From Sipunculus nudus (lineage: Eukaryota; Annelida; Sipuncula; Golfingiida; Sipunculidae): a stretch of 64,000 nucleotides of DNA. Both the position numbers and the translations under genes were made by a program. How positions within the stretch are numbered: position 1 is the stretch's first letter; every line of letters begins with the position of its first letter. The stretch covers positions 64,895,176-64,959,175 of the forward strand of contig CM049316.1 in assembly GCA_026874595.1 (NCBI GenBank), given 5' to 3'. The notes under the pieces were generated by a model. It saw nothing but the letters and a program-made list of their open reading frames with translations. It had not been told where the DNA came from and did not search any database. This document shows positions 1-64,000 of the stretch, in pieces.

Positions 1-650
1 TAAGCCCAAGTCTAATTAATTTTTATTAATTTTCTTCTTCCAGTCATTTCTAAATTGACCATACTTGCATAAACCCATTTGCCAATCAGTTAATTGATCT
101 ATTTGGTGTATTTTGCAAAATTCATTCTGATCCTGTACAATATAACATGACTGATGACCCCTGTAAAAAAAGGTTGATGCAGGTGGTGCCACCAATACCT
201 TAATTTCAAATATGACTCATCTGACCAACATTTGCATAAAATTTGATGATGACAGCTCCAGCCATTTCTGATATTGTAATTTTGGTATCCTTTTTTCTGT
301 TTTTGGTCAAATGACTAAGTTCAACTTTCTTTAACTCAGCCAAAATTCACTGAAATGGAACCATTTGAATAAACTTGAGATTGTTTCAGATATTATTTCT
401 GTGAAATATTGAACAATCTGGCTGGACAATTTCGGAAAAGATTAAAAAAATTGTTTTTTTTTTTTTTATCTTTTCCGATAAAACCTAAGTTAATGCAGAA
501 ACAAAGAATTAAGCAAAATCTTATAGACTTTTGTAGATGACTTGAGTTTTTGCATAACATTTGGTGATGCTAGCTCCTGCCGATTTTGAGATAGTATGGG
601 TTATTGTACGGAGGACAGAAAATGCATAAGCTCACAGGTTCAATAATAAA
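1..650 (+). repeat. E-family dispersed element, truncated by window edge
   Basis: The sequence parallels 38030-39235: the same GATGCAGGT, GGTG.CGCCACCAATACCT and 'CCAACATTTGCATAAAATTTG' type blocks in order, ending in CATAAGCTCACAGGTTC and a short A-rich tail. It serves as the empty-site comparator for the 699-bp insertion in the other copy. Confidence 0.75.
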
Positions 651-2283
651 AGGGTGTAACTGGGCTTCTCATCAATATTTGCATAAAAGATGCCTTTCTC
701 CTACCCCTACTCCTAAAACAATATAACTTCACTGACAGTTATTTTCCTGTTTGTTGGTACCGTTATTGTGTATGTGTGTGTGTTGGTCTAAGCTTGTGTA
801 TCATTTCATCAATAAGTGTACATTTGAAGTTCTCGCATTTATTTAATTCAAATTCCTGATCTTTGCCTGAAACCTGCCACGGCTATATTTGGTGAATACT
901 TCAATGGTGCAACAGTAACACTGATGTTAACATGTATAAATACAACATATTGTCCGTTAACAACGAATACATTAAACAATACAGAAAGGAACAACACACA
1001 TAACCAGTTTGTTTCAGTTACAAATGTGTAGAGTCTGAGAAAATTATCCAGAAATACAACCATATCATATGCACAATTCCAAAGGCATATTTTTGTTAAT
1101 AACTGAGAACTAGCAATTATGACTCATACAACAAGGTCAAGGAGCACAGTGGTATTAATAATTGATAATGATTCTCTTATCCAAATGCCTCCAAAGTTTT
1201 TTGGGTGTAGCATATATTAAAGGTGTACCACCTAGTTATAGTTGTCCCTAGACCTTTACTGGGGTTACATTTCGCTTATACAGTTAAAATACAAAAACCA
1301 CAGAAGAAAATTATAAATTTACTTGTGATTGTATCAAACAAAGAAAATGATACATGCATTAATTTTAATACAAATGTGCCTGCACTAATTAGCAGAATTA
1401 TCAGGTTCTGCTATACTTTTAATTTATTTATTATTAACAACATTAATACATGTATACACCAGACATAATCATTTAGAATAATTGTAATACAAATGTGCCT
1501 GCACTAATTAACATTATTTTCAGGTTGTGCTGTACTTTTAATTTATTTATTATTAACAATATTAATACATGTATAGACCAAACATTACCATTAGAAAAAA
1601 AAACATAACTTCCTTAATTGTTAACATACTTTACCACTCCGACGGATATAAATGTATATTTCATGTGAATACTAGTAATCTTCTTACAGTCTCTGAACTG
1701 TCTCATGAGTTTGTCTACACACTATTTCAGATTTTCCTTAATATTACCTAAACCATTGCTCTATGACATGCACGTATTCTGAAAGCTAAAAATATTCTGT
1801 ACAACATTTTTTGGTGAAAACTTTTGGGTTTCCATATTAAAGTTAAATTTTAAACATTTTTGTTATAGATTTTAACTTAAATCATTATTTCTAAGCTTTT
1901 TATAGTGAAAAACATCCCATTTTCACGATATTGATTTCTACATGTGTTCTAAAATGTATATTTTTAATTTTTGCCTATCTGTAACAGAAAGCCTTTGATA
2001 AGTGAAAAATATTTAAAAAATATACATTTAAATCTTAAATACCTGATAAAATCATAACCTGGAGAGTCAATATCCCAAATAAAATAAAATCAGAAGTTTT
2101 TAACCTATATTTAACAAGGTGCATAGAGATTGTCTCTAGCCATTACAGGTTTACTGGGATAAATTTATGCTTTTTTCAGTCAAATATATGAATTTTATTA
2201 AAATAATTTAAATTTATAGAAAATCAATCAAACCCAAACTTTCTCTATACCAAAATGTTGAACAGATTTCCAGCTTTTAAGAA
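651..2283. other. AT-rich stretch with a 119-bp tandem duplication
   Basis: No gene recognised. A block beginning AATACAAATGTGCCTGCACT at 1367 recurs at 1486, so about 119 bp is duplicated in tandem (to about 1600), with roughly 10% divergence. The rest shows nothing I can name. Confidence 0.6.
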
Positions 2284-2428
2284 ATGTGCATGGCTAAAGA
2301 TCCTAGAACAGTTGAATGTATTAAGGAAAAACTGAAACAATGCTCTCACATGCTCATAAGTCAGTTCTACGACCTTAATGTTACTGAGCATTCCAATCAC
2401 TCTGAAGTTAATGTTAATGAACTACAAG
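2284..2428 (+). CDS. Orphan exon candidate, weak
   Basis: Two in-frame ATGs (2285 or 2291) open about 48 codons ending exactly at a consensus donor, CAA then GTAAGT. The peptide looks protein-like and helical (DPRTVECIKEKLKQCSHMLI, then SQFYDLNVTEHSNHSEV). A possible partner at 3022-3120 (DGPSCLRVPEQKRFVLRRNS) has an acceptor nearby but the wrong phase. No family is recognised. It could be a first coding exon of an unlinked plus-strand gene, or chance. Confidence 0.25.
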
Positions 2429-2429
2429 T

Positions 2430-5060
2430 AAGTATATAAAATATCAATTGGCATGATCCAGGATTCACCGGTCTCTTAATACTAATGAAAGCACCAGCTT
2501 TAAATATATCAATATTAAAATTGTTAATTAAACAAAATGGGAAGTACAATAGTTGCCCAAATATAAATGTTAATTCTGGTTAAACTCTGACTGGATAATC
2601 ATCTTCCTTGGATCCAGGCCTGAAGTGCGGTTGAGCAGAGACCTTGCTTCATAAGGCCTAACTATAAAGGTCTGCTTTTTCATGAATTTTGAACAGGTAC
2701 AAGTGATGGGGCTGTACACTGAGCAGACTTGGACTCTTAAGAATATGACTCTGCTGTTTAGGGACTGTTAGATTTATATTCTGACCCCTACAATGCATTG
2801 GGGCTTCTATATAAATCAGTGGTGTAGGTATAAATTTAGTGAAGAGGACCATTTAATCTGTTCAGATATGTTGGGCAAGAATTGTTTCAAGGCAAAATAA
2901 ACACGGGTGTTTTGTGCAGAGGACTTTACAGAATAAGTAATATTCTGTAAGCATGCACATGTGAAATGTTAACAGAGGGTGTTTCCTTGAAATGTAACAA
3001 ATTTTGAATTTACAGTTTGACAGGTGAGACAGATGGTCCCAGCTGTCTCCGAGTGCCTGAACAGAAGAGATTTGTTTTGAGAAGAAACAGCATCTGGCAG
3101 AAGGATACTGAGGTTGAGATCATGAAGGCCAATCAAGTCCTTCTTTACAAAAGTAAACAGTGCAGCTTGACACATGATGGCCAATCAAGTCCATTGTTAC
3201 ATTAGTAAACAGTACAGCTTGAGATCTGGCTCCCAGGAAGATGTTGTGTATGAAAAAAAAAATGTATGATCTGAATCCAGTTCAATGTGTAAATTTCGGT
3301 TAATTCATATTAACACCTTAATATAAAAAATAACATGAATAGCAGTCTATATAATATTGGAACATCTATTTTCCTAATCTGTATTGAATTATTAATGTTT
3401 TATTAATTAATATTACTAATTACTAATTACAAATTCTTCATAACAAATTTCTAACAATAAAATAACTATATATTTCTACAGTTTGACTACTGAAGCATTA
3501 ACTAGGTATGAAATAATTAATATAAATTGATTCATATTTCACCATTTCATATTCATATATCAAAATTACACTTAAAGATTAACAAAGCTGCTACACATCA
3601 TTTAAAGCTTGTTACTTTGTAAATATCATAAACATGCTCTTGTAAATATCATAAATACCCTGCTATGCAGATAAAACATGCATTCTATAAATATCTTCTA
3701 TCAATATAGCACCTTTAATATATCTATACCAACTGCCCTTACTACAGTTAAAACTACCTTTAATGAACTGAGACAAGATAAAATAATATCAGATCTGTAA
3801 TCTTTTTTTTCAGGTCTGTGCTCTGATTCAAAATACTGTGTATATTATTTATGTGCAACCCTAAATGATTGTTATCATACATACTATTTATGTGAAACCC
3901 TAAATGATTGTTATTATATCTATATATGAAATATAATCATTTTATCAATACATATCACTACAAAAAGTCATTAATCATAGTTAACTTCAATCAAAAGCTT
4001 TCCAATATTCAAGATAATCATCACTTATTAATACGTTATAAAATTAATGTTTCTTGTAAATGCTATCCAATACCACATTCAATTTTTCAGGCAGCAAGCC
4101 CTATTCATATCTATTACATCTTGTTACCCTTAGTTTAAGTATTTAGTTCCAGCTGCAACATTTAAATGTATTTCTCAATATAAAAGGCCCACTCTTTGTT
4201 GCTTCTGACCATGATTCCAGTAACAATATATTCATCAGTTAAACTTCCTCATACATAAAAAGCTGAACAAAACATAACAGTTTACTGAACAAAACATACA
4301 CCAGTTAACCAAACAGAACATACAAAAGTTTACTGAACATAACATACAAAAGTTGTTGAACTATGTTAAGGGAGCTTATTCTGATATCTGACAGCTAATA
4401 ACTAAAGATTATACCTTGAACCTTTAAAATAGACCAAAAAACTCCCAAAATACAAAGGCTGTTTTGCTTATATTCACATGTTTATAACATGTGGGGGTCC
4501 AAATATGTTTATCAAGGACATTTGGTTCCAAGTAAGATGAAGCTTTTCCATATGGTGTTTTGAAACTGGTGACCTTTCAGCTTCCACACATATGCAACCA
4601 ACCACCTTCAGTTATACTGCTTTTCTGTTTGTCAGCATTAGTGCATGCACTGTGTTTAGTTAATATACAAGGGTGTTATCAGAAGATTAATTTGTATGCA
4701 GAATAAGCCAGAAATCACAAAAATTCTTCAGATAAGGCAGGTGAATGGCTGGCTTTATTAGTGGATTTAGGCAGGTGGACAGCTGGTTTTAATAATGTCA
4801 TTAGAAAGCCATTCTGGATTTCAGATTTCAAAAACACAGGCCATGAATACACCAGAAATCAATATGGGTTGTTCACCCAGGTTCAGAGGTTCTGTAGGTA
4901 TTTTAGGCACTAACAGAAATAAAACAACCCTCAGCACTGGTGTTTGGGATCATCTCAGATGGACACTTTTCAGACAGAATGTATTTTTTCAAATAGCATT
5001 AACAATAGGGCAAAAAAAAAGGTTTGGTTATCAGGCACTTTTCTTTCCAAAATCAGTGCT
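2430..5060. other. AT-rich sequence with a 52-bp tandem duplication
   Basis: At 3127-3222 a unit starting GGCCAATCAAGTCC is repeated with a 52-bp period. Around 4260-4350 a short motif (ACTGAACAAAACATAC) recurs a few times. No gene is supported apart from the weak candidate listed just before. Confidence 0.5.
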
Positions 5061-5292
5061 GGCAGGTGATATTTTTTTTTTAACTTTTTTTTTGTTTCGA
5101 TAAAAATATCATATGATCAGGGAAAAGCATGATAATAACAGTGTTTTTTTGCTAAACAGGTAAAAGCACTATATAACAAAGGAAATCTGATCAAAATTTT
5201 ATCTTTTTGAAAGATGAAAATCAAAATAAAAATGTTTGATGCGGGGGGTTAAAATTGACGAGGGCGGTGCCTGAGAACCATACCTTTTTTTT
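5060..5292 (+). repeat. Partial MITE with GGTATGGTTCTCAGGCACC end
   Basis: Ends with GGTGCCTGAGAACCATACC and a T run, the inverted end seen on both sides of the complete copy at 30219-30527. The interior shares the 'AAAAGCACTA' and 'GAAAATCAAAATAAAAAT' type blocks. The other end is degraded. Confidence 0.65.
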
Positions 5293-5467
5293 GCCTAGAA
5301 CCTAAAAACTGCAGACACCGACAGGATCTGACATTTGGCACTCAATGCAGAGGTGCCCTCAGTACGGAGGTTATATTTTTGGGACCTCCTTTCAAGGGAG
5401 TGGGGAAATAGGCCATATATAGGAGGTGCCCTTAGTACAGAGGTGCCCGTAAGGAGAGGTTCCACTG
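5293..5467 (-). repeat. Tigger-type MITE, minus orientation
   Basis: Reading on the minus strand from 5467: CAGTGGAACCTCTCCTTACG, then GGCACCTCTGTACTAAGGGC. This matches the complete 179-bp copy at 51057-51235. Its far end abuts the partial MITE at 5060-5292. Confidence 0.75.
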
Positions 5468-7209
5468 CATATAAATTCCATCCAGCTGAACAGCATCCAT
5501 TTTCATAACCTCCATCTGTTGGTGTCCATTTTCACAGTGTCAATCTGTTGGTGTCTATTTTAACAGCGTCCATCTGAACAGCGTCCATCTGACATAAACC
5601 CATATGTTCAGTGAGTGAGCCACTATAGGTTACATCCTACCCCACGCTAAACCAACATCAAGGTCAACTCCATATCATGTGTGACTATTAGTATGCTTAT
5701 TTGAGAGCAAAGCATTACTGAAGGTTCCATTTTTATTTTTACTTATTTCTCTGTTCTGAAGCTTGGTGAAACCTCCATCAATGAAGGGATTGTCATTTGA
5801 ACACAAAACAAAGCCTTTGAAACTGTAAGAATCCACACTGTCAGACAATGAAAACGAACCCAAACAAAATGAAACAGACAAAATAAATTAACACTGATAA
5901 CATAAGTATGATAAGCCATAATGCCTTCATATATGAACGATAAGGGTAATAAATATGGTTATTATTTACGTTATTTATGATGATGCAACATCTGAATGTA
6001 AGGACCATTCAGTGTTCAAACTTCAACCTATTCTCTGTAATTTGTAATATATATGTGGTTTTCCCTTACAGTGCAGTTTGAATCACATATCTAATTCTTG
6101 CAATGTAAACACTGATTCCATCTTTGTGATTCATTCATATTTTATGGTGGAAATAAACGTAGGTGTCCAAGATTAATATATTTCTTAAAGTTACTTTGTT
6201 TCACTGAAAGACCTCAAAATGGCACTGGTAACTCAAGTGGTATTACTGAAAATCAAAATCAAAGACATATTCTATGAACCCCCTTAAACATGAAATAATT
6301 AGTCAAGGGCTAAATAAGCTAGCCAATCAACAATTTTGACCTAAAAAATTATGATTCTCTAAGGGGATGGAGCACAGGTGTTCTAGGGAAATAGTTCTTA
6401 CAATTACTTAAAGAATAATTAAACATCCCGTTTTTTTAAATTATGGTAATTGCAACAAGTAGCACTAAACTGCAATAAAATTTCAAGAAAACTATTTGAT
6501 TACTGAAGTTGTTCTTAGCTTTCTGCAGCAGAGAATTTTAATTTAATAAGCTCAGAAAAATTATAAAGTTTTAAAGCTATAACCCCGTTAGACGGGGAAG
6601 CTCTTTTTAACCCTGGCTCCTTAAGCCATCAAAAATACAATGCTCAAAAAGTTTTGCCATTTCATAAATAATTTTACATCAATAAATTTTATTAATTATT
6701 GTTTTCTATCCCTTTCCTGACGAGCCGTAGCATAGGTGTAATTGGACAAGAAAATAACCAAACAACACATTATCTATCTCTATAAGAATTTCTGCTGTAC
6801 AGGGAGGGATACTAGTATACACTTGGTAACACCTGCCCTGATGAAAGTATTCAACATTTTTTAAGCACCATACCAATACTTCTGTTCTGTGATTTTAAAA
6901 TACTGGCCCTCTGCAGGTTGGATATGGAGAGTCATCTGGTCATACATAGTATAAAACATATTAATCTCTATTCAAGAATATTCAAACGGATCTTTCACTT
7001 TTTTTTTTCATTGTTATGAAAGTACAAAAATTGCATCTAAAGCAGCATATATAAATTAATTTTCTTTTACCATGCTGTATGGTAAAGTGAGCCTGGTTCC
7101 TCCCACTGGAGCTAGTGTGCTTAACATTAAATTAAGTACATGAACAGGACCTTATAAATAACACATATTTACCATCAATGAGTTCAAAGAATATATGTTT
7201 TTACATGTA
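5468..7209. other. 3' flank of Eph-like gene; no coding signal
   Basis: 5470-5600 has a short repeating text (CATCTGTTGGTGTC and related) of about 30 bp period. The rest is AT-rich. No protein-kinase, SAM or second FN3 signature was seen on the minus strand here, which bears on the kinase-less Eph model. Confidence 0.55.
6688..6693 (-). terminator. Candidate polyadenylation signal for the Eph-like gene
   Basis: The first AATAAA on the minus strand downstream of the stop at 7210, giving a 3' UTR of roughly 530 nt. No cleavage-site evidence is available, and chance occurrence in AT-rich DNA is likely enough to keep confidence low. Confidence 0.35.
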
Positions 7210-7340
7210 CTAGTAGTAAATCATATAAATTGCAGAACATGCCACAAGAACGGACACTGTGGAGCCCCTGTTCAGACCAGGAGATTGGTTGCTTGGTGAG
7301 TCTTTCACTGGTGACATCTTTGTTGTCTTTGGGTGGTATG
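7210..7340 (-). CDS. Eph: Eph-like exon 8: C-terminal tail and stop
   Basis: Acceptor TTTTGACAG, phase 1 in. It encodes 42 residues, the first part rich in Ser/Pro/Lys (YHPKTTKMSPVKDSPSNQSP), the last 18 hydrophobic (GSTVSVLVACSAIYMIYY), then TAG at 7210-7212. Small residues precede the hydrophobic end, as in GPI-attachment signals. No good donor lies between the linker and the stop. The nearest minus-strand AATAAA after the stop is at 6688-6693. Confidence 0.7.
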
Positions 7341-10300
7341 CTGTCAAAACAAACAGGTAAGCTTTAGTGTTGGGAGTTGCTGCCTTGGTCAGAATTGTTC
7401 ATCAACAACATATTAGTAACTGATGATCAATTTTTAGTCACTTGTAGAAGTGCTGGGAATCATTTGCAGATTTATGATCATCAGTAAATATTAGTTGACC
7501 TCTGAGAGATTTCTGATAAAATATAGACCTGTAAATCTTCTCAATTGATAAACAGGCCTATATTATGGTTAATATATGTAATAACTCTATAGCCCACACA
7601 AATATTTAGTAAGCTTAAGTGTGAATCTATAAGTAAACACAGATTGTTCTCAAGTTTGATCGTATAAATTTGATGATAGCATACATTCAATCATTAAAAA
7701 ACCTAACCTTAGTGAAAAACTCTGTAATCAATTATGGCAATGCAAGATCCAACACCAGATCATCTGCCTCAGCTGACCGATCATTGATTATAATCGATCA
7801 TCTGTCCTAATACTATTGAGCATGATAAAAACTTGTAACCGAGATTCCTGTACCCTTTGGTAGTGTTTCACTGACAGTAAGAGTCCCAGGCTTTTACTCT
7901 CAACAAGTCAAACAAATTTGACCTGAAGATGCATTCAAGATCTCCATGAAATGCCACAGCTCTTGGACAAATCATAATTTTGTGATCTCTATAGTTAATT
8001 AATTAAGTATATTACCAGTAAGCCCATGCTTTACTTAAAAAGACAAACATCTAGATATAATATATTGTTAATAATAAAGGTTTTGTGAGATGCTGTAAAA
8101 CACAAGAATCCATATTATTGCTTCTATCACACTTGATTATATATATATATATATATAAATAAACCTTATTTATTTTAGTATTACATGAATTGCAAATATA
8201 GCTAAAATAACAAATACAAGGCACTCTCCATGGCTCAGATGATAGTATTTTGTAGTCTGTAGAGGTGGAGGAAACCAGAGAAAACCACTGACCTTGGACA
8301 GGCCACTAAAACCCACGCTCATGGCAACTTAAGGGATCTCACAGGGGGCCCTAGTGAAGAGAGCCAAGCGTTGTACCCCAAAACTGTTCAGGCCTATACA
8401 TAGTCCAGGTCTATCTATATATGGTCCAGTCTATGCTAAAATAATAAGTTTTTTTTTTTCAATTTTAAGATATATTCTTTAGTTTTAAGAACAACATGAG
8501 ATACCTGTTTCAACCTCCACAGGCTGTTTAATGATTGTATGCTGATGTCCTGCTGCTCTGTCTCTTGTTTCCCACTCTGAGTGTGAGTGGCCTCGATGGC
8601 TTCCTGAATCCTCATCCCCACCGTCATCTGAAACCACAGAGGTAAATGAGTGCATAATACATCCACAGTATGTCTTGTGACCTTTGACCTTGCTGATTAT
8701 GCAAAGATTTAGCTAAGAGTCAAAATCATTTGAGTTATTTTATTGGTTAATAACCATACTGAATTTTATCAAATTACCTGGTGACCTCTGACCTCATCAT
8801 ATATGTGCATATTTTGCCAAGAATTGAAGTGGGTTGATAAAATTTTTTTGGCAAACATTTATAGTGAATTTCATCAAAATCCATCATATTCCTCCCAATC
8901 ATACTGAATTTCATCAAATTACTTGCTATCACAGCAATACCACAATGAAATCTGATGACCTCTGATCTCATCATAATCCATCATGTTCCTCCAATGTTAT
9001 CGCAGCAGCTCCACAAACAAGCCTGATGACCTCAGAACTCGTGAAAAATATACCGGTATGGATTTTGTTGAGATCTAAACTCAGGCAAGATACTTTGGGT
9101 AAATATCTATAGCCAGTTTCATAAAAATCCATCAAATACTTGGTAAGTTATCTTAGCGACAATAACAGTTAATGGACAGACAAGGGACAGACAGATGGCA
9201 CGAGAGACAGGTGGACCATCGGTATACCATAATATGTCTGTTCATAGACCGGCATATAAAAAGCAGTCTAACCAATAAAAAGTATTAAACTTTCCTTTCA
9301 ATATTAAACTGTTTCAGACCACCATCATTGGGACACCACAGGAGACACTGTAACACTTAACACAGTCATTTACCTGGTAAGGTAGTAACCAGGATTGATC
9401 TAAACGTGTTGTCTCCTGCCTCTCTGCTGACTGCGTTCTGGGCCCACACAAGTATGGTGTACATGGAATCCGGCTCCAGATTACTTATGGTAAGCCTGAA
9501 AAGATGGTGTGATACATGTTATATTTCAAACTTATCAACTCAACATTTAAGCTGAATATGGTTTGGTTTGAAAATATGGCCATATGAGAGCTAATACTAT
9601 CAACAAATGATATAGGATACATCTTTAAGTTTCAGTAAACAAATATAAACTAAAATCAAGGTAACAGGGCGCATACCTCAGCCAAGCCAAAACAATCATA
9701 TTATCACCGGGATGTTTTGGTATTTGTTGGTCTATTGATGAACAGATGAAATCCCAGTGATGTTGCATATATAGATGACAAACTGACAATAACAATTACA
9801 AACTAGAGGTACTGTTGTAAATCTATTTCCTCTTGTGTACAGGAGTAAGCAAATAGTTTTAGAATGAAATACTAGCAGATCGATCCCATAATGTTGTAAA
9901 GAGAAAACATTGTACTTCATGTATATTTAACATTTCAGGCATGTGAATAGGTCCCTTTAAACCAAATTTTGCAAGTGCTCAATGCTCCAACCTCCACACA
10001 GGGTCAAGATCTAATGAGGAGATGATAGGCCCCTGCAATTGCTTGTTCACCCAGCACCCTACTTCAGCGGCCTTGAGGCAACCACTGAATACAAACATTG
10101 TGGACCACATGGACCCATGGCGAGACCACTCGAAACTCCTAGGCTGGATTTGTATTCTCCCAAAACCACCCAAAGATAAGGTGAGGTGTTCCCAGTGGGA
10201 CCCAGACTTCACCCAAGGATCACGCCCATTTACCAAACATGTTTTTTTACCAGGTGCCATGTGGTATTTGTTTGAATACATTAACACTGTCCATCACCAT

Positions 10301-13300
10301 AATGTAGTTCCCCGGGTTTAACAAAATTTCAAATGAAAAGACAATAATAATCTTTATAACCGTTACATTTGGGATTAATGTTGCGAATGCATGTTCCAAT
10401 GGCTTAATTATTGTAATTTACAATTTCCGTGTGCTATAGCTTGATTTTGGCATAAAAGCATGCCCAGTGAATAAATGTATGCAGGAGGGTCATCCTTGAT
10501 ATTCATACACAGACCTTCTGTGTGGAGAGTGTCAATGTTAATGACCTCATAGTAGGACGCATTATCTGATGAAGACAGCAAGGCTTTGAGATTTAATTTG
10601 CACTGGGGTTTTTCCATAAAAATTATACCTTTTGTCATCAGGTTTTTCATGGTGCAAAACAGCGCTGTGACAGCCAACACACTCTGCAGTGTAGGTCAAG
10701 TCAGTCCTTCCACCCAGGGTCAAAGGTTCTGACCAGGTCAAGGTCAGGCTTGTTTTGCCAAGGTCAGAGACTTTCAAGTCTTCTACAGCAGATGGGGGCT
10801 CTGTCAAACAAAAATAAGTATATATCTTTATCAAATATTTTAATCAAATCAAGTGTTTTTACAGAGGGTAAGAGTAATGACAATTTCTGTGAGAGTATCT
10901 GTATATTGGGCCGATTGGGCTGAAATTTTGCACGTTTATACATCTTGGATAGGTTTTCAATTTTTGCGACAGGTGGCGCCACCTACCTCCCCATTTATGC
11001 TCCAAACATTCATGCTAATATCTCAGGACTGGTTTGACGGATCAGCCTGAAATTTTGCATATGTATAGGTCTAATATAGCCCTTTAACATAACAACAAGT
11101 GACCCATAGGTCATGACGCTCAGCTGCCAAGCATGACCTGCGACATCACGGGCTGAGATTCACAACTTCCAGTTAAATTTTGAAGACCCAATTTGCCAAT
11201 ATGTTGAAATTTTCTACGACAACAGAAATATATATCACCTGTGTCTGGTTAAAACACAGTGAATTTATGGTCAGAGGAAAAATATTGATTGTTAAGCTAT
11301 CAGCAACTATTCCCAGAGCTTGCTTGATACCTGTCAGTCTCAAAAGGAACACCACAAATGGCAAATATAAGATCAACATATAAAGCAAAAATCAAGGAAA
11401 ACCATGCAAGAATTATTGAGAAATGGGTGCTTCTGTTTAAATTTTATTTAATACAAGCCAACTGTACTGCACCTGTATAAATGATGGTAATATTTATTAA
11501 GAAATATTTTACACAATCCTTTGCAAGATAAGATTAATATACTTCCAACTGCATTCACTTTAACAGTTCTTGAGATAATATGATCAAAAGGAATATGGTT
11601 GCCTGGTGGCCATATTCAACTTCTGAATGGTCTGAAATCAGACAACAAACATTCTCTAAATTGGATCAAACATTAAAGAAAAATCACTGAAACTGCACTG
11701 AAAAAAAGGATTTCTAAGGTGGCTAACTGGCAGACAAAATGGATTTCTGACAAGTCAGACATTTGATATCACACATCCTCCAATAAGAGACCAAACTTGG
11801 GGCAAATTCTCCAAAGGGTGGTACAGTAATGAATGTCCAAAACAAATCAAAAGGCATGTTAAGGCCCTCATATCAGATTTATAGATATGCAAATGTAAAA
11901 AGTGTAAGTCTAATATTTTTATTATAACTCTGCTTTTCAATGGGGTCAGCAGGGTAGGTAAACTGCAAAACCTGAAAGAAAGGAAATGCAGAAAGCATGA
12001 CTAAGAGTCTTGTAATGAAAAAAAGCCATCCTTAATCCAGGTACATATCCACATATTATGAGAACAAACACTTGCTTTTATATGTGGTGATTTATATATA
12101 AATATTCCGGTATCTAGGAAACTAAGTTTATTGCTATGATTCCATAAAATAAACTGCAAAATTTTCCCATCATCTTATAAATCAGTAGCTAAACCTTAAT
12201 ACTGTACTCTCATAGTCTTAATGGCTGCCTGAAGCATTCCGACAACTGTGTTTTTGTTATGCAGTAACGAGGTACTTATCACTCAGCCTTATCACTTAAT
12301 AGGCTGATACCAAAGGGAGTCATATGTCACCAGTGTCACTCACAATTACAGCGACACAGTGATATGTACCAGCTGGATTGCAATGGTTATACATAAAAGA
12401 AAAATAGAGATGGTCTACAAAATAAGTTATTGCAAACATCCCTGACCAATAACCTTGGCCTTTTGCCCACATATCAACTGGATTCTTTCTAAATGATGGG
12501 TAACCACTTACCACTTAAATCTGGTGTAATTACTTGGCAACCAATGAGTGAATAACTTTGACCTGCAACCTTTAACCTCCTGACCAGCTGACCCCAAAAT
12601 CAATCAGTTATTTCTTCAAGCAAAAAGACCCATAAATATGAAGTTTGGATCAAATTGAGTGATGCATAGATGTGGCATATGTGAAAGACTGAAGGTTTGG
12701 GTTGAACAGTTTCACCAGAAATATGTTCACAAGCATTTAGAACAATTAAGTATTGTGGCCTTGACCTTTGACCTTTTGAATTTGACATCAATAGGCTTCT
12801 TCCCCTATTGGTAGGTAAGCCATATATGTCAGATGGAAGGTATAGATTGAAATGTTTGCCTGAAAATGTCTCCACATTAGAAGAGGGTGCGGTGAACTTG
12901 ACCTTTGACCTGAAAATCAACAGGTCTTTTCCCCTGTTGGCAGAGAATTGATATCAGTGCTGGAAGGTTTGGAATAAAAAGTCCAGCTTGAAATGTGTCC
13001 ACAACCTTTTAAAAAAATATGTTCACAAGCATTTAGAACAATATTGTGACCCTGACCTTTGACCTTTTGAACTCAACATCAATAGGCTTCTTCCCCTATT
13101 GGTAGGTAAGCCATATATGACAGGTGGAAAGTATAGATTGAAAAGTTTGCCTGAAAATGACTCCATGCAAGAAGAGGGTGCTGTGAACTTGACCTTTGAC
13201 CTCAAAATCAACAGGTCTTTTCCCCTGTTGGCAGAGAAGTGATATCAGTACTGAAAGGTTTGGAATGAAAGGTCTAGCTTGAAATGTGTCCACAACCTTT

Positions 13301-16300
13301 TCAAACAAGGGACCCATGGGTCACGGCGCTCAGCTGATCGTGATTGGACTTTAAATGTTTCTCCACTGTGATACTATATCGAGTCAATAAAGCTTATGAA
13401 TATCATGGACATGTTGGGCTATTATAAAGGAATGTAATGTAATATGTGAGTAAATGATAAATGAAATTACCTGACTGATGGATTAATAGAGTAAAATATA
13501 GTGTTTTTTTTTTTATTTATTTAGGAGGGGTTTAAAATTGTGATATATTTGAGCAAATATGAATGCAATGACAGCAATAATAAGCAGTAGTAGAATAATG
13601 ATAGTAGTCTGCAAGCTTTCAATTTGACAGATATGATGTTATGATTAACTATGCTGATGAAGTGATTTATGAATTTGTGACTGTATGACACAATATCTCT
13701 TTAGTCTTGACAAGGTACATTATTGTCATGCCCACTATGTCTACATATTACACAATATTGACATAATTTCTGGCATGTACATAGGTACCTAGGGATGAAT
13801 AGTTATACAAAATATTAAAGTATGAATATATCTGATTCATCTTGTTCTTGCTTACTGAGGCTGACTTTGGGATGGGGTTCGAGAGAAGGGAAAAGTGAGG
13901 GCAGCACGAAGGTGGATGTAGAAATATTCTATTGTAATGTTTTTCATTTATATAAGAATATGAAAAGCTGAGAGGAAAGGGGCCCTCCTACTTAGTTATA
14001 GTAAAGTTCTAAATATATGATTGCAAACTAATACTCTGAGAAGACTGTCATGAAGAAAAACAGTAAAAGTTTTGAGATACTGTGATGCATATGAAAATTT
14101 ACAGATGGACAGGCAAGTGAACAGAATGGACTAATACCTTTATTTCACTTTCAAGGGAATAATGCATTTAAGTTTATATAAAAGCCTATTTTTTAGCATA
14201 TCCACTTTTTCTATTAAGAAGTTTTTATCTGAATCATTTTTTTTAATTACATGTTTTATAAATTTTTAATAAAAAAACTGAAACTATAAGTTAAAATATT
14301 AGAATTGTTGCAAAAATCGCAATCATTATATATACAGAGTAAAAAACTGAAACTATAAGTTTAAATATTAGAATTGTTGCAAAAGTTGCAATCATTATAT
14401 ATCCAGAGTGTAGCTCATATTGGGTCATATTATGCATACACATATATTTTATTATTTTAAATCATAAATGTTTAAACTGAATTTAAAAGAAAATAATGCC
14501 ACAACATGGCATCTACAAGAATATTCCTTGAATCACTATTAAAAAGTTTTGCACATTGGAGTTTTCAGTACATACTTAATTTTATTCACCAAAATAAAAT
14601 AAAAGATTCAGTAAATTTGATAAAAAAAAACATCTTTTCAAATAAAGTATACACACTGTTGGTTGAATGAGGGACAAACAATATCATTGTGCTAATTACT
14701 ATCCCAGTTTTAATTTATTACTGGAATAAATAGTCAATTTCACACCTGGTGAAGTTTTTACTCTTCTGAAGTAAGGAATTACTTATCTCATGAACATCCA
14801 CACTTTCACAGCAATACACCACTTTGTGGACACAATTAAATGTACACTTTAATCATTGTAACCCTGGTGGTCCAATACAAAATCTAAAATGTAGCATGTC
14901 CAAGAATAAAATAAAATACAGAAAAATTATAACATTCATCTAGTTTATGCACCAGCTGGGGGGGGGGGGGGGGATGAGTGCAGGGCAGAGGGGAAGCCTG
15001 CTAGTAGTGGCCAAGCTGGGCCAGGGTAAGCTGCCTGGGGTGGGTTACATAATGCAAGTGAAGGCTGTACTACTAGGTGGGCTAGATGTAAACAACACTT
15101 GACATGGTGTATGAAAACATGAATAAAAGCTATTCATTCCAATCAATTTCTTTTGAAAGTTCATATTTTAAAAGATTAAATCCTTATGCATATATGCTGG
15201 GAAAATTAAATCAACAGTGCCAAAGTTGGACAAAATTTAAGGTATTGATTTTTTATTTATGCTAATAACTTGAAAAATTTGCAAAATTCAGATCTAATTT
15301 TGGGTAAACAATTGAATCTTGATTAAATAAAGTTATATTCCTGAAAAAAAGTCTCTAGGTTCAGCAATTCTCATGTTAGGTGAGTAAATATATTTCCTGA
15401 TTTTTTTAAAAATTGCATTATGTTTTGGCCCATAACTTCAAAATAATACCCAATACTGACCTTATTTTTGGTATGTTCATAGAAAATGTATAAAAGAATG
15501 GGAATACTAAATACGATCAAAAACAGATCAGTGGTTTTGATATTAGGCAGCCTTGAAGTGTAACAATGGCTTTTTTTTATGGAAAACGGAGTTTTTTTTT
15601 CCTTAATATCTCGAAGGAACAAAGTCCTAATGACCCAATTTTCGGTATGGTAGGAGATTTTGGGGACATCTAAAATTATGTCAACAGCCTGGGGAGCATA
15701 GAGATGTGCACTGAATGACCTACAGTCATCAAAGTGGACTGCTTGACAATGTAAGGGAATACAACAAGAGCCTCCAAAAAAATTCAATAACTAGCCTAAT
15801 TTTGCAGCTTTTATTTTCAGATTTTAACAGATTAAATCCTTATGTATACATGGTGTGAAAATTAAATCCACAATACTTACAGGAAAAAAACGTGCCATGG
15901 CCAAAGTTGGGCAAAATTTAAGGTACCAATTTTATATTTTTGCCAATATTTAAAAAAATTTAACAAATTTTGATCTAATTTTTGGTATTCAATTAAATTT
16001 GGTTAATTAAAGTTGTATTACTGGAAAAAAGTCCCTACCTTTAACACTTTTGGCCTTTAGTGACCAAATATCTTCCTGATTTTTTTACAAAGTCCATTAT
16101 GTTTGGGCCCATAACTTTTTTAAATTATATAATACTGACTTAATATCTGGCATGTACATAGGAACTATATAGAGGAATATTTATGGTAAATATGAAGAAA
16201 ACCAGATGAGTGGTTTTGATATTAGGCAGTCCTGAAGTGTGAAAATAGATTTCTAATAAAAAATTGAGGTTTTTCCTTAATATCTCATAAGAACGAAGTC

Positions 16301-19300
16301 CTATTGACCCAATTTTTGGCATGGTAGGAGATTATGGGGACATCTAACTGTATGCTGAAATTCAGATTCGTAGGTCCAACGGTGTCGAAACGTGCCAGTC
16401 TTACGGACAGACATCCAGACGGACAGACAGACGGACAGACGGACGGACGGATGGACGGACGACAGACAATGGACCATGACTATAGCTCAGATGACTTATA
16501 GTCAGAGGGGCTAAAAAGTGGATCCTGTGACCCTGACCTTTGACCTTGTGACCTCAACATCTATAGGATTCTTCTCCCATTTAGTAGGTGAGCTATATGT
16601 GAAAGATCAAAGAATTGGGATGAAAGGTTTGGCTTAAAATGCATCCACAGGCTTTTCAAAGAAGTTGGACCTTTGACCTTGTGACCTCAAAATAATTATG
16701 GTTCTTCCCCTGTTGGTAGGTGAGCTGTATGTGAAAGATGGAAGGTTTGGGATGAAAATTTTGGCTAAAAGAATTATTTCTGGGGGGTGCAAACACACCC
16801 CATAACTTCGAGAATATAGGTCGCAGTGACCTAATTTCAGGTTTGCAAGGAGATCTTTTAAGAACCTCTAAGACTGCATAGGGTTCATGGCCCTAGCCCC
16901 TACGGTTATGATTTGTGCCCTGCTAATGGACGGCCGGACGGACAGACAGAAGGACGCCGGACAAAGACCCATCGCTATAGCCCAGCATGACTGAAAGTCA
17001 GCCGAGCTAAAAACTGGTGGCGCCACCTGCAACCGTTTTTGCGAAGCGGCCATCTGTTATCTGCCTTTGGATAAAATTATGCATATCTCTGCAGTGGTTG
17101 GACTTATTCTCCTAAAATTATGCACGTTTATACATATTGGATAGATTTTTCGTTGATATGACAGGTGGCGCCACCTACCTATGCATTTACAGTGCAGACA
17201 TCCATGCTGATATCTCAGGACTTGTTTGCCAATTGGGCTGAAATTTTACACGCTTATTCATCTGGATAGTTTTTCCATTTTTGTGACAGGTGGCGTCACC
17301 TACCTCCCCGTTTATGCTCCAGACCACCATGCTAATATCTCAGGACTGGTTTGACATATCAGCCTGAAATTTTGCATGTGTATAGATCTCACATACCTCT
17401 CTATCATAGGCAAAACAGGTGGCACCACCTGCAACCATTTTTGCACAGCATCCGTCTGTTTGTGACTGTCTGCAGTGGGATAAAATCACTCATATCTTTG
17501 CAGTGGTTTGACTTACCTGCCTAAAAGTTTGCAGGTTTATACATCTTGGATAGCTTTCTGGATTTTGTGGCAGGTGGCGCAACCTACATTTAAGTTTATG
17601 CTGCAGACATCCAAGCTTATATCTCGGGAACCGTTTGACCGATTGGGCCAAAATTTTGCATGTGTATAGGTCTAACATAACTCTTTATCATACGCAAAAC
17701 TGGTGGCACACTTGCTACAATTTTTGCACTGCATCCATCTGTTTGTCTGCCGTGGGATACAATCTCTCATATCTAGGCAATGGTTTGACTTATCTGCCTA
17801 AAATTTTGCATGTTTATACATCTTGGATGGCTTTCTTGATTTTATGACAGGTGGCACCACCTACATTCACGTTCACGCTGCAGACATCCAAGCTCATATC
17901 TTGGGAACCGTTTGACCAATTGGGCCAAAGTTTTGCATGTGTATAGATCTCATACAGCTCTTTATCATAGGCAAAACTGGTGGCGCCACCTGCAACCATT
18001 TTTAGACAGCGTCTGTCTGTCTGCCGTGGGATAAAAACTCACTCATATCTCTGCAGTGGTTTGACGTTTTGCATATGTATACAACTTTGACAGCTTTCAG
18101 ATTTTGTGGTAGGTGGCGCAACCAACATACACATTTCGGCTGCAGACATCCATGCTAATATGTAACACACCTCACTCTATTTCCCCTTGCCACTCAATCC
18201 ATGCCTCACTTCACCTGTCCCACTCTGATTTCGGCGGATACACATAGTCGCTTGTTGACTACCAGTATTCTAGTTAGAGGTTAAGTTTTAGCTATAAATT
18301 TTAACAAGTGACCCAAGGGTCATGACGCTCATCTGCCAAGAATGACCTGCGACATCATGGGCTGCAATTCACAACTTCTAGTAAAATTGTTGCAGAACCT
18401 ATATGCCAATTTTGTTTAAACTTTCTACATTGCCATAAATTCTTATCATATATGTCTGGTTAAAACATAGTGAATGATGGTCTGAGGCAAAATGTATGGT
18501 TGTTGAGCTATCAGGAACTAATCCCACAGCTTGCTCGATACCTGTCAGTCTCAAAAGAAATACCACACAGGCCACATATAAGATCAAAATACAGCAAAAG
18601 ATCAAGGAAATCCATGCAAGAATTATTGTGAAACGGGTGCTTCCATATTAATTTTTATTCAATACAAGCCAACTGTACTGAGCTTTCATAAATGATGGTC
18701 ATATTTATTAAGAAATCTTTGACCAAATGCAAGATTACATTAATATACATCCCACTGCATTCACTTTAATAGTTCTTGAGATAATATGTTCTAAAGGAAT
18801 TTAAAGATGGCGTCCTGGTGGCCATATTGGATTTCTGACAGGTCGGAAATTGAACAACAAACATCCTCTAAAAGGGACCAAACATCATAAAAAAATCACA
18901 GAAACTGTCCTGGCAAAAGGATTTCTAAAATGGCTACCTGGCAGACATAATGGTTTTCTGACAAGTCACACATCCTCCAATAAGACACTAAACTTGTAGC
19001 AATTGCTTCAAAGAATGTAACAGTTATGAATGTCCAAAACAATTCAAAAGGCATGATCAGGTTGGAGAGCTCTCATATCAGATTTATGAACATGCAAATG
19101 TAAAAAGTGCAAGTCCAATTTGTTTTAATTATCAGCTTGCTATTCAATGAGGTCAGCAGGGTAGGTAAACTGCAAAACCTAAAAGAAAAGAAATGCAGAA
19201 AGCATCACTAAGAGTCTTGTAATCAAATAAAGCCATCCTAAATCCAGGTACAGACCCACATATTATCAGAACAAACACTTGCTGGTATATCTGATGATTT

Positions 19301-22300
19301 GTATAATAATACTCAGATATCTAGAAAACTAAGTTTATTGCTATGATTCCATGATATAAACTGCAAAATGTTCCCATCATTTTATAAATCAGTAGCTAAA
19401 CTTAACACTTAACTCTCATAGTCTTAATGTCTGGCCAAAGCATTCCGGCAACAGTGTTTTTGTTATGCACTAATGATATATCCTTATCACTCCATGAGCT
19501 GATACAAAAGGGAGTCATATATCACAAGTGTCACTGACAATTATGGGCACATAGTGAGATGTACCAGTTGTGAGTGCCATATGGTTATATATGGCCTGTT
19601 CAAAAAAAAAATGGCTCCCCCTTGTTTTCTGAAAATAACTTTGTGTGTAGTTTATTTGGCAGGTTGACTGGATGGTCTATGCATGTGCTAGATAGGTGCC
19701 TATCCTCACAAGAAAAAATTAGAGCTATATCTTTTATCTTTAAAAAGTTATAAACTGAAAAGTGTCCAAAATGTCACAAGTGTAACACCAAAAAGCGTGA
19801 CATTTCAAAATTTGCAAATTTTAAACATGCAGAATTCAATATTTGTTGAAATCTAGTGAATAAATCTGTCAGATTCAGCTAATAGGCATAACAGGCTATC
19901 ATAATAAGTAACTAACAAAGTGCAAACTCATTTTTCCTTTGTGGCAGCTTATTTTAAAGAAAACATGTTTAAATGTCTTAATTATGATGAAAAATGAAAT
20001 AGGTTATTTGAAGGCTTAACAAAAATTTATTGTCAGAAGTAATCAAATGTAATTGCATCATATGTGCTGTTTACATTGTTTAGTTTCATTTTCAGTATAG
20101 TTTAGCAGAGTATTGGTCAGTATCACAAAGTATCTAATTTCATAATATGAGGAAGTCAGCTGTCACAAGTGTAACGCAATTTAACATTTTTGTATTGAAA
20201 ATTTCTTGACTACTAGCCAGGTGTATAATTTATGTTTCATGAATTGTGGCCTAAAGAGTACTTTCTGGTAGAATACAGATCATTATACCATTAAGTTTTC
20301 TTACAGCTATTTTAAGCCATTTCACTATATGTCACAAGTGTAACAAATATTTGGGATACGTTTTCAGGCACACAGCCTCAATTTAATTTAAAATAATGAG
20401 AGTAAAACTAACATTAACATTAAAATTTCACATTTTTACTACTAAAATACTTAAATGGTTCTATGTAGTTGTGGTAATTGTTCTATAAGGCTTACATATC
20501 ATGTTATTTAAGTTAAAAATTGATATATCTGCTTTGCCAGTAAAGACATACTTACAAGGAAGAAACTTTTTTTTTAATTCTTCATGATTTCTGAGGAATT
20601 ACTAAATATATGTATATATAAATATATGTAAATACTAAAGGTTGCTATAAGGAAAAAAAAGTATGATGAACAGTTTTAAGGTATTGGTTCCATATACTGG
20701 AAGTGTTACACTTGTGACAAGTTTTTGGCAACTGTATGCAAATTGTAACAAGAAAGTTTTTACAGGTTGGTTTTGAATAAGTGATAAAAATGAAGGTTAA
20801 ATTTCAGTTTGGTAGACTCCAAAAACAGTGTTCAGTAGATGAAGCATCTGAAAGACCAAACAGACAGTGTACAATAGATGCAGCATCCAAAAAACAAACT
20901 GTAGGTGAAAAAAGAGACCCATGGTTCATGGCACTTAGCTGAACTTTTTAAAAAAATTTAGCAAATGCAGCATGTACATATTGCTATTTTTATACATATT
21001 AGCAATTGAAAAGCTAAGAGGAAATGGCCTTGCTATTTGGTGATAGTCAAATACTAAATATATGCATGCAAGACAAATAATCTAAAAAGTATATATTGTA
21101 CTCAGCTGTGATATATACCTGAAACCATTTAATCATGCAGTAAGGGAAAAAAGGGTTATGGGCCTAAGTGTTATACTAAAGGATATATTTGTTGAAGAAT
21201 AAACAATATCCTTTGTTGAAGAATAAACAATGTGTAAATTAAATTACAGTGGAACCCCGCCTTGCGACCACCCCACAATTGCGACCACCCCACAATTACG
21301 ACCATTTTGCTTGGTCCCGAATTTTTTTTAGTTTATTTATGTTTAAAAATGACTCAAAATTACGACCACCCCAGAATTCAGAATTACGACCAGATTTCCT
21401 GGCCCCAGCGCTAATGCGACCCCGCTAATGCGACCACCGCCGAGAAGTACTGAAACAACATTTGTCACGAGTCAATGGCTGCGTCTTGTCACAGGCACCT
21501 TAACGAAAGATCAAAGCGGGTAACAAGGTTTCTTAACCCGAGTGTTAATCTGGTTCCGCATAAATTCCCGACTCGGTGTCTTCGCTGAGACTCGTTGAGG
21601 TGTAGGTTATAGATCAAAGAGGGTAACCATCGGCCTGATTACTTAATGAGCCAGTCTGACCTGGGGTCAGATGCTAATTACTTCTCACTGATCACCTGTA
21701 TTACAGCTACCCTAAGTGTGGGGCTGCGGGCTTAATATTTCAACTCATCACATATTGTTCGATCCTCATTGGTAAAATTAACGACCTAGTTAATCCTAAA
21801 TGTGTTCATACCTTACTGACACTGAGTATTGAGCAGTCAGTAAAATGTATAAATAAAGCTTGAATGGGGGGGGAAATCCCTCTCATTAAATTGCCTTTTC
21901 TGATAGATCGTTGTCAGTTTATTTTTCTACTGGTTAAGTTTGCATTTAAATTGCTTGCTGTTAGGCAACCATGCCTCTGAAAGAGCTTTCCTTGAAGGAT
22001 AAAGTGGCGTTAATCAAGGCGGCAACACCACGCGCAGTCAGCACCAAATGGCTCAGCGGTTTAGCGTCGGGAAAACTCAAGTGCAAGCAAAATATACTCA
22101 AGCGGAAGGCTAAATATATGACAGCCACGTATTATGTTCAATATGCATTCAGTATGTTGTGATCGTATTGCCTTAGTGTTATTATTTGTTAACCGTCAGT
22201 AACGACGTATGTGTACATGTATATTAATTTTCATCATGAATAAATATGTTCAGCTACACACAAAAAAACATTCAAAATAAGGGTCCTCCGCTAGGTGAAA

Positions 22301-25300
22301 TATTTTGTCATAATTCACATTAAAGATATGCACTAGTGTACTCTGATACACATTAAATATCATCGTGTTATATGCGACCACGGTAAGAGTTTCACAAATA
22401 CGACCACCCCCAAATTACGACCACTTTGCTCAGTCCCTAGGGTGGTCGTAATTGTGGGGTTCCACTGTAATAATTTTAAACATAGTTTAAAGAAATGGCC
22501 AAAGGAGCTAAAGATTAAATTCTCGTAAAATTAGCCGAATGTTTTGAGTGAGTGTACCAGTGGTATGAATGGCAAAAGATTTTAACAAAATGCTCCACAC
22601 TTTTATAGCAGTACATCTCTTTGTGGACACAATTAAATGTGTACCTTAATCATTATGGCCCCTTGTGATACATTACAAAACCATAATGTAGCAAAAGCAA
22701 AGAATTGTAATGAATTAAATAGGGAAAATTATAACATTCATATAGTTTATGCTTCCTGTTTGTGTATGTGTGTGTGTAGGGGGAGGGGGAAGCCAAGCTT
22801 AACTGGACCAACTTGAAGCCTAGTTATGCAAAACTGCTGGGAGTGTAGAGTGATTACATAATATAACCCATTAAATGTACCACTGTTAAACTGGGCTGAC
22901 CTGATGTTAAAATACTTGACATGGTGTCTAAAGAGTTGAATAAAAGCCACTATTTATAAACAATTCCTTTTAAAATTTCAGATTTTGATGAAAGGTTTAA
23001 TTATATTTTAAGTTGTTAATTTTTTTAAAAAAGGAAATTAATTTCTAAAGAAAATGTAACATTACCACAACATGGCATGGATTTCTCCTTGAATTAGAGC
23101 AGTTTTGTACAATGGAGTGGATACATCTTTACAGTTAAGGAAATACTTTTCAAATAATAACAAATATTGCATTACACTTGGTGGTGGGGCGGGGGGGGGG
23201 GGGAAGTGATATGAGAATAACTGTACATCTGTTACCCGTGCACCCCTAGTGACCAATAACAGATCAGGTAAGCAAATAGAACTGTACTGAATGAACTCCA
23301 GTGACCAATGTGAGCTGCTAGACAATGCAAACAAATACAATAAGAGCCTTAAAAAAATCAATAACTAGCCTAATTTTGGAGATTTTATTTTCAAATTTCA
23401 TTTACTGAAACCTGAGGTTCTTTAGCTTAAATATCCAATTCAGCAAGCCATTAATATTATAAATTATATTTTTAATATTAATAATCTTAGGTAGAAAGAG
23501 TTATTTCCATATGCTGCAAGTTACGGCTTTGAACTATTTTAAGTAAGTTTAAGCAAAATGAGTAACTAACATTAAAACATGAGTTTGTTGCACATCCGTT
23601 TTTTTTTGGTTTTTTTTGGACACGAGTGTAACATTTTGATGAAGATCTCTCCAAGAGTCTGATTTTCAGGAACTACAAAGACAGTTCTAAAAACACTTTG
23701 CTTTTGGGTTCGGAAACAAGACGTTCTCCTCATACAAATCAGTGCTAATTTCCTAATAGTTAAGTAATATGAGAAGAAATCCAGATATATTGGTACACTC
23801 TATTATCATGAGTATTACTCAACAATCAAAATGCTTGTATCACAGCCATAAGATGTTTACAAGATATCATTGCACATTATTTAATTTCTTGCAAATTATT
23901 TACAAGTTTTAGCTGCCTTTCAGCTGATGTAAGGACACAAAATACTTCAGCAGGGGATAATGACCAGTTATTAGTGTCATGTCACAAGTGTAACATATTT
24001 GGCTGATACAGACCTAAAATCTATCATGAAGCAACAAATGATCCATGTGGGATTTGGTTTTCAGACTTTCAGATTGGTTTCACAACGGACATATCTTGTA
24101 AAAAAACAGGTTACATTGGCCACAGAGCATGTGACAGTACATCAAGGTCATTTATTGTAAGTCAAATCACTTTTTTCCCCTAAATTTTAAATAAACAGCT
24201 GTTTTTTCCTTGAAATATTGATTACATAACCCCTTTAAAGCATGTAATAATTTGTAAATTTGTCTGGTTATCATTCTATGGACAAATATAAGAACTGCAG
24301 CTAAAAGTAAGGGTGCATTTCCACTCATTTGTTGTACTTAAATGATAAAAAAAAACTGGCTGTTCAGTTGAGACATATCATCCTGACAAGCTTTTACCTG
24401 GAAAAAAACCCCAAACAAGTTGTGCACTGAAGGCTTGGTATAGTTCCTAACACATATCCATATGAAACAAATTATAGTAACATGTTTGAAATTTGACTCC
24501 CATGTCACTCTGGAGCCATTTTTTTTGGTAACAGGCCACATACAAGAAAACAAGAAAAATAGAGATGGTCTACAAAATAAGTTATTGTGAACATCCCTGA
24601 CCTATGACCTTGGCCTTTTGCCCACATATCAACTGGATTCTTTCTAAATGATGGGTAACTACTAACCACTTACATCTAGCCGGGTGTAATTACTTGGCAA
24701 CCAATGAGTGAATAACTTAGACCTGCAACCTTTAACCTCCTGACCAGCTGACCTCAAAATCAATTAGTTATTTCTTCATGCAAAAAGACCCATAAATATG
24801 AAGTTTGAATCAAATTCAGTGATGCATAGATGTGGCATATGTGAAAGACTGAAGGTTTTGGTTGAACAGTTTCACTTGAAATATGTCCACAAGCATTTAA
24901 AACAATATTGTGACCTTGACCTTTGACCTTTTGAACTCAACATCAATAGGCTTCTTCTCCTATTGGTAGGTAAGCCATATATGACAGATGGAAAGTTTAG
25001 ATTGAAAAGTTTGCTGAAAATGACTCCACGCAAGAAGAGGGTGCTGTGAACTTGACCTTTGACCTCAAAATCAACAGGTCTTTTCCCCTGTTAGCAGAGA
25101 AGCTATATCAGTGCTGAAAGGTTTGGAATAAAAGGTCTAGCTTGAAATGTGTCCACAACCTTTTAAAAAAAGTGAATCCTGTGACCCTGACCTTTGACCT
25201 TGTGACCTCAACATCTATAGGATTCTTCTCCCATTTAGTAGGTGAGCTACATGTGATAGATCAAAGAATTGGGATGAAAGGTTTGGCTTAAAATGCTTCC

Positions 25301-28300
25301 TGAGGCTTTTCAAAGAAGTTGGTTCTGTGACCTTGACCTTTGACATTGTGACCTCAAAATAATTATGGTTCTTCCCCTGTTGGTAGGTGAGCTGTATGTG
25401 AAAGATGGAAGGTTTGGGATGAAAATTTTGGCTAAAAGAATTATTTCTGGGGGGTGCAAAAACACCCCATAACTTCGAGAATATAGGTCGCAGTGACCTA
25501 ATTTCAGGTTTGCAAGGAGATCTTTTTAGAACCTCTAAGACTGCATAGGGTTCATGGCCCTAGCCCCTATGGTTACGATTTGTGCCCTGCTCACGGACGG
25601 ACAAAGACCCATTGCTATAGCCCAGCATGACTGAAAGTCAGCTGAGCTAATAAAACATGGCTATTAATTCCCAAGCTAGTATCTATTGAATGTGAAAGCT
25701 TAAGTGACATGCATCAGATACTCTATAGTATATTAATTAGGCTTCCACAAGGATTGAAGGGCAACCCAATCCTTACACTAAACACTTGGGTTGTTGTTGT
25801 AAAATTTGAGTAAAACACTGAAATACTGGCTTGCTTCATCTTCATGGGGGTTGAATTTTTGTGATTTTCTCATTTTCAATGTTTCTCAAGGGTTTCATTT
25901 TTGTGATCTTACCATACATTATCTTCACAGAGTACAATTTTTATATTAAAAATATAAAATAGTGAATAAATTGTAAAAAGCAAAAAATTGATATTATGAC
26001 TAATTATAAATATTGTATGTTAATGTTTGTCTAAGATTGGTTTGGTACTTATTCAGATTTTTTAATTATCTGTCAATAATGAAAGTTTACATATACATAT
26101 TCAATATTCTGATTATTCACTAGGATCCCTGTCCAAAGTAATACATATTACACATATTACTTAATAATAATATAATTCAATCATTAACTGATGGATAAAC
26201 ATGTGTTGGTTATTGTCAGATCGCGAAAATTGATCCCTCGTGAAACAGTGAAAAAAATGAAAATCACTAAATGTTTACCTCGCGAATATAAAGCTAACCA
26301 CAGTATAATATCTGATATGATTTACAAAACAGACGTTTGATTTACATGTAACATGAAATTTGTTATAATTATTGTTATCAATATTTTGTCTTTAGACATT
26401 TTTACGGTACAGGTATTGATTACAGACAGGAGTGGCCAAAGAGTAGAAATGACTGTTTTCCTTTGTATTTATTCACGAAGGTTTATTTTCCCGATAATTT
26501 CTGCTTCATAAAAATAATGAATCTGTAACCCTTGTGAACAGAAAGCAAACTGCAGTATGTAATTACATGAGTACATGATACATTAAGGCAGTACTTATTA
26601 CTGATGTATGTAGTACCCTGTGGTAGGACTGGAGGTAAACTTACGAGTACAAGGTGCACTTGGTAGATCAGATGAGGCTCTGTAGTATTTCTCATCACAC
26701 TGACACCAGATGTCACCACTGAGGAACGAATGGCTGTGCTCTGGACAGGCTGAACAACCATGGTTTCCTACATCTGCTTTGAATGTTCCCGGCTGACAAG
26801 CTGTTTATGAGTAAAATATAAATAGAATTACTGATACCTACAGAAATTCTAGTGGTCACTGCATGAGGCTATCGGTACCAGAGACCCTGGCACATGGTGG
26901 CTAGTAGTGTGCTCATTGCTGGTAGAAAAGGCTAGATTGAACTGTATAGATTACTCTTGACATTTCATCTGACATCATCCAATGGTATAAATAGTGTATA
27001 TATTGGAGGCTCAATGTATAATGAAGCTGGTGTTGGCTGAGATTAATGCTATCTGTTATATTGCTTGCTGTTCATAGCAACTCTAAATAAACGCCATTCA
27101 TTTAATTCCTAAGACACATATTCACTACAAACATGACAAAATGACATAATTTAAAAATAAAATCTGAAAACAACTTAAATCCCAAAGCTGCTTCAAATGT
27201 CAATAACTAGTCTAAAACCTTATTGAATATGCCTTCAAATTCAAGGATGATCTTTTTTTACAAATAGTCAAAAGACATTTAATAAATACTCTCAGTGTAG
27301 GAGCTAAAATGAAAAAAAAAAAAAAAATTTTATTACAACCATCCAAGAGATAAAAAAGTTTTGAAAATTATGAATCTTTGATAAAACTAAAAACAAATCT
27401 GAAATATGCCAAACAGGTGGCTTGCCAATACTTTGAGATATTCTTCCAGAAGTCATGGATTACCTTGTGCAATACAAAAACATTTTCTCAGTCAGGGGTA
27501 CCAAAACTTTTTTGTTACCTTTTTCAAGTACTTTTTTGGTTGGAGTTACTATCTCCGTTTGGTAATGCTTACTAAATGTAGTATATGTACATCTGCAGAT
27601 TGCCATTCAAGTTTCTGACTACATGACAGTGCAGAATCACATGCTTCCTGTCATTTTATATCTTGATGTTAACCAGGCCTGGTGACTACTGCACCTGCAG
27701 GCCCTGGATGCATAATTGTCCCCATTGCTGGGTCATACCACCCAGGAACCCCTGAAATTTGTGATGGAAACAGAGCCGTTGGGCATGGCCTTCCCATTAA
27801 GCCTGTAGAGTGCTCACTCTAGGTGGAGGCCGATCATGAAAAATCTCACCGCCTCGGCTCATATTCTTACTCTTTATCTCCCTGCTTTGAGTCCTGTGCT
27901 CTACCACCGAGCCACAAAACCAAAAACTTACCTGTACATGATGGCTGACTGTCTGTGACTGTCCTCTCATATCCCTTCATACAAGAACAACCTCCTTCAG
28001 GCGTCACCCAATCACCATTTGATCTACACAGAGAACTGGGTGGTACATCCGCTTCTGCATGGAGAATACATTTCCCATATGCCTTCACTGAACCTGCAGC
28101 AGCGCCCTCTACTGGAGTCTCAGGAAACACTGCAAGATTTTCCTGAATTTGAGGACACTGCAGGAAGTGTACTTCAAAACTGATCAAGGCTGAACACACA
28201 GATTCAAACCTAAAACTGAAGTAGACACCATTTTCCTGGATTTCCACATGCCTCGTTTCATGGTAGATTGGTATCTTCTCATGGTTGAATGTTTCATTTT

Positions 28301-31300
28301 TTGGTGTAATTACATCAAGCAGTTGATAATTATCCATACCCCAGCCGGGATGAACTACAGAATCGTTATAACCGTCTGAACCTAAGTAGTACAACCTGAA
28401 TTCATTTTTACACCCTACGCAATGCCTCATGGTGAATCTGATATCAACTGTTAGATTGTGGCCTTGTTTTCGTGGAATGAACGGGGATCGTATCCAGTGG
28501 ACTGCTGTTGTGTTGACATCACACACTGAGATAGTTCTGATAACAGACTCTTTATCATTGTATGACCCTTCATCCATCTGAAAGAACAGTGGGATGGAAG
28601 TCTTGTTCAGATGATAATATATATATCATACTTATCATATGTTCATTATAATAAGATATTCATATTATAAGATACTGTGACATTTGAAAGGAAAGCTCAT
28701 CAATAATTTTGCTGATGCTGCATACCTGTACTCAAATATACTGCTTGTTACACAATCTTAAATTATACATAAAATCCCTTACAGTGATACAATCTCAAAG
28801 TGCTTTTGAAAATGTCATGATTCAAAGCATTGGTATTATTTCATTTCTTTGGCTGTCATAATTCCATATCTCATAATATGATACTTATCGTCTTATTTTG
28901 TTTAAAAATCAGATACAATCCATGGTTTAATATTATGACCAACAGTAAAGAGTTTCTCCATTATCCGTGAAAGATATCCTTATTTCTGACTGATACAACC
29001 TGCTATTTATGCATTTTCCCCTTCAACTTTATTTTAGCCAATTTAAAATAAAAACAAGGGACCTATGGGTCACTGTGCTCAGCTGACGTTAACATTGAAG
29101 GTAAAAATCTAAAATAATATCAAATGGAGATAAAGTGTAAGAGGAAGAGGTAATAAAGGCCATGGTTGGTTTATATGATTGGTTTGTATTGATGAGCAAG
29201 AAATTGTTGCAAAAAATATTTTGTGACCTGGCCATGTGTTTCCTAATGTTGAAACTAAAGCATGCGAGCAGTTTGTGAACAAATGATCTGTATTATTACC
29301 ATGATCATTAGTTGGTTTTTCGATTAACTGTTGACATTTCAGTAGTTTACACATTTGTTCAATTGAATCTATTTTTTTGTATAATATATATTATTAAATA
29401 TATGTATTTTTTTATTATGAAATGTATACAGTTGAAATATAGCACATATTTAACAACAAAAAACAGGGCAAACAAAGCCTGATCTCAAATTCTGCTGAGG
29501 CAGGAAAATAATGAACAAATGTTTGTTTTAAATCCTCATTTTTTTATCACATCAATATATATCTGAATATAAAAGTTGATTCATAATTCTCAATTGCATC
29601 ATCATAAATCTCAATCTTGTCAGATAACACCACATCATGCATACAAATGTTTATTTATTTTTTACCACAAAAATATATCTTTTAAATCTGCAAAACAATA
29701 AATATCTAAAAATAATACTTGATTTAGATTTCACAATTTTTAATTGTGTCTTTATTTATCCATAATGTGCTTCATATTTTATAATAATTTAAGCATACTG
29801 ATGGGTTCAATTATATTTGTTAAAATCATTTAAAAGAAAACTGATTTCTTTAAAAATGCTACATTACACAACATTGCATCTTCTGGATTACACCTTGAAT
29901 TATTTTTTTCAAGGAAAGTTTTTGCATATCGGAGTGGAAACAGCATTACAATTAAGGAGATACAGTGAAAACAATAACAATTACTGCATAACACTTGGTG
30001 GGTTGGGTTGCAGGGGGGGGGGGCGGGGGGGGGGGGGTTGATTGGGGTGGTGATATGAGAATAACTCTACACCTGTCACAGCAGGGGATCTCCCTCAATG
30101 ACTGTAACAAATCAGAAACCCTGGCATAGCTGACTTCCAGTGACCTGGAGTGGGACCCTGCATCTGTAATCAAAGCAAGTGACTACAGAAAAAAAAATCA
30201 ATAAGGCCCAAAAAAATTAAAGGTATGGTTCTCAGGCACCGCCCGCATCAATTTTAAACCCCCGCATCAAAAATTTTTATTTTGATTTTCAATAAAAACT
30301 TTCCAATTTTGAGCTGCTACCGCTCCGACATTTCTTTCAAGAAGATAAAACCATATAATTTCCTTTGTTTTGTAGTGCTTTTACTTATTTACAAAAATAA
30401 AACTGTTATTTTCATGCTTTTCCCTTATCATTTGACATTTCTATAGAAACATACCAAAAAATTTAAAATAAAAAAAGCGCCCGCCCGCATTGATTCCCGA
30501 AAAAAAGTGCCTGAAAACCATACCTTTTTTTTATTTTGGCCTAACTAGCTTAATTTTCAAGCTTTTATTTTCAAATTATAAATTTACATTTACAAACTAA
30601 ATATTTATGTTTACATGCTGTGAAAATTAAATCAATGGTGCTTACAGGAAAAAAACGTGCCATGGTCAAAGTTGGGCAAAATTTAAGGTACTGATTTTTT
30701 TTTTATGCTAATAACTTAAAAAATTTACAAAATTCAGATCTAATTCTGGGTAAACAATTGAATCTTAATTAAAAATAGTTATATACTTGAGAAAATACTC
30801 TAGTTTCCAAATTTTTCATGTTAAGTGAGTTATTATTTTTATTCTGATTTTTTACAAAGTCCATAATGTTTGGGCCCATAACTTAAAGAATTTATACTTT
30901 ACAGACTTAATTTCTGGCATGTACATAGGAACTATATAGAGGCATATTTATGGTAAATATGAGGAAAAACAGATGAGTGGTTTTGATATTAGGCAGTCCT
31001 GAAGTGTGAAAATAGGATTTTAATAAAAAATTGAGGTTTTTCCTTAATTTCTCAAAGGAATGAAGTCGCAAAGACCCAGTTTTTGGCTTGGTAGGAGATC
31101 TTGGGGCTATCTAACATTATGCTGAATTTTGGATTCCTAGGTCTTACGGTTTCAAAACGTGCCACATCTACGGACGGACGGACGGACGGACGGACGGACA
31201 GACGGACGGACGACGGACAATGGACCACGACTATAGCTCAGATGACTTATAGTCAGCTGAGCTAAAAATTAAGTTTATTATTCAAATCAAAATTAGTTAC

Positions 31301-34300
31301 CTTTTCTTTATGTGCAGTAGAATAGTTGGCCCAATCTGACAATGAACTTTTCTCTATGCTATCATATAAAACCACTCCTGTAAAACAAATGTAAATTAAC
31401 ATTAGAAAACATAATTTTGTGTTTGTACCATCCTGTCATTAGTTCTAGTAAAGCACTAAAATAATGGTACTGTTACAAGGTCATCTTGTGTATGTTCACT
31501 TGTAACACAGGGTGAGAGAGACACAAGACAAGACTGGTAGACACTTGACTTTATTCCATATCAACTAAGCATGTTGTTACAGCAGCAGGGTGGTCTCCCT
31601 CTCTTGTGCTGTCTCTGTGATTCTCTCTGGGAGAACTGCACACCATGCAAAACTTCTGACTCAAGAGTTTGGAATGACCTTCTCCATACATATTCATTTA
31701 CCCTTAGTTTGTCATTTTAAAAGAATCTGATTGGTGACCTAACACTGAATTGTGTCAATGTTGATGTTAGAATATTTTCATCTTAATCACATGGCTTTTT
31801 GGAATGTGGTAAAACAAGAGTTCTATTCTGCGATTACTAAACCAGACGTAATTGTACTCATCTCACTTGACATAACAAATATCACCATCTGAACAACATT
31901 TATAATAATGCCCTGGCAGGTTCAAGTCAGAGTGACATCAGTGGATTATGATTACTGTCACTTTGTAGGTCTTTATGAAAACATTACAGGGGAGGCTAAA
32001 TGACTGGGTGGTTACTTCAGTTCTCTTTTTAATCAAACTCCTGGAACAAAGCATATCTCTGTCTTTCTGAATATCAGTCCTCATTAATCTTGGATACCTT
32101 CTGAATGAAATTTAGAAACATTCCTTTAAATATTTCTTAAGTCATAAACATGCCATCTCCTACTTCATTACATATTTACTTGTTATATATAGCTAGGGAC
32201 ATAGAAATCTACTAATTTAAACTGAATATTGATGATTAAAATCAATCAGCAGTTGATAGGCATCATGATATGACAAGTGAACAATTATTTAAACAAGGGA
32301 CCCATGGGTCACGGCGCTCAGCTGATCGTGATTGGACCATAAATGTTTCTCCACTGTGATACTATATCGAGTCTATAAAGCTTATGAATATCATGGACAT
32401 GTTGGGCTATTATAAACGAATGTAATGTAATATGTGAGTAAATGATAAATGAAATAACCTGACTGATGGATTAATAGAGTCATATATAGTGGTTTATTTT
32501 TTATTTATTAAAGAGGTGTAGAAAATTGTGATATATTTGAGCAAATATGAATGCAATGACAGCAGTAATAAGCAGTAGTAGAATGATGATAAGGCTATTT
32601 GTTGAAGGATCTAAAGTGTATGGGAGTCTGCAAGCTTTCAATTTGACAGATATGATGTTATGATTAACTATGCTGATGAAGTGATTTATGAATTTGTGAC
32701 TGTATGACACAATATCTCTTTAGTCTTGACAAGGTACATTATTGTGATGCCCACTATGTCTACATATTACACAATATTGACATAAATTCTGGCATGTACA
32801 TAGGTACCTATGGACGAATAGTTATACAAAATATTAAAGTATGAATATATCTGATTCATCTTGTTCTTGCTTACTGAGGCTGACTTTGGGATGGGGTTCG
32901 GAGAAGGGAAAAGTGAGGGCTGCACGAAGGTGGATGTAGAAATATTCTATTGTAATGTTTTTCATTTATATAAGAATATGAAAAGCTAAGAGGAAAGGGG
33001 CCCTCCTACTTGGTTATAGTAAAGTTCTAAATATATGATTGCAAACTAATACTCTGACAAGACTGTCATGAAGAAAAACAGTAAAAGTTTTGAGATACTG
33101 TAATGTATGAAAATTTACAGATGGAAAATTTACAGATGGACAGGCAAGTGGACAGAATGGACTAATACCTTTATTTCACTTTCAAGGGAATAATGCATTT
33201 AAGTTTATATATAAGCCTATTTTTTTTAAGCATATCCACTTTTTCCATTAAGAAGTTTTTATCTGAATCATTTTTTTTTTATTTACAGGTTTTATAAATT
33301 TTAAATGAAAAAACCTGAAAATATAAAATAAAATATTAGAATTGTTGCAAAAGTTGCAATCATTATATATACAGAGTAAAAAACTGAAACTATAAGTTAA
33401 AATATTAGAATTGTTGCAAAAGTTGCAATCATCATATATCCAGAGTGTAGCTCATATTGGGTCATATTATGCATACACATATTTTATTATTTTTTAATCA
33501 TAAATGTTTAAACTGAATTTAAAAGAAAATAATGCCACAACATGGCATCTACAAGAATATTCCTTGAATCACTATTAAAAAGTTTTGCACATTGGAGTTT
33601 TCAGTACCTGCTTAATTTTATTCACCAAAATAAAATAAAAGATTCAGTAAATTTGATAAAATAAAACATCTTTTCAAATAAAGTATACACACTGTTTGTT
33701 GAATGAGAAACAAACAATATCATTGTGCTAATTACTATCCAAGTTTCAATTAATTACTGAAATTAATAGTCAATTTCACACCTGGTGAAGTTTTTACACC
33801 TCTGAAGAACATCCACACTTTTATAGCAATACACCACTTTGTGGACACAATTAAATGTACACTTTAATCATTGTAACCCTGGTGGTACAATACAAAATCT
33901 AAAATGTAGCATAGCCTAGAATAAGAATGAATCACATACAGAAAATAATAACATTCATCTAGTTTATGCACCATCTGGGGGGGGGGGGGAGGGAGTGCAG
34001 AGCAGAGGGGAAGCCTGCTGGTAGTGGCCAAGCTGACCCAAGGCAAGCTGCCTGGGGTGGGTTACATAATGCAAGTGAAGGCTGTACTACTAGGTGGGCT
34101 AGATGTAAACAACACTTGACATTGTGTATGAAAACATGAATAAAAGCTATTCTTTCCAATCAATTTCTTTGAAATTTCAGATTTTAAAAGAATAAATCCT
34201 TATGTATATATGCTGTGAAAATTAAATCAACAGTGCCAAAGTTGGACAAAATTTAAGGTATTGATTTTTTATTTATGCTAATAACTTGAAAAATTTGCAA

Positions 34301-35761
34301 AATTCAGATCTAATTTTGGGTAAACAATTGAATCTTGATTAAATAAAGTTATATTCCTGAAAAAAAGTCTCTAGGTTCAGCAATTCTCATGTGAGTAAAT
34401 ATATTTCCTGATTTTTTAACAAACTGCATTATGTTTTGGCCCATAACTTCAAAATAATACCCAATACTAACCTAATTTTTGGTATGTTCATAGAAAATGT
34501 ATAAAAGAATGTGAATCCTAAATACAATCAAAAACAGATCAGTGGTTTTGATATTAGGCAGCCCTGAAGTGTAACAATGGCTTTTTTTATGGAAAACAGA
34601 GTTTTTTTTCCCTTAATATCTCGAAGTCCTGAACAAAGTCATAATGACCCAATTTTCGGTGTGGTAGGAGTTTTTGGGGACATCTAAAATTATGTCAACA
34701 GCCTGGGGAGCATAGAGATGTGCACTGAATGACCTACAGTCATCAAAGTGGACTGCTTGACAATGTAAGGGAATACAACAAGAGCCTCCAAAAAAATTCA
34801 ATAACTAGCCTAATTTTGCAGCTTTTGTTTTCAAATTTCAGATTTTAACAGATTACATCCTTATGTATACATGGTGAAAAAATAAATCCACAGTACTTAC
34901 AGGAAAAAAACGTGCCATGGCCAAAGCTGGGCAAAATTTAAGGTACCAATTTTATATTTTTGCCAATATTTAAAAAAATTTAACAAATTTTGATCAAATT
35001 TTTGGTATACAATTAAATTTTGATTAATATAAGTTGTATTACTGGAAAAAAGTCCCTACCTTTAACACTTTTGGTCTTAAGTGACCAAATATCTTCCTGA
35101 TTTTTTTACAAAGTCCATTATGTTTTGGCCCATAACTTTTTTAAATTATATAATACTGACTTAATATCTGGCATGTACATAGGAACTATATAGAGGAATA
35201 TTTATGGTAAATATGAAGAAAACCAGATGAGTGGTTTTGATTTTAGGCAGTCCTGAAGTGTGAAAATAGATTTTTAATAAAAAATTGAGGTTTTTCCTTA
35301 ATATCTTAGGGGAACGAAGTCCTATTGACCCAATGTTTGGCATGGTAGGAGATTATGGGGACATCTTACTGTGTGCCGAAATTCAGATTTGTAGGTCCAA
35401 CGGTGTCGAAACGTGCCAGTCTTACGGACGGACATCCAGACGGACAGACGGACGGACGGACGGACGGACGGACAGACAGAAGGATGGACGACGGACAATG
35501 GACCATGACTATAGCTCAGATGACTTATAGTCAGCTGAGCTAAAAATTTATATCAGAATACACATAGAAGTGAACAGCATAAAGTAAATAAGGACAAATA
35601 TACAGTACATCATTGCACAAAGTAAAGATAAAATGTCTTTACATGTAAAGAAATGGAACATTACCTCATTGCACTGATTTCCCATAAACTTGAAACTTAT
35701 GTAAAAGGTATATATGTAAATATGTGTATATGTATGTCCATGTATATAAGCACTATATCAT

Positions 35762-35811
<50 letters not shown>

Positions 35812-38800
35812 TATATATATATGCATGCATAATGTTTGGAGGACCTCAAACACCAACTTGGTTTTGAAGCACCTTGATGTAAATGCTTTCCTCTTGTACA
35901 TAGACAGACACAGGTCTCTATGGTTCAATATAGTAATTTTTTTTATTGTTTACTGAAAGTGATTCAACACAAATAATTATATGTGCACAGTTTTTATATT
36001 CCACAGAGCATGTGTTTCTCTGTACTGGTAACTTGAGTGTAAAATGTATTGTGCAGTTGAATTGTATATGTGAATGTTCATAGTTTCAAATATGTAGTGT
36101 TTATGAATGTTATTGTTTATGTGATGTTCCACTGTGTAAATACTTATAAATAATGACAATAAAAACTTAAACAAGGCCTACAGGCCTAATGAGAACCTGT
36201 GCATTGGGAAAAACACCAGGTATAATGCTTCAATGCTGGACCATTACTTTTCATGTATATGAACAATGCAAGTACTAAACATTTTGAATAAGAAACAATT
36301 ACACAAACATCACTGCTGAAATTCTGGCATGGGTGCACACAACACAAAAACGAGTGTAGCTGGCACCACCAGTCTTGTATACAACGAAGCTATCAGAGAT
36401 ATAACATATGCCAATTATCAGACTGATATATCAAACCCCTTCTGAGAAATAAGCAGGGACACACATTGTGCAAAAATTATTGTAGGTGGCACCACCAGTC
36501 TTATATACGACAAAGCTATTCGATATGTATAAATATGCCCAATTTCAGGCTGATATATCAAATTCCTCTGTAGAAATAAGCAGGCACATACACTGTGCAA
36601 AAGTCAATGTACGTGGCACCACCTGTCTTGTAAATGAGAATACCATCAAAGACGCAAAGACAGGTCAAAATATCAGTCCAATACATCAAACTTCCCCAGA
36701 GTTTGATGCACTGGGCTGACAAGGCTTAGGGGAGTAAGGCAGTTGCCCCTGAGTGACCTGTGACAAATTGCTGCCTCAAGCTACTGCACTCAGTGAACTC
36801 TTGACCTGTACCTGGCTAGACTGAGTGAACTTTTGACCTGTACCTGGCTGCACTGAGTGAACTCTTGACCTGTTGCATAATCTGACACAGTTGGCAGTCT
36901 GCCAAAGCTATAAATAGAATGCAGCTACTGCACTGAGTGAACTCTTGACCTATACCTGGCTGCACTTCTTCCAATCCTGGCACTGTGCCAAAACTATTTA
37001 TAGAGCTGACATCATCTTTGCTAATGGCCAACATCAAGGCACTGGCAAGTGCTTCCATCTGTACACAAAAGTGGTCCCTACTTGAAATAACTTTGAAATT
37101 TATTTTCCCAATACAAAATGCTTTTCAGCTGACTTTTTATAAAAAAGAAATCAGGAATATTTGTAAAATTATTACGGATGCATACTGAATGCAAAATTAA
37201 AATACAGATATATCTCATTGATGGCAAATTCTTGAATTGAGTAGGGATGCCAATTATTTATAATCCACGTACAGTTGTCTTTATATAGCCACAGAGAGCT
37301 GACTATCCATGATTGTAACATTGCCTGGTATGATAAATAACTTAAATCATAAATCTAATTTTTTTTAAAAGCTTTTAAAAAACTTTCTTGTCAATATTAA
37401 CCAAAGATAACCTGAAATCTAAATGTCTAATTGCATGATGTAATAGATGCTGATAAACTGGTGCCAGGCTAGATGTAACAGCATCACATAGCTTACATTT
37501 TGACTCAATTCAATTTCCATAATTCAGCCAAAAATCATTCATGTTGAACCATTAATGACAATTATTATAAGATTTATTGTAGGAATTATTCTTGTAAAAT
37601 ATTTTACAAACTGGCTTCAGTGGCATCCGTCAAAAAACGTTTCTCAGGTTTATAACTCATATAGGACGATACAGCAAACTGGCTCTGTTCAGCTTCCCGT
37701 AACTCAGCCAAAAAGCACTGAACCTAAACCATTTGAACAAACTTGAATTATCAATATCTGAGGATAATTAATGTGTGAGATTTAAGATTTTGGCCCAGTG
37801 GTTTTGAGAAGAAGATCTTTGTAGCCACTGAGCTAAAATGGGCTGTTATGGCATATGACCAAATTCAGCTTCCCATAACTTAGCCAAAATTCACTGAAAA
37901 GAGACCATTTGAACAAACTTCAGAAAGCACTACCCTAGGATCATTTCTGTGCGATATTAAACATTTTGGCCATATGGTTTCAGAGAAGAAGTTTTTTGTA
38001 GCTCTAAGTGTGATACAGGCACTGATGACCCTGTACAAAAAAGGCTGATGCAGGTACGCTCTTTACACAGCGCTTTACCTATAGGGCTACTACCTATATC
38101 GTAAGGCGCTGTTTCTTATGACCTCATATCCTGAATTGCTACACCAGAGGGGAGCACTGTATATTTGTCCAATCAGATGAGACCTTGTGCTGAAAGACAA
38201 AGCCAAGCGAGGAATACACGGAGCCAATCATGTTCATTTCGTTTTGTGTGACAGCTCATCACCCCGCCTAACTGTCTGAACAGGCCACAGGCTCAGAGAG
38301 AATTGCCCTTGACGTGGTTTGCTTAGGACCTTGGGCACATAGGATGCTTGGCCGGTGAGCTGTAATTCAAACGAAACGTAACAACAAAGGCTGTGTGCAC
38401 ACCTCGCTGGCTGGTTTCAGTTCTGCAGACAACAGATACACGGCTACACTAACATAGTCATAATTGTCATAATCGAATCGGTCGATGATGCGAGAATGCA
38501 GAGGGGGCAATTTAAATTTGACCGGAAACTCATCAAGCGGCGCTTGAAGCGCAGCAATGGATGGAGCCAGGATGCCTGTCGAGTGTTTGTTTATTGGCAT
38601 CTGCTTGGCTGCTTGTCACATCATACGCACATTTATTTCAGCGGACAACGAACCGCCATCTGGTGTCTAAATATATCATAAACGGTCAAAGCTGGCAGCT
38701 TGAAAATCAGTTGCTTCTTTAGAAGCGCAAGATTTCCGCTGCCTCGGGAGTATAGATGCAGGTGGCGCCACCAATACCTCGATTTCAGATATGACCGACG

Positions 38801-41056
38801 GACCAACATTGGCATAAAATTTGGTGATGATAGCTACAGCCGTTTCTGAGATTTAAATTTTAATATGCTTTTTTGCACAGTTAACAAAGTTCCAAAAATC
38901 TCCGAACTGGAACCATTTGAACAAACTTGAGAAAGATTGTTCCAGGGATCATTTCTGTGTAATATTGGACAATTTGGTTGGACAGTTTCAGAGAAGAAGA
39001 TTTTTAAAGTTTCTTTTAGCTTTTTCCCTATAAAATCTAAGAAAATGCAGTTAGAAAAAAATTTAAACAAAATCCGATATAGTTTTTTGGATGACTGATT
39101 ATTTGCAAAAAATTTGGTGATGCTAGCTCCTGCCATTTTTGTGATAGCTATGGTTAACGTACAGACGACGCACGACAGACAACCCACGACGGACAACGCC
39201 GCACCATCGCATAAGCTCACAGGTTCGCTAAAAATATATATATATATAGTGATCAGAAATGTCAAGTTGCTTTGAATGAAAGCTAAATCCAAAATAATAC
39301 AGCTTCAAAACATGACATGTCGAGAGTGTCACATCTTTTTTACATAAACTGATATATATTTAATGATACCTCACACTTTGTAATATCCACAAGAGCATTT
39401 GATTTTTCACACTTTTGTTTTTTATATGTTTTCATAGTGTTGTTTATATTTATTTTGGACTTAAAAACATGCTAGCCATGATAATGTTTAAAACTGCCAG
39501 CCATGATAATATGACATACAGAATGAACCAAGCAGAGCCAACTGTTCTATATGGTAAAAGCTGTCAGAAGTTTCCAGCTTTGTTACAAAATTCTAAGTAT
39601 TTGCCAATATAGATAATTTTTTAGCGCTGTCCTGATACAATATTTTTATTTAATTTCAAATGATCTATTACCATATATATTAATAAAATAAGGCATGAGG
39701 AGACCCAATGATGTTTAGAGTATCTATAATGATCCACTAATATTTGATAAATCAACACATGCTCAAAACATTGTTCTGTGAAAAGATTATGACTGAACGA
39801 GCGCAGATATGAATTATTCAATGTGATAATGGATATACAATGTGTTGGTTACTTCAGGGTAATATCGTGAAAATAGAACCACTGCAAAACAATGAAACGC
39901 TGAAGAGCAGAAAATATTAGCCTCAAGGAAATGTGAAAGGAAACCACAGTATACAGAGCCACAGGCCACTGTCTTAATTTATCTAGAGGATGGAGCACAT
40001 ATAAATTGTAGATGTTGTACTTGTTCCGAGTACTTTTGACATGGCCTGTTGTTGGTGCGTGTCCAAGTGAGTAGCTGTGATTGTTTCAGCCACTGATGTG
40101 CATGTGTTACATCATCACTGCTGTGAGTGTCCTAATTACCTGACCACTGGTTGCACACACTATTGTTTCAGCCTGTACAGTCAGTACGAGGTGCATGTAT
40201 TCATATTTCAGCTGGGTGGGCCAGGAGGTTAACAGTGTCTACCATTTGTATGTGTTCCATCCACCAGATAAATGAAGGCAGCCGCCTGTGGCTCTCTGTA
40301 AACTACAGAACCACACCAGAATACAGAGCCATAACCAATTACAGAGCCACACCAAACTACAGAGCCACAACAGACTAGACAACTAAGCCACAACCAGGTC
40401 TCCTTCTTAAATCATCTTAATTTAAAAGCCCCTGAACTTAATAGAAGCCTGGAAATTTCAATTTAGGACTCTTTTCCTGTCATTTGAACTATACTCTATT
40501 TTTCCTTTAAACTTTAGAAAAGACTTCAACATGTATTCTTTCCAAATGTCAAAAGATAAATTTACAAGCCATAAAACATATTTATATCTTATACATGTAT
40601 GGTACTATAGTATACATTTGGATAACTGAATGGGTCAGTGGAGGTGACATTTTGTCACAAAATCCTGTAAGCTCCATGTCATAGTTAGCTTTAAATGACA
40701 TGACAAAAAATGAGCATGTCACCTCAAAATTTATCTTTGAAATGTGGAGTGAAAGAGGACCTCTTCTCAAGTCAAGTTTTTTTTATGCATGTACCAGTAT
40801 ATTCCTTGTAATGTATAATACAGATATTGTACAAGATTGCATACTAGTATGTTAACATCAGTACCTAAAGTAAATACAGGTAGTGCTATATGCTATTAGA
40901 AAACGTGCTAACTGGTAATATTTAATTACAATTCCCTTCATGAATATTAATTACTATAACAATGCCAATGGAACCCCCAAAATGGCAAAAATACAGTTTC
41001 TTACTTTCGCCTTTGACAATGCTGAAAGCAGCGACAGCCAACATGACACCTGCCAT
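7210..41056 (-). CDS. Eph: Eph-receptor-like protein without kinase domain (8 coding exons, 492 aa)
   Basis: Exons on the minus strand, in order: 41056-41005, 31377-31301, 28577-27932, 26800-26645, 10800-10629, 9495-9374, 8627-8505, 7340-7210. All junctions are GT/AG, phases agree throughout, and the sum is 1,479 nt (492 codons plus stop). Domains seen: signal peptide 1-17; ephrin ligand-binding domain about 19-200; Sushi/EGF-like cysteine-rich region about 205-310; one fibronectin III domain 311-408; acidic and His-rich linker 409-473; hydrophobic tail 475-492, then TAG. Eph receptors bind membrane ephrins in cell-cell guidance; normal ones continue with a second FN3, a transmembrane helix, a kinase and a SAM domain. 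None of these is found in the 7.2 kb downstream. The tail (GSTVSVLVACSAIYMIYY) could be a GPI-attachment signal or a short membrane anchor. Five N-glycosylation sequons lie in the first 130 or so residues. A kinase-bearing isoform using exons beyond the left edge remains possible. The family call is very secure; the natural C-terminus is less so. Confidence 0.88.
8505..8627 (-). CDS. Eph: Eph-like exon 7: acidic/His-rich linker in place of the second FN3
   Basis: A 123-nt exon, phase 1 to phase 1, acceptor GTTTCAG, donor GTATCT. In the phase set by exon 6 it encodes DGGDEDSGSHRGHSHSEWET, then RDRAAGHQHTIIKQPVEVET. No family resemblance is seen. It lies where a second FN3 domain would be expected. 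The longer open frame over this exon is in a different phase and is not used in the model. Confidence 0.75.
8660..9245. repeat. D-family dispersed repeat (GACCTCTGACCTCAT type)
   Basis: Contains repeated 'TGACCTC.GACCTCATCA' and 'TTCATCAAAATCCATCA' blocks and ends in ACAGACAAGGGACAGACAG then GGTATACCATAATA. Diverged copies lie at about 59690-60040 and 62200-62350. It sits between Eph-like exons 6 and 7 and carries a perfect DR1 at 8678-8690. Confidence 0.65.
9374..9495 (-). CDS. Eph: Eph-like exon 6: second half of fibronectin type III domain
   Basis: A 122-nt exon, phase 2 in and phase 1 out, acceptor CTTTTCAG, donor GTAAAT. It encodes LTISNLEPDSMYTILVWAQN, then AVSREAGDNTFRSILVTTLP. This is the FN3 'L.P...Y...V.A.N..S' strand pair seen in Eph receptors. 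It was too short to appear as a long ORF and was found by reading the minus strand. Confidence 0.92.
9975..10320. other. Compositionally distinct block, open on both strands
   Basis: About 300 bp markedly richer in G+C than the surrounding intron, with ORFs of about 100 codons on both strands. No family resemblance, no second copy in the window, and no convincing exon boundaries. It may be a transposon fragment or a captured sequence. Confidence 0.4.
10629..10800 (-). CDS. Eph: Eph-like exon 5: first half of fibronectin type III domain
   Basis: A 172-nt exon, phase 1 in and phase 2 out, acceptor TTTGACAG, donor GTATAA. It encodes PPSAVEDLKVSDLGKTSLTL, then TWSEPLTLGGRTDLTYTAEC, the typical start of the first Eph FN3 domain (PPSA, W..P...GGR.DL.Y...C). 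The open frame runs past the donor into intron. The splice is supported because exon 6 completes the FN3 domain in frame. Confidence 0.93.
10862..11092. repeat. V-family repeat, left part (interrupted by element C1)
   Basis: Holds GGTGGCGCCACC (10972-10983) and 'CAGCCTGAAATTTTGCAT' blocks typical of the V family. It breaks off where element C1 begins and resumes at about 17011 with ACTGGTGGCGCCACCTGC, the expected continuation. Confidence 0.75.
13304..16510 (+). mobile_element. A-family GGGACCC element (copy A), 3.2 kb, nested in C1
   Basis: Starts ACAAGGGACCCATGGGTCAC and ends with a (GGAC)n tract, a hairpin region and a diverged terminus (GTCAGAGGGGCTAAAAA). It is collinear with copy B (32292-35547) over its whole length, including poly-G and an internal 65-bp duplication at about 14280-14410. 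Interior ORFs (for example 15371-15787) are not conserved in length between copies, so it is probably non-coding. Confidence 0.85.
16404..16462 (+). repeat. (GGAC)n-type short tandem repeat
   Basis: Runs of GGACGGACGGAC with variants, just inside the 3' terminus of copy A. Equivalent tracts lie at 31167-31215 and 35424-35496, and inverted at 46905-46922, always at the same place in the element. Confidence 0.85.
17011..18180. repeat. V-family repeat, right part, partly tandem with about 280-bp period
   Basis: The motif CAGGTGGCGCCACCTAC or a close variant recurs at about 17162, 17287, 17571, 17848 and 18110. Between them lie 'CATCCAAGCT.ATATCT.GGAACCGTTTGACC' and 'AAAATTTTGCATGTGTATAG' type blocks. 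Spacing in the right half is 262-284 bp. Perfect GGTGGCGCCACC palindromes lie at 17016, 17164 and 17979. Confidence 0.75.
21247..22467 (+). mobile_element. Tigger/pogo-type element, internally deleted, 1,221 bp
   Basis: Flanked by TA on both sides. Ends CAGTGGAACCCCGCCTTGCG and, reversed, CAGTGGAACCCCACAATTAC. Inside are 'GCGACCACCCCACAATT' type subterminal repeats. It retains the start of a transposase-like ORF at 21971-22162. It is more G+C-rich than its surroundings, suggesting a younger insertion. Confidence 0.88.
21971..22162 (+). pseudogene. Truncated N-terminus of a Tigger/CENP-B-like transposase
   Basis: 63 codons beginning MPLKELSLKDKVALIKAATP, resembling the N-terminal helix-turn-helix of pogo/Tigger transposases and CENP-B (L-x-x-K-x-x-L/I-I). 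No DDE catalytic domain follows within the element, so it cannot encode an active transposase. Confidence 0.6.
25653..26644. other. Intron sequence with an old repeat containing CGCGAA blocks
   Basis: 25840-26310 contains 'GATCGCGAAAATTGATCC' and 'CTCGCGAATATAAAGC' blocks, diverged from text at 39840-39955 ('ATATCGTGAAAATAGAACC', 'AAACCACAGTATA'). Probably an old dispersed repeat. No coding signal. Confidence 0.45.
26645..26800 (-). CDS. Eph: Eph-like exon 4: EGF-like/GCC2-GCC3 cysteine-rich module
   Basis: A 156-nt exon, phase 1 to phase 1, acceptor AAACAG, donor GTAAGT. It encodes CQPGTFKADVGNHGCSAC, then PEHSHSFLSGDIWCQC and YYRASSDLPSAPCT. The cysteine spacing is that of the Eph module with CxxGTF...C..C...C.C....YR, ending in PCT. 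The frame joins cleanly to exon 3 (split Ala) and exon 5 (split Gln before PPSA). Confidence 0.95.
27585..27918 (-). mobile_element. tRNA-derived SINE next to Eph-like exon 3
   Basis: On the minus strand the head reads GTGGCTCGGTGGTAGAGCAC then AGGACTC, an A-box-like start; the B box is degraded. The body (CCGAGGCGGTGAGATTTT, CCTGCAGGTGCAGTAG, CCAGGCCTGG) matches 49846-50195. Its head begins 12 bp after the exon-3 donor. Confidence 0.78.
27932..28577 (-). CDS. Eph: Eph-like exon 3: ephrin ligand-binding and Sushi-like region
   Basis: A 646-nt exon, phase 0 in and phase 1 out, acceptor TTCTTTCAG, donor GTAAGT. It reads as the bulk of an Eph ligand-binding domain: RTISVCDV, then WIRSPFIPR, VDIRFTMRHC, FRLYYLGSD, GVYFSFR and FEVHFLQCP. 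It then passes into the cysteine-rich linker with NGDWVTPEGGCSCMKGYE. Sequons NTT, NLT, NDS and NET are present. The open frame continues past the donor into a tRNA-derived SINE, so the uninterrupted ORF overstates the exon. Confidence 0.96.
28578..29052. other. Intron 2 sequence of Eph-like gene; nothing recognised
   Basis: AT-rich sequence between the exon-3 acceptor and element F. No repeats or coding signal were identified. Confidence 0.4.
29053..31270 (+). mobile_element. A-family GGGACCC element (copy F), about 2.2 kb
   Basis: Starts ACAAGGGACCTATGGGTCAC. Ends with (GGAC)n at about 31167-31215, then TATAGCTCAGATGACTTATA, GTCAGCTGAGC and TAAAAA. Split by a MITE at 30219-30527. Its terminus lies about 31 bp from Eph-like exon 2. 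Confidence 0.82.
30219..30527. mobile_element. MITE with AAGGTATGGTTCTCAGGCAC inverted ends, nested in copy F
   Basis: Left end AAGGTATGGTTCTCAGGCAC; right end reversed AAGGTATGGTTTTCAGGCAC. About 309 bp, non-coding. The adjacent sequence on both sides belongs to copy F, so the MITE is the later insertion. Confidence 0.82.
31301..31377 (-). CDS. Eph: Eph-like exon 2: N-terminus of ephrin-binding domain
   Basis: A 77-nt exon with acceptor TTTTACAG and donor GTAACT, phase 1 in and phase 0 out. It encodes VVLYDSIEKSSLSDWANY and then STAHKEK, matching the opening strand of the Eph ligand-binding domain (V-x-L-x-D-S). A transposable element ends only about 31 bp beyond the donor. Confidence 0.88.
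32292..35547 (+). mobile_element. A-family GGGACCC element (copy B), 3.26 kb, intact ends
   Basis: Starts ACAAGGGACCCATGGGTCAC and ends CTAAAAA. The 3' terminus folds as a hairpin: AGCTCAGATGACT (35513-35525) against AGTCAGCTGAGCT (35529-35541), 12 of 13 pairs. Collinear and highly similar to copy A. No target duplication is evident: flanks are AATTATTTA on the left and TTTATATC on the right. No transposase ORF. Confidence 0.87.
35766..35825. repeat. (TA)n microsatellite
   Basis: About 60 bp of almost pure TA. Similar tracts lie at 46008-46050 and 54319-54400. Confidence 0.95.
36361..36690. repeat. Tandem repeat, about 126-bp unit, 2.3 copies
   Basis: GGCACCACCAGTCTT or a variant begins units at 36362, 36488 and 36615. 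Each unit also holds 'CTGATATATCAAA' and 'AAATAAGCAGG.ACA'. The GGCACCACC text recalls the core of the V and E families. Confidence 0.75.
36785..36968. repeat. Tandem repeat, 32-bp unit
   Basis: The text AGTGAACTCTTGACCTGTAC followed by CTGGCT recurs at about 36792, 36824 and 36856, and again at 36936 after an interruption. Three units are contiguous with a 32-bp period. Confidence 0.75.
37490..39235 (+). repeat. E-family element, split by a 699-bp insertion
   Basis: Contains repeated 'CAGCTTCCCATAACT.AGCCAAAA' and 'CCATTTGAACAAACTT' blocks (about 180 bp apart) and the GGTGGCGCCACCAATACC block. Ends in CATAAGCTCACAGGTTCGCT then AAAAA. Interrupted at 38056-38754. Parallel to 1-650. Confidence 0.72.
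38056..38754. mobile_element. 699-bp insertion with 9-bp target duplication GATGCAGGT
   Basis: GATGCAGGT stands at 38047-38055 and again at 38755-38763; the copy at 1-650 has it once in the same context. The insert is visibly richer in G+C than its surroundings. It starts with a hairpin: ACAGCGCTTTAC (38067-38078) pairs with GTAAGGCGCTGT (38101-38112), 11 of 12. No terminal inverted repeat joins its two ends. ORFs of 60-77 codons on both strands have no resemblance to anything I know. Identity unassigned. Confidence 0.78.
39236..41004. other. Intron 1 of Eph-like gene, right part
   Basis: Mostly AT-rich. At 40296-40378 a text ACTACAGAGCCACA(AC)CA recurs about every 20 bp. At 39840-39955 is an old repeat related to 26200-26310. 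No coding signal. Confidence 0.45.
41005..41056 (-). CDS. Eph: Eph-like exon 1: start codon and signal peptide
   Basis: The ATG at 41056 sits in a strong context (GCGGCCATGG). It opens MAGVMLAVAAFSIVKGE, a short signal peptide with a hydrophobic core, and the exon ends in phase 1 at a GTAAGA donor. The leftover A joins GA of exon 2 to make Arg, followed at once by VVLYDS, the usual start of a mature Eph ectodomain. The phase match and this join decide the start. A longer minus-strand ORF crosses the same place in another frame and has no family resemblance. Confidence 0.82.
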
Positions 41057-41745
41057 GGCCGCAATGGTTATATTTTTGAGGGGTATTTTGTGTCAAAGCC
41101 ACGTTTGAGCCATTTTCGCACGCAAGAAAACCATTATCTGCCAAAATTACGCACGGTTGCACACGACTGATTGACAGATAACTGGATTTGTATACACAGA
41201 CGGGCGTAATTTTTAGTCGTTTCAAGAAATATTCTCCACTCATCAGTTCATTACATTGCATGATAGTTTTGTTGTAAATTTTATAAATTAATAATATTGA
41301 AAATGGTATGGATTCTTCAAATAAACAATATCTTTCAGACTTTAACAACTTGCAACCACTTAAAGTTCATTAAGAGTATTTATTTACGGGAAATATTTCT
41401 AATATATATAACTCATGATTTTAATATGCCTGGAGATGATACATGTGTACAAGCGGTTCGTTCATTAGCGCAACATAAAAGTACAAGCGATACAGACAAA
41501 CTAGGTCTATGCTGTAATTTTGATTCATACTTAAAATTCAGAACCTGACAATTCTTTTCAGGTATAACCAGCTCGTTTTGTTAAGAGAGTTTGGTGGATA
41601 TTTAGATTGTTATTTTTAACTTCTTTTATTATCGCCCGAGAATTTTGCCACTGGTGCGGTCCACATTCTAATAATATCTTCACTTTGAAAGTAAACTGTG
41701 CATGGACATCGTTTGAGGTATCATTGGGAAGCCCATTAGTAGACA
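41057..41745. promoter_or_regulatory. Head-to-head intergenic region between Eph-like gene and EXOSC4
   Basis: The two start codons are 689 bp apart on opposite strands, so both promoters must lie here or in 5' UTR introns not recognised. The region is mixed AT-rich sequence. I see no clear TATA box at the right spacing on either side, nor a CpG-island-like block. A shared or bidirectional promoter is an inference from geometry only. Confidence 0.55.
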
Positions 41746-41916
41746 ATGTCTGGTCTTGAACTATTAACGGATCAAGGATTTCGGATCGACGGGCGCAGGG
41801 TGGATGAGCTGAGACGAATCCAAGGAAGGATGGGGGTGTTTACACAGGCAGATGGATCGGCTTATCTCGAGCAGGGCAACACCAAAGTGCTGGCTACGGT
41901 GTACGGACCACATGAG
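41746..41916 (+). CDS. EXOSC4: EXOSC4 exon 1
   Basis: Encodes residues 1-57, from MSGLELLTDQGFRIDGRR to TVYGPHE. The donor GTGAAT follows CATGAG, phase 0. The open frame reads a further 17 codons into the intron, which do not match the family. Confidence 0.97.
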
Positions 41917-44900
41917 GTGAATACAGCCTTGCAGGATCACAGCTGTACACTAAAAGAATCACTGCAGTGATGGGGATATCGGGTGGGGGGGGGGGGGGTA
42001 ATTTGTTTTGAAACCTTTTGTTTTATAAACAGCCATTATCTCCATATTCTGATCATTAAAACAAAATTTATACTTTAAGTAAAATTAAGATTTTACATCA
42101 CATGAAGTTTTGGATTCATAAAATAATGAATACAGGCCTCAATTTTATGCATTCCCGAGGCAGGTTCACGGAGGGAATGCTGTATTTTTCATTGAATTCC
42201 TGATCGGGAATGCTAGCCTATTATAAAAAAATTTGTTTATTTTAAAGGTGATTTATAATATGAAATAAATCTACATAAAGAAAGGAAGTAAAAAGAAACA
42301 CTACCAAAAATAGACGGTATATGCGGTTGATTTAATTTTATGCGTCTCCTGATCAGTTGTGTCCGGTATAGGGACGATTTGTCAGAATCTGACCTGCTCC
42401 TAATACCGTCATGATCGTTTCAGAACTTGCAGTTCTCTCAATAACAAACATCTAATTCGTGAAGATAGTGCACTAGACATCGTATTGATAGTATGAATGT
42501 CGAGCATTATAAAGTGACAGCGTCGAGCTTTCACTTTATTTGTAATCAAATGATAACGATTGCTAATTGCTCAATGTTTTTTTCCGCGATTTGCCTATTT
42601 TTATAAATATTTGTGCATAATTATATGTCAGATTTCATTGATCTTGGGCTGATGCCCGCATGCTGTTTTGCCCAAGTGACAAAATTGGGGAGTGGTTTAC
42701 GGGTAGTTTTTTCCCCTCCAACGTATGAGAATGTATCGGTCGTTCCACGAATATATAGGCACAATCAGACTAATTTTAAAGGCTCAAATTAAACTATCGG
42801 CCTCGTCTGGAATACCTTTCATTATGGAAATTAAGAAAATCTTCCATCAATACTACTACAGCTGTTTTTTCCATGCAAATATTGTGAACGGAAATAAACA
42901 AAACTTGTCCGAACGTACCCATTAAAGTTTCTGCACTTGTGTTTCTCTGGGCCCACTTGTGTCATAATGCGGCATTTGACTTTGGCGGGAACATTCATTT
43001 TGATCCCGGGTACAATACATTAATGCTAATATTTACCCGTTGTACCCTTTCCATCTCATTTACATGTATTTGTATAGTATTTGATTAGAGACATCCAGTA
43101 CCGAGGCCAAATACAAATGCTAATACAAATATTATAATTTTACACAAAACAAATGCAAATACAAATACACAATGAAGCTGTATTTAAATACAAATATGTA
43201 TTTGACCCCAACCCTGCAAGAATCGCATTTCACCGAATACCATTTGTATTACAACATTATTTTATGGTGAACTCTGTTAAGCATGCTGCATCAGATGATC
43301 ATTTATCTTTTGCTTCAGGAAGTCCTTAAGATATACCTTGTTGCTCTTTTTCTATATTTATATTTCTATATTAAATTTACAAGATAAATGTTTTAGTGTC
43401 ATCTAATTAGTCAGAGGGATATTGCATATTCTTTTTTTCAGCTTAAAACATTCTATATTTAAACATATAGTTTCTGAGGGAATGTGATAGGTCTGGTGGG
43501 AATGCCAGAAAAATTGTTGCATTCCCGCGAGGGAATGTAACAAAATTTGATTATTTCGACCCCTGGAATACACCAAGTTTAGTGTCATTGTAATCCTAAT
43601 TCCGAGTTCAACATTAACTTTCTACACTTCAGACAGACTCAAGGTCAAATAAATTTAAGGAAATTCTGGGATAAACTTGACTGAATCAAAAGGGGACACT
43701 TAAAAAATAATGGCAAGTATAATTAGTTTTGCAAATATATTTTAGTATTTGGTCTTCTGATACAAATCTTAGTAAAAGGGCCTTATCTTTAGGTAATTCC
43801 TGTTTTATAGTGAAAAGATTTCTTATGAAAATTTTGATATTTCTGGTTTTGATATTTCTGTTGTTGATTATAAATTTAATGTTTTCAAATTGCAAATTAA
43901 TTTTATATTTCCGCACTGGTACAGTAGACAGAAAAGGAATATAATTATAGAATTTAATTTTACTTTCAGGCAACTGGCAGCAAAAACAAGGCCCATGACA
44001 AAGTTGTTGTGAATTGCCAGTTCAGCATGGCAACATTTAGTACTGGAGAAAGAAAGAAGAGGCCACGAGGAGATCGCAAATCCATCGAAATGACTCAGCA
44101 TTTGAAGCAGACTTTTGAGGCGGCCATAATGACACATCTATATCCTAGGTCACAGATTGACATTTATGTTGAGGTACAGCCAGTCTTCAGAAGTCTCAGC
44201 CATTATTACCTTTTTCATACATTATATGTTTAAACCAGTTACCATTTTAAAGCTGGGAAACCCGTGTGAGATTTTTTAAATTATAATTGATAATTTACTT
44301 ATGTACTTTGTAATTTTTTTTTTATGTATACAGTCATTCTATGGTTTAAACCTATAGCAGTATGAGCTAGAACTGTAAATACCATATATTTTCACTTATT
44401 TTCTTAGGGTTTATTTAAGTGAACCCATTATAACAAGGAAAAGTACTGTATTCAAAGTAACCAGTGCCCTGGGCACTCTCAAAATTGATTTTTATCCAAA
44501 TTTTTTGTATCCAAAAAAGCCCCCCCCCCCCCTCTTCTTCTCAGTTCTATTTGTGTCACATCTTATGAGCCCCTGATCCAGGAGTCTTTACTGACCATGT
44601 AAAACAGCAGGTAACTTAATGTACATTGTTTGAACTGGTGCTCCAAAAGAGAATTTTTTTTTCCTGTGCATTCAATAGAATCTGTGAAATTAATGCTGAT
44701 GTCACTTTAAAAAAATGACAAAGAAAATTCTATTTCCCCTCATTGAACTTGACACATATAGGCCTGCTTCTATTTTAGCATTCCGATTGTTCAGAGTTTA
44801 TTTGCACATTAATCTAGCTGCTGATTTTATTTGCATAAAGTCTGCCTGCAGGATTGGTGCAGAGATGCCACCCAGGAAACAGGATGCTAATCAGAAACCA

Positions 44901-45767
44901 CTAAAAGGACATGCCCTACATAATCAATTTTATTGATAAAAATTTAAGATGAGAAAGATTGTCTTCAAACATTTTGAGCTTATTTATATATTTTCAATTA
45001 GAACATGATATTTAAATTTATATTCACTGACCACCTGTTGACTTAAAGGTGACACATATTATCTGTCATTTCCAAAGTGGTTATGCACCTTGATATATCC
45101 AGGGGGTATCGCAGTTTAGATTTACCAGCCATTTACACACATATGACTGTCCAAAAGTTGAAATACTGATATTTTTGTAAATATTGTTCATGAGACACTC
45201 ATTTTCTTCGATGTAATGTATAGAAGTACACAATATTTGTCTTGCATTCATATAATTAGAATTTGATTATCACCAAAAGGCAGGGCCACTTCCTCTTAGT
45301 TTTCCAAATTTCCAAATATATAAAAAATAAATATTTGTATTTGCTAAAATTTTACTATTTTCAGCTGAGCACCATGACCATGGGTCCCTTGTTTATTGTA
45401 GGTCCTTCAGTCAGATGGTGGAAACTACTGTGCCAGTGTGAATGCTGCGACTCTGGCTGTTATCGATGCTGGCATCCCAATAAAGGATTACGTTTGTGCC
45501 TGCTCAGCCAGCTTCATCAAAGAGTTGCCCATCGTAGACGTGAATTACATCGAGGAGTCTTCAGGTTGCCCAGAGTTAATTGTGGCTTGTTTACCGAAAT
45601 CTGACCAGATAGTGTTCCTGGAAATGAACGCCAGACTGCACGAGGATAACCTGAGTAAAGTTTTAGACATGGGGACCAAAGGATGTAAAGATGTTTATGG
45701 TATTTTGGACAGAATTGTAAGGGATCACGTGACTGATGTTGCAACCACTATGGGTTGGGAAACGTGA
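41746..45767 (+). CDS. EXOSC4: Exosome complex component RRP41 (EXOSC4), complete, 3 exons
   Basis: Exons 41746-41916, 43970-44173 and 45402-45767 join in phase 0 to give 246 codons plus... a stop at 45765-45767, 246 residues in all; human EXOSC4 has 245. It is an RNase PH-fold subunit of the nine-subunit exosome ring (with EXOSC9 and others), acting in nuclear and cytoplasmic 3'-5' RNA processing and decay. Family signatures seen: LLTDQGFRIDGRR at the N-terminus, then GRMGVFTQADGSAYLEQGNT, VYGPHE, NCQFSMATFSTGERKKRPRG, TFEAAIMTHLYPRSQIDIYV, VNAATLAVIDAGIPIKDYVC and FLEMNARLHEDNL. In animals the ring subunits are not catalytic; activity comes from associated DIS3 and EXOSC10 (known of the family). 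It lies head-to-head with the Eph-like gene and convergent with the minus-strand gene at 52.6-62.6 kb. Introns 1 and 2 carry transposon remnants. Confidence 0.97.
42133..43565. mobile_element. hAT-type element remnant in EXOSC4 intron 1 (tentative)
   Basis: Left end CAGGCCTCAATTTTATGCAT then TCCCGAGG; right end reversed CAGGGGTCGAAATAATC followed farther in by CATTCCCTCGCGGG. Flanked by GAATA on both sides. Imperfect ends, no transposase recognised. A second possible element with ATTTGTATTTG ends is nested around 43090-43210. Confidence 0.45.
43970..44173 (+). CDS. EXOSC4: EXOSC4 exon 2
   Basis: A 204-nt exon, phase 0 at both ends, acceptor TACTTTCAG, donor GTACAG. Encodes residues 58-125, from ATGSKNKAHDKVVVNCQF to SQIDIYVE. 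It includes the conserved TFSTGERKKRPRGDRKS stretch. Confidence 0.97.
45275..45392 (-). mobile_element. GGGACCC-type terminus next to EXOSC4 exon 3
   Basis: On the minus strand the end reads ACAAGGGACCCATGGTCATG then GTGCTCAGCTGA. The inner text (TTTGCTAAAATTTTAC) matches the copy at 58262-58345. It probably extends leftwards to about 45100. Its last base is about 10 bp from the EXOSC4 exon-3 acceptor. Confidence 0.75.
45402..45767 (+). CDS. EXOSC4: EXOSC4 exon 3 with stop
   Basis: Begins after TTTATTGTAG and encodes residues 126-246, from VLQSDGGNYCASVNAATLAV to VATTMGWET, then TGA. The acceptor is about 10 bp from the end of a GGGACCC-type repeat, which forms most of the upstream pyrimidine tract. 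Confidence 0.97.
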   Translation, partial: VLQSDGGNYCASVNAATLAVIDAGIPIKDYVCACSASFIKELPIVDVNYIEESSGCPELIVACLPKSDQIVFLEMNARLHEDNLSKVLDMGTKGCKDVYGILDRIVRDHVTDVATTMGWET

Positions 45768-45837
45768 TTTCTACCTCCATCATGTCCTGTCTCAAACTTT
45801 AATTCAAGCACATTGTAAATATGTATTTTCTGAACAA

Positions 45838-45843
45838 AATAAA
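45838..45843 (+). terminator. EXOSC4 polyadenylation signal AATAAA
   Basis: A canonical AATAAA 71 nt after the EXOSC4 stop codon, in a short AT-rich 3' UTR. Spacing is ordinary for a compact 3' end. Confidence 0.75.
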
Positions 45844-45927
45844 GGTTCTTCAGAAATATAATTACTGTAGCATGGTTAAAATATACCCATATTCCAACTT
45901 TTTTCAGACAGTCTAACAACACCAAAC

Positions 45928-45997
45928 AAGGGCGCAGCCAGAATTTACCGAATGGGGTGCCGCAGCCGCTCTGGGGGTTGAGCAGCAAGGAGTACAT

Positions 45998-46031
<34 letters not shown>

Positions 46032-46353
46032 ACATATATATATATATATATTCCATATCTTTGTAACATTTTAAAATTCAAACAAGTGAAAAAGTTCACA
46101 TATAAATCATTTGAGAAACAAGGTCCCGGGGATAGATCACTTTCCATGTATGAATTAATACCTGGAGATGAAAGTATAAATAGAGTAATGAAAATAAATG
46201 TAAACATGATTGATTTTCCTGTTTTTCATATTAATTTTCCTACTTAATTTTCTTAGCGGCAGATTCTGGAAAGTTATTCCGCAATATTACATAGAAAGGC
46301 TGTTAGGGGAGGGTTGTGGGGCCATGCTGCACCCCCCTAGCTATGCCCCTGCC
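45928..46353. mobile_element. MITE with AGGGGCATAGCTAGG-type ends
   Basis: Left end AGGGCGCAGCCAGAATTTAC; right end reversed AGGGGCATAGCTAGGGGGGT. Contains a (TA)n/(CATA)n tract. Related to the ends of the element at 53413-54510. Confidence 0.55.
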
Positions 46354-46852
46354 AAATATTTGTGTCAAAATGAATCTGTATCAACCATTATAGGAGTATG
46401 ACCAAATTTTTCACTTAAAGGGCGTCAAACCTCTCAGCCTCTTAAAAAGAATACAGATTGTGTGTATTGATTCAGAAATCTTTTGCTACCCAGGCCATGG
46501 TTAAATAAATATGCAAGGCAAAAAAGTTTGTGTTCCAGGCATTGTGCATCAATGTTTTTACCCCCTGATTAAAAAAAATTGAATTTTTGTACAAAAACTT
46601 CCTGATTTGAGTACCATTCACCCCAGTATTTCTTTCAATAAAATTAAATAAAATATTTATGAAATTTCATTTTGTTGTAATTGTTTCACCCATTTAACAA
46701 CCCAATGCTGTTATTATCATGTTCCCGTATCATTTCTTTTGAATGTTTAACATAAAAAGGTAAAAGAATGATTCACCCTCCTGCCCTAAATCTTAAAAAT
46801 TGGTGCTTATCAGATACCAGCCTTTTCTTGACTAATCCTTCGTTATTTATTT

Positions 46853-49462
46853 TTAGCTCAGCTGACTATAAGTCATCTGAGCTATAGTCGTGGTCCATTG
46901 TCCGTCGTCCGTCCGTCCGTCCGTAGATGTGGCACGTTTTGAAACCGTAAGACCTAGGAATCCAAAATTCGGCATAATGTTAGATGTCCCCAAGATCTCC
47001 TACCAAGCCGAAAACTGGGTCTTTGCAACTTCTTTCCTTTGAGAAATTAAGGAAAAACCTCAATTTTTTATTAAAAACCTATTTTCACACTTTAGGACTG
47101 CCTAATATCAAAACCACTTATCTGTTTTTCTTCATATTTACCATAAATATTCCTCTATATAGTTCCTATGTACATGCCAGAAATTATGTCTGTATTATTT
47201 AATTTAAAAAAGTTCTGGGCCCAAACAAATTGCATTTTGAAAAAAATAAGGAAAGATATTTGATCACTTAACACAAAAAATGTTAAAGCTGTGGACCTTT
47301 TTTCCAGTAATATAACTTTAATTAATCAAAATTAAATTGTATACCCAAAATTAGATGAAAATCTTTTAAATTTTTTAAAATATTAATAAAAATAAAAAAT
47401 TGGTACCTTAAATTTTGCCCAACTTTGACCATGGCACGTTTTTTTCCTGTAAGTACTGTGAATTTAATTTTCACAGCATGTTTTTGTCAGCATTTCAACT
47501 GTTAACACCAAAAATTTGAAACCAGTTGATCAAAAACTGTAGATTTTAATCAAGTTTTCAAGCACCTTGTAACATATTGTTTACATCAAGCTAGTGTTAT
47601 GCAGTTTGCAAAAGCTCAGCTCCCCAGCTTCAGCTCTAAGTTCCTTAAATTCAGCATACAGTTAGATGTCTCCAAAATCCCCTACCATGCCAAGAATTTG
47701 GTCACTAGGACTTAATACCTTCGAGATATTAATGAAAAACTTCATTTTACCATTAAAAACCCATTGTTACACTTCAAGACTGCCTAATATCAAAACCACT
47801 GATCTGACTTTAATCATAAACAATATACATATTTTTCATTCTCTATGCACATCCCAGAATGATGTCAGTATTGCGTAATTGTTTTAAGTTATGGGCCCAA
47901 ACATAATGCACTTTGTAAAAAATCAAGAAATATATTTACTCCCTTAACAAGGGCATGGCTAGAGATTTTTTTGTCGGGGATGTAACATTATTTAATCAAG
48001 ATTCAATTGAATACCCAAAATTAGTTCTGAATTTTTAAAATTTTATAAGTTATTAGTATAAATGTAAAATTAGTACCTTAAATTTTGCCCAACTGTGACC
48101 ATGGCACGTTTGTTTCCTGTGAACACTGTTGATATAATTTTCATATCATGCACACATAAGGATTTCAGCTTTTTAGCTTAGAAAGCTGAAAGAAATTGGC
48201 CAAAAATTGTAGCTTTTATTAATGTTTTTTATGAGACCCTGTCAGACTTTGGCTCTCTCCAGCCCCTCTTGAGTCACCTGTATGTTGACCTTGTTGACCT
48301 TTCATCAAATTATGCACGCTTGAGGCGAGGCATACAGGAATCCAGGCAGCTTATGGCCAGCCACAGTTGATCCAGGTGTCCAACCCAACTCATCTAGTAG
48401 TTTTAACCAACAACATAACAATAAACAACAAATTAATAAATTTTTATTGGTTTTTAATAAAAAATTAAAGAAAAATAGAAAAGGAATTTGTTAGTTTATA
48501 ATAACAGGAAATTAACTTGCAGTTACTGATGATATAAGAATCTTGTATCAATGGGTAGAATGTCACATATTCCAAATAACACCATGCAGTCACCTATGGC
48601 ATTTTTCAATTCAATTTTAATGATAAAGAAGTAAATCATATTATTCATTACTAATCATTAGGGATCATATGAAGGAAATAAATGATAGACAAAGATGCAG
48701 TTGATAATATTAATCTAGATTCCTACTGTGTCTAGTGTGTACATTGATGTGAAATTAGTCCAAAATTAATTTTTTACAGTTATTTTTTAATATAAATAAA
48801 AGCCATAAAACCAGGTACTTATGATCATTATTTAATTGTGTGAATTTTGTATATTCTGGATTCTCAACATCATTGTTTGGTGAAAATTGAATAAATACCA
48901 GACATGGTGCGAATACTTTGTAATTGTATTTAAATACAAATATGATTATGTACTCCATTATAAAATTTCTTGCATAAAGAATGGGAATTCAGGTAAAAAT
49001 GAAAGTATATGAATACTCGTGCAAATACTTTCAAAATGTATTCATGAATGCATTCATGAATATATTCTTTAATATTATTTTAATAATCATATCAGTTATA
49101 TTTCATTTTAAAAAATCATATGATTCTCTTATTATTTTTAATAAAAATTATATTTGGGACAATATTTGTAATTTTTTTTAATAAATAGTTAAACTCTTAT
49201 ATTATATGTTCTGCTTATAAGTTATATGGCCAAGTCAAAATCTGTGTGACAATAGTACTCCAATTGTTAATAAAATAAATGAAATCAATCCTCTTCCCTG
49301 TCTCCAAAGGTACTATCAAAATCATACATAAGCTAAACAACAACAACTCATAATACAGCTTATTTTTATTACCACACAAAACCAGCATGTGCCTCATTTC
49401 TAAATAATATTTTTTTATCATATATAACAGCTGAGCGTCGTGACCCATAGGTCCCTTGTTTT
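46853..49462 (-). mobile_element. A-family GGGACCC element (copy G), inverted, 2.6 kb
   Basis: Begins on the plus strand with TTTTTAGCTCAGCTGACTAT, then AAGTCATCTGAGC and GTCCGTCC repeats. Ends CAGCTGAGCGTCGTGACCCA then TAGGTCCCTTGTT. The same blocks as copies A, B and F occur in reverse order. The interior includes a partial duplication (47,640-48,180 repeats the 46,980-47,470 layout). Confidence 0.8.
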
Positions 49463-49486
49463 TTTTTGGTGGAGGTAACCACCTAA

Positions 49487-49720
49487 TTTTTAGCTCGGCT
49501 GACTGAAAGTTGTTTGAGCTATAGCGATCACTCTTTGTCTGTTGTCTGTCTGTCTGTTAACCAGGCACACATCTTAACTGCTGGACCTGGAATCTTCTAA
49601 CTTGTCATTCAGGGAGGTCCATGAAAAATCTTGTTGTAAACCTGAAATTAGGTCTCTGTTACCCATATCCTCTGAGCTATGTGGCTCCTAAGTACCTCCA
49701 GAATAATTAGAAATTTGATA
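49487..49720 (-). mobile_element. C-family terminus fragment
   Basis: TTTTTAGCTCGGCTGACTGA then AAGTTGTTTGAGC and GTCTGTCTGTCTG, with 'CCTGAAATTAGGTC' further in. This is the reverse of the C1/C2 3' end. The rest of the element is missing. Confidence 0.7.
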
Positions 49721-49845
49721 CAAAAGCTACAGTATCTGAATAACTAATCCATTGATCACCATGATTCTCTGCATGCATATTGATCATGGAGTGTTTCATC
49801 AGTTCCTGCACACTAGTTGTGCTTCCTTATCTAATTCTTAATCTA

Positions 49846-50195
49846 AGTATGTACATCTGCAGAGTTCCATTTTGGTTTGGGGACCACATGGCAAGGTGGT
49901 AGCACTGGCTTAATTACTATCATATTATTCTGTATCCTTGTTTCACCCAGGCCTGGTGTAAACCTCACCTGCAGGTCCTGATTGTGTAACCATCACCTTT
50001 GCTGGGTCATAACACCGAGGATCCCCCAAAGAAGCACTCGTTTGTGAGTGATACACAGCTACGGGGCACAGCCTTCTCATTAAGGCTGCAGACCACCCAC
50101 CACTGGTTGAGGGCCGACTGTGAAAATCTCACCGCCTCGGCTTAGATTTGAACTCATGACCTCCCGGTTTTGAGTCCTGTGCTCTACCCCTCCCC
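49846..50195 (-). mobile_element. tRNA-derived SINE, second copy
   Basis: On the minus strand: GGGGTAGAGCACAGGACTC, then GAGTTCAAATC (B-box-like), then CCGAGGCGGTGAGATTTTC and CCTGCAGGTGAGG with CCAGGCCTGG. Same order as the 27585-27918 copy. The 5' A box has been replaced by a G/C run. Confidence 0.78.
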
Positions 50196-51056
50196 CCCCC
50201 CCCAACTACATCATAATGCATCTAAACCAGTTGCCTATGCAGGACAGCATAAAATAAAACATTTTCACAATAAATACATTTTTTATTCTCAATATCACAG
50301 TTATCATTTAAAGATATTTGGAATATTTTCGCAGCAGATAATAGTTAAATATAAAATCCATGCAAAACACTTTTATAAGAAGTATATGGTTTCATTTGGC
50401 ACTAGATATATGGCATTTAGCTTAGGTGTGCAGTAGAGTTGGACGGCTACCGGTAACACTTTGATATGACCTGGTAATGTAATATCCATTGTGGAATGCA
50501 TGATATTATGATAACAAAGTAACTAACTAGAATTAGAAATTTACAAAATAATAAAAAATATAATATTGCTTAGTAATTTTTTTTTTTTCAGATGGGCATG
50601 ACAGTTTTATGCATATAGATAGAAGGGTAAATTTCAGGTGAAGTCCCAGTGAGTAAAAATTTCATGAAACTCATTGTTTCAGCTAAGATGTTAAAAAAAA
50701 AAACTTTCATCTCAACCAAAATTGAAATTAAATATAAACTTTTCATGCTGGGTAATATTTGTTAAAAAGATGTGGTCTAAGAAATTTATTTCAGAGGATA
50801 ATGTGTCAGTTATAAAAATGTTCTCTTGGCTTTCATAGGAGTATTCCTTAATTAGGAAGAATATATATGATATTTTTACCATTACTACATAGTTACATAA
50901 TTTACTGTGTGAAGATTATACCATATGCTTGTTAAACCATTTTCCTGTCAATAAACTATCATACAGTGATCCTATTTAAACATTCTGACCTTCCATACAA
51001 CAATAAAAAAAGCCTACCATTAGTCTGCAAAAAACTCAGGTTGATAAAATCACTTA
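50196..51056. other. AT-rich intergenic stretch
   Basis: No gene or repeat recognised. Confidence 0.4.
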
Positions 51057-51235
51057 CAGTGGAACTTCTCCTTATGGGCACCTCTGTACTAAGGGCACCT
51101 CCTATTTAAGACCACTTATGGGCAGTTCCTTGAAAGTAGGTACCAAAATCTATAACCTCCCTACTAAGGGCACCTCTCTATTGCAGGCAAAATATCTGGT
51201 CTGGCCAGTGTCAGTAATTCAGAGGTTCTATACTG
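51057..51235 (+). mobile_element. Tigger-type MITE, 179 bp, with TA on both sides
   Basis: Starts CAGTGGAACTTCTCCTTATG and ends AGAGGTTCTATACTG. Has internal GGGCACCTCCT blocks. The same length as the MITE at 63747-63925. Confidence 0.82.
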
Positions 51236-52567
51236 TATTCAGATCGTTTGGCACTATAGACTCTGTAACAAATAAGAAGTTCAGTGTGTCAAGTCCTGTG
51301 TTGATATAACCCTGCACACCATTTTGTATAAATATAAAAATGCTCAACAAAACTATATTATTTTAGTCTGTTTTGTACTTTGTTACTTATTGTTTTTGTA
51401 CTTTGTTACTTATTGTATCAGTATTTTCCATTTACATTTTCCCTCTGAAAAATAAAATTATATACATTCCAGCAACTGTAACTGGAAATAAAAACAAATT
51501 GAAAGGCCCTGGTAACACTAGTACAATACATCTCAGCAGTTAAAGATATAACAAATATTTACAGGTGCAGCATATTAATCAGTATATGCATATATTATTA
51601 ACAGGTGCTATATTAATGTAAGTTAAGGTAAAACAGTTTTGTACTTGGCATAAAATTAGCACTACTAAAATCACTCGCCGACTAGGCTGAAGCTATATAA
51701 AAAATCCTAAAATGTTTACAAAATTTCTATGGGCTATATGTAGGTAGGGTGTTTCAGGATAAAGCATACCCTGTATGAAAAATAACAATTTACTTTGTAA
51801 ATAAGGGTATAGTTAGTCTTTAAGTGGTATAAGCCATAATAAAACCCAGTACAGCAGTGTGTTTTCAGCAGATAACACTTTAGTGTTAACATTTTCTGAA
51901 AAAAAAGACAATTTAACTACTTTAATATTCAGCTGTTCAATGAATACTATATGATTAGAATAGATTAATACTGATTCAGGGGCCTGTTACTGACCAGTCA
52001 GCAAGCTCATATTTCACTTGGATATATTGCATGAATTATTCATAAGGCTGAACTGCCAATGAGTAGGATACATATCCTCATGCATTATGCAATGACAAAA
52101 CTGACCAATAGACAGGCTCATTATAGCTTGTTATCATACTATGCATGATCCATGAGGAAAAGCTTCCAAGTATGATAAAAATCCTGCTAATGCAGAATCA
52201 TTAATATTTATGTAGCCAAAATACCAAGAATAATAACTTGTTTTAAAGCATGAATCCATAATGTTAAATATACAAATAAATATACAAATATAAATCAATG
52301 TAAGGTATATCCTTGGTCTGATGACAGGGTTGCTTCATTAATGTGTATTTCAGGAAATAAATATAAAAAGGAAAAATACACACTTTTTAAAATATGCATA
52401 ATAACTTATTTAATTGCAGCAGGACCGTGAACTTACTTAATAAAAATATACACTTCAGCAGTTTACAGATAATAAACATATTCAACAATTCCTTGAGTAA
52501 AAAAGTAAACAGCAGTTCAACATTCTTTTGTGTAAAGAAAACAGATTTAAACAAAAAATGGCACAAT
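51236..52567. other. 3' flank of the WDR97-like gene
   Basis: AT-rich, with a duplicated TTGTACTTTGTTACTTATTG at about 51370-51412. No coding signal. Confidence 0.4.
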
Positions 52568-52794
52568 TCAGCAGTATTCAGGCACATGAGACCTGGACGG
52601 AACAAAGTATTTCTGCGAGGTTTTTAGTGTCAGCAGTACAGGTTCTTGGTAGATGGGGTCGTACGCATCAAGAGGACACGGGAACGGGTTCATATATACT
52701 GTCTTCATCGGCAGGTTGATACATGGTGCAAAACCATACAGCTGACCAGGCTCAGGCTGGCGCCCTCTGGTGGTGATTGGTGGAAGCTTGAAAT
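52568..52794 (-). CDS. WDR97-like gene, last exon with stop
   Basis: A 227-nt exon, phase 1 in, acceptor TTTTTTCCCAG. Encodes FKLPPITTRGRQPEPGQLYG, FAPCINLPMKTVYMNPFPCP, and ends SRSHVPEYC then TGA. An ATTAAA at 52409-52414 on the minus strand, about 155 nt downstream, is a candidate polyadenylation signal. A MITE with a 17-bp minisatellite ends 26 bp upstream of the exon. Confidence 0.87.
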
Positions 52795-54318
52795 CTGGGA
52801 AAAAAAAGAATAAAAGAAACAGTGGAACCTTCAACAGTCTAAAAGCCAACCTGTCTATTAAACCCACCTGTCTATTAAGACCACCAGTCTATTAAGACCA
52901 CCTACCCATTAATGCCACCTGTCTATTAAGACCATCTGTCTATTAAGCCCACCTGTCTATTAAACCCACCTGTCTATTAAACCCACCTGTCTATTAAGAC
53001 CACCAATCTATTAAGCCCACCTGTCTATTAAGCCCACCTGTCTATTAAACCCACCTGTCTATTAAACCCACCTGTCTATTAAACCCACCTGTCTATTAAG
53101 AACACCAGTCTATTAAGACCACCTGCCCATTAATGCCACCCATCTATTAAGACCATCTGTCTATTAAGCCCACCTGTCTATTAAGCCCACCTGTCTATTA
53201 AGACCACCAATCTATTAAGCCCACCTGTCTATTAAGCCCAACTGTCTATTAAGCCCACCTGCCTATTAATGCCTCCTGCCTATTAAGACCCCCTGTCTAT
53301 TAAGACCACCTGGAGTGAACTGAAATCATTCACATTAGATATAACTGACCTGTCTCTCCTGTGAATTAAGACCACTTGGCCAGTCCCACATGTTGGCACT
53401 GTACTCAATGATGAGGGGCGTAGCCAGGATTGAGGGAGGGGAGGGGGCCATCATCAGTGGCGGATCAATAAATTCGAAAACAGGGGGGTGGGGGGGGGTT
53501 AAGAAGCGCTTATATGCATGTATATATATTGTTGTGTATATATCTTATTATTTATAATATTATTATTATCATTATTATTATTACTATACTTCATTGTTTC
53601 AGTGTAAGAAAAATATATTTTTTTATTTTCAATTATGAAACATGGTTTAATTAAGGTTAGTTACAGGTACATGGGGTGGGTATGGGAGGGGGTTTCCCCC
53701 TCACATATTGGGAAATTTTGAATATACAATGTCAAGAGGACATTTTGAGGCAATTTTCACAAAAAAATGAGGATATCCTGTTCCTGAAAAACTGTTCCCT
53801 AATGTCTTTGCGTTATGTAGTTATGATTCAATGGCGCAAAAGTGCAATCACGCTTGTAAATATAAAAATATTATCTTTTATATGTAATGCACGTGGAGAA
53901 ATAACTGAATTATTATGTTAAATTTTGCATTTAACCAGGTTTCGTGGTCTCCACAGCACACAGGACTACTAAGAGCTCAACAGATCGCGAGTTTGAGAAC
54001 CGGTATCACCAGAGGAGCCGTAAGATTGTTCACGGTCCACCCCAACCAGGGCTCAGTGCTCGATCGATCTGCAGTTGTTCTGCAGCTGATCATAAATATC
54101 CTTATACTCAACTAATAAATTTGAAGGGAATTGTAACTGCAGAAAACTTAAATAAAGTCTAATAGCTTATTAATGATAAGAAATATGAAAAACGAATATA
54201 AATCCCAAAAATTGGAAATTAGATAAAATGAGAGACTTTGCAGCTCAACGGGGGGCAGCGCGCCTTCGGCGCCCCCTCTGGAATCGTCACTAATGGCATA
54301 TATCCGCCACTGATTTAA

Positions 54319-54407
<89 letters not shown>

Positions 54408-57400
54408 TAGATTAAGTGAAATTCAGAAAGGAAGGCGAGTACTGGATGCGACCGGGGCGGGGGGGGGGGGGCATGGCCCCCTCCGGCCCCCCCTTGGCTA
54501 TGCCCCTGATGATGCTCATTCATTCATGACAAAATACATGCAATTACTGATATAGCTATTGTCATAAACTTGTTCATTTGAATAATAATTTCAACTCACT
54601 ATATGATTTTGTCTTAAAGGAGTGCATAGCCTTTTTCAGAAATTTTTATTGGTCCACAGTTCTGAACTTGGATATAAACAAATCTATGGCAATCACACAC
54701 AGACTGTATATACCAGCAGTCAAATTGCAGAGTGGTATGACCTAGATATGTCCACTGTACTTTTATTGTCTGTTATTCCCCCCCCCCCCCCCTTATCATT
54801 TTGATGTTACATGTCATATGAAATGAGGTCATTAACATGTGCAGGGGTGATAAATGACTTGTGGCACTTTTTGGCCCCATAGATTTTTTTCCAAATTCTA
54901 CTATATTTGCTTTATGCATACTAATCTACTTCATACTATCAAAGTCTGTGGCAGCAACACTTTCACAGACCTTGATTCACTGAGCTGCTCTGGCATCTAT
55001 TTCATGAATAATGAATATGCGTGCAAGTGTTTGGCCCGAAATCACAACTGCCAATCAAATCCAACAAACAAAATGTAAACAATACACTGTTTAAATGCTG
55101 TCTGAACAAGAACAGCTGCACCAGAAAGGGGACAGGTTTATGAAAATTTATTTGACTGGTCAAAATCTAATTTCTCCCCAGGCAATGCTAAATGTTTGAT
55201 CTAGACCTAGCATCAGACATGCTCTGCCAGCTGCACTAGACATGTGTACATCAATCATTTTATCAGTTTAATTGCCTTATTCATTATAAATTAAATAGAT
55301 GTCGGAATGACTTGCTGGATCAAGGTCTATGAAAGCGTAGCTGCAACATACTTGATAGTAAGAAAATTACATTGGTCAGGAAGAGCTTGATACAATACAT
55401 ACCTACCCTGCCCCAAGCAATACATTTTTTTTTATACTATTAAACTAACTGACCTGCTAAAGCTGTTTCTCGCTGTGGTCGGCAATGGCTGGTGTGGGTC
55501 TCTCCCAGTCGCACCAAGGTTTGTCTCCTGTTTAAATAAAATGAAATGTATTTTTTATTGATTCTGCTCCAAAATCTATTGAATCTTGTTTTAACATATT
55601 TCACAAAATTAAATGGTATAAATTCATATTGGAAAATTTGGTACAAGAGTTTTCCTTCAATTCTTCTAACATGATTGTAAGCTGCTGTGCAATTTTATGA
55701 TGTTATAGTTTATTTGTGAACCCACTTTAACTCATTCCTAGAGTGAGTTCCCTTCGAAAAAAAAGTTTTATTATGTTATTTATTCAGACAATTCCTAAAA
55801 GAAACGTTGAACATATTATATTTTAAACAAAATTTTTTTGCAATTAGTATTCATCAAAATGCAATTTAGGAGGTACTGTACATATGTAGCCTGAAGCAGT
55901 TAGCTTACCCGGCTAGTTTGGGGAACACGAGCACTGTGTTCTTGTGTTCTCCTGCTTTGGTGCCTGTGGCGCCACCTTTCATTCGCTCCAGAGACTTCTC
56001 CAGCTCCATCTCACAGAAATAGTTCAAAGCCTCTATGTAGGTGGCGTTCTCAACAGCCCCAATATCAGGTGTAACATCAAAGGTCACTGAAAATTAAGTT
56101 TGTATCTTATGGTAAAATAGAGAAAATATTTCAAGTTATGTTGAGAAATAAATACATGCAACAAGTCTGATATTTGCTTTCATACTTTTACAAACTTTTA
56201 AGAATACATAAACAAAGATTCAAATTATATTTGACTAATAAAAATATTGCATCAAAAAAGTGCTTGTGCTAAATTGCTGAGCTCCAGTGCTGATCTTTAA
56301 ATATTCAGGGGCATATTTAGAAAGGGTTACAGGGGGCATCAGTTATGTAAGAGGTGTACTAGCATTACTGACACACTTGTTTAACAGGGCCAGGTTGTTG
56401 AGCTCCCACTTTTCTTAAATCCTCTACCCACCCCTGGTATATCCTGAAAACTCCACAGTATTGTGGGATATTTCATAAACCTACCCTTACATATATATTA
56501 TACACCCCTCCTTCACTTCATGTGGACTAACCCATTAATGCACCCTGATGGTAAAGAAGAGAGGAGAGGGACTCCACTTGTCCCCTAGCTGGCCTAGAGG
56601 TTAGGCTACTGTCAAATGTGACAGGCAGATCACTTAATTAGAAGCTAGGGTCTGAGCATAATAAGGAGACAGATGGAGTTCAGCATCAGCAAAGTTCAGT
56701 AGCCAAACCAACTCTGCATCTTTAAACAAGGCGCTTACCAAGGACAGACAGTATAATCATATTTGGCTTATTAATTATAAATATTACAAATTCAGACATA
56801 TCTTTTGGCCAGTTTAGTGATTCTTAACTAAATTCCTGTGTTGTCTTAGTTTATCTGTGGGGGATCCTACATGCAATCACACAATTTGAGTAACAAGCCC
56901 ATCACACCTTGAGCATTGGACTCCTCCCTCTCTACACCGGATGACTTGAGGATTCCGCGTGGTTTCTTGCCAGGTGGGCGGAGATCTCCTTGACTGACAT
57001 GACCTCTGACCGTCTCACCCTTCTTTAACCTCTCAATGGAGTCTTCTATGTGGATCTTGAAGGTTGCCATCCACCTGAAATTAAAGATCCCACAATAATG
57101 TCAGTGAGGGATGTAATAACAAATGAGAAAACTTTCACTGTATGAATAAGAACATTTATATAAGAATATTAAGGAAATCTCTTAAAATTTTCACTAACTC
57201 TCAAATTTATTAACTCTGTGTAAAGTAAGGGTTATTGTTTTCAGATGATTCTGTGTGTGTGTTTATGTGTGTGTATCTGCAAATTATCTTAAGAATGGTT
57301 TTGTAGATTTGATTAAAAATTTGACTTACTGGTAGATATTTAAAAAATACCCAAGTGATTAAATTTTGGTGCAAATCCCAGTGTAAATGACCAGGGAGGA

Positions 57401-60400
57401 GCATTTTTTTGGGTTTGACATATTTTTTACCGCTTATGGTTTTATCATGTGATCATAGACCCACCACAAAGCTCAATTATGTGACATGACGTGGCATCAC
57501 TGAAAAAAATTGCTTCAATGTAATGTGCTGTTCATGAAAGTTGCCAGCTAATCTATCAGCATACAGCTCTACCTAAAGGCACGGTTAAACTGAAAAAAAG
57601 TAATCAGAGCAATATAAAGCTTTTTGAAGCTCAGGGAATATGCTCTGATATCGCTGATTTTTTATTTTTATTTAAAAGTTAAGAAGAAATCTTTCAAAGA
57701 TGATACTAAGAGTATAAAATATCTTAAGGAGTTGTTGCTATACTAATGTTAAGCACAAATTATACTATTTAACTGTACAGGCATGCAGAGAATTACCTTT
57801 ATATATATATCTTATTTATTTGACATAAGATGCATAAAAACATAATTAAGACCAAAAGGCTCACTGACAACAATTGATCAGTGGAAAAAACTTAGTTTGG
57901 TTCTGGATAGGTCTGAAATTTAACGTTTTTTTGTTATAAAGAGACGCTAGTGTGACTGTGAGAATTTAAATATTTCATCTAAAGCTTTAAGACTGTACAA
58001 ATTGCATATCTTTGCATTTTTACATGTATTATTATAGTTAAAAAAATCTCGTCTTCTTCCTTATTCAATAATTTACAGGGCTTCACTTGATAAATTCCCA
58101 ATAAAGTGGGTATTTTAGGTACATATTACTGTCACATAGTTGAAACAATGATACTTCTACAAACATTTGATCATGACAGACTCCTGAATCTATGATATAT
58201 AGTTCATATAGTTCACAGTATTAGTTCGGCAAACTAATATATAATTATGCCAATATATATAAAAACAACAGAAATAAGTATATTTTGCATTTGCTAAAAT
58301 TTTACAAAATTCAGCTGAGCACCATGACCCATGGGTCCCTTGTATATTTCTGTAGTGACTCACTTTTCCAGCCAGGCATCAGCCAACTTCATCAGTTCTT
58401 TCTTGCGTGTTCTCTCATCCAGACTCCATGTATCCCAGCTGTCAAGCTCTTTAGTAAAATAGTTGTGTGGGTCTCGGAGTCCAAGCCCCTTTATCAGTTC
58501 CATCACAGTATTCCTGAGATAATAAGAATAAAAAACAACCATTAAATGTTTCTTGAGTAGCTACTAACACAAACTAATTCTAAATGGATATCAGCACTAG
58601 CATATCAGCCATTCATGCACTGGGGCTGGCCTGTGCAACTTTGGTCATGTAAACTTGGGGCAGGTTTTCTAATGAACAAGCTCAACCACTGAATACAGAT
58701 GTTCCTATGGTACACCCGTGAAATTTCCCAAATAATATCAATTTCCTCAGGATGTATGGAAAACTTTGGGAATTACCTCCTTAGGGCATACTTGGGATAA
58801 TCCCAAAGACCTTAAGACCAAAAATGGACATTGCAGTTCAAGAGATAGTGCCATCAACAGGCCATGGACATATCCTTTAAAAATAAAGTATGCTATGAAC
58901 AGACCACTAACCTTACATCCTTGTCACCATCCAGGAACTGGCAGATAAGCTCTGTATAGAATTCCTTATCATAGATCCCCATCTGATACAGAAGCTGCAG
59001 GCCAGTGATGATAAACTCCTTCTGCTCCTCATTCTGACAGCTTGGCGGGTTGCTATGGTGATTGAACACTGTCATCACAGCTTTGCTGACAGAGTCGTTG
59101 TTTGTGATGCCTTCATTTTGGTGAATGTTCATCAAGGCTTCAGCAACTGGGGTTTTGTGTTTGAAATCAGCAATTTTCAGGACTCTCACCAACATGCTGA
59201 CAAAGGCTGATGCTGTCCAAGGCTTTGGCATAGTCTAAAGAAAGACAAAGTATTTTGTAAGAAAGACAAAATACATGTAGCTAAGTGAGAAAAATGGCAA
59301 ATGTTCTTGATTGATGGATCTATCATCAACTCAAAATATGTTGAAAATTTTTATCTTGTGGCAGAACATGTAATAATCATGTAAGAACAGGAATTGCCAG
59401 GAAAAAGTAATTAAAGAAAACTAGATTTTGCATTTTTTTTACTCCTATGACTGTTGGAGTACTATGGACTGTTGAAAGAAGAGTTCTGTAGTTTTGCTGT
59501 GTACTGGAATTATAAATAACCATGTAAAAATGGCAAAGAAATTTTGAAGACAAAGGGAAGTTGAAATCTCTCCATGAAGTACTATAATAAAATTCTGGCC
59601 CTAAAACCTATAGATTGGCAGTGTCCCTAAACTTTAATTAAGGTGAGAATTTTTATTTAAAAATCCATCAGACTTTAGATAAGTCATCATACCACCACCA
59701 AAATCTGGTTATCTCTGACCTCATTGAATATGCATGAAATTTGCTGGGAATCAAATTAGGTGAGATACTATATTGATTAATATTTCTGTCAAGTTTCATC
59801 AAAATCCATCATATTTCTAGTAAATTATTATGACAACTCCCCAAAGAAGCTTAGTGACCTTTAACCTCATAAGGTATGTATGGTTTAGGCCTAGAACTGA
59901 ACTCGGTTTAGATAATCAATAAGTAAATAGTTATAGTGAGTTTTCATGAAAATCCATCAAAGCCATGATAAGTTATCACTGCAACATTAAAAATTAACGG
60001 GCAAACTGTGGGTATACCATAATACATCATGTATGTGCCGTAAAAGTTGGGCTAATAAAATGGAAACTCATTTTCCAGATTTTCCTCAATTTCTATGAGA
60101 TGGTGGTGGGCGCCATTCTAGGTATCTTTTGTCATACAACTAAGTTTTCAAGACTTAACACCAGATGGTGCTGAAAGTAAATGGAGGCCCAATGGTACCA
60201 ATACAGCAAGTACTTCATAAAGGGACATATTATGCCTATTATGCCTAATCCATTCACACTATCAGTTAAGTTTTGCTTTATATAAAAGTTTCCCAGCATA
60301 ATCATTCCAGCATGCACAAGGTCTCATGGCCTCCCATACAGCTGTTTACATGTGAGTAAACACAGTCCACGTGTGTCTGTTTACCGTACCAAGGCTGTGT

Positions 60401-62585
60401 GACCATAGGTTTGATTTTGCTAATGCCGACAGACCTCAAACAAGGAGTAGCCCAAACATGAATGTGTACAGCTGTAAAACACCGGTTGTAAACATGAAAA
60501 GAAAACAAACAAGAGACCCAGGGGTCTAATGTTCACTCTGTGAATTACTGTGCACGATTTCATACCATTCATTCCTTTCCAAGTAGACTGTCCTATTGCA
60601 CAAGGTAGGTTTATGAGAATACTTTCAAAGATGGATGCAAGTGCCAAATTTCAGACCAATACTCCTGCAATATGAGCAATTTCACCCAAAGTAAATGTAT
60701 GAATGGACACCACATGAAAACAATTGCAGATCCCGCAAAAAGTAGGTCAACACAGGTGGCACCACCTGGAGGTCAAAATCATTTAGCAGTCAAATGATCA
60801 ATTTTCCTGTGAAATTTGAAACTGAAGGCTGCAGCAGTACCTAAAATATTTGGTAACAGACAATATGTCATGTATGGAAACACATCAAGTTGCCAAATTT
60901 TCCGATCGACACAATTAGAAGTTCCGTAGAGACACCATCTTGAAAATGACTTGACTGAATTTACACAAAAATTATTCCCCTTCCTCTAAAGAACTGTTGA
61001 CTATGATTTGAAGGCCAAAATATTAATACTTTATGACTTATCTTGGAAGAAGTGGAAAAGACCATTTCGTCCCGCAGAAAGTAGATCAATATAGGTGGTG
61101 CCACCAAAAGCTTATTTTTGCATGTCCATCCCATGATCAGTAATTCTGCAAAGTTTCATGAAGGTAGCTGCAGTGGCTGTTGAGATATTTGGTAACAGAC
61201 GGTGGACAGTTGACAGTGGACAGTGGACGGCGAACGCTGTGCCATGGCATAAGTTCACAGAGTGAACTAAAAATCGCAGGTGATGTTTGTGTTATGTTTT
61301 TGTTAGCGTTAGTGATCATGCCCCGTTCACTTTTTTAACACTCCTGTACAGGAAAAAGCCAACAATTTCAGTGCATTAGTTTAGCAGGTTGCATTTTATT
61401 TAAAAGAGAAGACACTATTTCTTGTGTTAATTTAACATGCTTTGTAGGTGATTAGGTCCCTTTAAGCATCATTGTTATCAGTAAATCAAGAAGATAATAT
61501 ACGCATTACCTGAGTACTATACTCACATTTTCATTACAGTTGGGGAAGTACTTCTCAAACCACTCTGATCCCTTGAACTGGGTGATAAACCCTGGTAACG
61601 GAGTCGGTGGTGGAGTGGGGGTTTGTGTGGTCTCTGGGGTCATAGGTCGAGTGCGCCTTGGTGGGGACGATGGTCTGAGCGGCTTGGGAGCTACGTATTT
61701 TACTATCGGTTTCATTGGCCGTGGTGCGGCTTTCTTTACTGGTTGAAGGTCAGAGGTGATTGATCTTCGTTGAGATTCTCGGGATTCCTGGGACATTGAC
61801 GTGTCAGCTCGTGGGATGTCCGGTGTTCGTTTCTGCTCTTCAGCAAGCTCTGTAGGACTTGGTGACCTCTGATAAAATAAGGTCAGTGAAGAAAATTAGG
61901 ATTGAACTTGATTTTCAAATCAGATTTCTAGATAATTCATTATGCCCTTTTTTTCTGAGAAATCTTTTACCCATAATAGGCAAATGAAATTGGGTGGGCC
62001 AGTGTGAAAACTTTATTTTGTGTGCGCTGTGACATTCATAATTCCTGAAATTCAATAGGAAAGTTCTAAAGGGGCAACAGGTAAATATTTGTTTATTGAG
62101 GTGGTTTACAACAGAACCAATCACTGATATAAGAAGCCAATGTAATTCTGAAAATGCCACAATTCCAGCCTTGTGCTACTAAACAAGAGTACTGCATGGG
62201 TGCATAATATGTCCATTGCATGTCTTGTGACCTTTAACCTTATAAATGTGTGGATTTTGCCAAGCATTTAATTCAGTTGAGACACTATTAGTAAACATGT
62301 TTAATATATTTCATGAAAATCCATCAGATTTTTGGGAAGTCATCACTGCACAGACTATTTGAAGCAGGGTATTTTTCTTACCGGTGGGGTTGGGGGCTTA
62401 TCCAGAACAGACTGTAATTTCTGCAGGTAGGATGAAGTCTTGGACTTGCTCTCTGTCTGTTTTTTCTCCTTTTCTCTCTCTTCCTTCTCCTTAATTTCCT
62501 CTGCATCTTCTTTCGCTGGTTCCTCATCATCGTAATCCAGGATAAGCACACGTGATGGACCCTTCAATTTTTTTTGAGTAAATCG
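52568..62585 (-). CDS. C-terminal part of a large protein, tentatively WDR97-like (8 exons, 554 aa visible; 5' end outside window)
   Basis: Minus-strand exons 62585-62382, 61868-61527, 59234-58912, 58513-58364, 57074-56908, 56086-55909, 55527-55454 and 52794-52568 join with agreeing phases into 554 codons plus TGA. In fragment numbering: 1-68 has a VLILDYDDEEPAKED acidic patch and a charged E/K helix; 69-182 is proline-rich (TPTPPPTPLPGF) and ends EWFEKYFPNCNEN; 183-340 is helical and HEAT-like (NHHSNPPSCQNEEQKEFIIT, QLLYQMGIYDKEFYTELICQ, LDSWDTWSLDERTRKK); 341-554 is mixed and ends with YGFAPCINLPMKTVYMNPFP and a C-terminal HVPEYC. No WD repeats lie in this part. The WDR97 call rests on overall impression and on human WDR97 lying near EXOSC4 at 8q24.3; it was not checked by a search. 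If right, WD repeats should lie upstream beyond 64,000. The gene is very likely real; its name is uncertain. Confidence 0.6.
52820..53401. mobile_element. Tigger-type MITE expanded by a minisatellite
   Basis: Starts CAGTGGAACCTTCAACAGTC and ends GGCCAGTCCCACATGTTGGC then ACTG before TA, matching the right-hand layout of the 51057-51235 MITE (GGCCAGTGTCAG...CTG). Between them lies a 17-bp tandem array. Confidence 0.65.
52849..53312. repeat. 17-bp minisatellite, about 27 units
   Basis: Unit CCACCTGTCTATTAAGA with variants (AACCC, AGCCC, AGACC ends; CCCATTAAT in some). Period 17 bp. Higher-order repetition is visible: runs of several variant units recur in the same order in the two halves. Confidence 0.93.
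53413..54510. mobile_element. hAT-type element with GGGGCGTAGCCAGG ends, containing a second nested element
   Basis: Outer ends: AGGGGCGTAGCCAGGATTGA on the left; right end reversed AGGGGCATAGCCAAGGGGGG; TGATGA occurs on both sides. Inside, CAGTGGCGGATCAATAAATT (53456) and, reversed, CAGTGGCGGATATATGCC (ending about 54312) mark a nested hAT-type element. No transposase recognised. Confidence 0.65.
54319..54400. repeat. (TA)n microsatellite
   Basis: About 80 bp of nearly pure TA, just outside the nested hAT-type end. Confidence 0.95.
54511..55453. other. Last-but-one intron of WDR97-like gene, right part
   Basis: AT-rich with a C12 run at about 54780. No gene or repeat recognised. Confidence 0.4.
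55454..55527 (-). CDS. WDR97-like gene, short penultimate exon
   Basis: A 74-nt exon, phase 2 in and phase 1 out, acceptor TTTAAACAG, donor GTCAGT. Encodes RQTLVRLGETHTSHCRPQRE and TALA. Its frame links the flanking exons without a stop. Confidence 0.8.
55909..56086 (-). CDS. WDR97-like gene, exon with charged helix
   Basis: A 178-nt exon, phase 1 in and phase 2 out, acceptor AATTTTCAG, donor GTAAGC. Encodes TFDVTPDIGAVENATYIEAL, then NYFCEMELEKSLERMKGGAT and NTVLVFPKLA. The codons for KGGAT contain GTGGCGCCACC, also the core of two repeat families in this window. Confidence 0.87.
56908..57074 (-). CDS. WDR97-like gene, basic linker exon
   Basis: A 167-nt exon, phase 2 in and phase 1 out, acceptor AATTTCAG, donor GTGTGA (weak). 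Encodes WMATFKIHIEDSIERLKKGE, then a basic Gly/Pro-rich stretch with PPGKKPRGILKSSGVERE. The open frame past the donor reads a few extra codons of intron. Confidence 0.82.
57900..58345 (-). mobile_element. GGGACCC-type element end in WDR97-like intron
   Basis: On the minus strand it begins ACAAGGGACCCATGGGTCAT then GGTGCTCAGCTGA. The interior (AGTTGAAACAATGATACTTC) is a diverged match to 45140-45190. The far end is uncertain. Confidence 0.6.
58364..58513 (-). CDS. WDR97-like gene, exon with LDSWDTW motif
   Basis: A 150-nt exon, phase 2 at both ends, acceptor TTATCTCAG, donor GTGAGT. Encodes NTVMELIKGLGLRDPHNYFT, then KELDSWDTWSLDERTRKKEL and MKLADAWLE. A GGGACCC-type element begins about 14 bp into the following intron. 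Confidence 0.88.
58912..59234 (-). CDS. WDR97-like gene, helical (HEAT-like) exon
   Basis: A 323-nt exon, phase 0 in and phase 2 out, acceptor TTCTTTAG, donor GTTAGT. Encodes PKPWTASAFVSMLVRVLKIA, EEQKEFIITGLQLLYQMGIY and DKEFYTELICQFLDGDKDV. An alternative donor GTAAGG lies 5 bp earlier, but only the GTTAGT donor keeps the frame of the next exon. Confidence 0.87.
59690..60040. repeat. D-family repeat copy
   Basis: Blocks 'TCTGACCTCATTGAATATG', 'AAATCCATCATATTTCTAG' and GGGTATACCATAATAC in the order seen at 8660-9245. A smaller copy lies at 62200-62350. Confidence 0.65.
60509..61272 (+). mobile_element. Short complete element, related to E and GGGACCC types
   Basis: Starts ACAAGAGACCCAGGGGTCTA then ATGTTCACTCTGTGAA. 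Ends GGACAGTTGACAGTGGACAG, then CATAAGTTCACAGAGTGAAC and TAAAAA. Both termini carry the same 12-bp word (TTCACTCTGTGA and its complement), so the two ends can pair. The interior has GGTGGTGCCACC-like blocks and two E-type units. Confidence 0.75.
61527..61868 (-). CDS. WDR97-like gene, proline-rich exon
   Basis: A 342-nt exon, phase 0 at both ends, acceptor TTTTATCAG, donor GTGAGT. Encodes a Ser/Arg/Pro-rich linker (KPIVKYVAPKPLRPSSPPRR) followed by TPTPPPTPLPGFITQFKGSE and WFEKYFPNCNEN. It begins upstream of the Met that opens the plain ORF; the acceptor and the in-frame extension RSPSPTELAEEQKRTPD support the longer exon. Confidence 0.85.
62382..62585 (-). CDS. WDR97-like gene, first visible exon (acidic and charged-helix region)
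   Basis: A 204-nt exon, phase 0 at both ends, acceptor TTCCAACAG, donor GTAAGA. Encodes RFTQKKLKGPSRVLILDYDD, then a Glu/Lys-rich stretch likely to form a helix, ending LDKPPTPP. The next upstream exon was not found in 62,586-64,000. Confidence 0.8.
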
Positions 62586-63746
62586 CTGTTGGAATATTAA
62601 AAAATAAGATAACAGTTTGATGATACCATACAGGCTTAGTCTTTTTATGCAGTAATAAAGAATTATGTAAATACATCTGGAAAAAACAGTAAGGTTCAAC
62701 AGGTCTCCTGTATTCAAAGGGAGCATGGCACAGTCATGTCAATCAAAATAATTCATTGTATATACTTGATAAACACTAAGAATTTCTAGAGTAAAAGTCT
62801 GGTGACTACAACCATGACAAAACAATGATGCCTGATACATGCATATAAAGAAGATTATAACATAATTTAAAAGACAAATTCCTTTGAAATTGCAAGATAT
62901 GGTAAACCTATTGTTTCTACACATTTTTAAATACTTAGAGCTGAGATTTTCTTTGTTAAATAAGCAAACCTTTTCAAATATATGTATTCATTCCAAAATG
63001 TTGAAATTAAATGAAGTCTAGCTAAACAAGAAAAATTTTTTTGACATAATAATATCTTCTGATTTTCTTAACTGATGCAATTCTGACACTGTTTTTTGTG
63101 AATAATCTTACTAATTTGCAAATATACAGAAATACTGATGAGAAATGCAGATGGAAAATGGTAAGAACCATTCAACTAAAAATCACTAATCCACATGTGT
63201 GTGGTGACTGAAAGTCTCTTTCTTTTAAATAAGAAAAAAATAAATCTACAAATCTAAAAGCCTCATGCAGCATGCATGCAACTAATAAGATATCTGAAAT
63301 GTGTTGTACACAAAATAATATATAAAACAAAACAATCCACCACTGCTAAAATGGAAACTAGTTTCTCCATCCTAACTATGAGCATTCTATGCCTATATCT
63401 GTGTTTGATGAAATGAGGCATACTTGGTGGAGAACCAGGTACAATGGTCATGATGTAAAAAGTTCATGTGTTTGAGTTCCTGCACTTAACTTATGCCTTC
63501 TTGTTGTTCTTACTTTGTATTACTTTTATAGTCCTCGAAAGAAAATTATATCTAGTTATATCTTTAGACTGTTTAATAAAAACCTAAGGGTTTCAAAGTT
63601 TTTTTTCCCTTGAAATCAATGATTTCAAAATACTTATATAGTAGTTGTTCTAACTGAAATTGGTTGATTTCTTTCTATTCACAAAATATGTAATTATATT
63701 TGACTTTGGTATATTCAACACCTATGCTTTTGATTGGAGGACATTA
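62586..63746. other. Intron of WDR97-like gene; next upstream exon not found
   Basis: AT-rich sequence with scattered short ORFs and no recognised domain or exon. Confidence 0.4.
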
Positions 63747-63925
63747 CAGTGGAAACACACATTTATGACCACCTTGGGGAATGACCAAAGTTGTCTTAAT
63801 TTGGGGGTGGTCATATTTGTGGAAATTCTAAGTTATCTGGATCATCTATTCGAGACCAAAAAAAGGTTGTTGTAATAGTGGGGTGGTCACAAATGTGGGT
63901 TGGTCAAAAAGGCAGGGTTCCACTG
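63747..63925. mobile_element. Tigger-type MITE, 179 bp, with TA on both sides
   Basis: Starts CAGTGGAAACACACATTTAT and ends, reversed, CAGTGGAACCCTGCCTTTTT. The interior has GACCACC/GGTGGTC blocks like the 1,221-bp element at 21247. TA precedes and follows. Confidence 0.88.
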
Positions 63926-64000
63926 TATAATCACAGAAATTTTCTGAGACTTCAACCCACTTGAACTGATAAATAATTCAAGCTGGTGATCCAGACTAGT

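Follow-up and report, generated by a model that had tools for sequence, protein, structure and literature searches.

Eph products that lack a kinase, Ephs in which the kinase is dead, and partial Eph gene models are already in print. EphA7-T1, which lacks a kinase, binds full-length EphA7 and reduces the phosphorylation of the latter (PMC7717530); as that report presents it, EphA7-T1 is produced by splicing from a full-length gene, retains a transmembrane (TM) region, and ends in an 11-residue C terminus. EphA10s, a secreted isoform of EphA10, is likewise an Eph ectodomain product without a kinase (PMC5444747), although its gene also encodes a pseudokinase receptor and, in the account given there, EphA10s is not anchored. 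EphB6 and EphA10 themselves are Ephs without kinase activity, in which the kinase domain is retained minus its catalytic residues; both have been traced to Gnathostomata (PMC6993872). Outside the animals, Eph ligand-binding domain (LBD) proteins have been described in choanoflagellates, and in one species, Salpingoeca urceolata, the LBD occurs without a tyrosine kinase (PMC6485061). These choanoflagellate proteins are described with fn3 repeats and a TM region, and they are not paralogues that accompany a full-length animal Eph. For animals outside the Bilateria, the same source mentions Eph gene models that are partial, and according to PMC6993872, Eph architecture is unchanged within Metazoa. 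Our search of titles and abstracts in the open-access literature returned no separate animal Eph gene that is ectodomain only or GPI anchored.

Here, we describe a minus-strand gene of Eph type from Sipunculus nudus. It lies in a stretch of 64,000 nucleotides (referred to below as the window), which corresponds to C11:64895176-64959175 of the host assembly (1.43 Gb, 153 contigs). Like EphA7-T1 and EphA10s, the predicted product is an Eph ectodomain without a kinase, and like EphB6 and EphA10, it is an Eph for which no kinase activity is expected. Unlike EphA7-T1, it is encoded by what appears to be a separate gene, for which we found no kinase exons. When set against the Eph receptor tyrosine kinases (the vertebrate EphA and EphB receptors and the full-length Eph encoded on contig C15 of the same genome), the gene has the same jelly-roll domain, cysteine-rich region, and first fibronectin type III repeat (FN3-1), with the exon junctions and phases of the C15 gene; however, it has no detectable second repeat (FN3-2), juxtamembrane region, kinase, or SAM domain, and a GPI-type tail stands in their place. 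The reading that we favor, with a probability of roughly 0.6, is that this is a separate Eph gene and an old paralogue of the C15 gene, in which the part following FN3-1 has been swapped for a linker and a GPI signal and whose product would be lipid anchored and kinase free.

Results

The gene can be read as eight exons with compatible phases, which join into a protein of 492 aa. Boundaries were read from the sequence; AG and GT are present at the internal boundaries, the spliced frame is open, and introns reach 15.8 kb. Exon 1 (41005..41056; minus strand, as are all of the exons that follow) supplies the start codon and a signal peptide (MAGVMLAVAAFSIVKGE) and ends in a phase-1 donor. Exon 2 (31301..31377; VVLYDS...W...), a 77-nt splice candidate that runs from phase 1 to phase 0, opens the ephrin-binding domain. 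The domain continues in exon 3 (27932..28577; 646 nt, phase 0 to 1), which was recognized by phmmer, Pfam, and tblastn and which also contains the start of the cysteine-rich region. This region extends into exon 4 (26645..26800; 156 nt, phase 1 to 1), a match to Ephrin_rec_like by Pfam that was also found by tblastn. The two halves of FN3-1 are encoded by exon 5 (10629..10800; phase 1 to 2), identified by tblastn and Pfam fn3, and exon 6 (9374..9495; phase 2 to 1), for which the evidence is a phase-2 intron common to the C15 paralogue. Exon 7 (8505..8627; 123 nt, phase 1 to 1), for which the evidence is the codon score and the splice scan, would encode an acidic and His-rich linker. Exon 8 (7210..7340), the putative last exon, comprises a hydrophilic stretch, a small-residue site, and a 15-residue hydrophobic tail before the stop codon, TAG, a layout that passes a simple GPI rule. 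About 0.5 kb past the stop is a candidate poly(A) signal (AATAAA, 6688..6693, minus strand), a weak candidate given the 11 copies of the motif between the gene and the left edge of the window, over 7.2 kb. The order along the protein is therefore signal peptide, Ephrin_lbd, cysteine-rich region, a single FN3, acidic/His-rich linker, and a tail resembling a GPI-anchor signal. A preliminary description of this DNA had proposed the same series, from signal peptide to linker and stop with one FN3, and the open eight-exon frame and the Pfam matches bear it out.

In the joined protein, Pfam detected Ephrin_lbd with an E value of 4.7e-24, beginning at residue 20, in exon 2, together with Ephrin_CRD (5e-14), fn3 (8e-9), and Ephrin_rec_like (4.5e-5), all four above the curated cutoffs; a genome-wide search recovered Ephrin_lbd at this locus from the DNA itself at 1.3e-19. 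Comparison of Eph stretches with the window by tblastn gave matches to the LBD (3e-31), the cysteine-rich domain (CRD) (9.7e-10), and FN3-1 (2.4e-6), and the closest solved relative of the binding-domain exon was EphB2 (phmmer, EphB2 ectodomain, 1.6e-28). Both Ephrin_lbd and the combination of Ephrin_CRD with Ephrin_rec_like place the ectodomain in the Eph family. The two FN3 repeats that also mark the family are not both present: the joined protein has one, and no second was found in the window or in the 120 kb to its left.

Only two places in the genome matched Ephrin_lbd, namely, this locus and the C15 gene. The two genes have in common an LBD exon that starts in phase 0, a 156-nt cysteine-rich exon with phase-1 edges, a phase-2 intron within FN3-1, and a phase-1 end of FN3-1. 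Exon 2 of the C15 gene was not found by motif search, and the junctions were compared from the start of exon 3 onward. Vertebrate Eph genes are not known to have an intron in FN3-1. The point at which the two genes diverge is the end of FN3-1, where the C15 gene proceeds to FN3-2 and the kinase-less gene to its linker. Across the shared ectodomain, they are 34.5% identical (125/362), with 18 of 18 cysteine columns kept; by comparison with EphB2, part of whose sequence is provisional, the identities are 34.6% (124/358) for the kinase-less gene and 36.4% (135/371) for the C15 gene. An identity of 34.5% points to an old split between the two S. nudus genes, and since the frame of the kinase-less copy has stayed open throughout this long divergence, it has presumably been under constraint. 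The locus very probably represents an intact, old, kinase-less Eph paralogue rather than a truncated model.

To score the outer exons, we trained a codon model on eight of the window's exon stretches, with exons 2, 7, and 8 left out. Exon 7 fell in the top 0.3% among 9,231 open noncoding windows of equal length; exon 8 scored more weakly, in the top 5.8% among 8,179 such windows, and the score of exon 2 was unremarkable (top 20% among 22,726). With loose splice thresholds, exon 7 came first among three phase-1 candidates for an internal exon to the left of FN3 and ranked seventh on the whole minus strand, in a candidate list merged by position. With stricter thresholds, no internal candidate remained to the left of FN3, the acceptor and donor of exon 7 scoring 2.9 and 2.3, respectively, against a threshold of 3. 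As for the last exon, the window contains 105 acceptor-led candidates of at least 40 aa (both strands, all phases), two of which pass the GPI-tail rule; of this pair, only exon 8 has a positive coding score. The rule itself is simple and was drawn up with exon 8 already in view. Exon 8 has the correct phase and a fair acceptor, and it places an uncharged 15-residue hydrophobic stretch after a hydrophilic one. Exons 7 and 8 match the genome once each and so are not repeat derived. Searches for relatives in other species gave no match among viral contigs and 11 pattern matches among genome contigs, none of which was a relative. From their sequence features, we infer that both exons are used in the gene product.

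At the 5′ end, exon 1 is the sole start-exon candidate with a donor score of at least 2.5 in the 13.8 kb upstream of exon 2 (45200 to 31378) and one of 3 with a score of at least 1; the threshold that was applied first, a donor score of at least 3, yielded no start-exon candidate in the same 13.8 kb. Exon 2 ranked first among 12 splice-compatible candidates and was accepted on visual inspection, and it was absent from the best 15 hits of a homology scan with five Eph N termini.

The missing domains were sought at three scales. Within the window, Pfam was run along the three minus frames of positions 1-14402 and returned only an FN3 half (E value, 0.054). Of the three plus frames at positions 1-7210, two were scanned and gave no match. 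No credible kinase (best E value, 0.37), SAM domain (best, 2.3), or second FN3 was found in the window by tblastn, the best FN3-2 match (0.55) being FN3-1 itself. The left flank was then covered over 120 kb, as twelve 10-kb stretches, with six Eph queries at an E value of ≤0.5, and gave no match to a second FN3, a juxtamembrane region, a kinase, or a SAM domain. As a positive control, the same six queries detected the LBD, CRD, FN3-1, FN3-2, juxtamembrane, kinase, and SAM exons of the C15 gene. The juxtamembrane region of that gene, for example, was found at 1.4e-10, and no counterpart was present in the window or the 120 kb to its left. The TM portion of the query had no match in either the flank or the C15 control, so that homology is blind to the TM helix; in the 492-aa model, the sole C-terminal hydrophobic stretch is the one that finishes at the stop.

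Genome-wide, a search with the Eph kinase C-lobe (150 of 194 first-look candidates scored; matches with an E value of ≤0.001 listed) found its best place in the C15 gene, at 73% identity, with 67% in the next exon there. The next five places by E value were all on contig C4, at 45 to 47% identity, and the one that was checked is ROR-like; shorter and weaker matches, with up to 69% identity over 32 residues, lay away from this locus. A query made of the C15 N-lobe and SAM domain (49/49 candidates scored) matched C15 and, more weakly, other contigs, with no match on C11. Among the matches listed, the nearest kinase on C11 was at 55.25 Mb, some 9.6 Mb off (E value, 5.2e-4). Eph-type kinase and SAM matches were thus confined to the C15 gene, with 150 of 194 candidates scored in the case of the kinase; a very diverged second kinase is possible in principle. 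The preliminary description had reported the kinase, second FN3, and SAM domain to be missing from the model and from the 7.2 kb downstream, and the absence now extends to the 120-kb flank and to the genome-wide searches. It had also raised the prospect of a kinase exon to the left of position 1, which neither the flank nor the genome-wide searches revealed.

To the left of the window, a plus-strand gene has an RPGRIP1 C-terminal domain at its end (4.2e-39, with the end of the profile reached; the score was obtained with three exon pieces joined by eye). The identified part of this RPGRIP1-type gene spans C11 64884942 to ~64888792, with the stop ~6.4 kb left of the window. The gene converges on the Eph-type gene, the two stops being ~13.6 kb apart, and bounds the Eph-type locus. 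More plus-strand exon candidates are present upstream of the RPGRIP1 end and may belong to the same gene. Farther out are two closely similar TRAF-type open frames of 467 codons in opposite orientation, one from C11 64871800 onward (plus strand) and one from 64883548 downward (minus strand); RING, zf-TRAF, and MATH domains were identified in the copy that was checked, and a RhoGEF frame lies between the two.

The binding domain keeps 4 of 4 cysteines as well as R103, which we take to be a residue with meaning for ephrin binding. The residues conserved around the ephrin interface loops are given in PMC6485061, and 6 of 14 further residues of this set are kept in the kinase-less gene, so that the ligand may be bound differently or not at all; for the 12 that fall in the LBD exon, the kinase-less gene keeps 5 and the C15 gene keeps 9. 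These changes argue against taking normal ephrin binding by the kinase-less Eph for granted. Ephrin-domain matches were found at two places in the genome, both on the minus strand of C14. The match at C14:31074573-31074821 spans two stops, possibly at an exon edge; the other is at C14:44324495-44324668. No GPI-like last exon was found within the 10 kb that follow each of these two places. A mollusc ephrin has been described as GPI anchored (PMC6993872).

Several other features were noted. The five tyrosine-kinase places on C4 (18.7 Mb and 58.2 to 58.6 Mb) are uninterrupted frames of 400 to 581 aa. The single one examined most resembles ROR1/ROR2, with a TM-like stretch close to its beginning; the five are possibly expanded, retro-copied ROR-type kinases. 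In the window, positions 45402-45767 (plus strand) hold an exon with an RNase_PH_C domain (1.1e-9), presumably, judging by eye, from an exosome subunit like EXOSC4/RRP41. Strongly coding exon candidates are present on the minus strand at 58893-59234, 61506-61895, and 62382-62585, all three of which belong to the codon training set; the first two had no Pfam match at an E value of ≤0.001. The peptide SGTSPYGHLCTKGTSY is common to the translated frames at 5395-5502 (minus strand) and 51007-51309 (plus strand), which suggests that these places are copies of an interspersed repeat.

Discussion

According to the reading favored here, two short exons, one for a linker and one for a GPI-anchor signal, would replace everything downstream of FN3-1, and the product would be exported, processed, and tethered by a lipid anchor to the outer cell surface. 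The sequence of exon 8, in which a hydrophilic stretch and a small-residue site lead into a hydrophobic tail that runs to the stop, makes a GPI anchor likely, with odds clearly, if not overwhelmingly, in its favor; its C terminus passes the simple GPI rule, albeit one set after the fact. The preliminary description had left the product as either secreted or surface tethered. The predicted GPI-type tail favors the surface-tethered form, and the secreted form is correspondingly less favored.

A secreted product of the same kinase-less gene is the alternative to which we give the most weight, although we consider it unlikely. It would arise if another last exon were used or if the tail of exon 8 did not serve as a GPI signal. 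The GPI call depends on a simple post hoc rule, the coding score of exon 8 reaches only the top 5.8%, and a secretory isoform of EphA10 is on record (PMC5444747); against this, exon 8 combines the right phase and a fair acceptor with an uncharged hydrophobic end of 15 residues, and it has a single place in the genome. It is considerably less probable that the locus is a decaying pseudogene or a fragment of an Eph duplicate. Domains have indeed been lost, and interface residues have changed; however, 492 codons are free of stops and frameshifts, the modeled splice sites are intact, and all 18 cysteines are retained despite an identity to the paralogue of only 34.5%.

Less probable still is a conventional Eph with its kinase encoded to the left of the window, for which exons 7 and 8 would form an alternative, short 3′ end. 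Introns in this gene do reach 15.8 kb, and vertebrate Ephs make truncated isoforms (PMC7717530), but the 120-kb flank is devoid of kinase, FN3-2, and SAM matches under conditions in which the positive control worked, the Eph-type kinase and SAM domain map to C15, the nearest listed C11 kinase is ~9.6 Mb away, and a convergent gene bounds the locus. We reject this arrangement on the strength of the flank and genome-wide searches; only a strongly diverged kinase or a loss from the assembly would rescue it. Misassembly, in which C11 would fuse Eph ectodomain exons to unrelated sequence, is just as improbable, for even though the assembly is in 153 contigs, the contig in question spans 79 Mb, the 120 kb examined contain no N, no second Eph kinase was found elsewhere as the lost half, and the phases fit across the joins of exons 6, 7, and 8. 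With an open frame, conserved cysteines, and a flank free of N, both decay and misassembly were judged unlikely.

If the gene is a separate, lipid-anchored Eph paralogue, its retained jelly-roll domain would bind ephrins or a diverged ligand, and the protein would have no kinase of its own through which to respond. The preliminary description had suggested an ephrin decoy or a reverse-signaling ligand, and three modes of action can be envisaged. The protein might sequester ephrin away from the kinase-bearing Eph, it might enter Eph clusters as a nonsignaling member and thereby dilute them, or it might act as an adhesive or reverse-signaling ligand toward ephrin-bearing cells. EphA7-T1 offers a precedent for the mechanism, and a dominant-negative or adhesive action may be supposed. 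A more specific proposal, and one that we regard as evenly balanced, is that of an Eph built like an ephrin-A, that is, GPI anchored, kinase free, encoded by a dedicated gene, and kept for a very long time beside one full-length Eph. If this is true, an Eph-ephrin pair that lacks a cytoplasmic part on both sides would be possible, and such a pair could serve in adhesion, in ephrin sequestration, or in purely reverse signaling.

On this evidence, beside the one full-length Eph that was detected, this animal appears to keep a separate, ectodomain-only Eph gene. Should this be borne out by transcripts and by relatives, Eph action independent of a kinase would be the sole job of one gene rather than that of a splice form. 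Loss of the kinase-less gene alone would then probe ephrin sequestration, adhesion, and reverse signaling in an invertebrate whose Eph-ephrin set is small.
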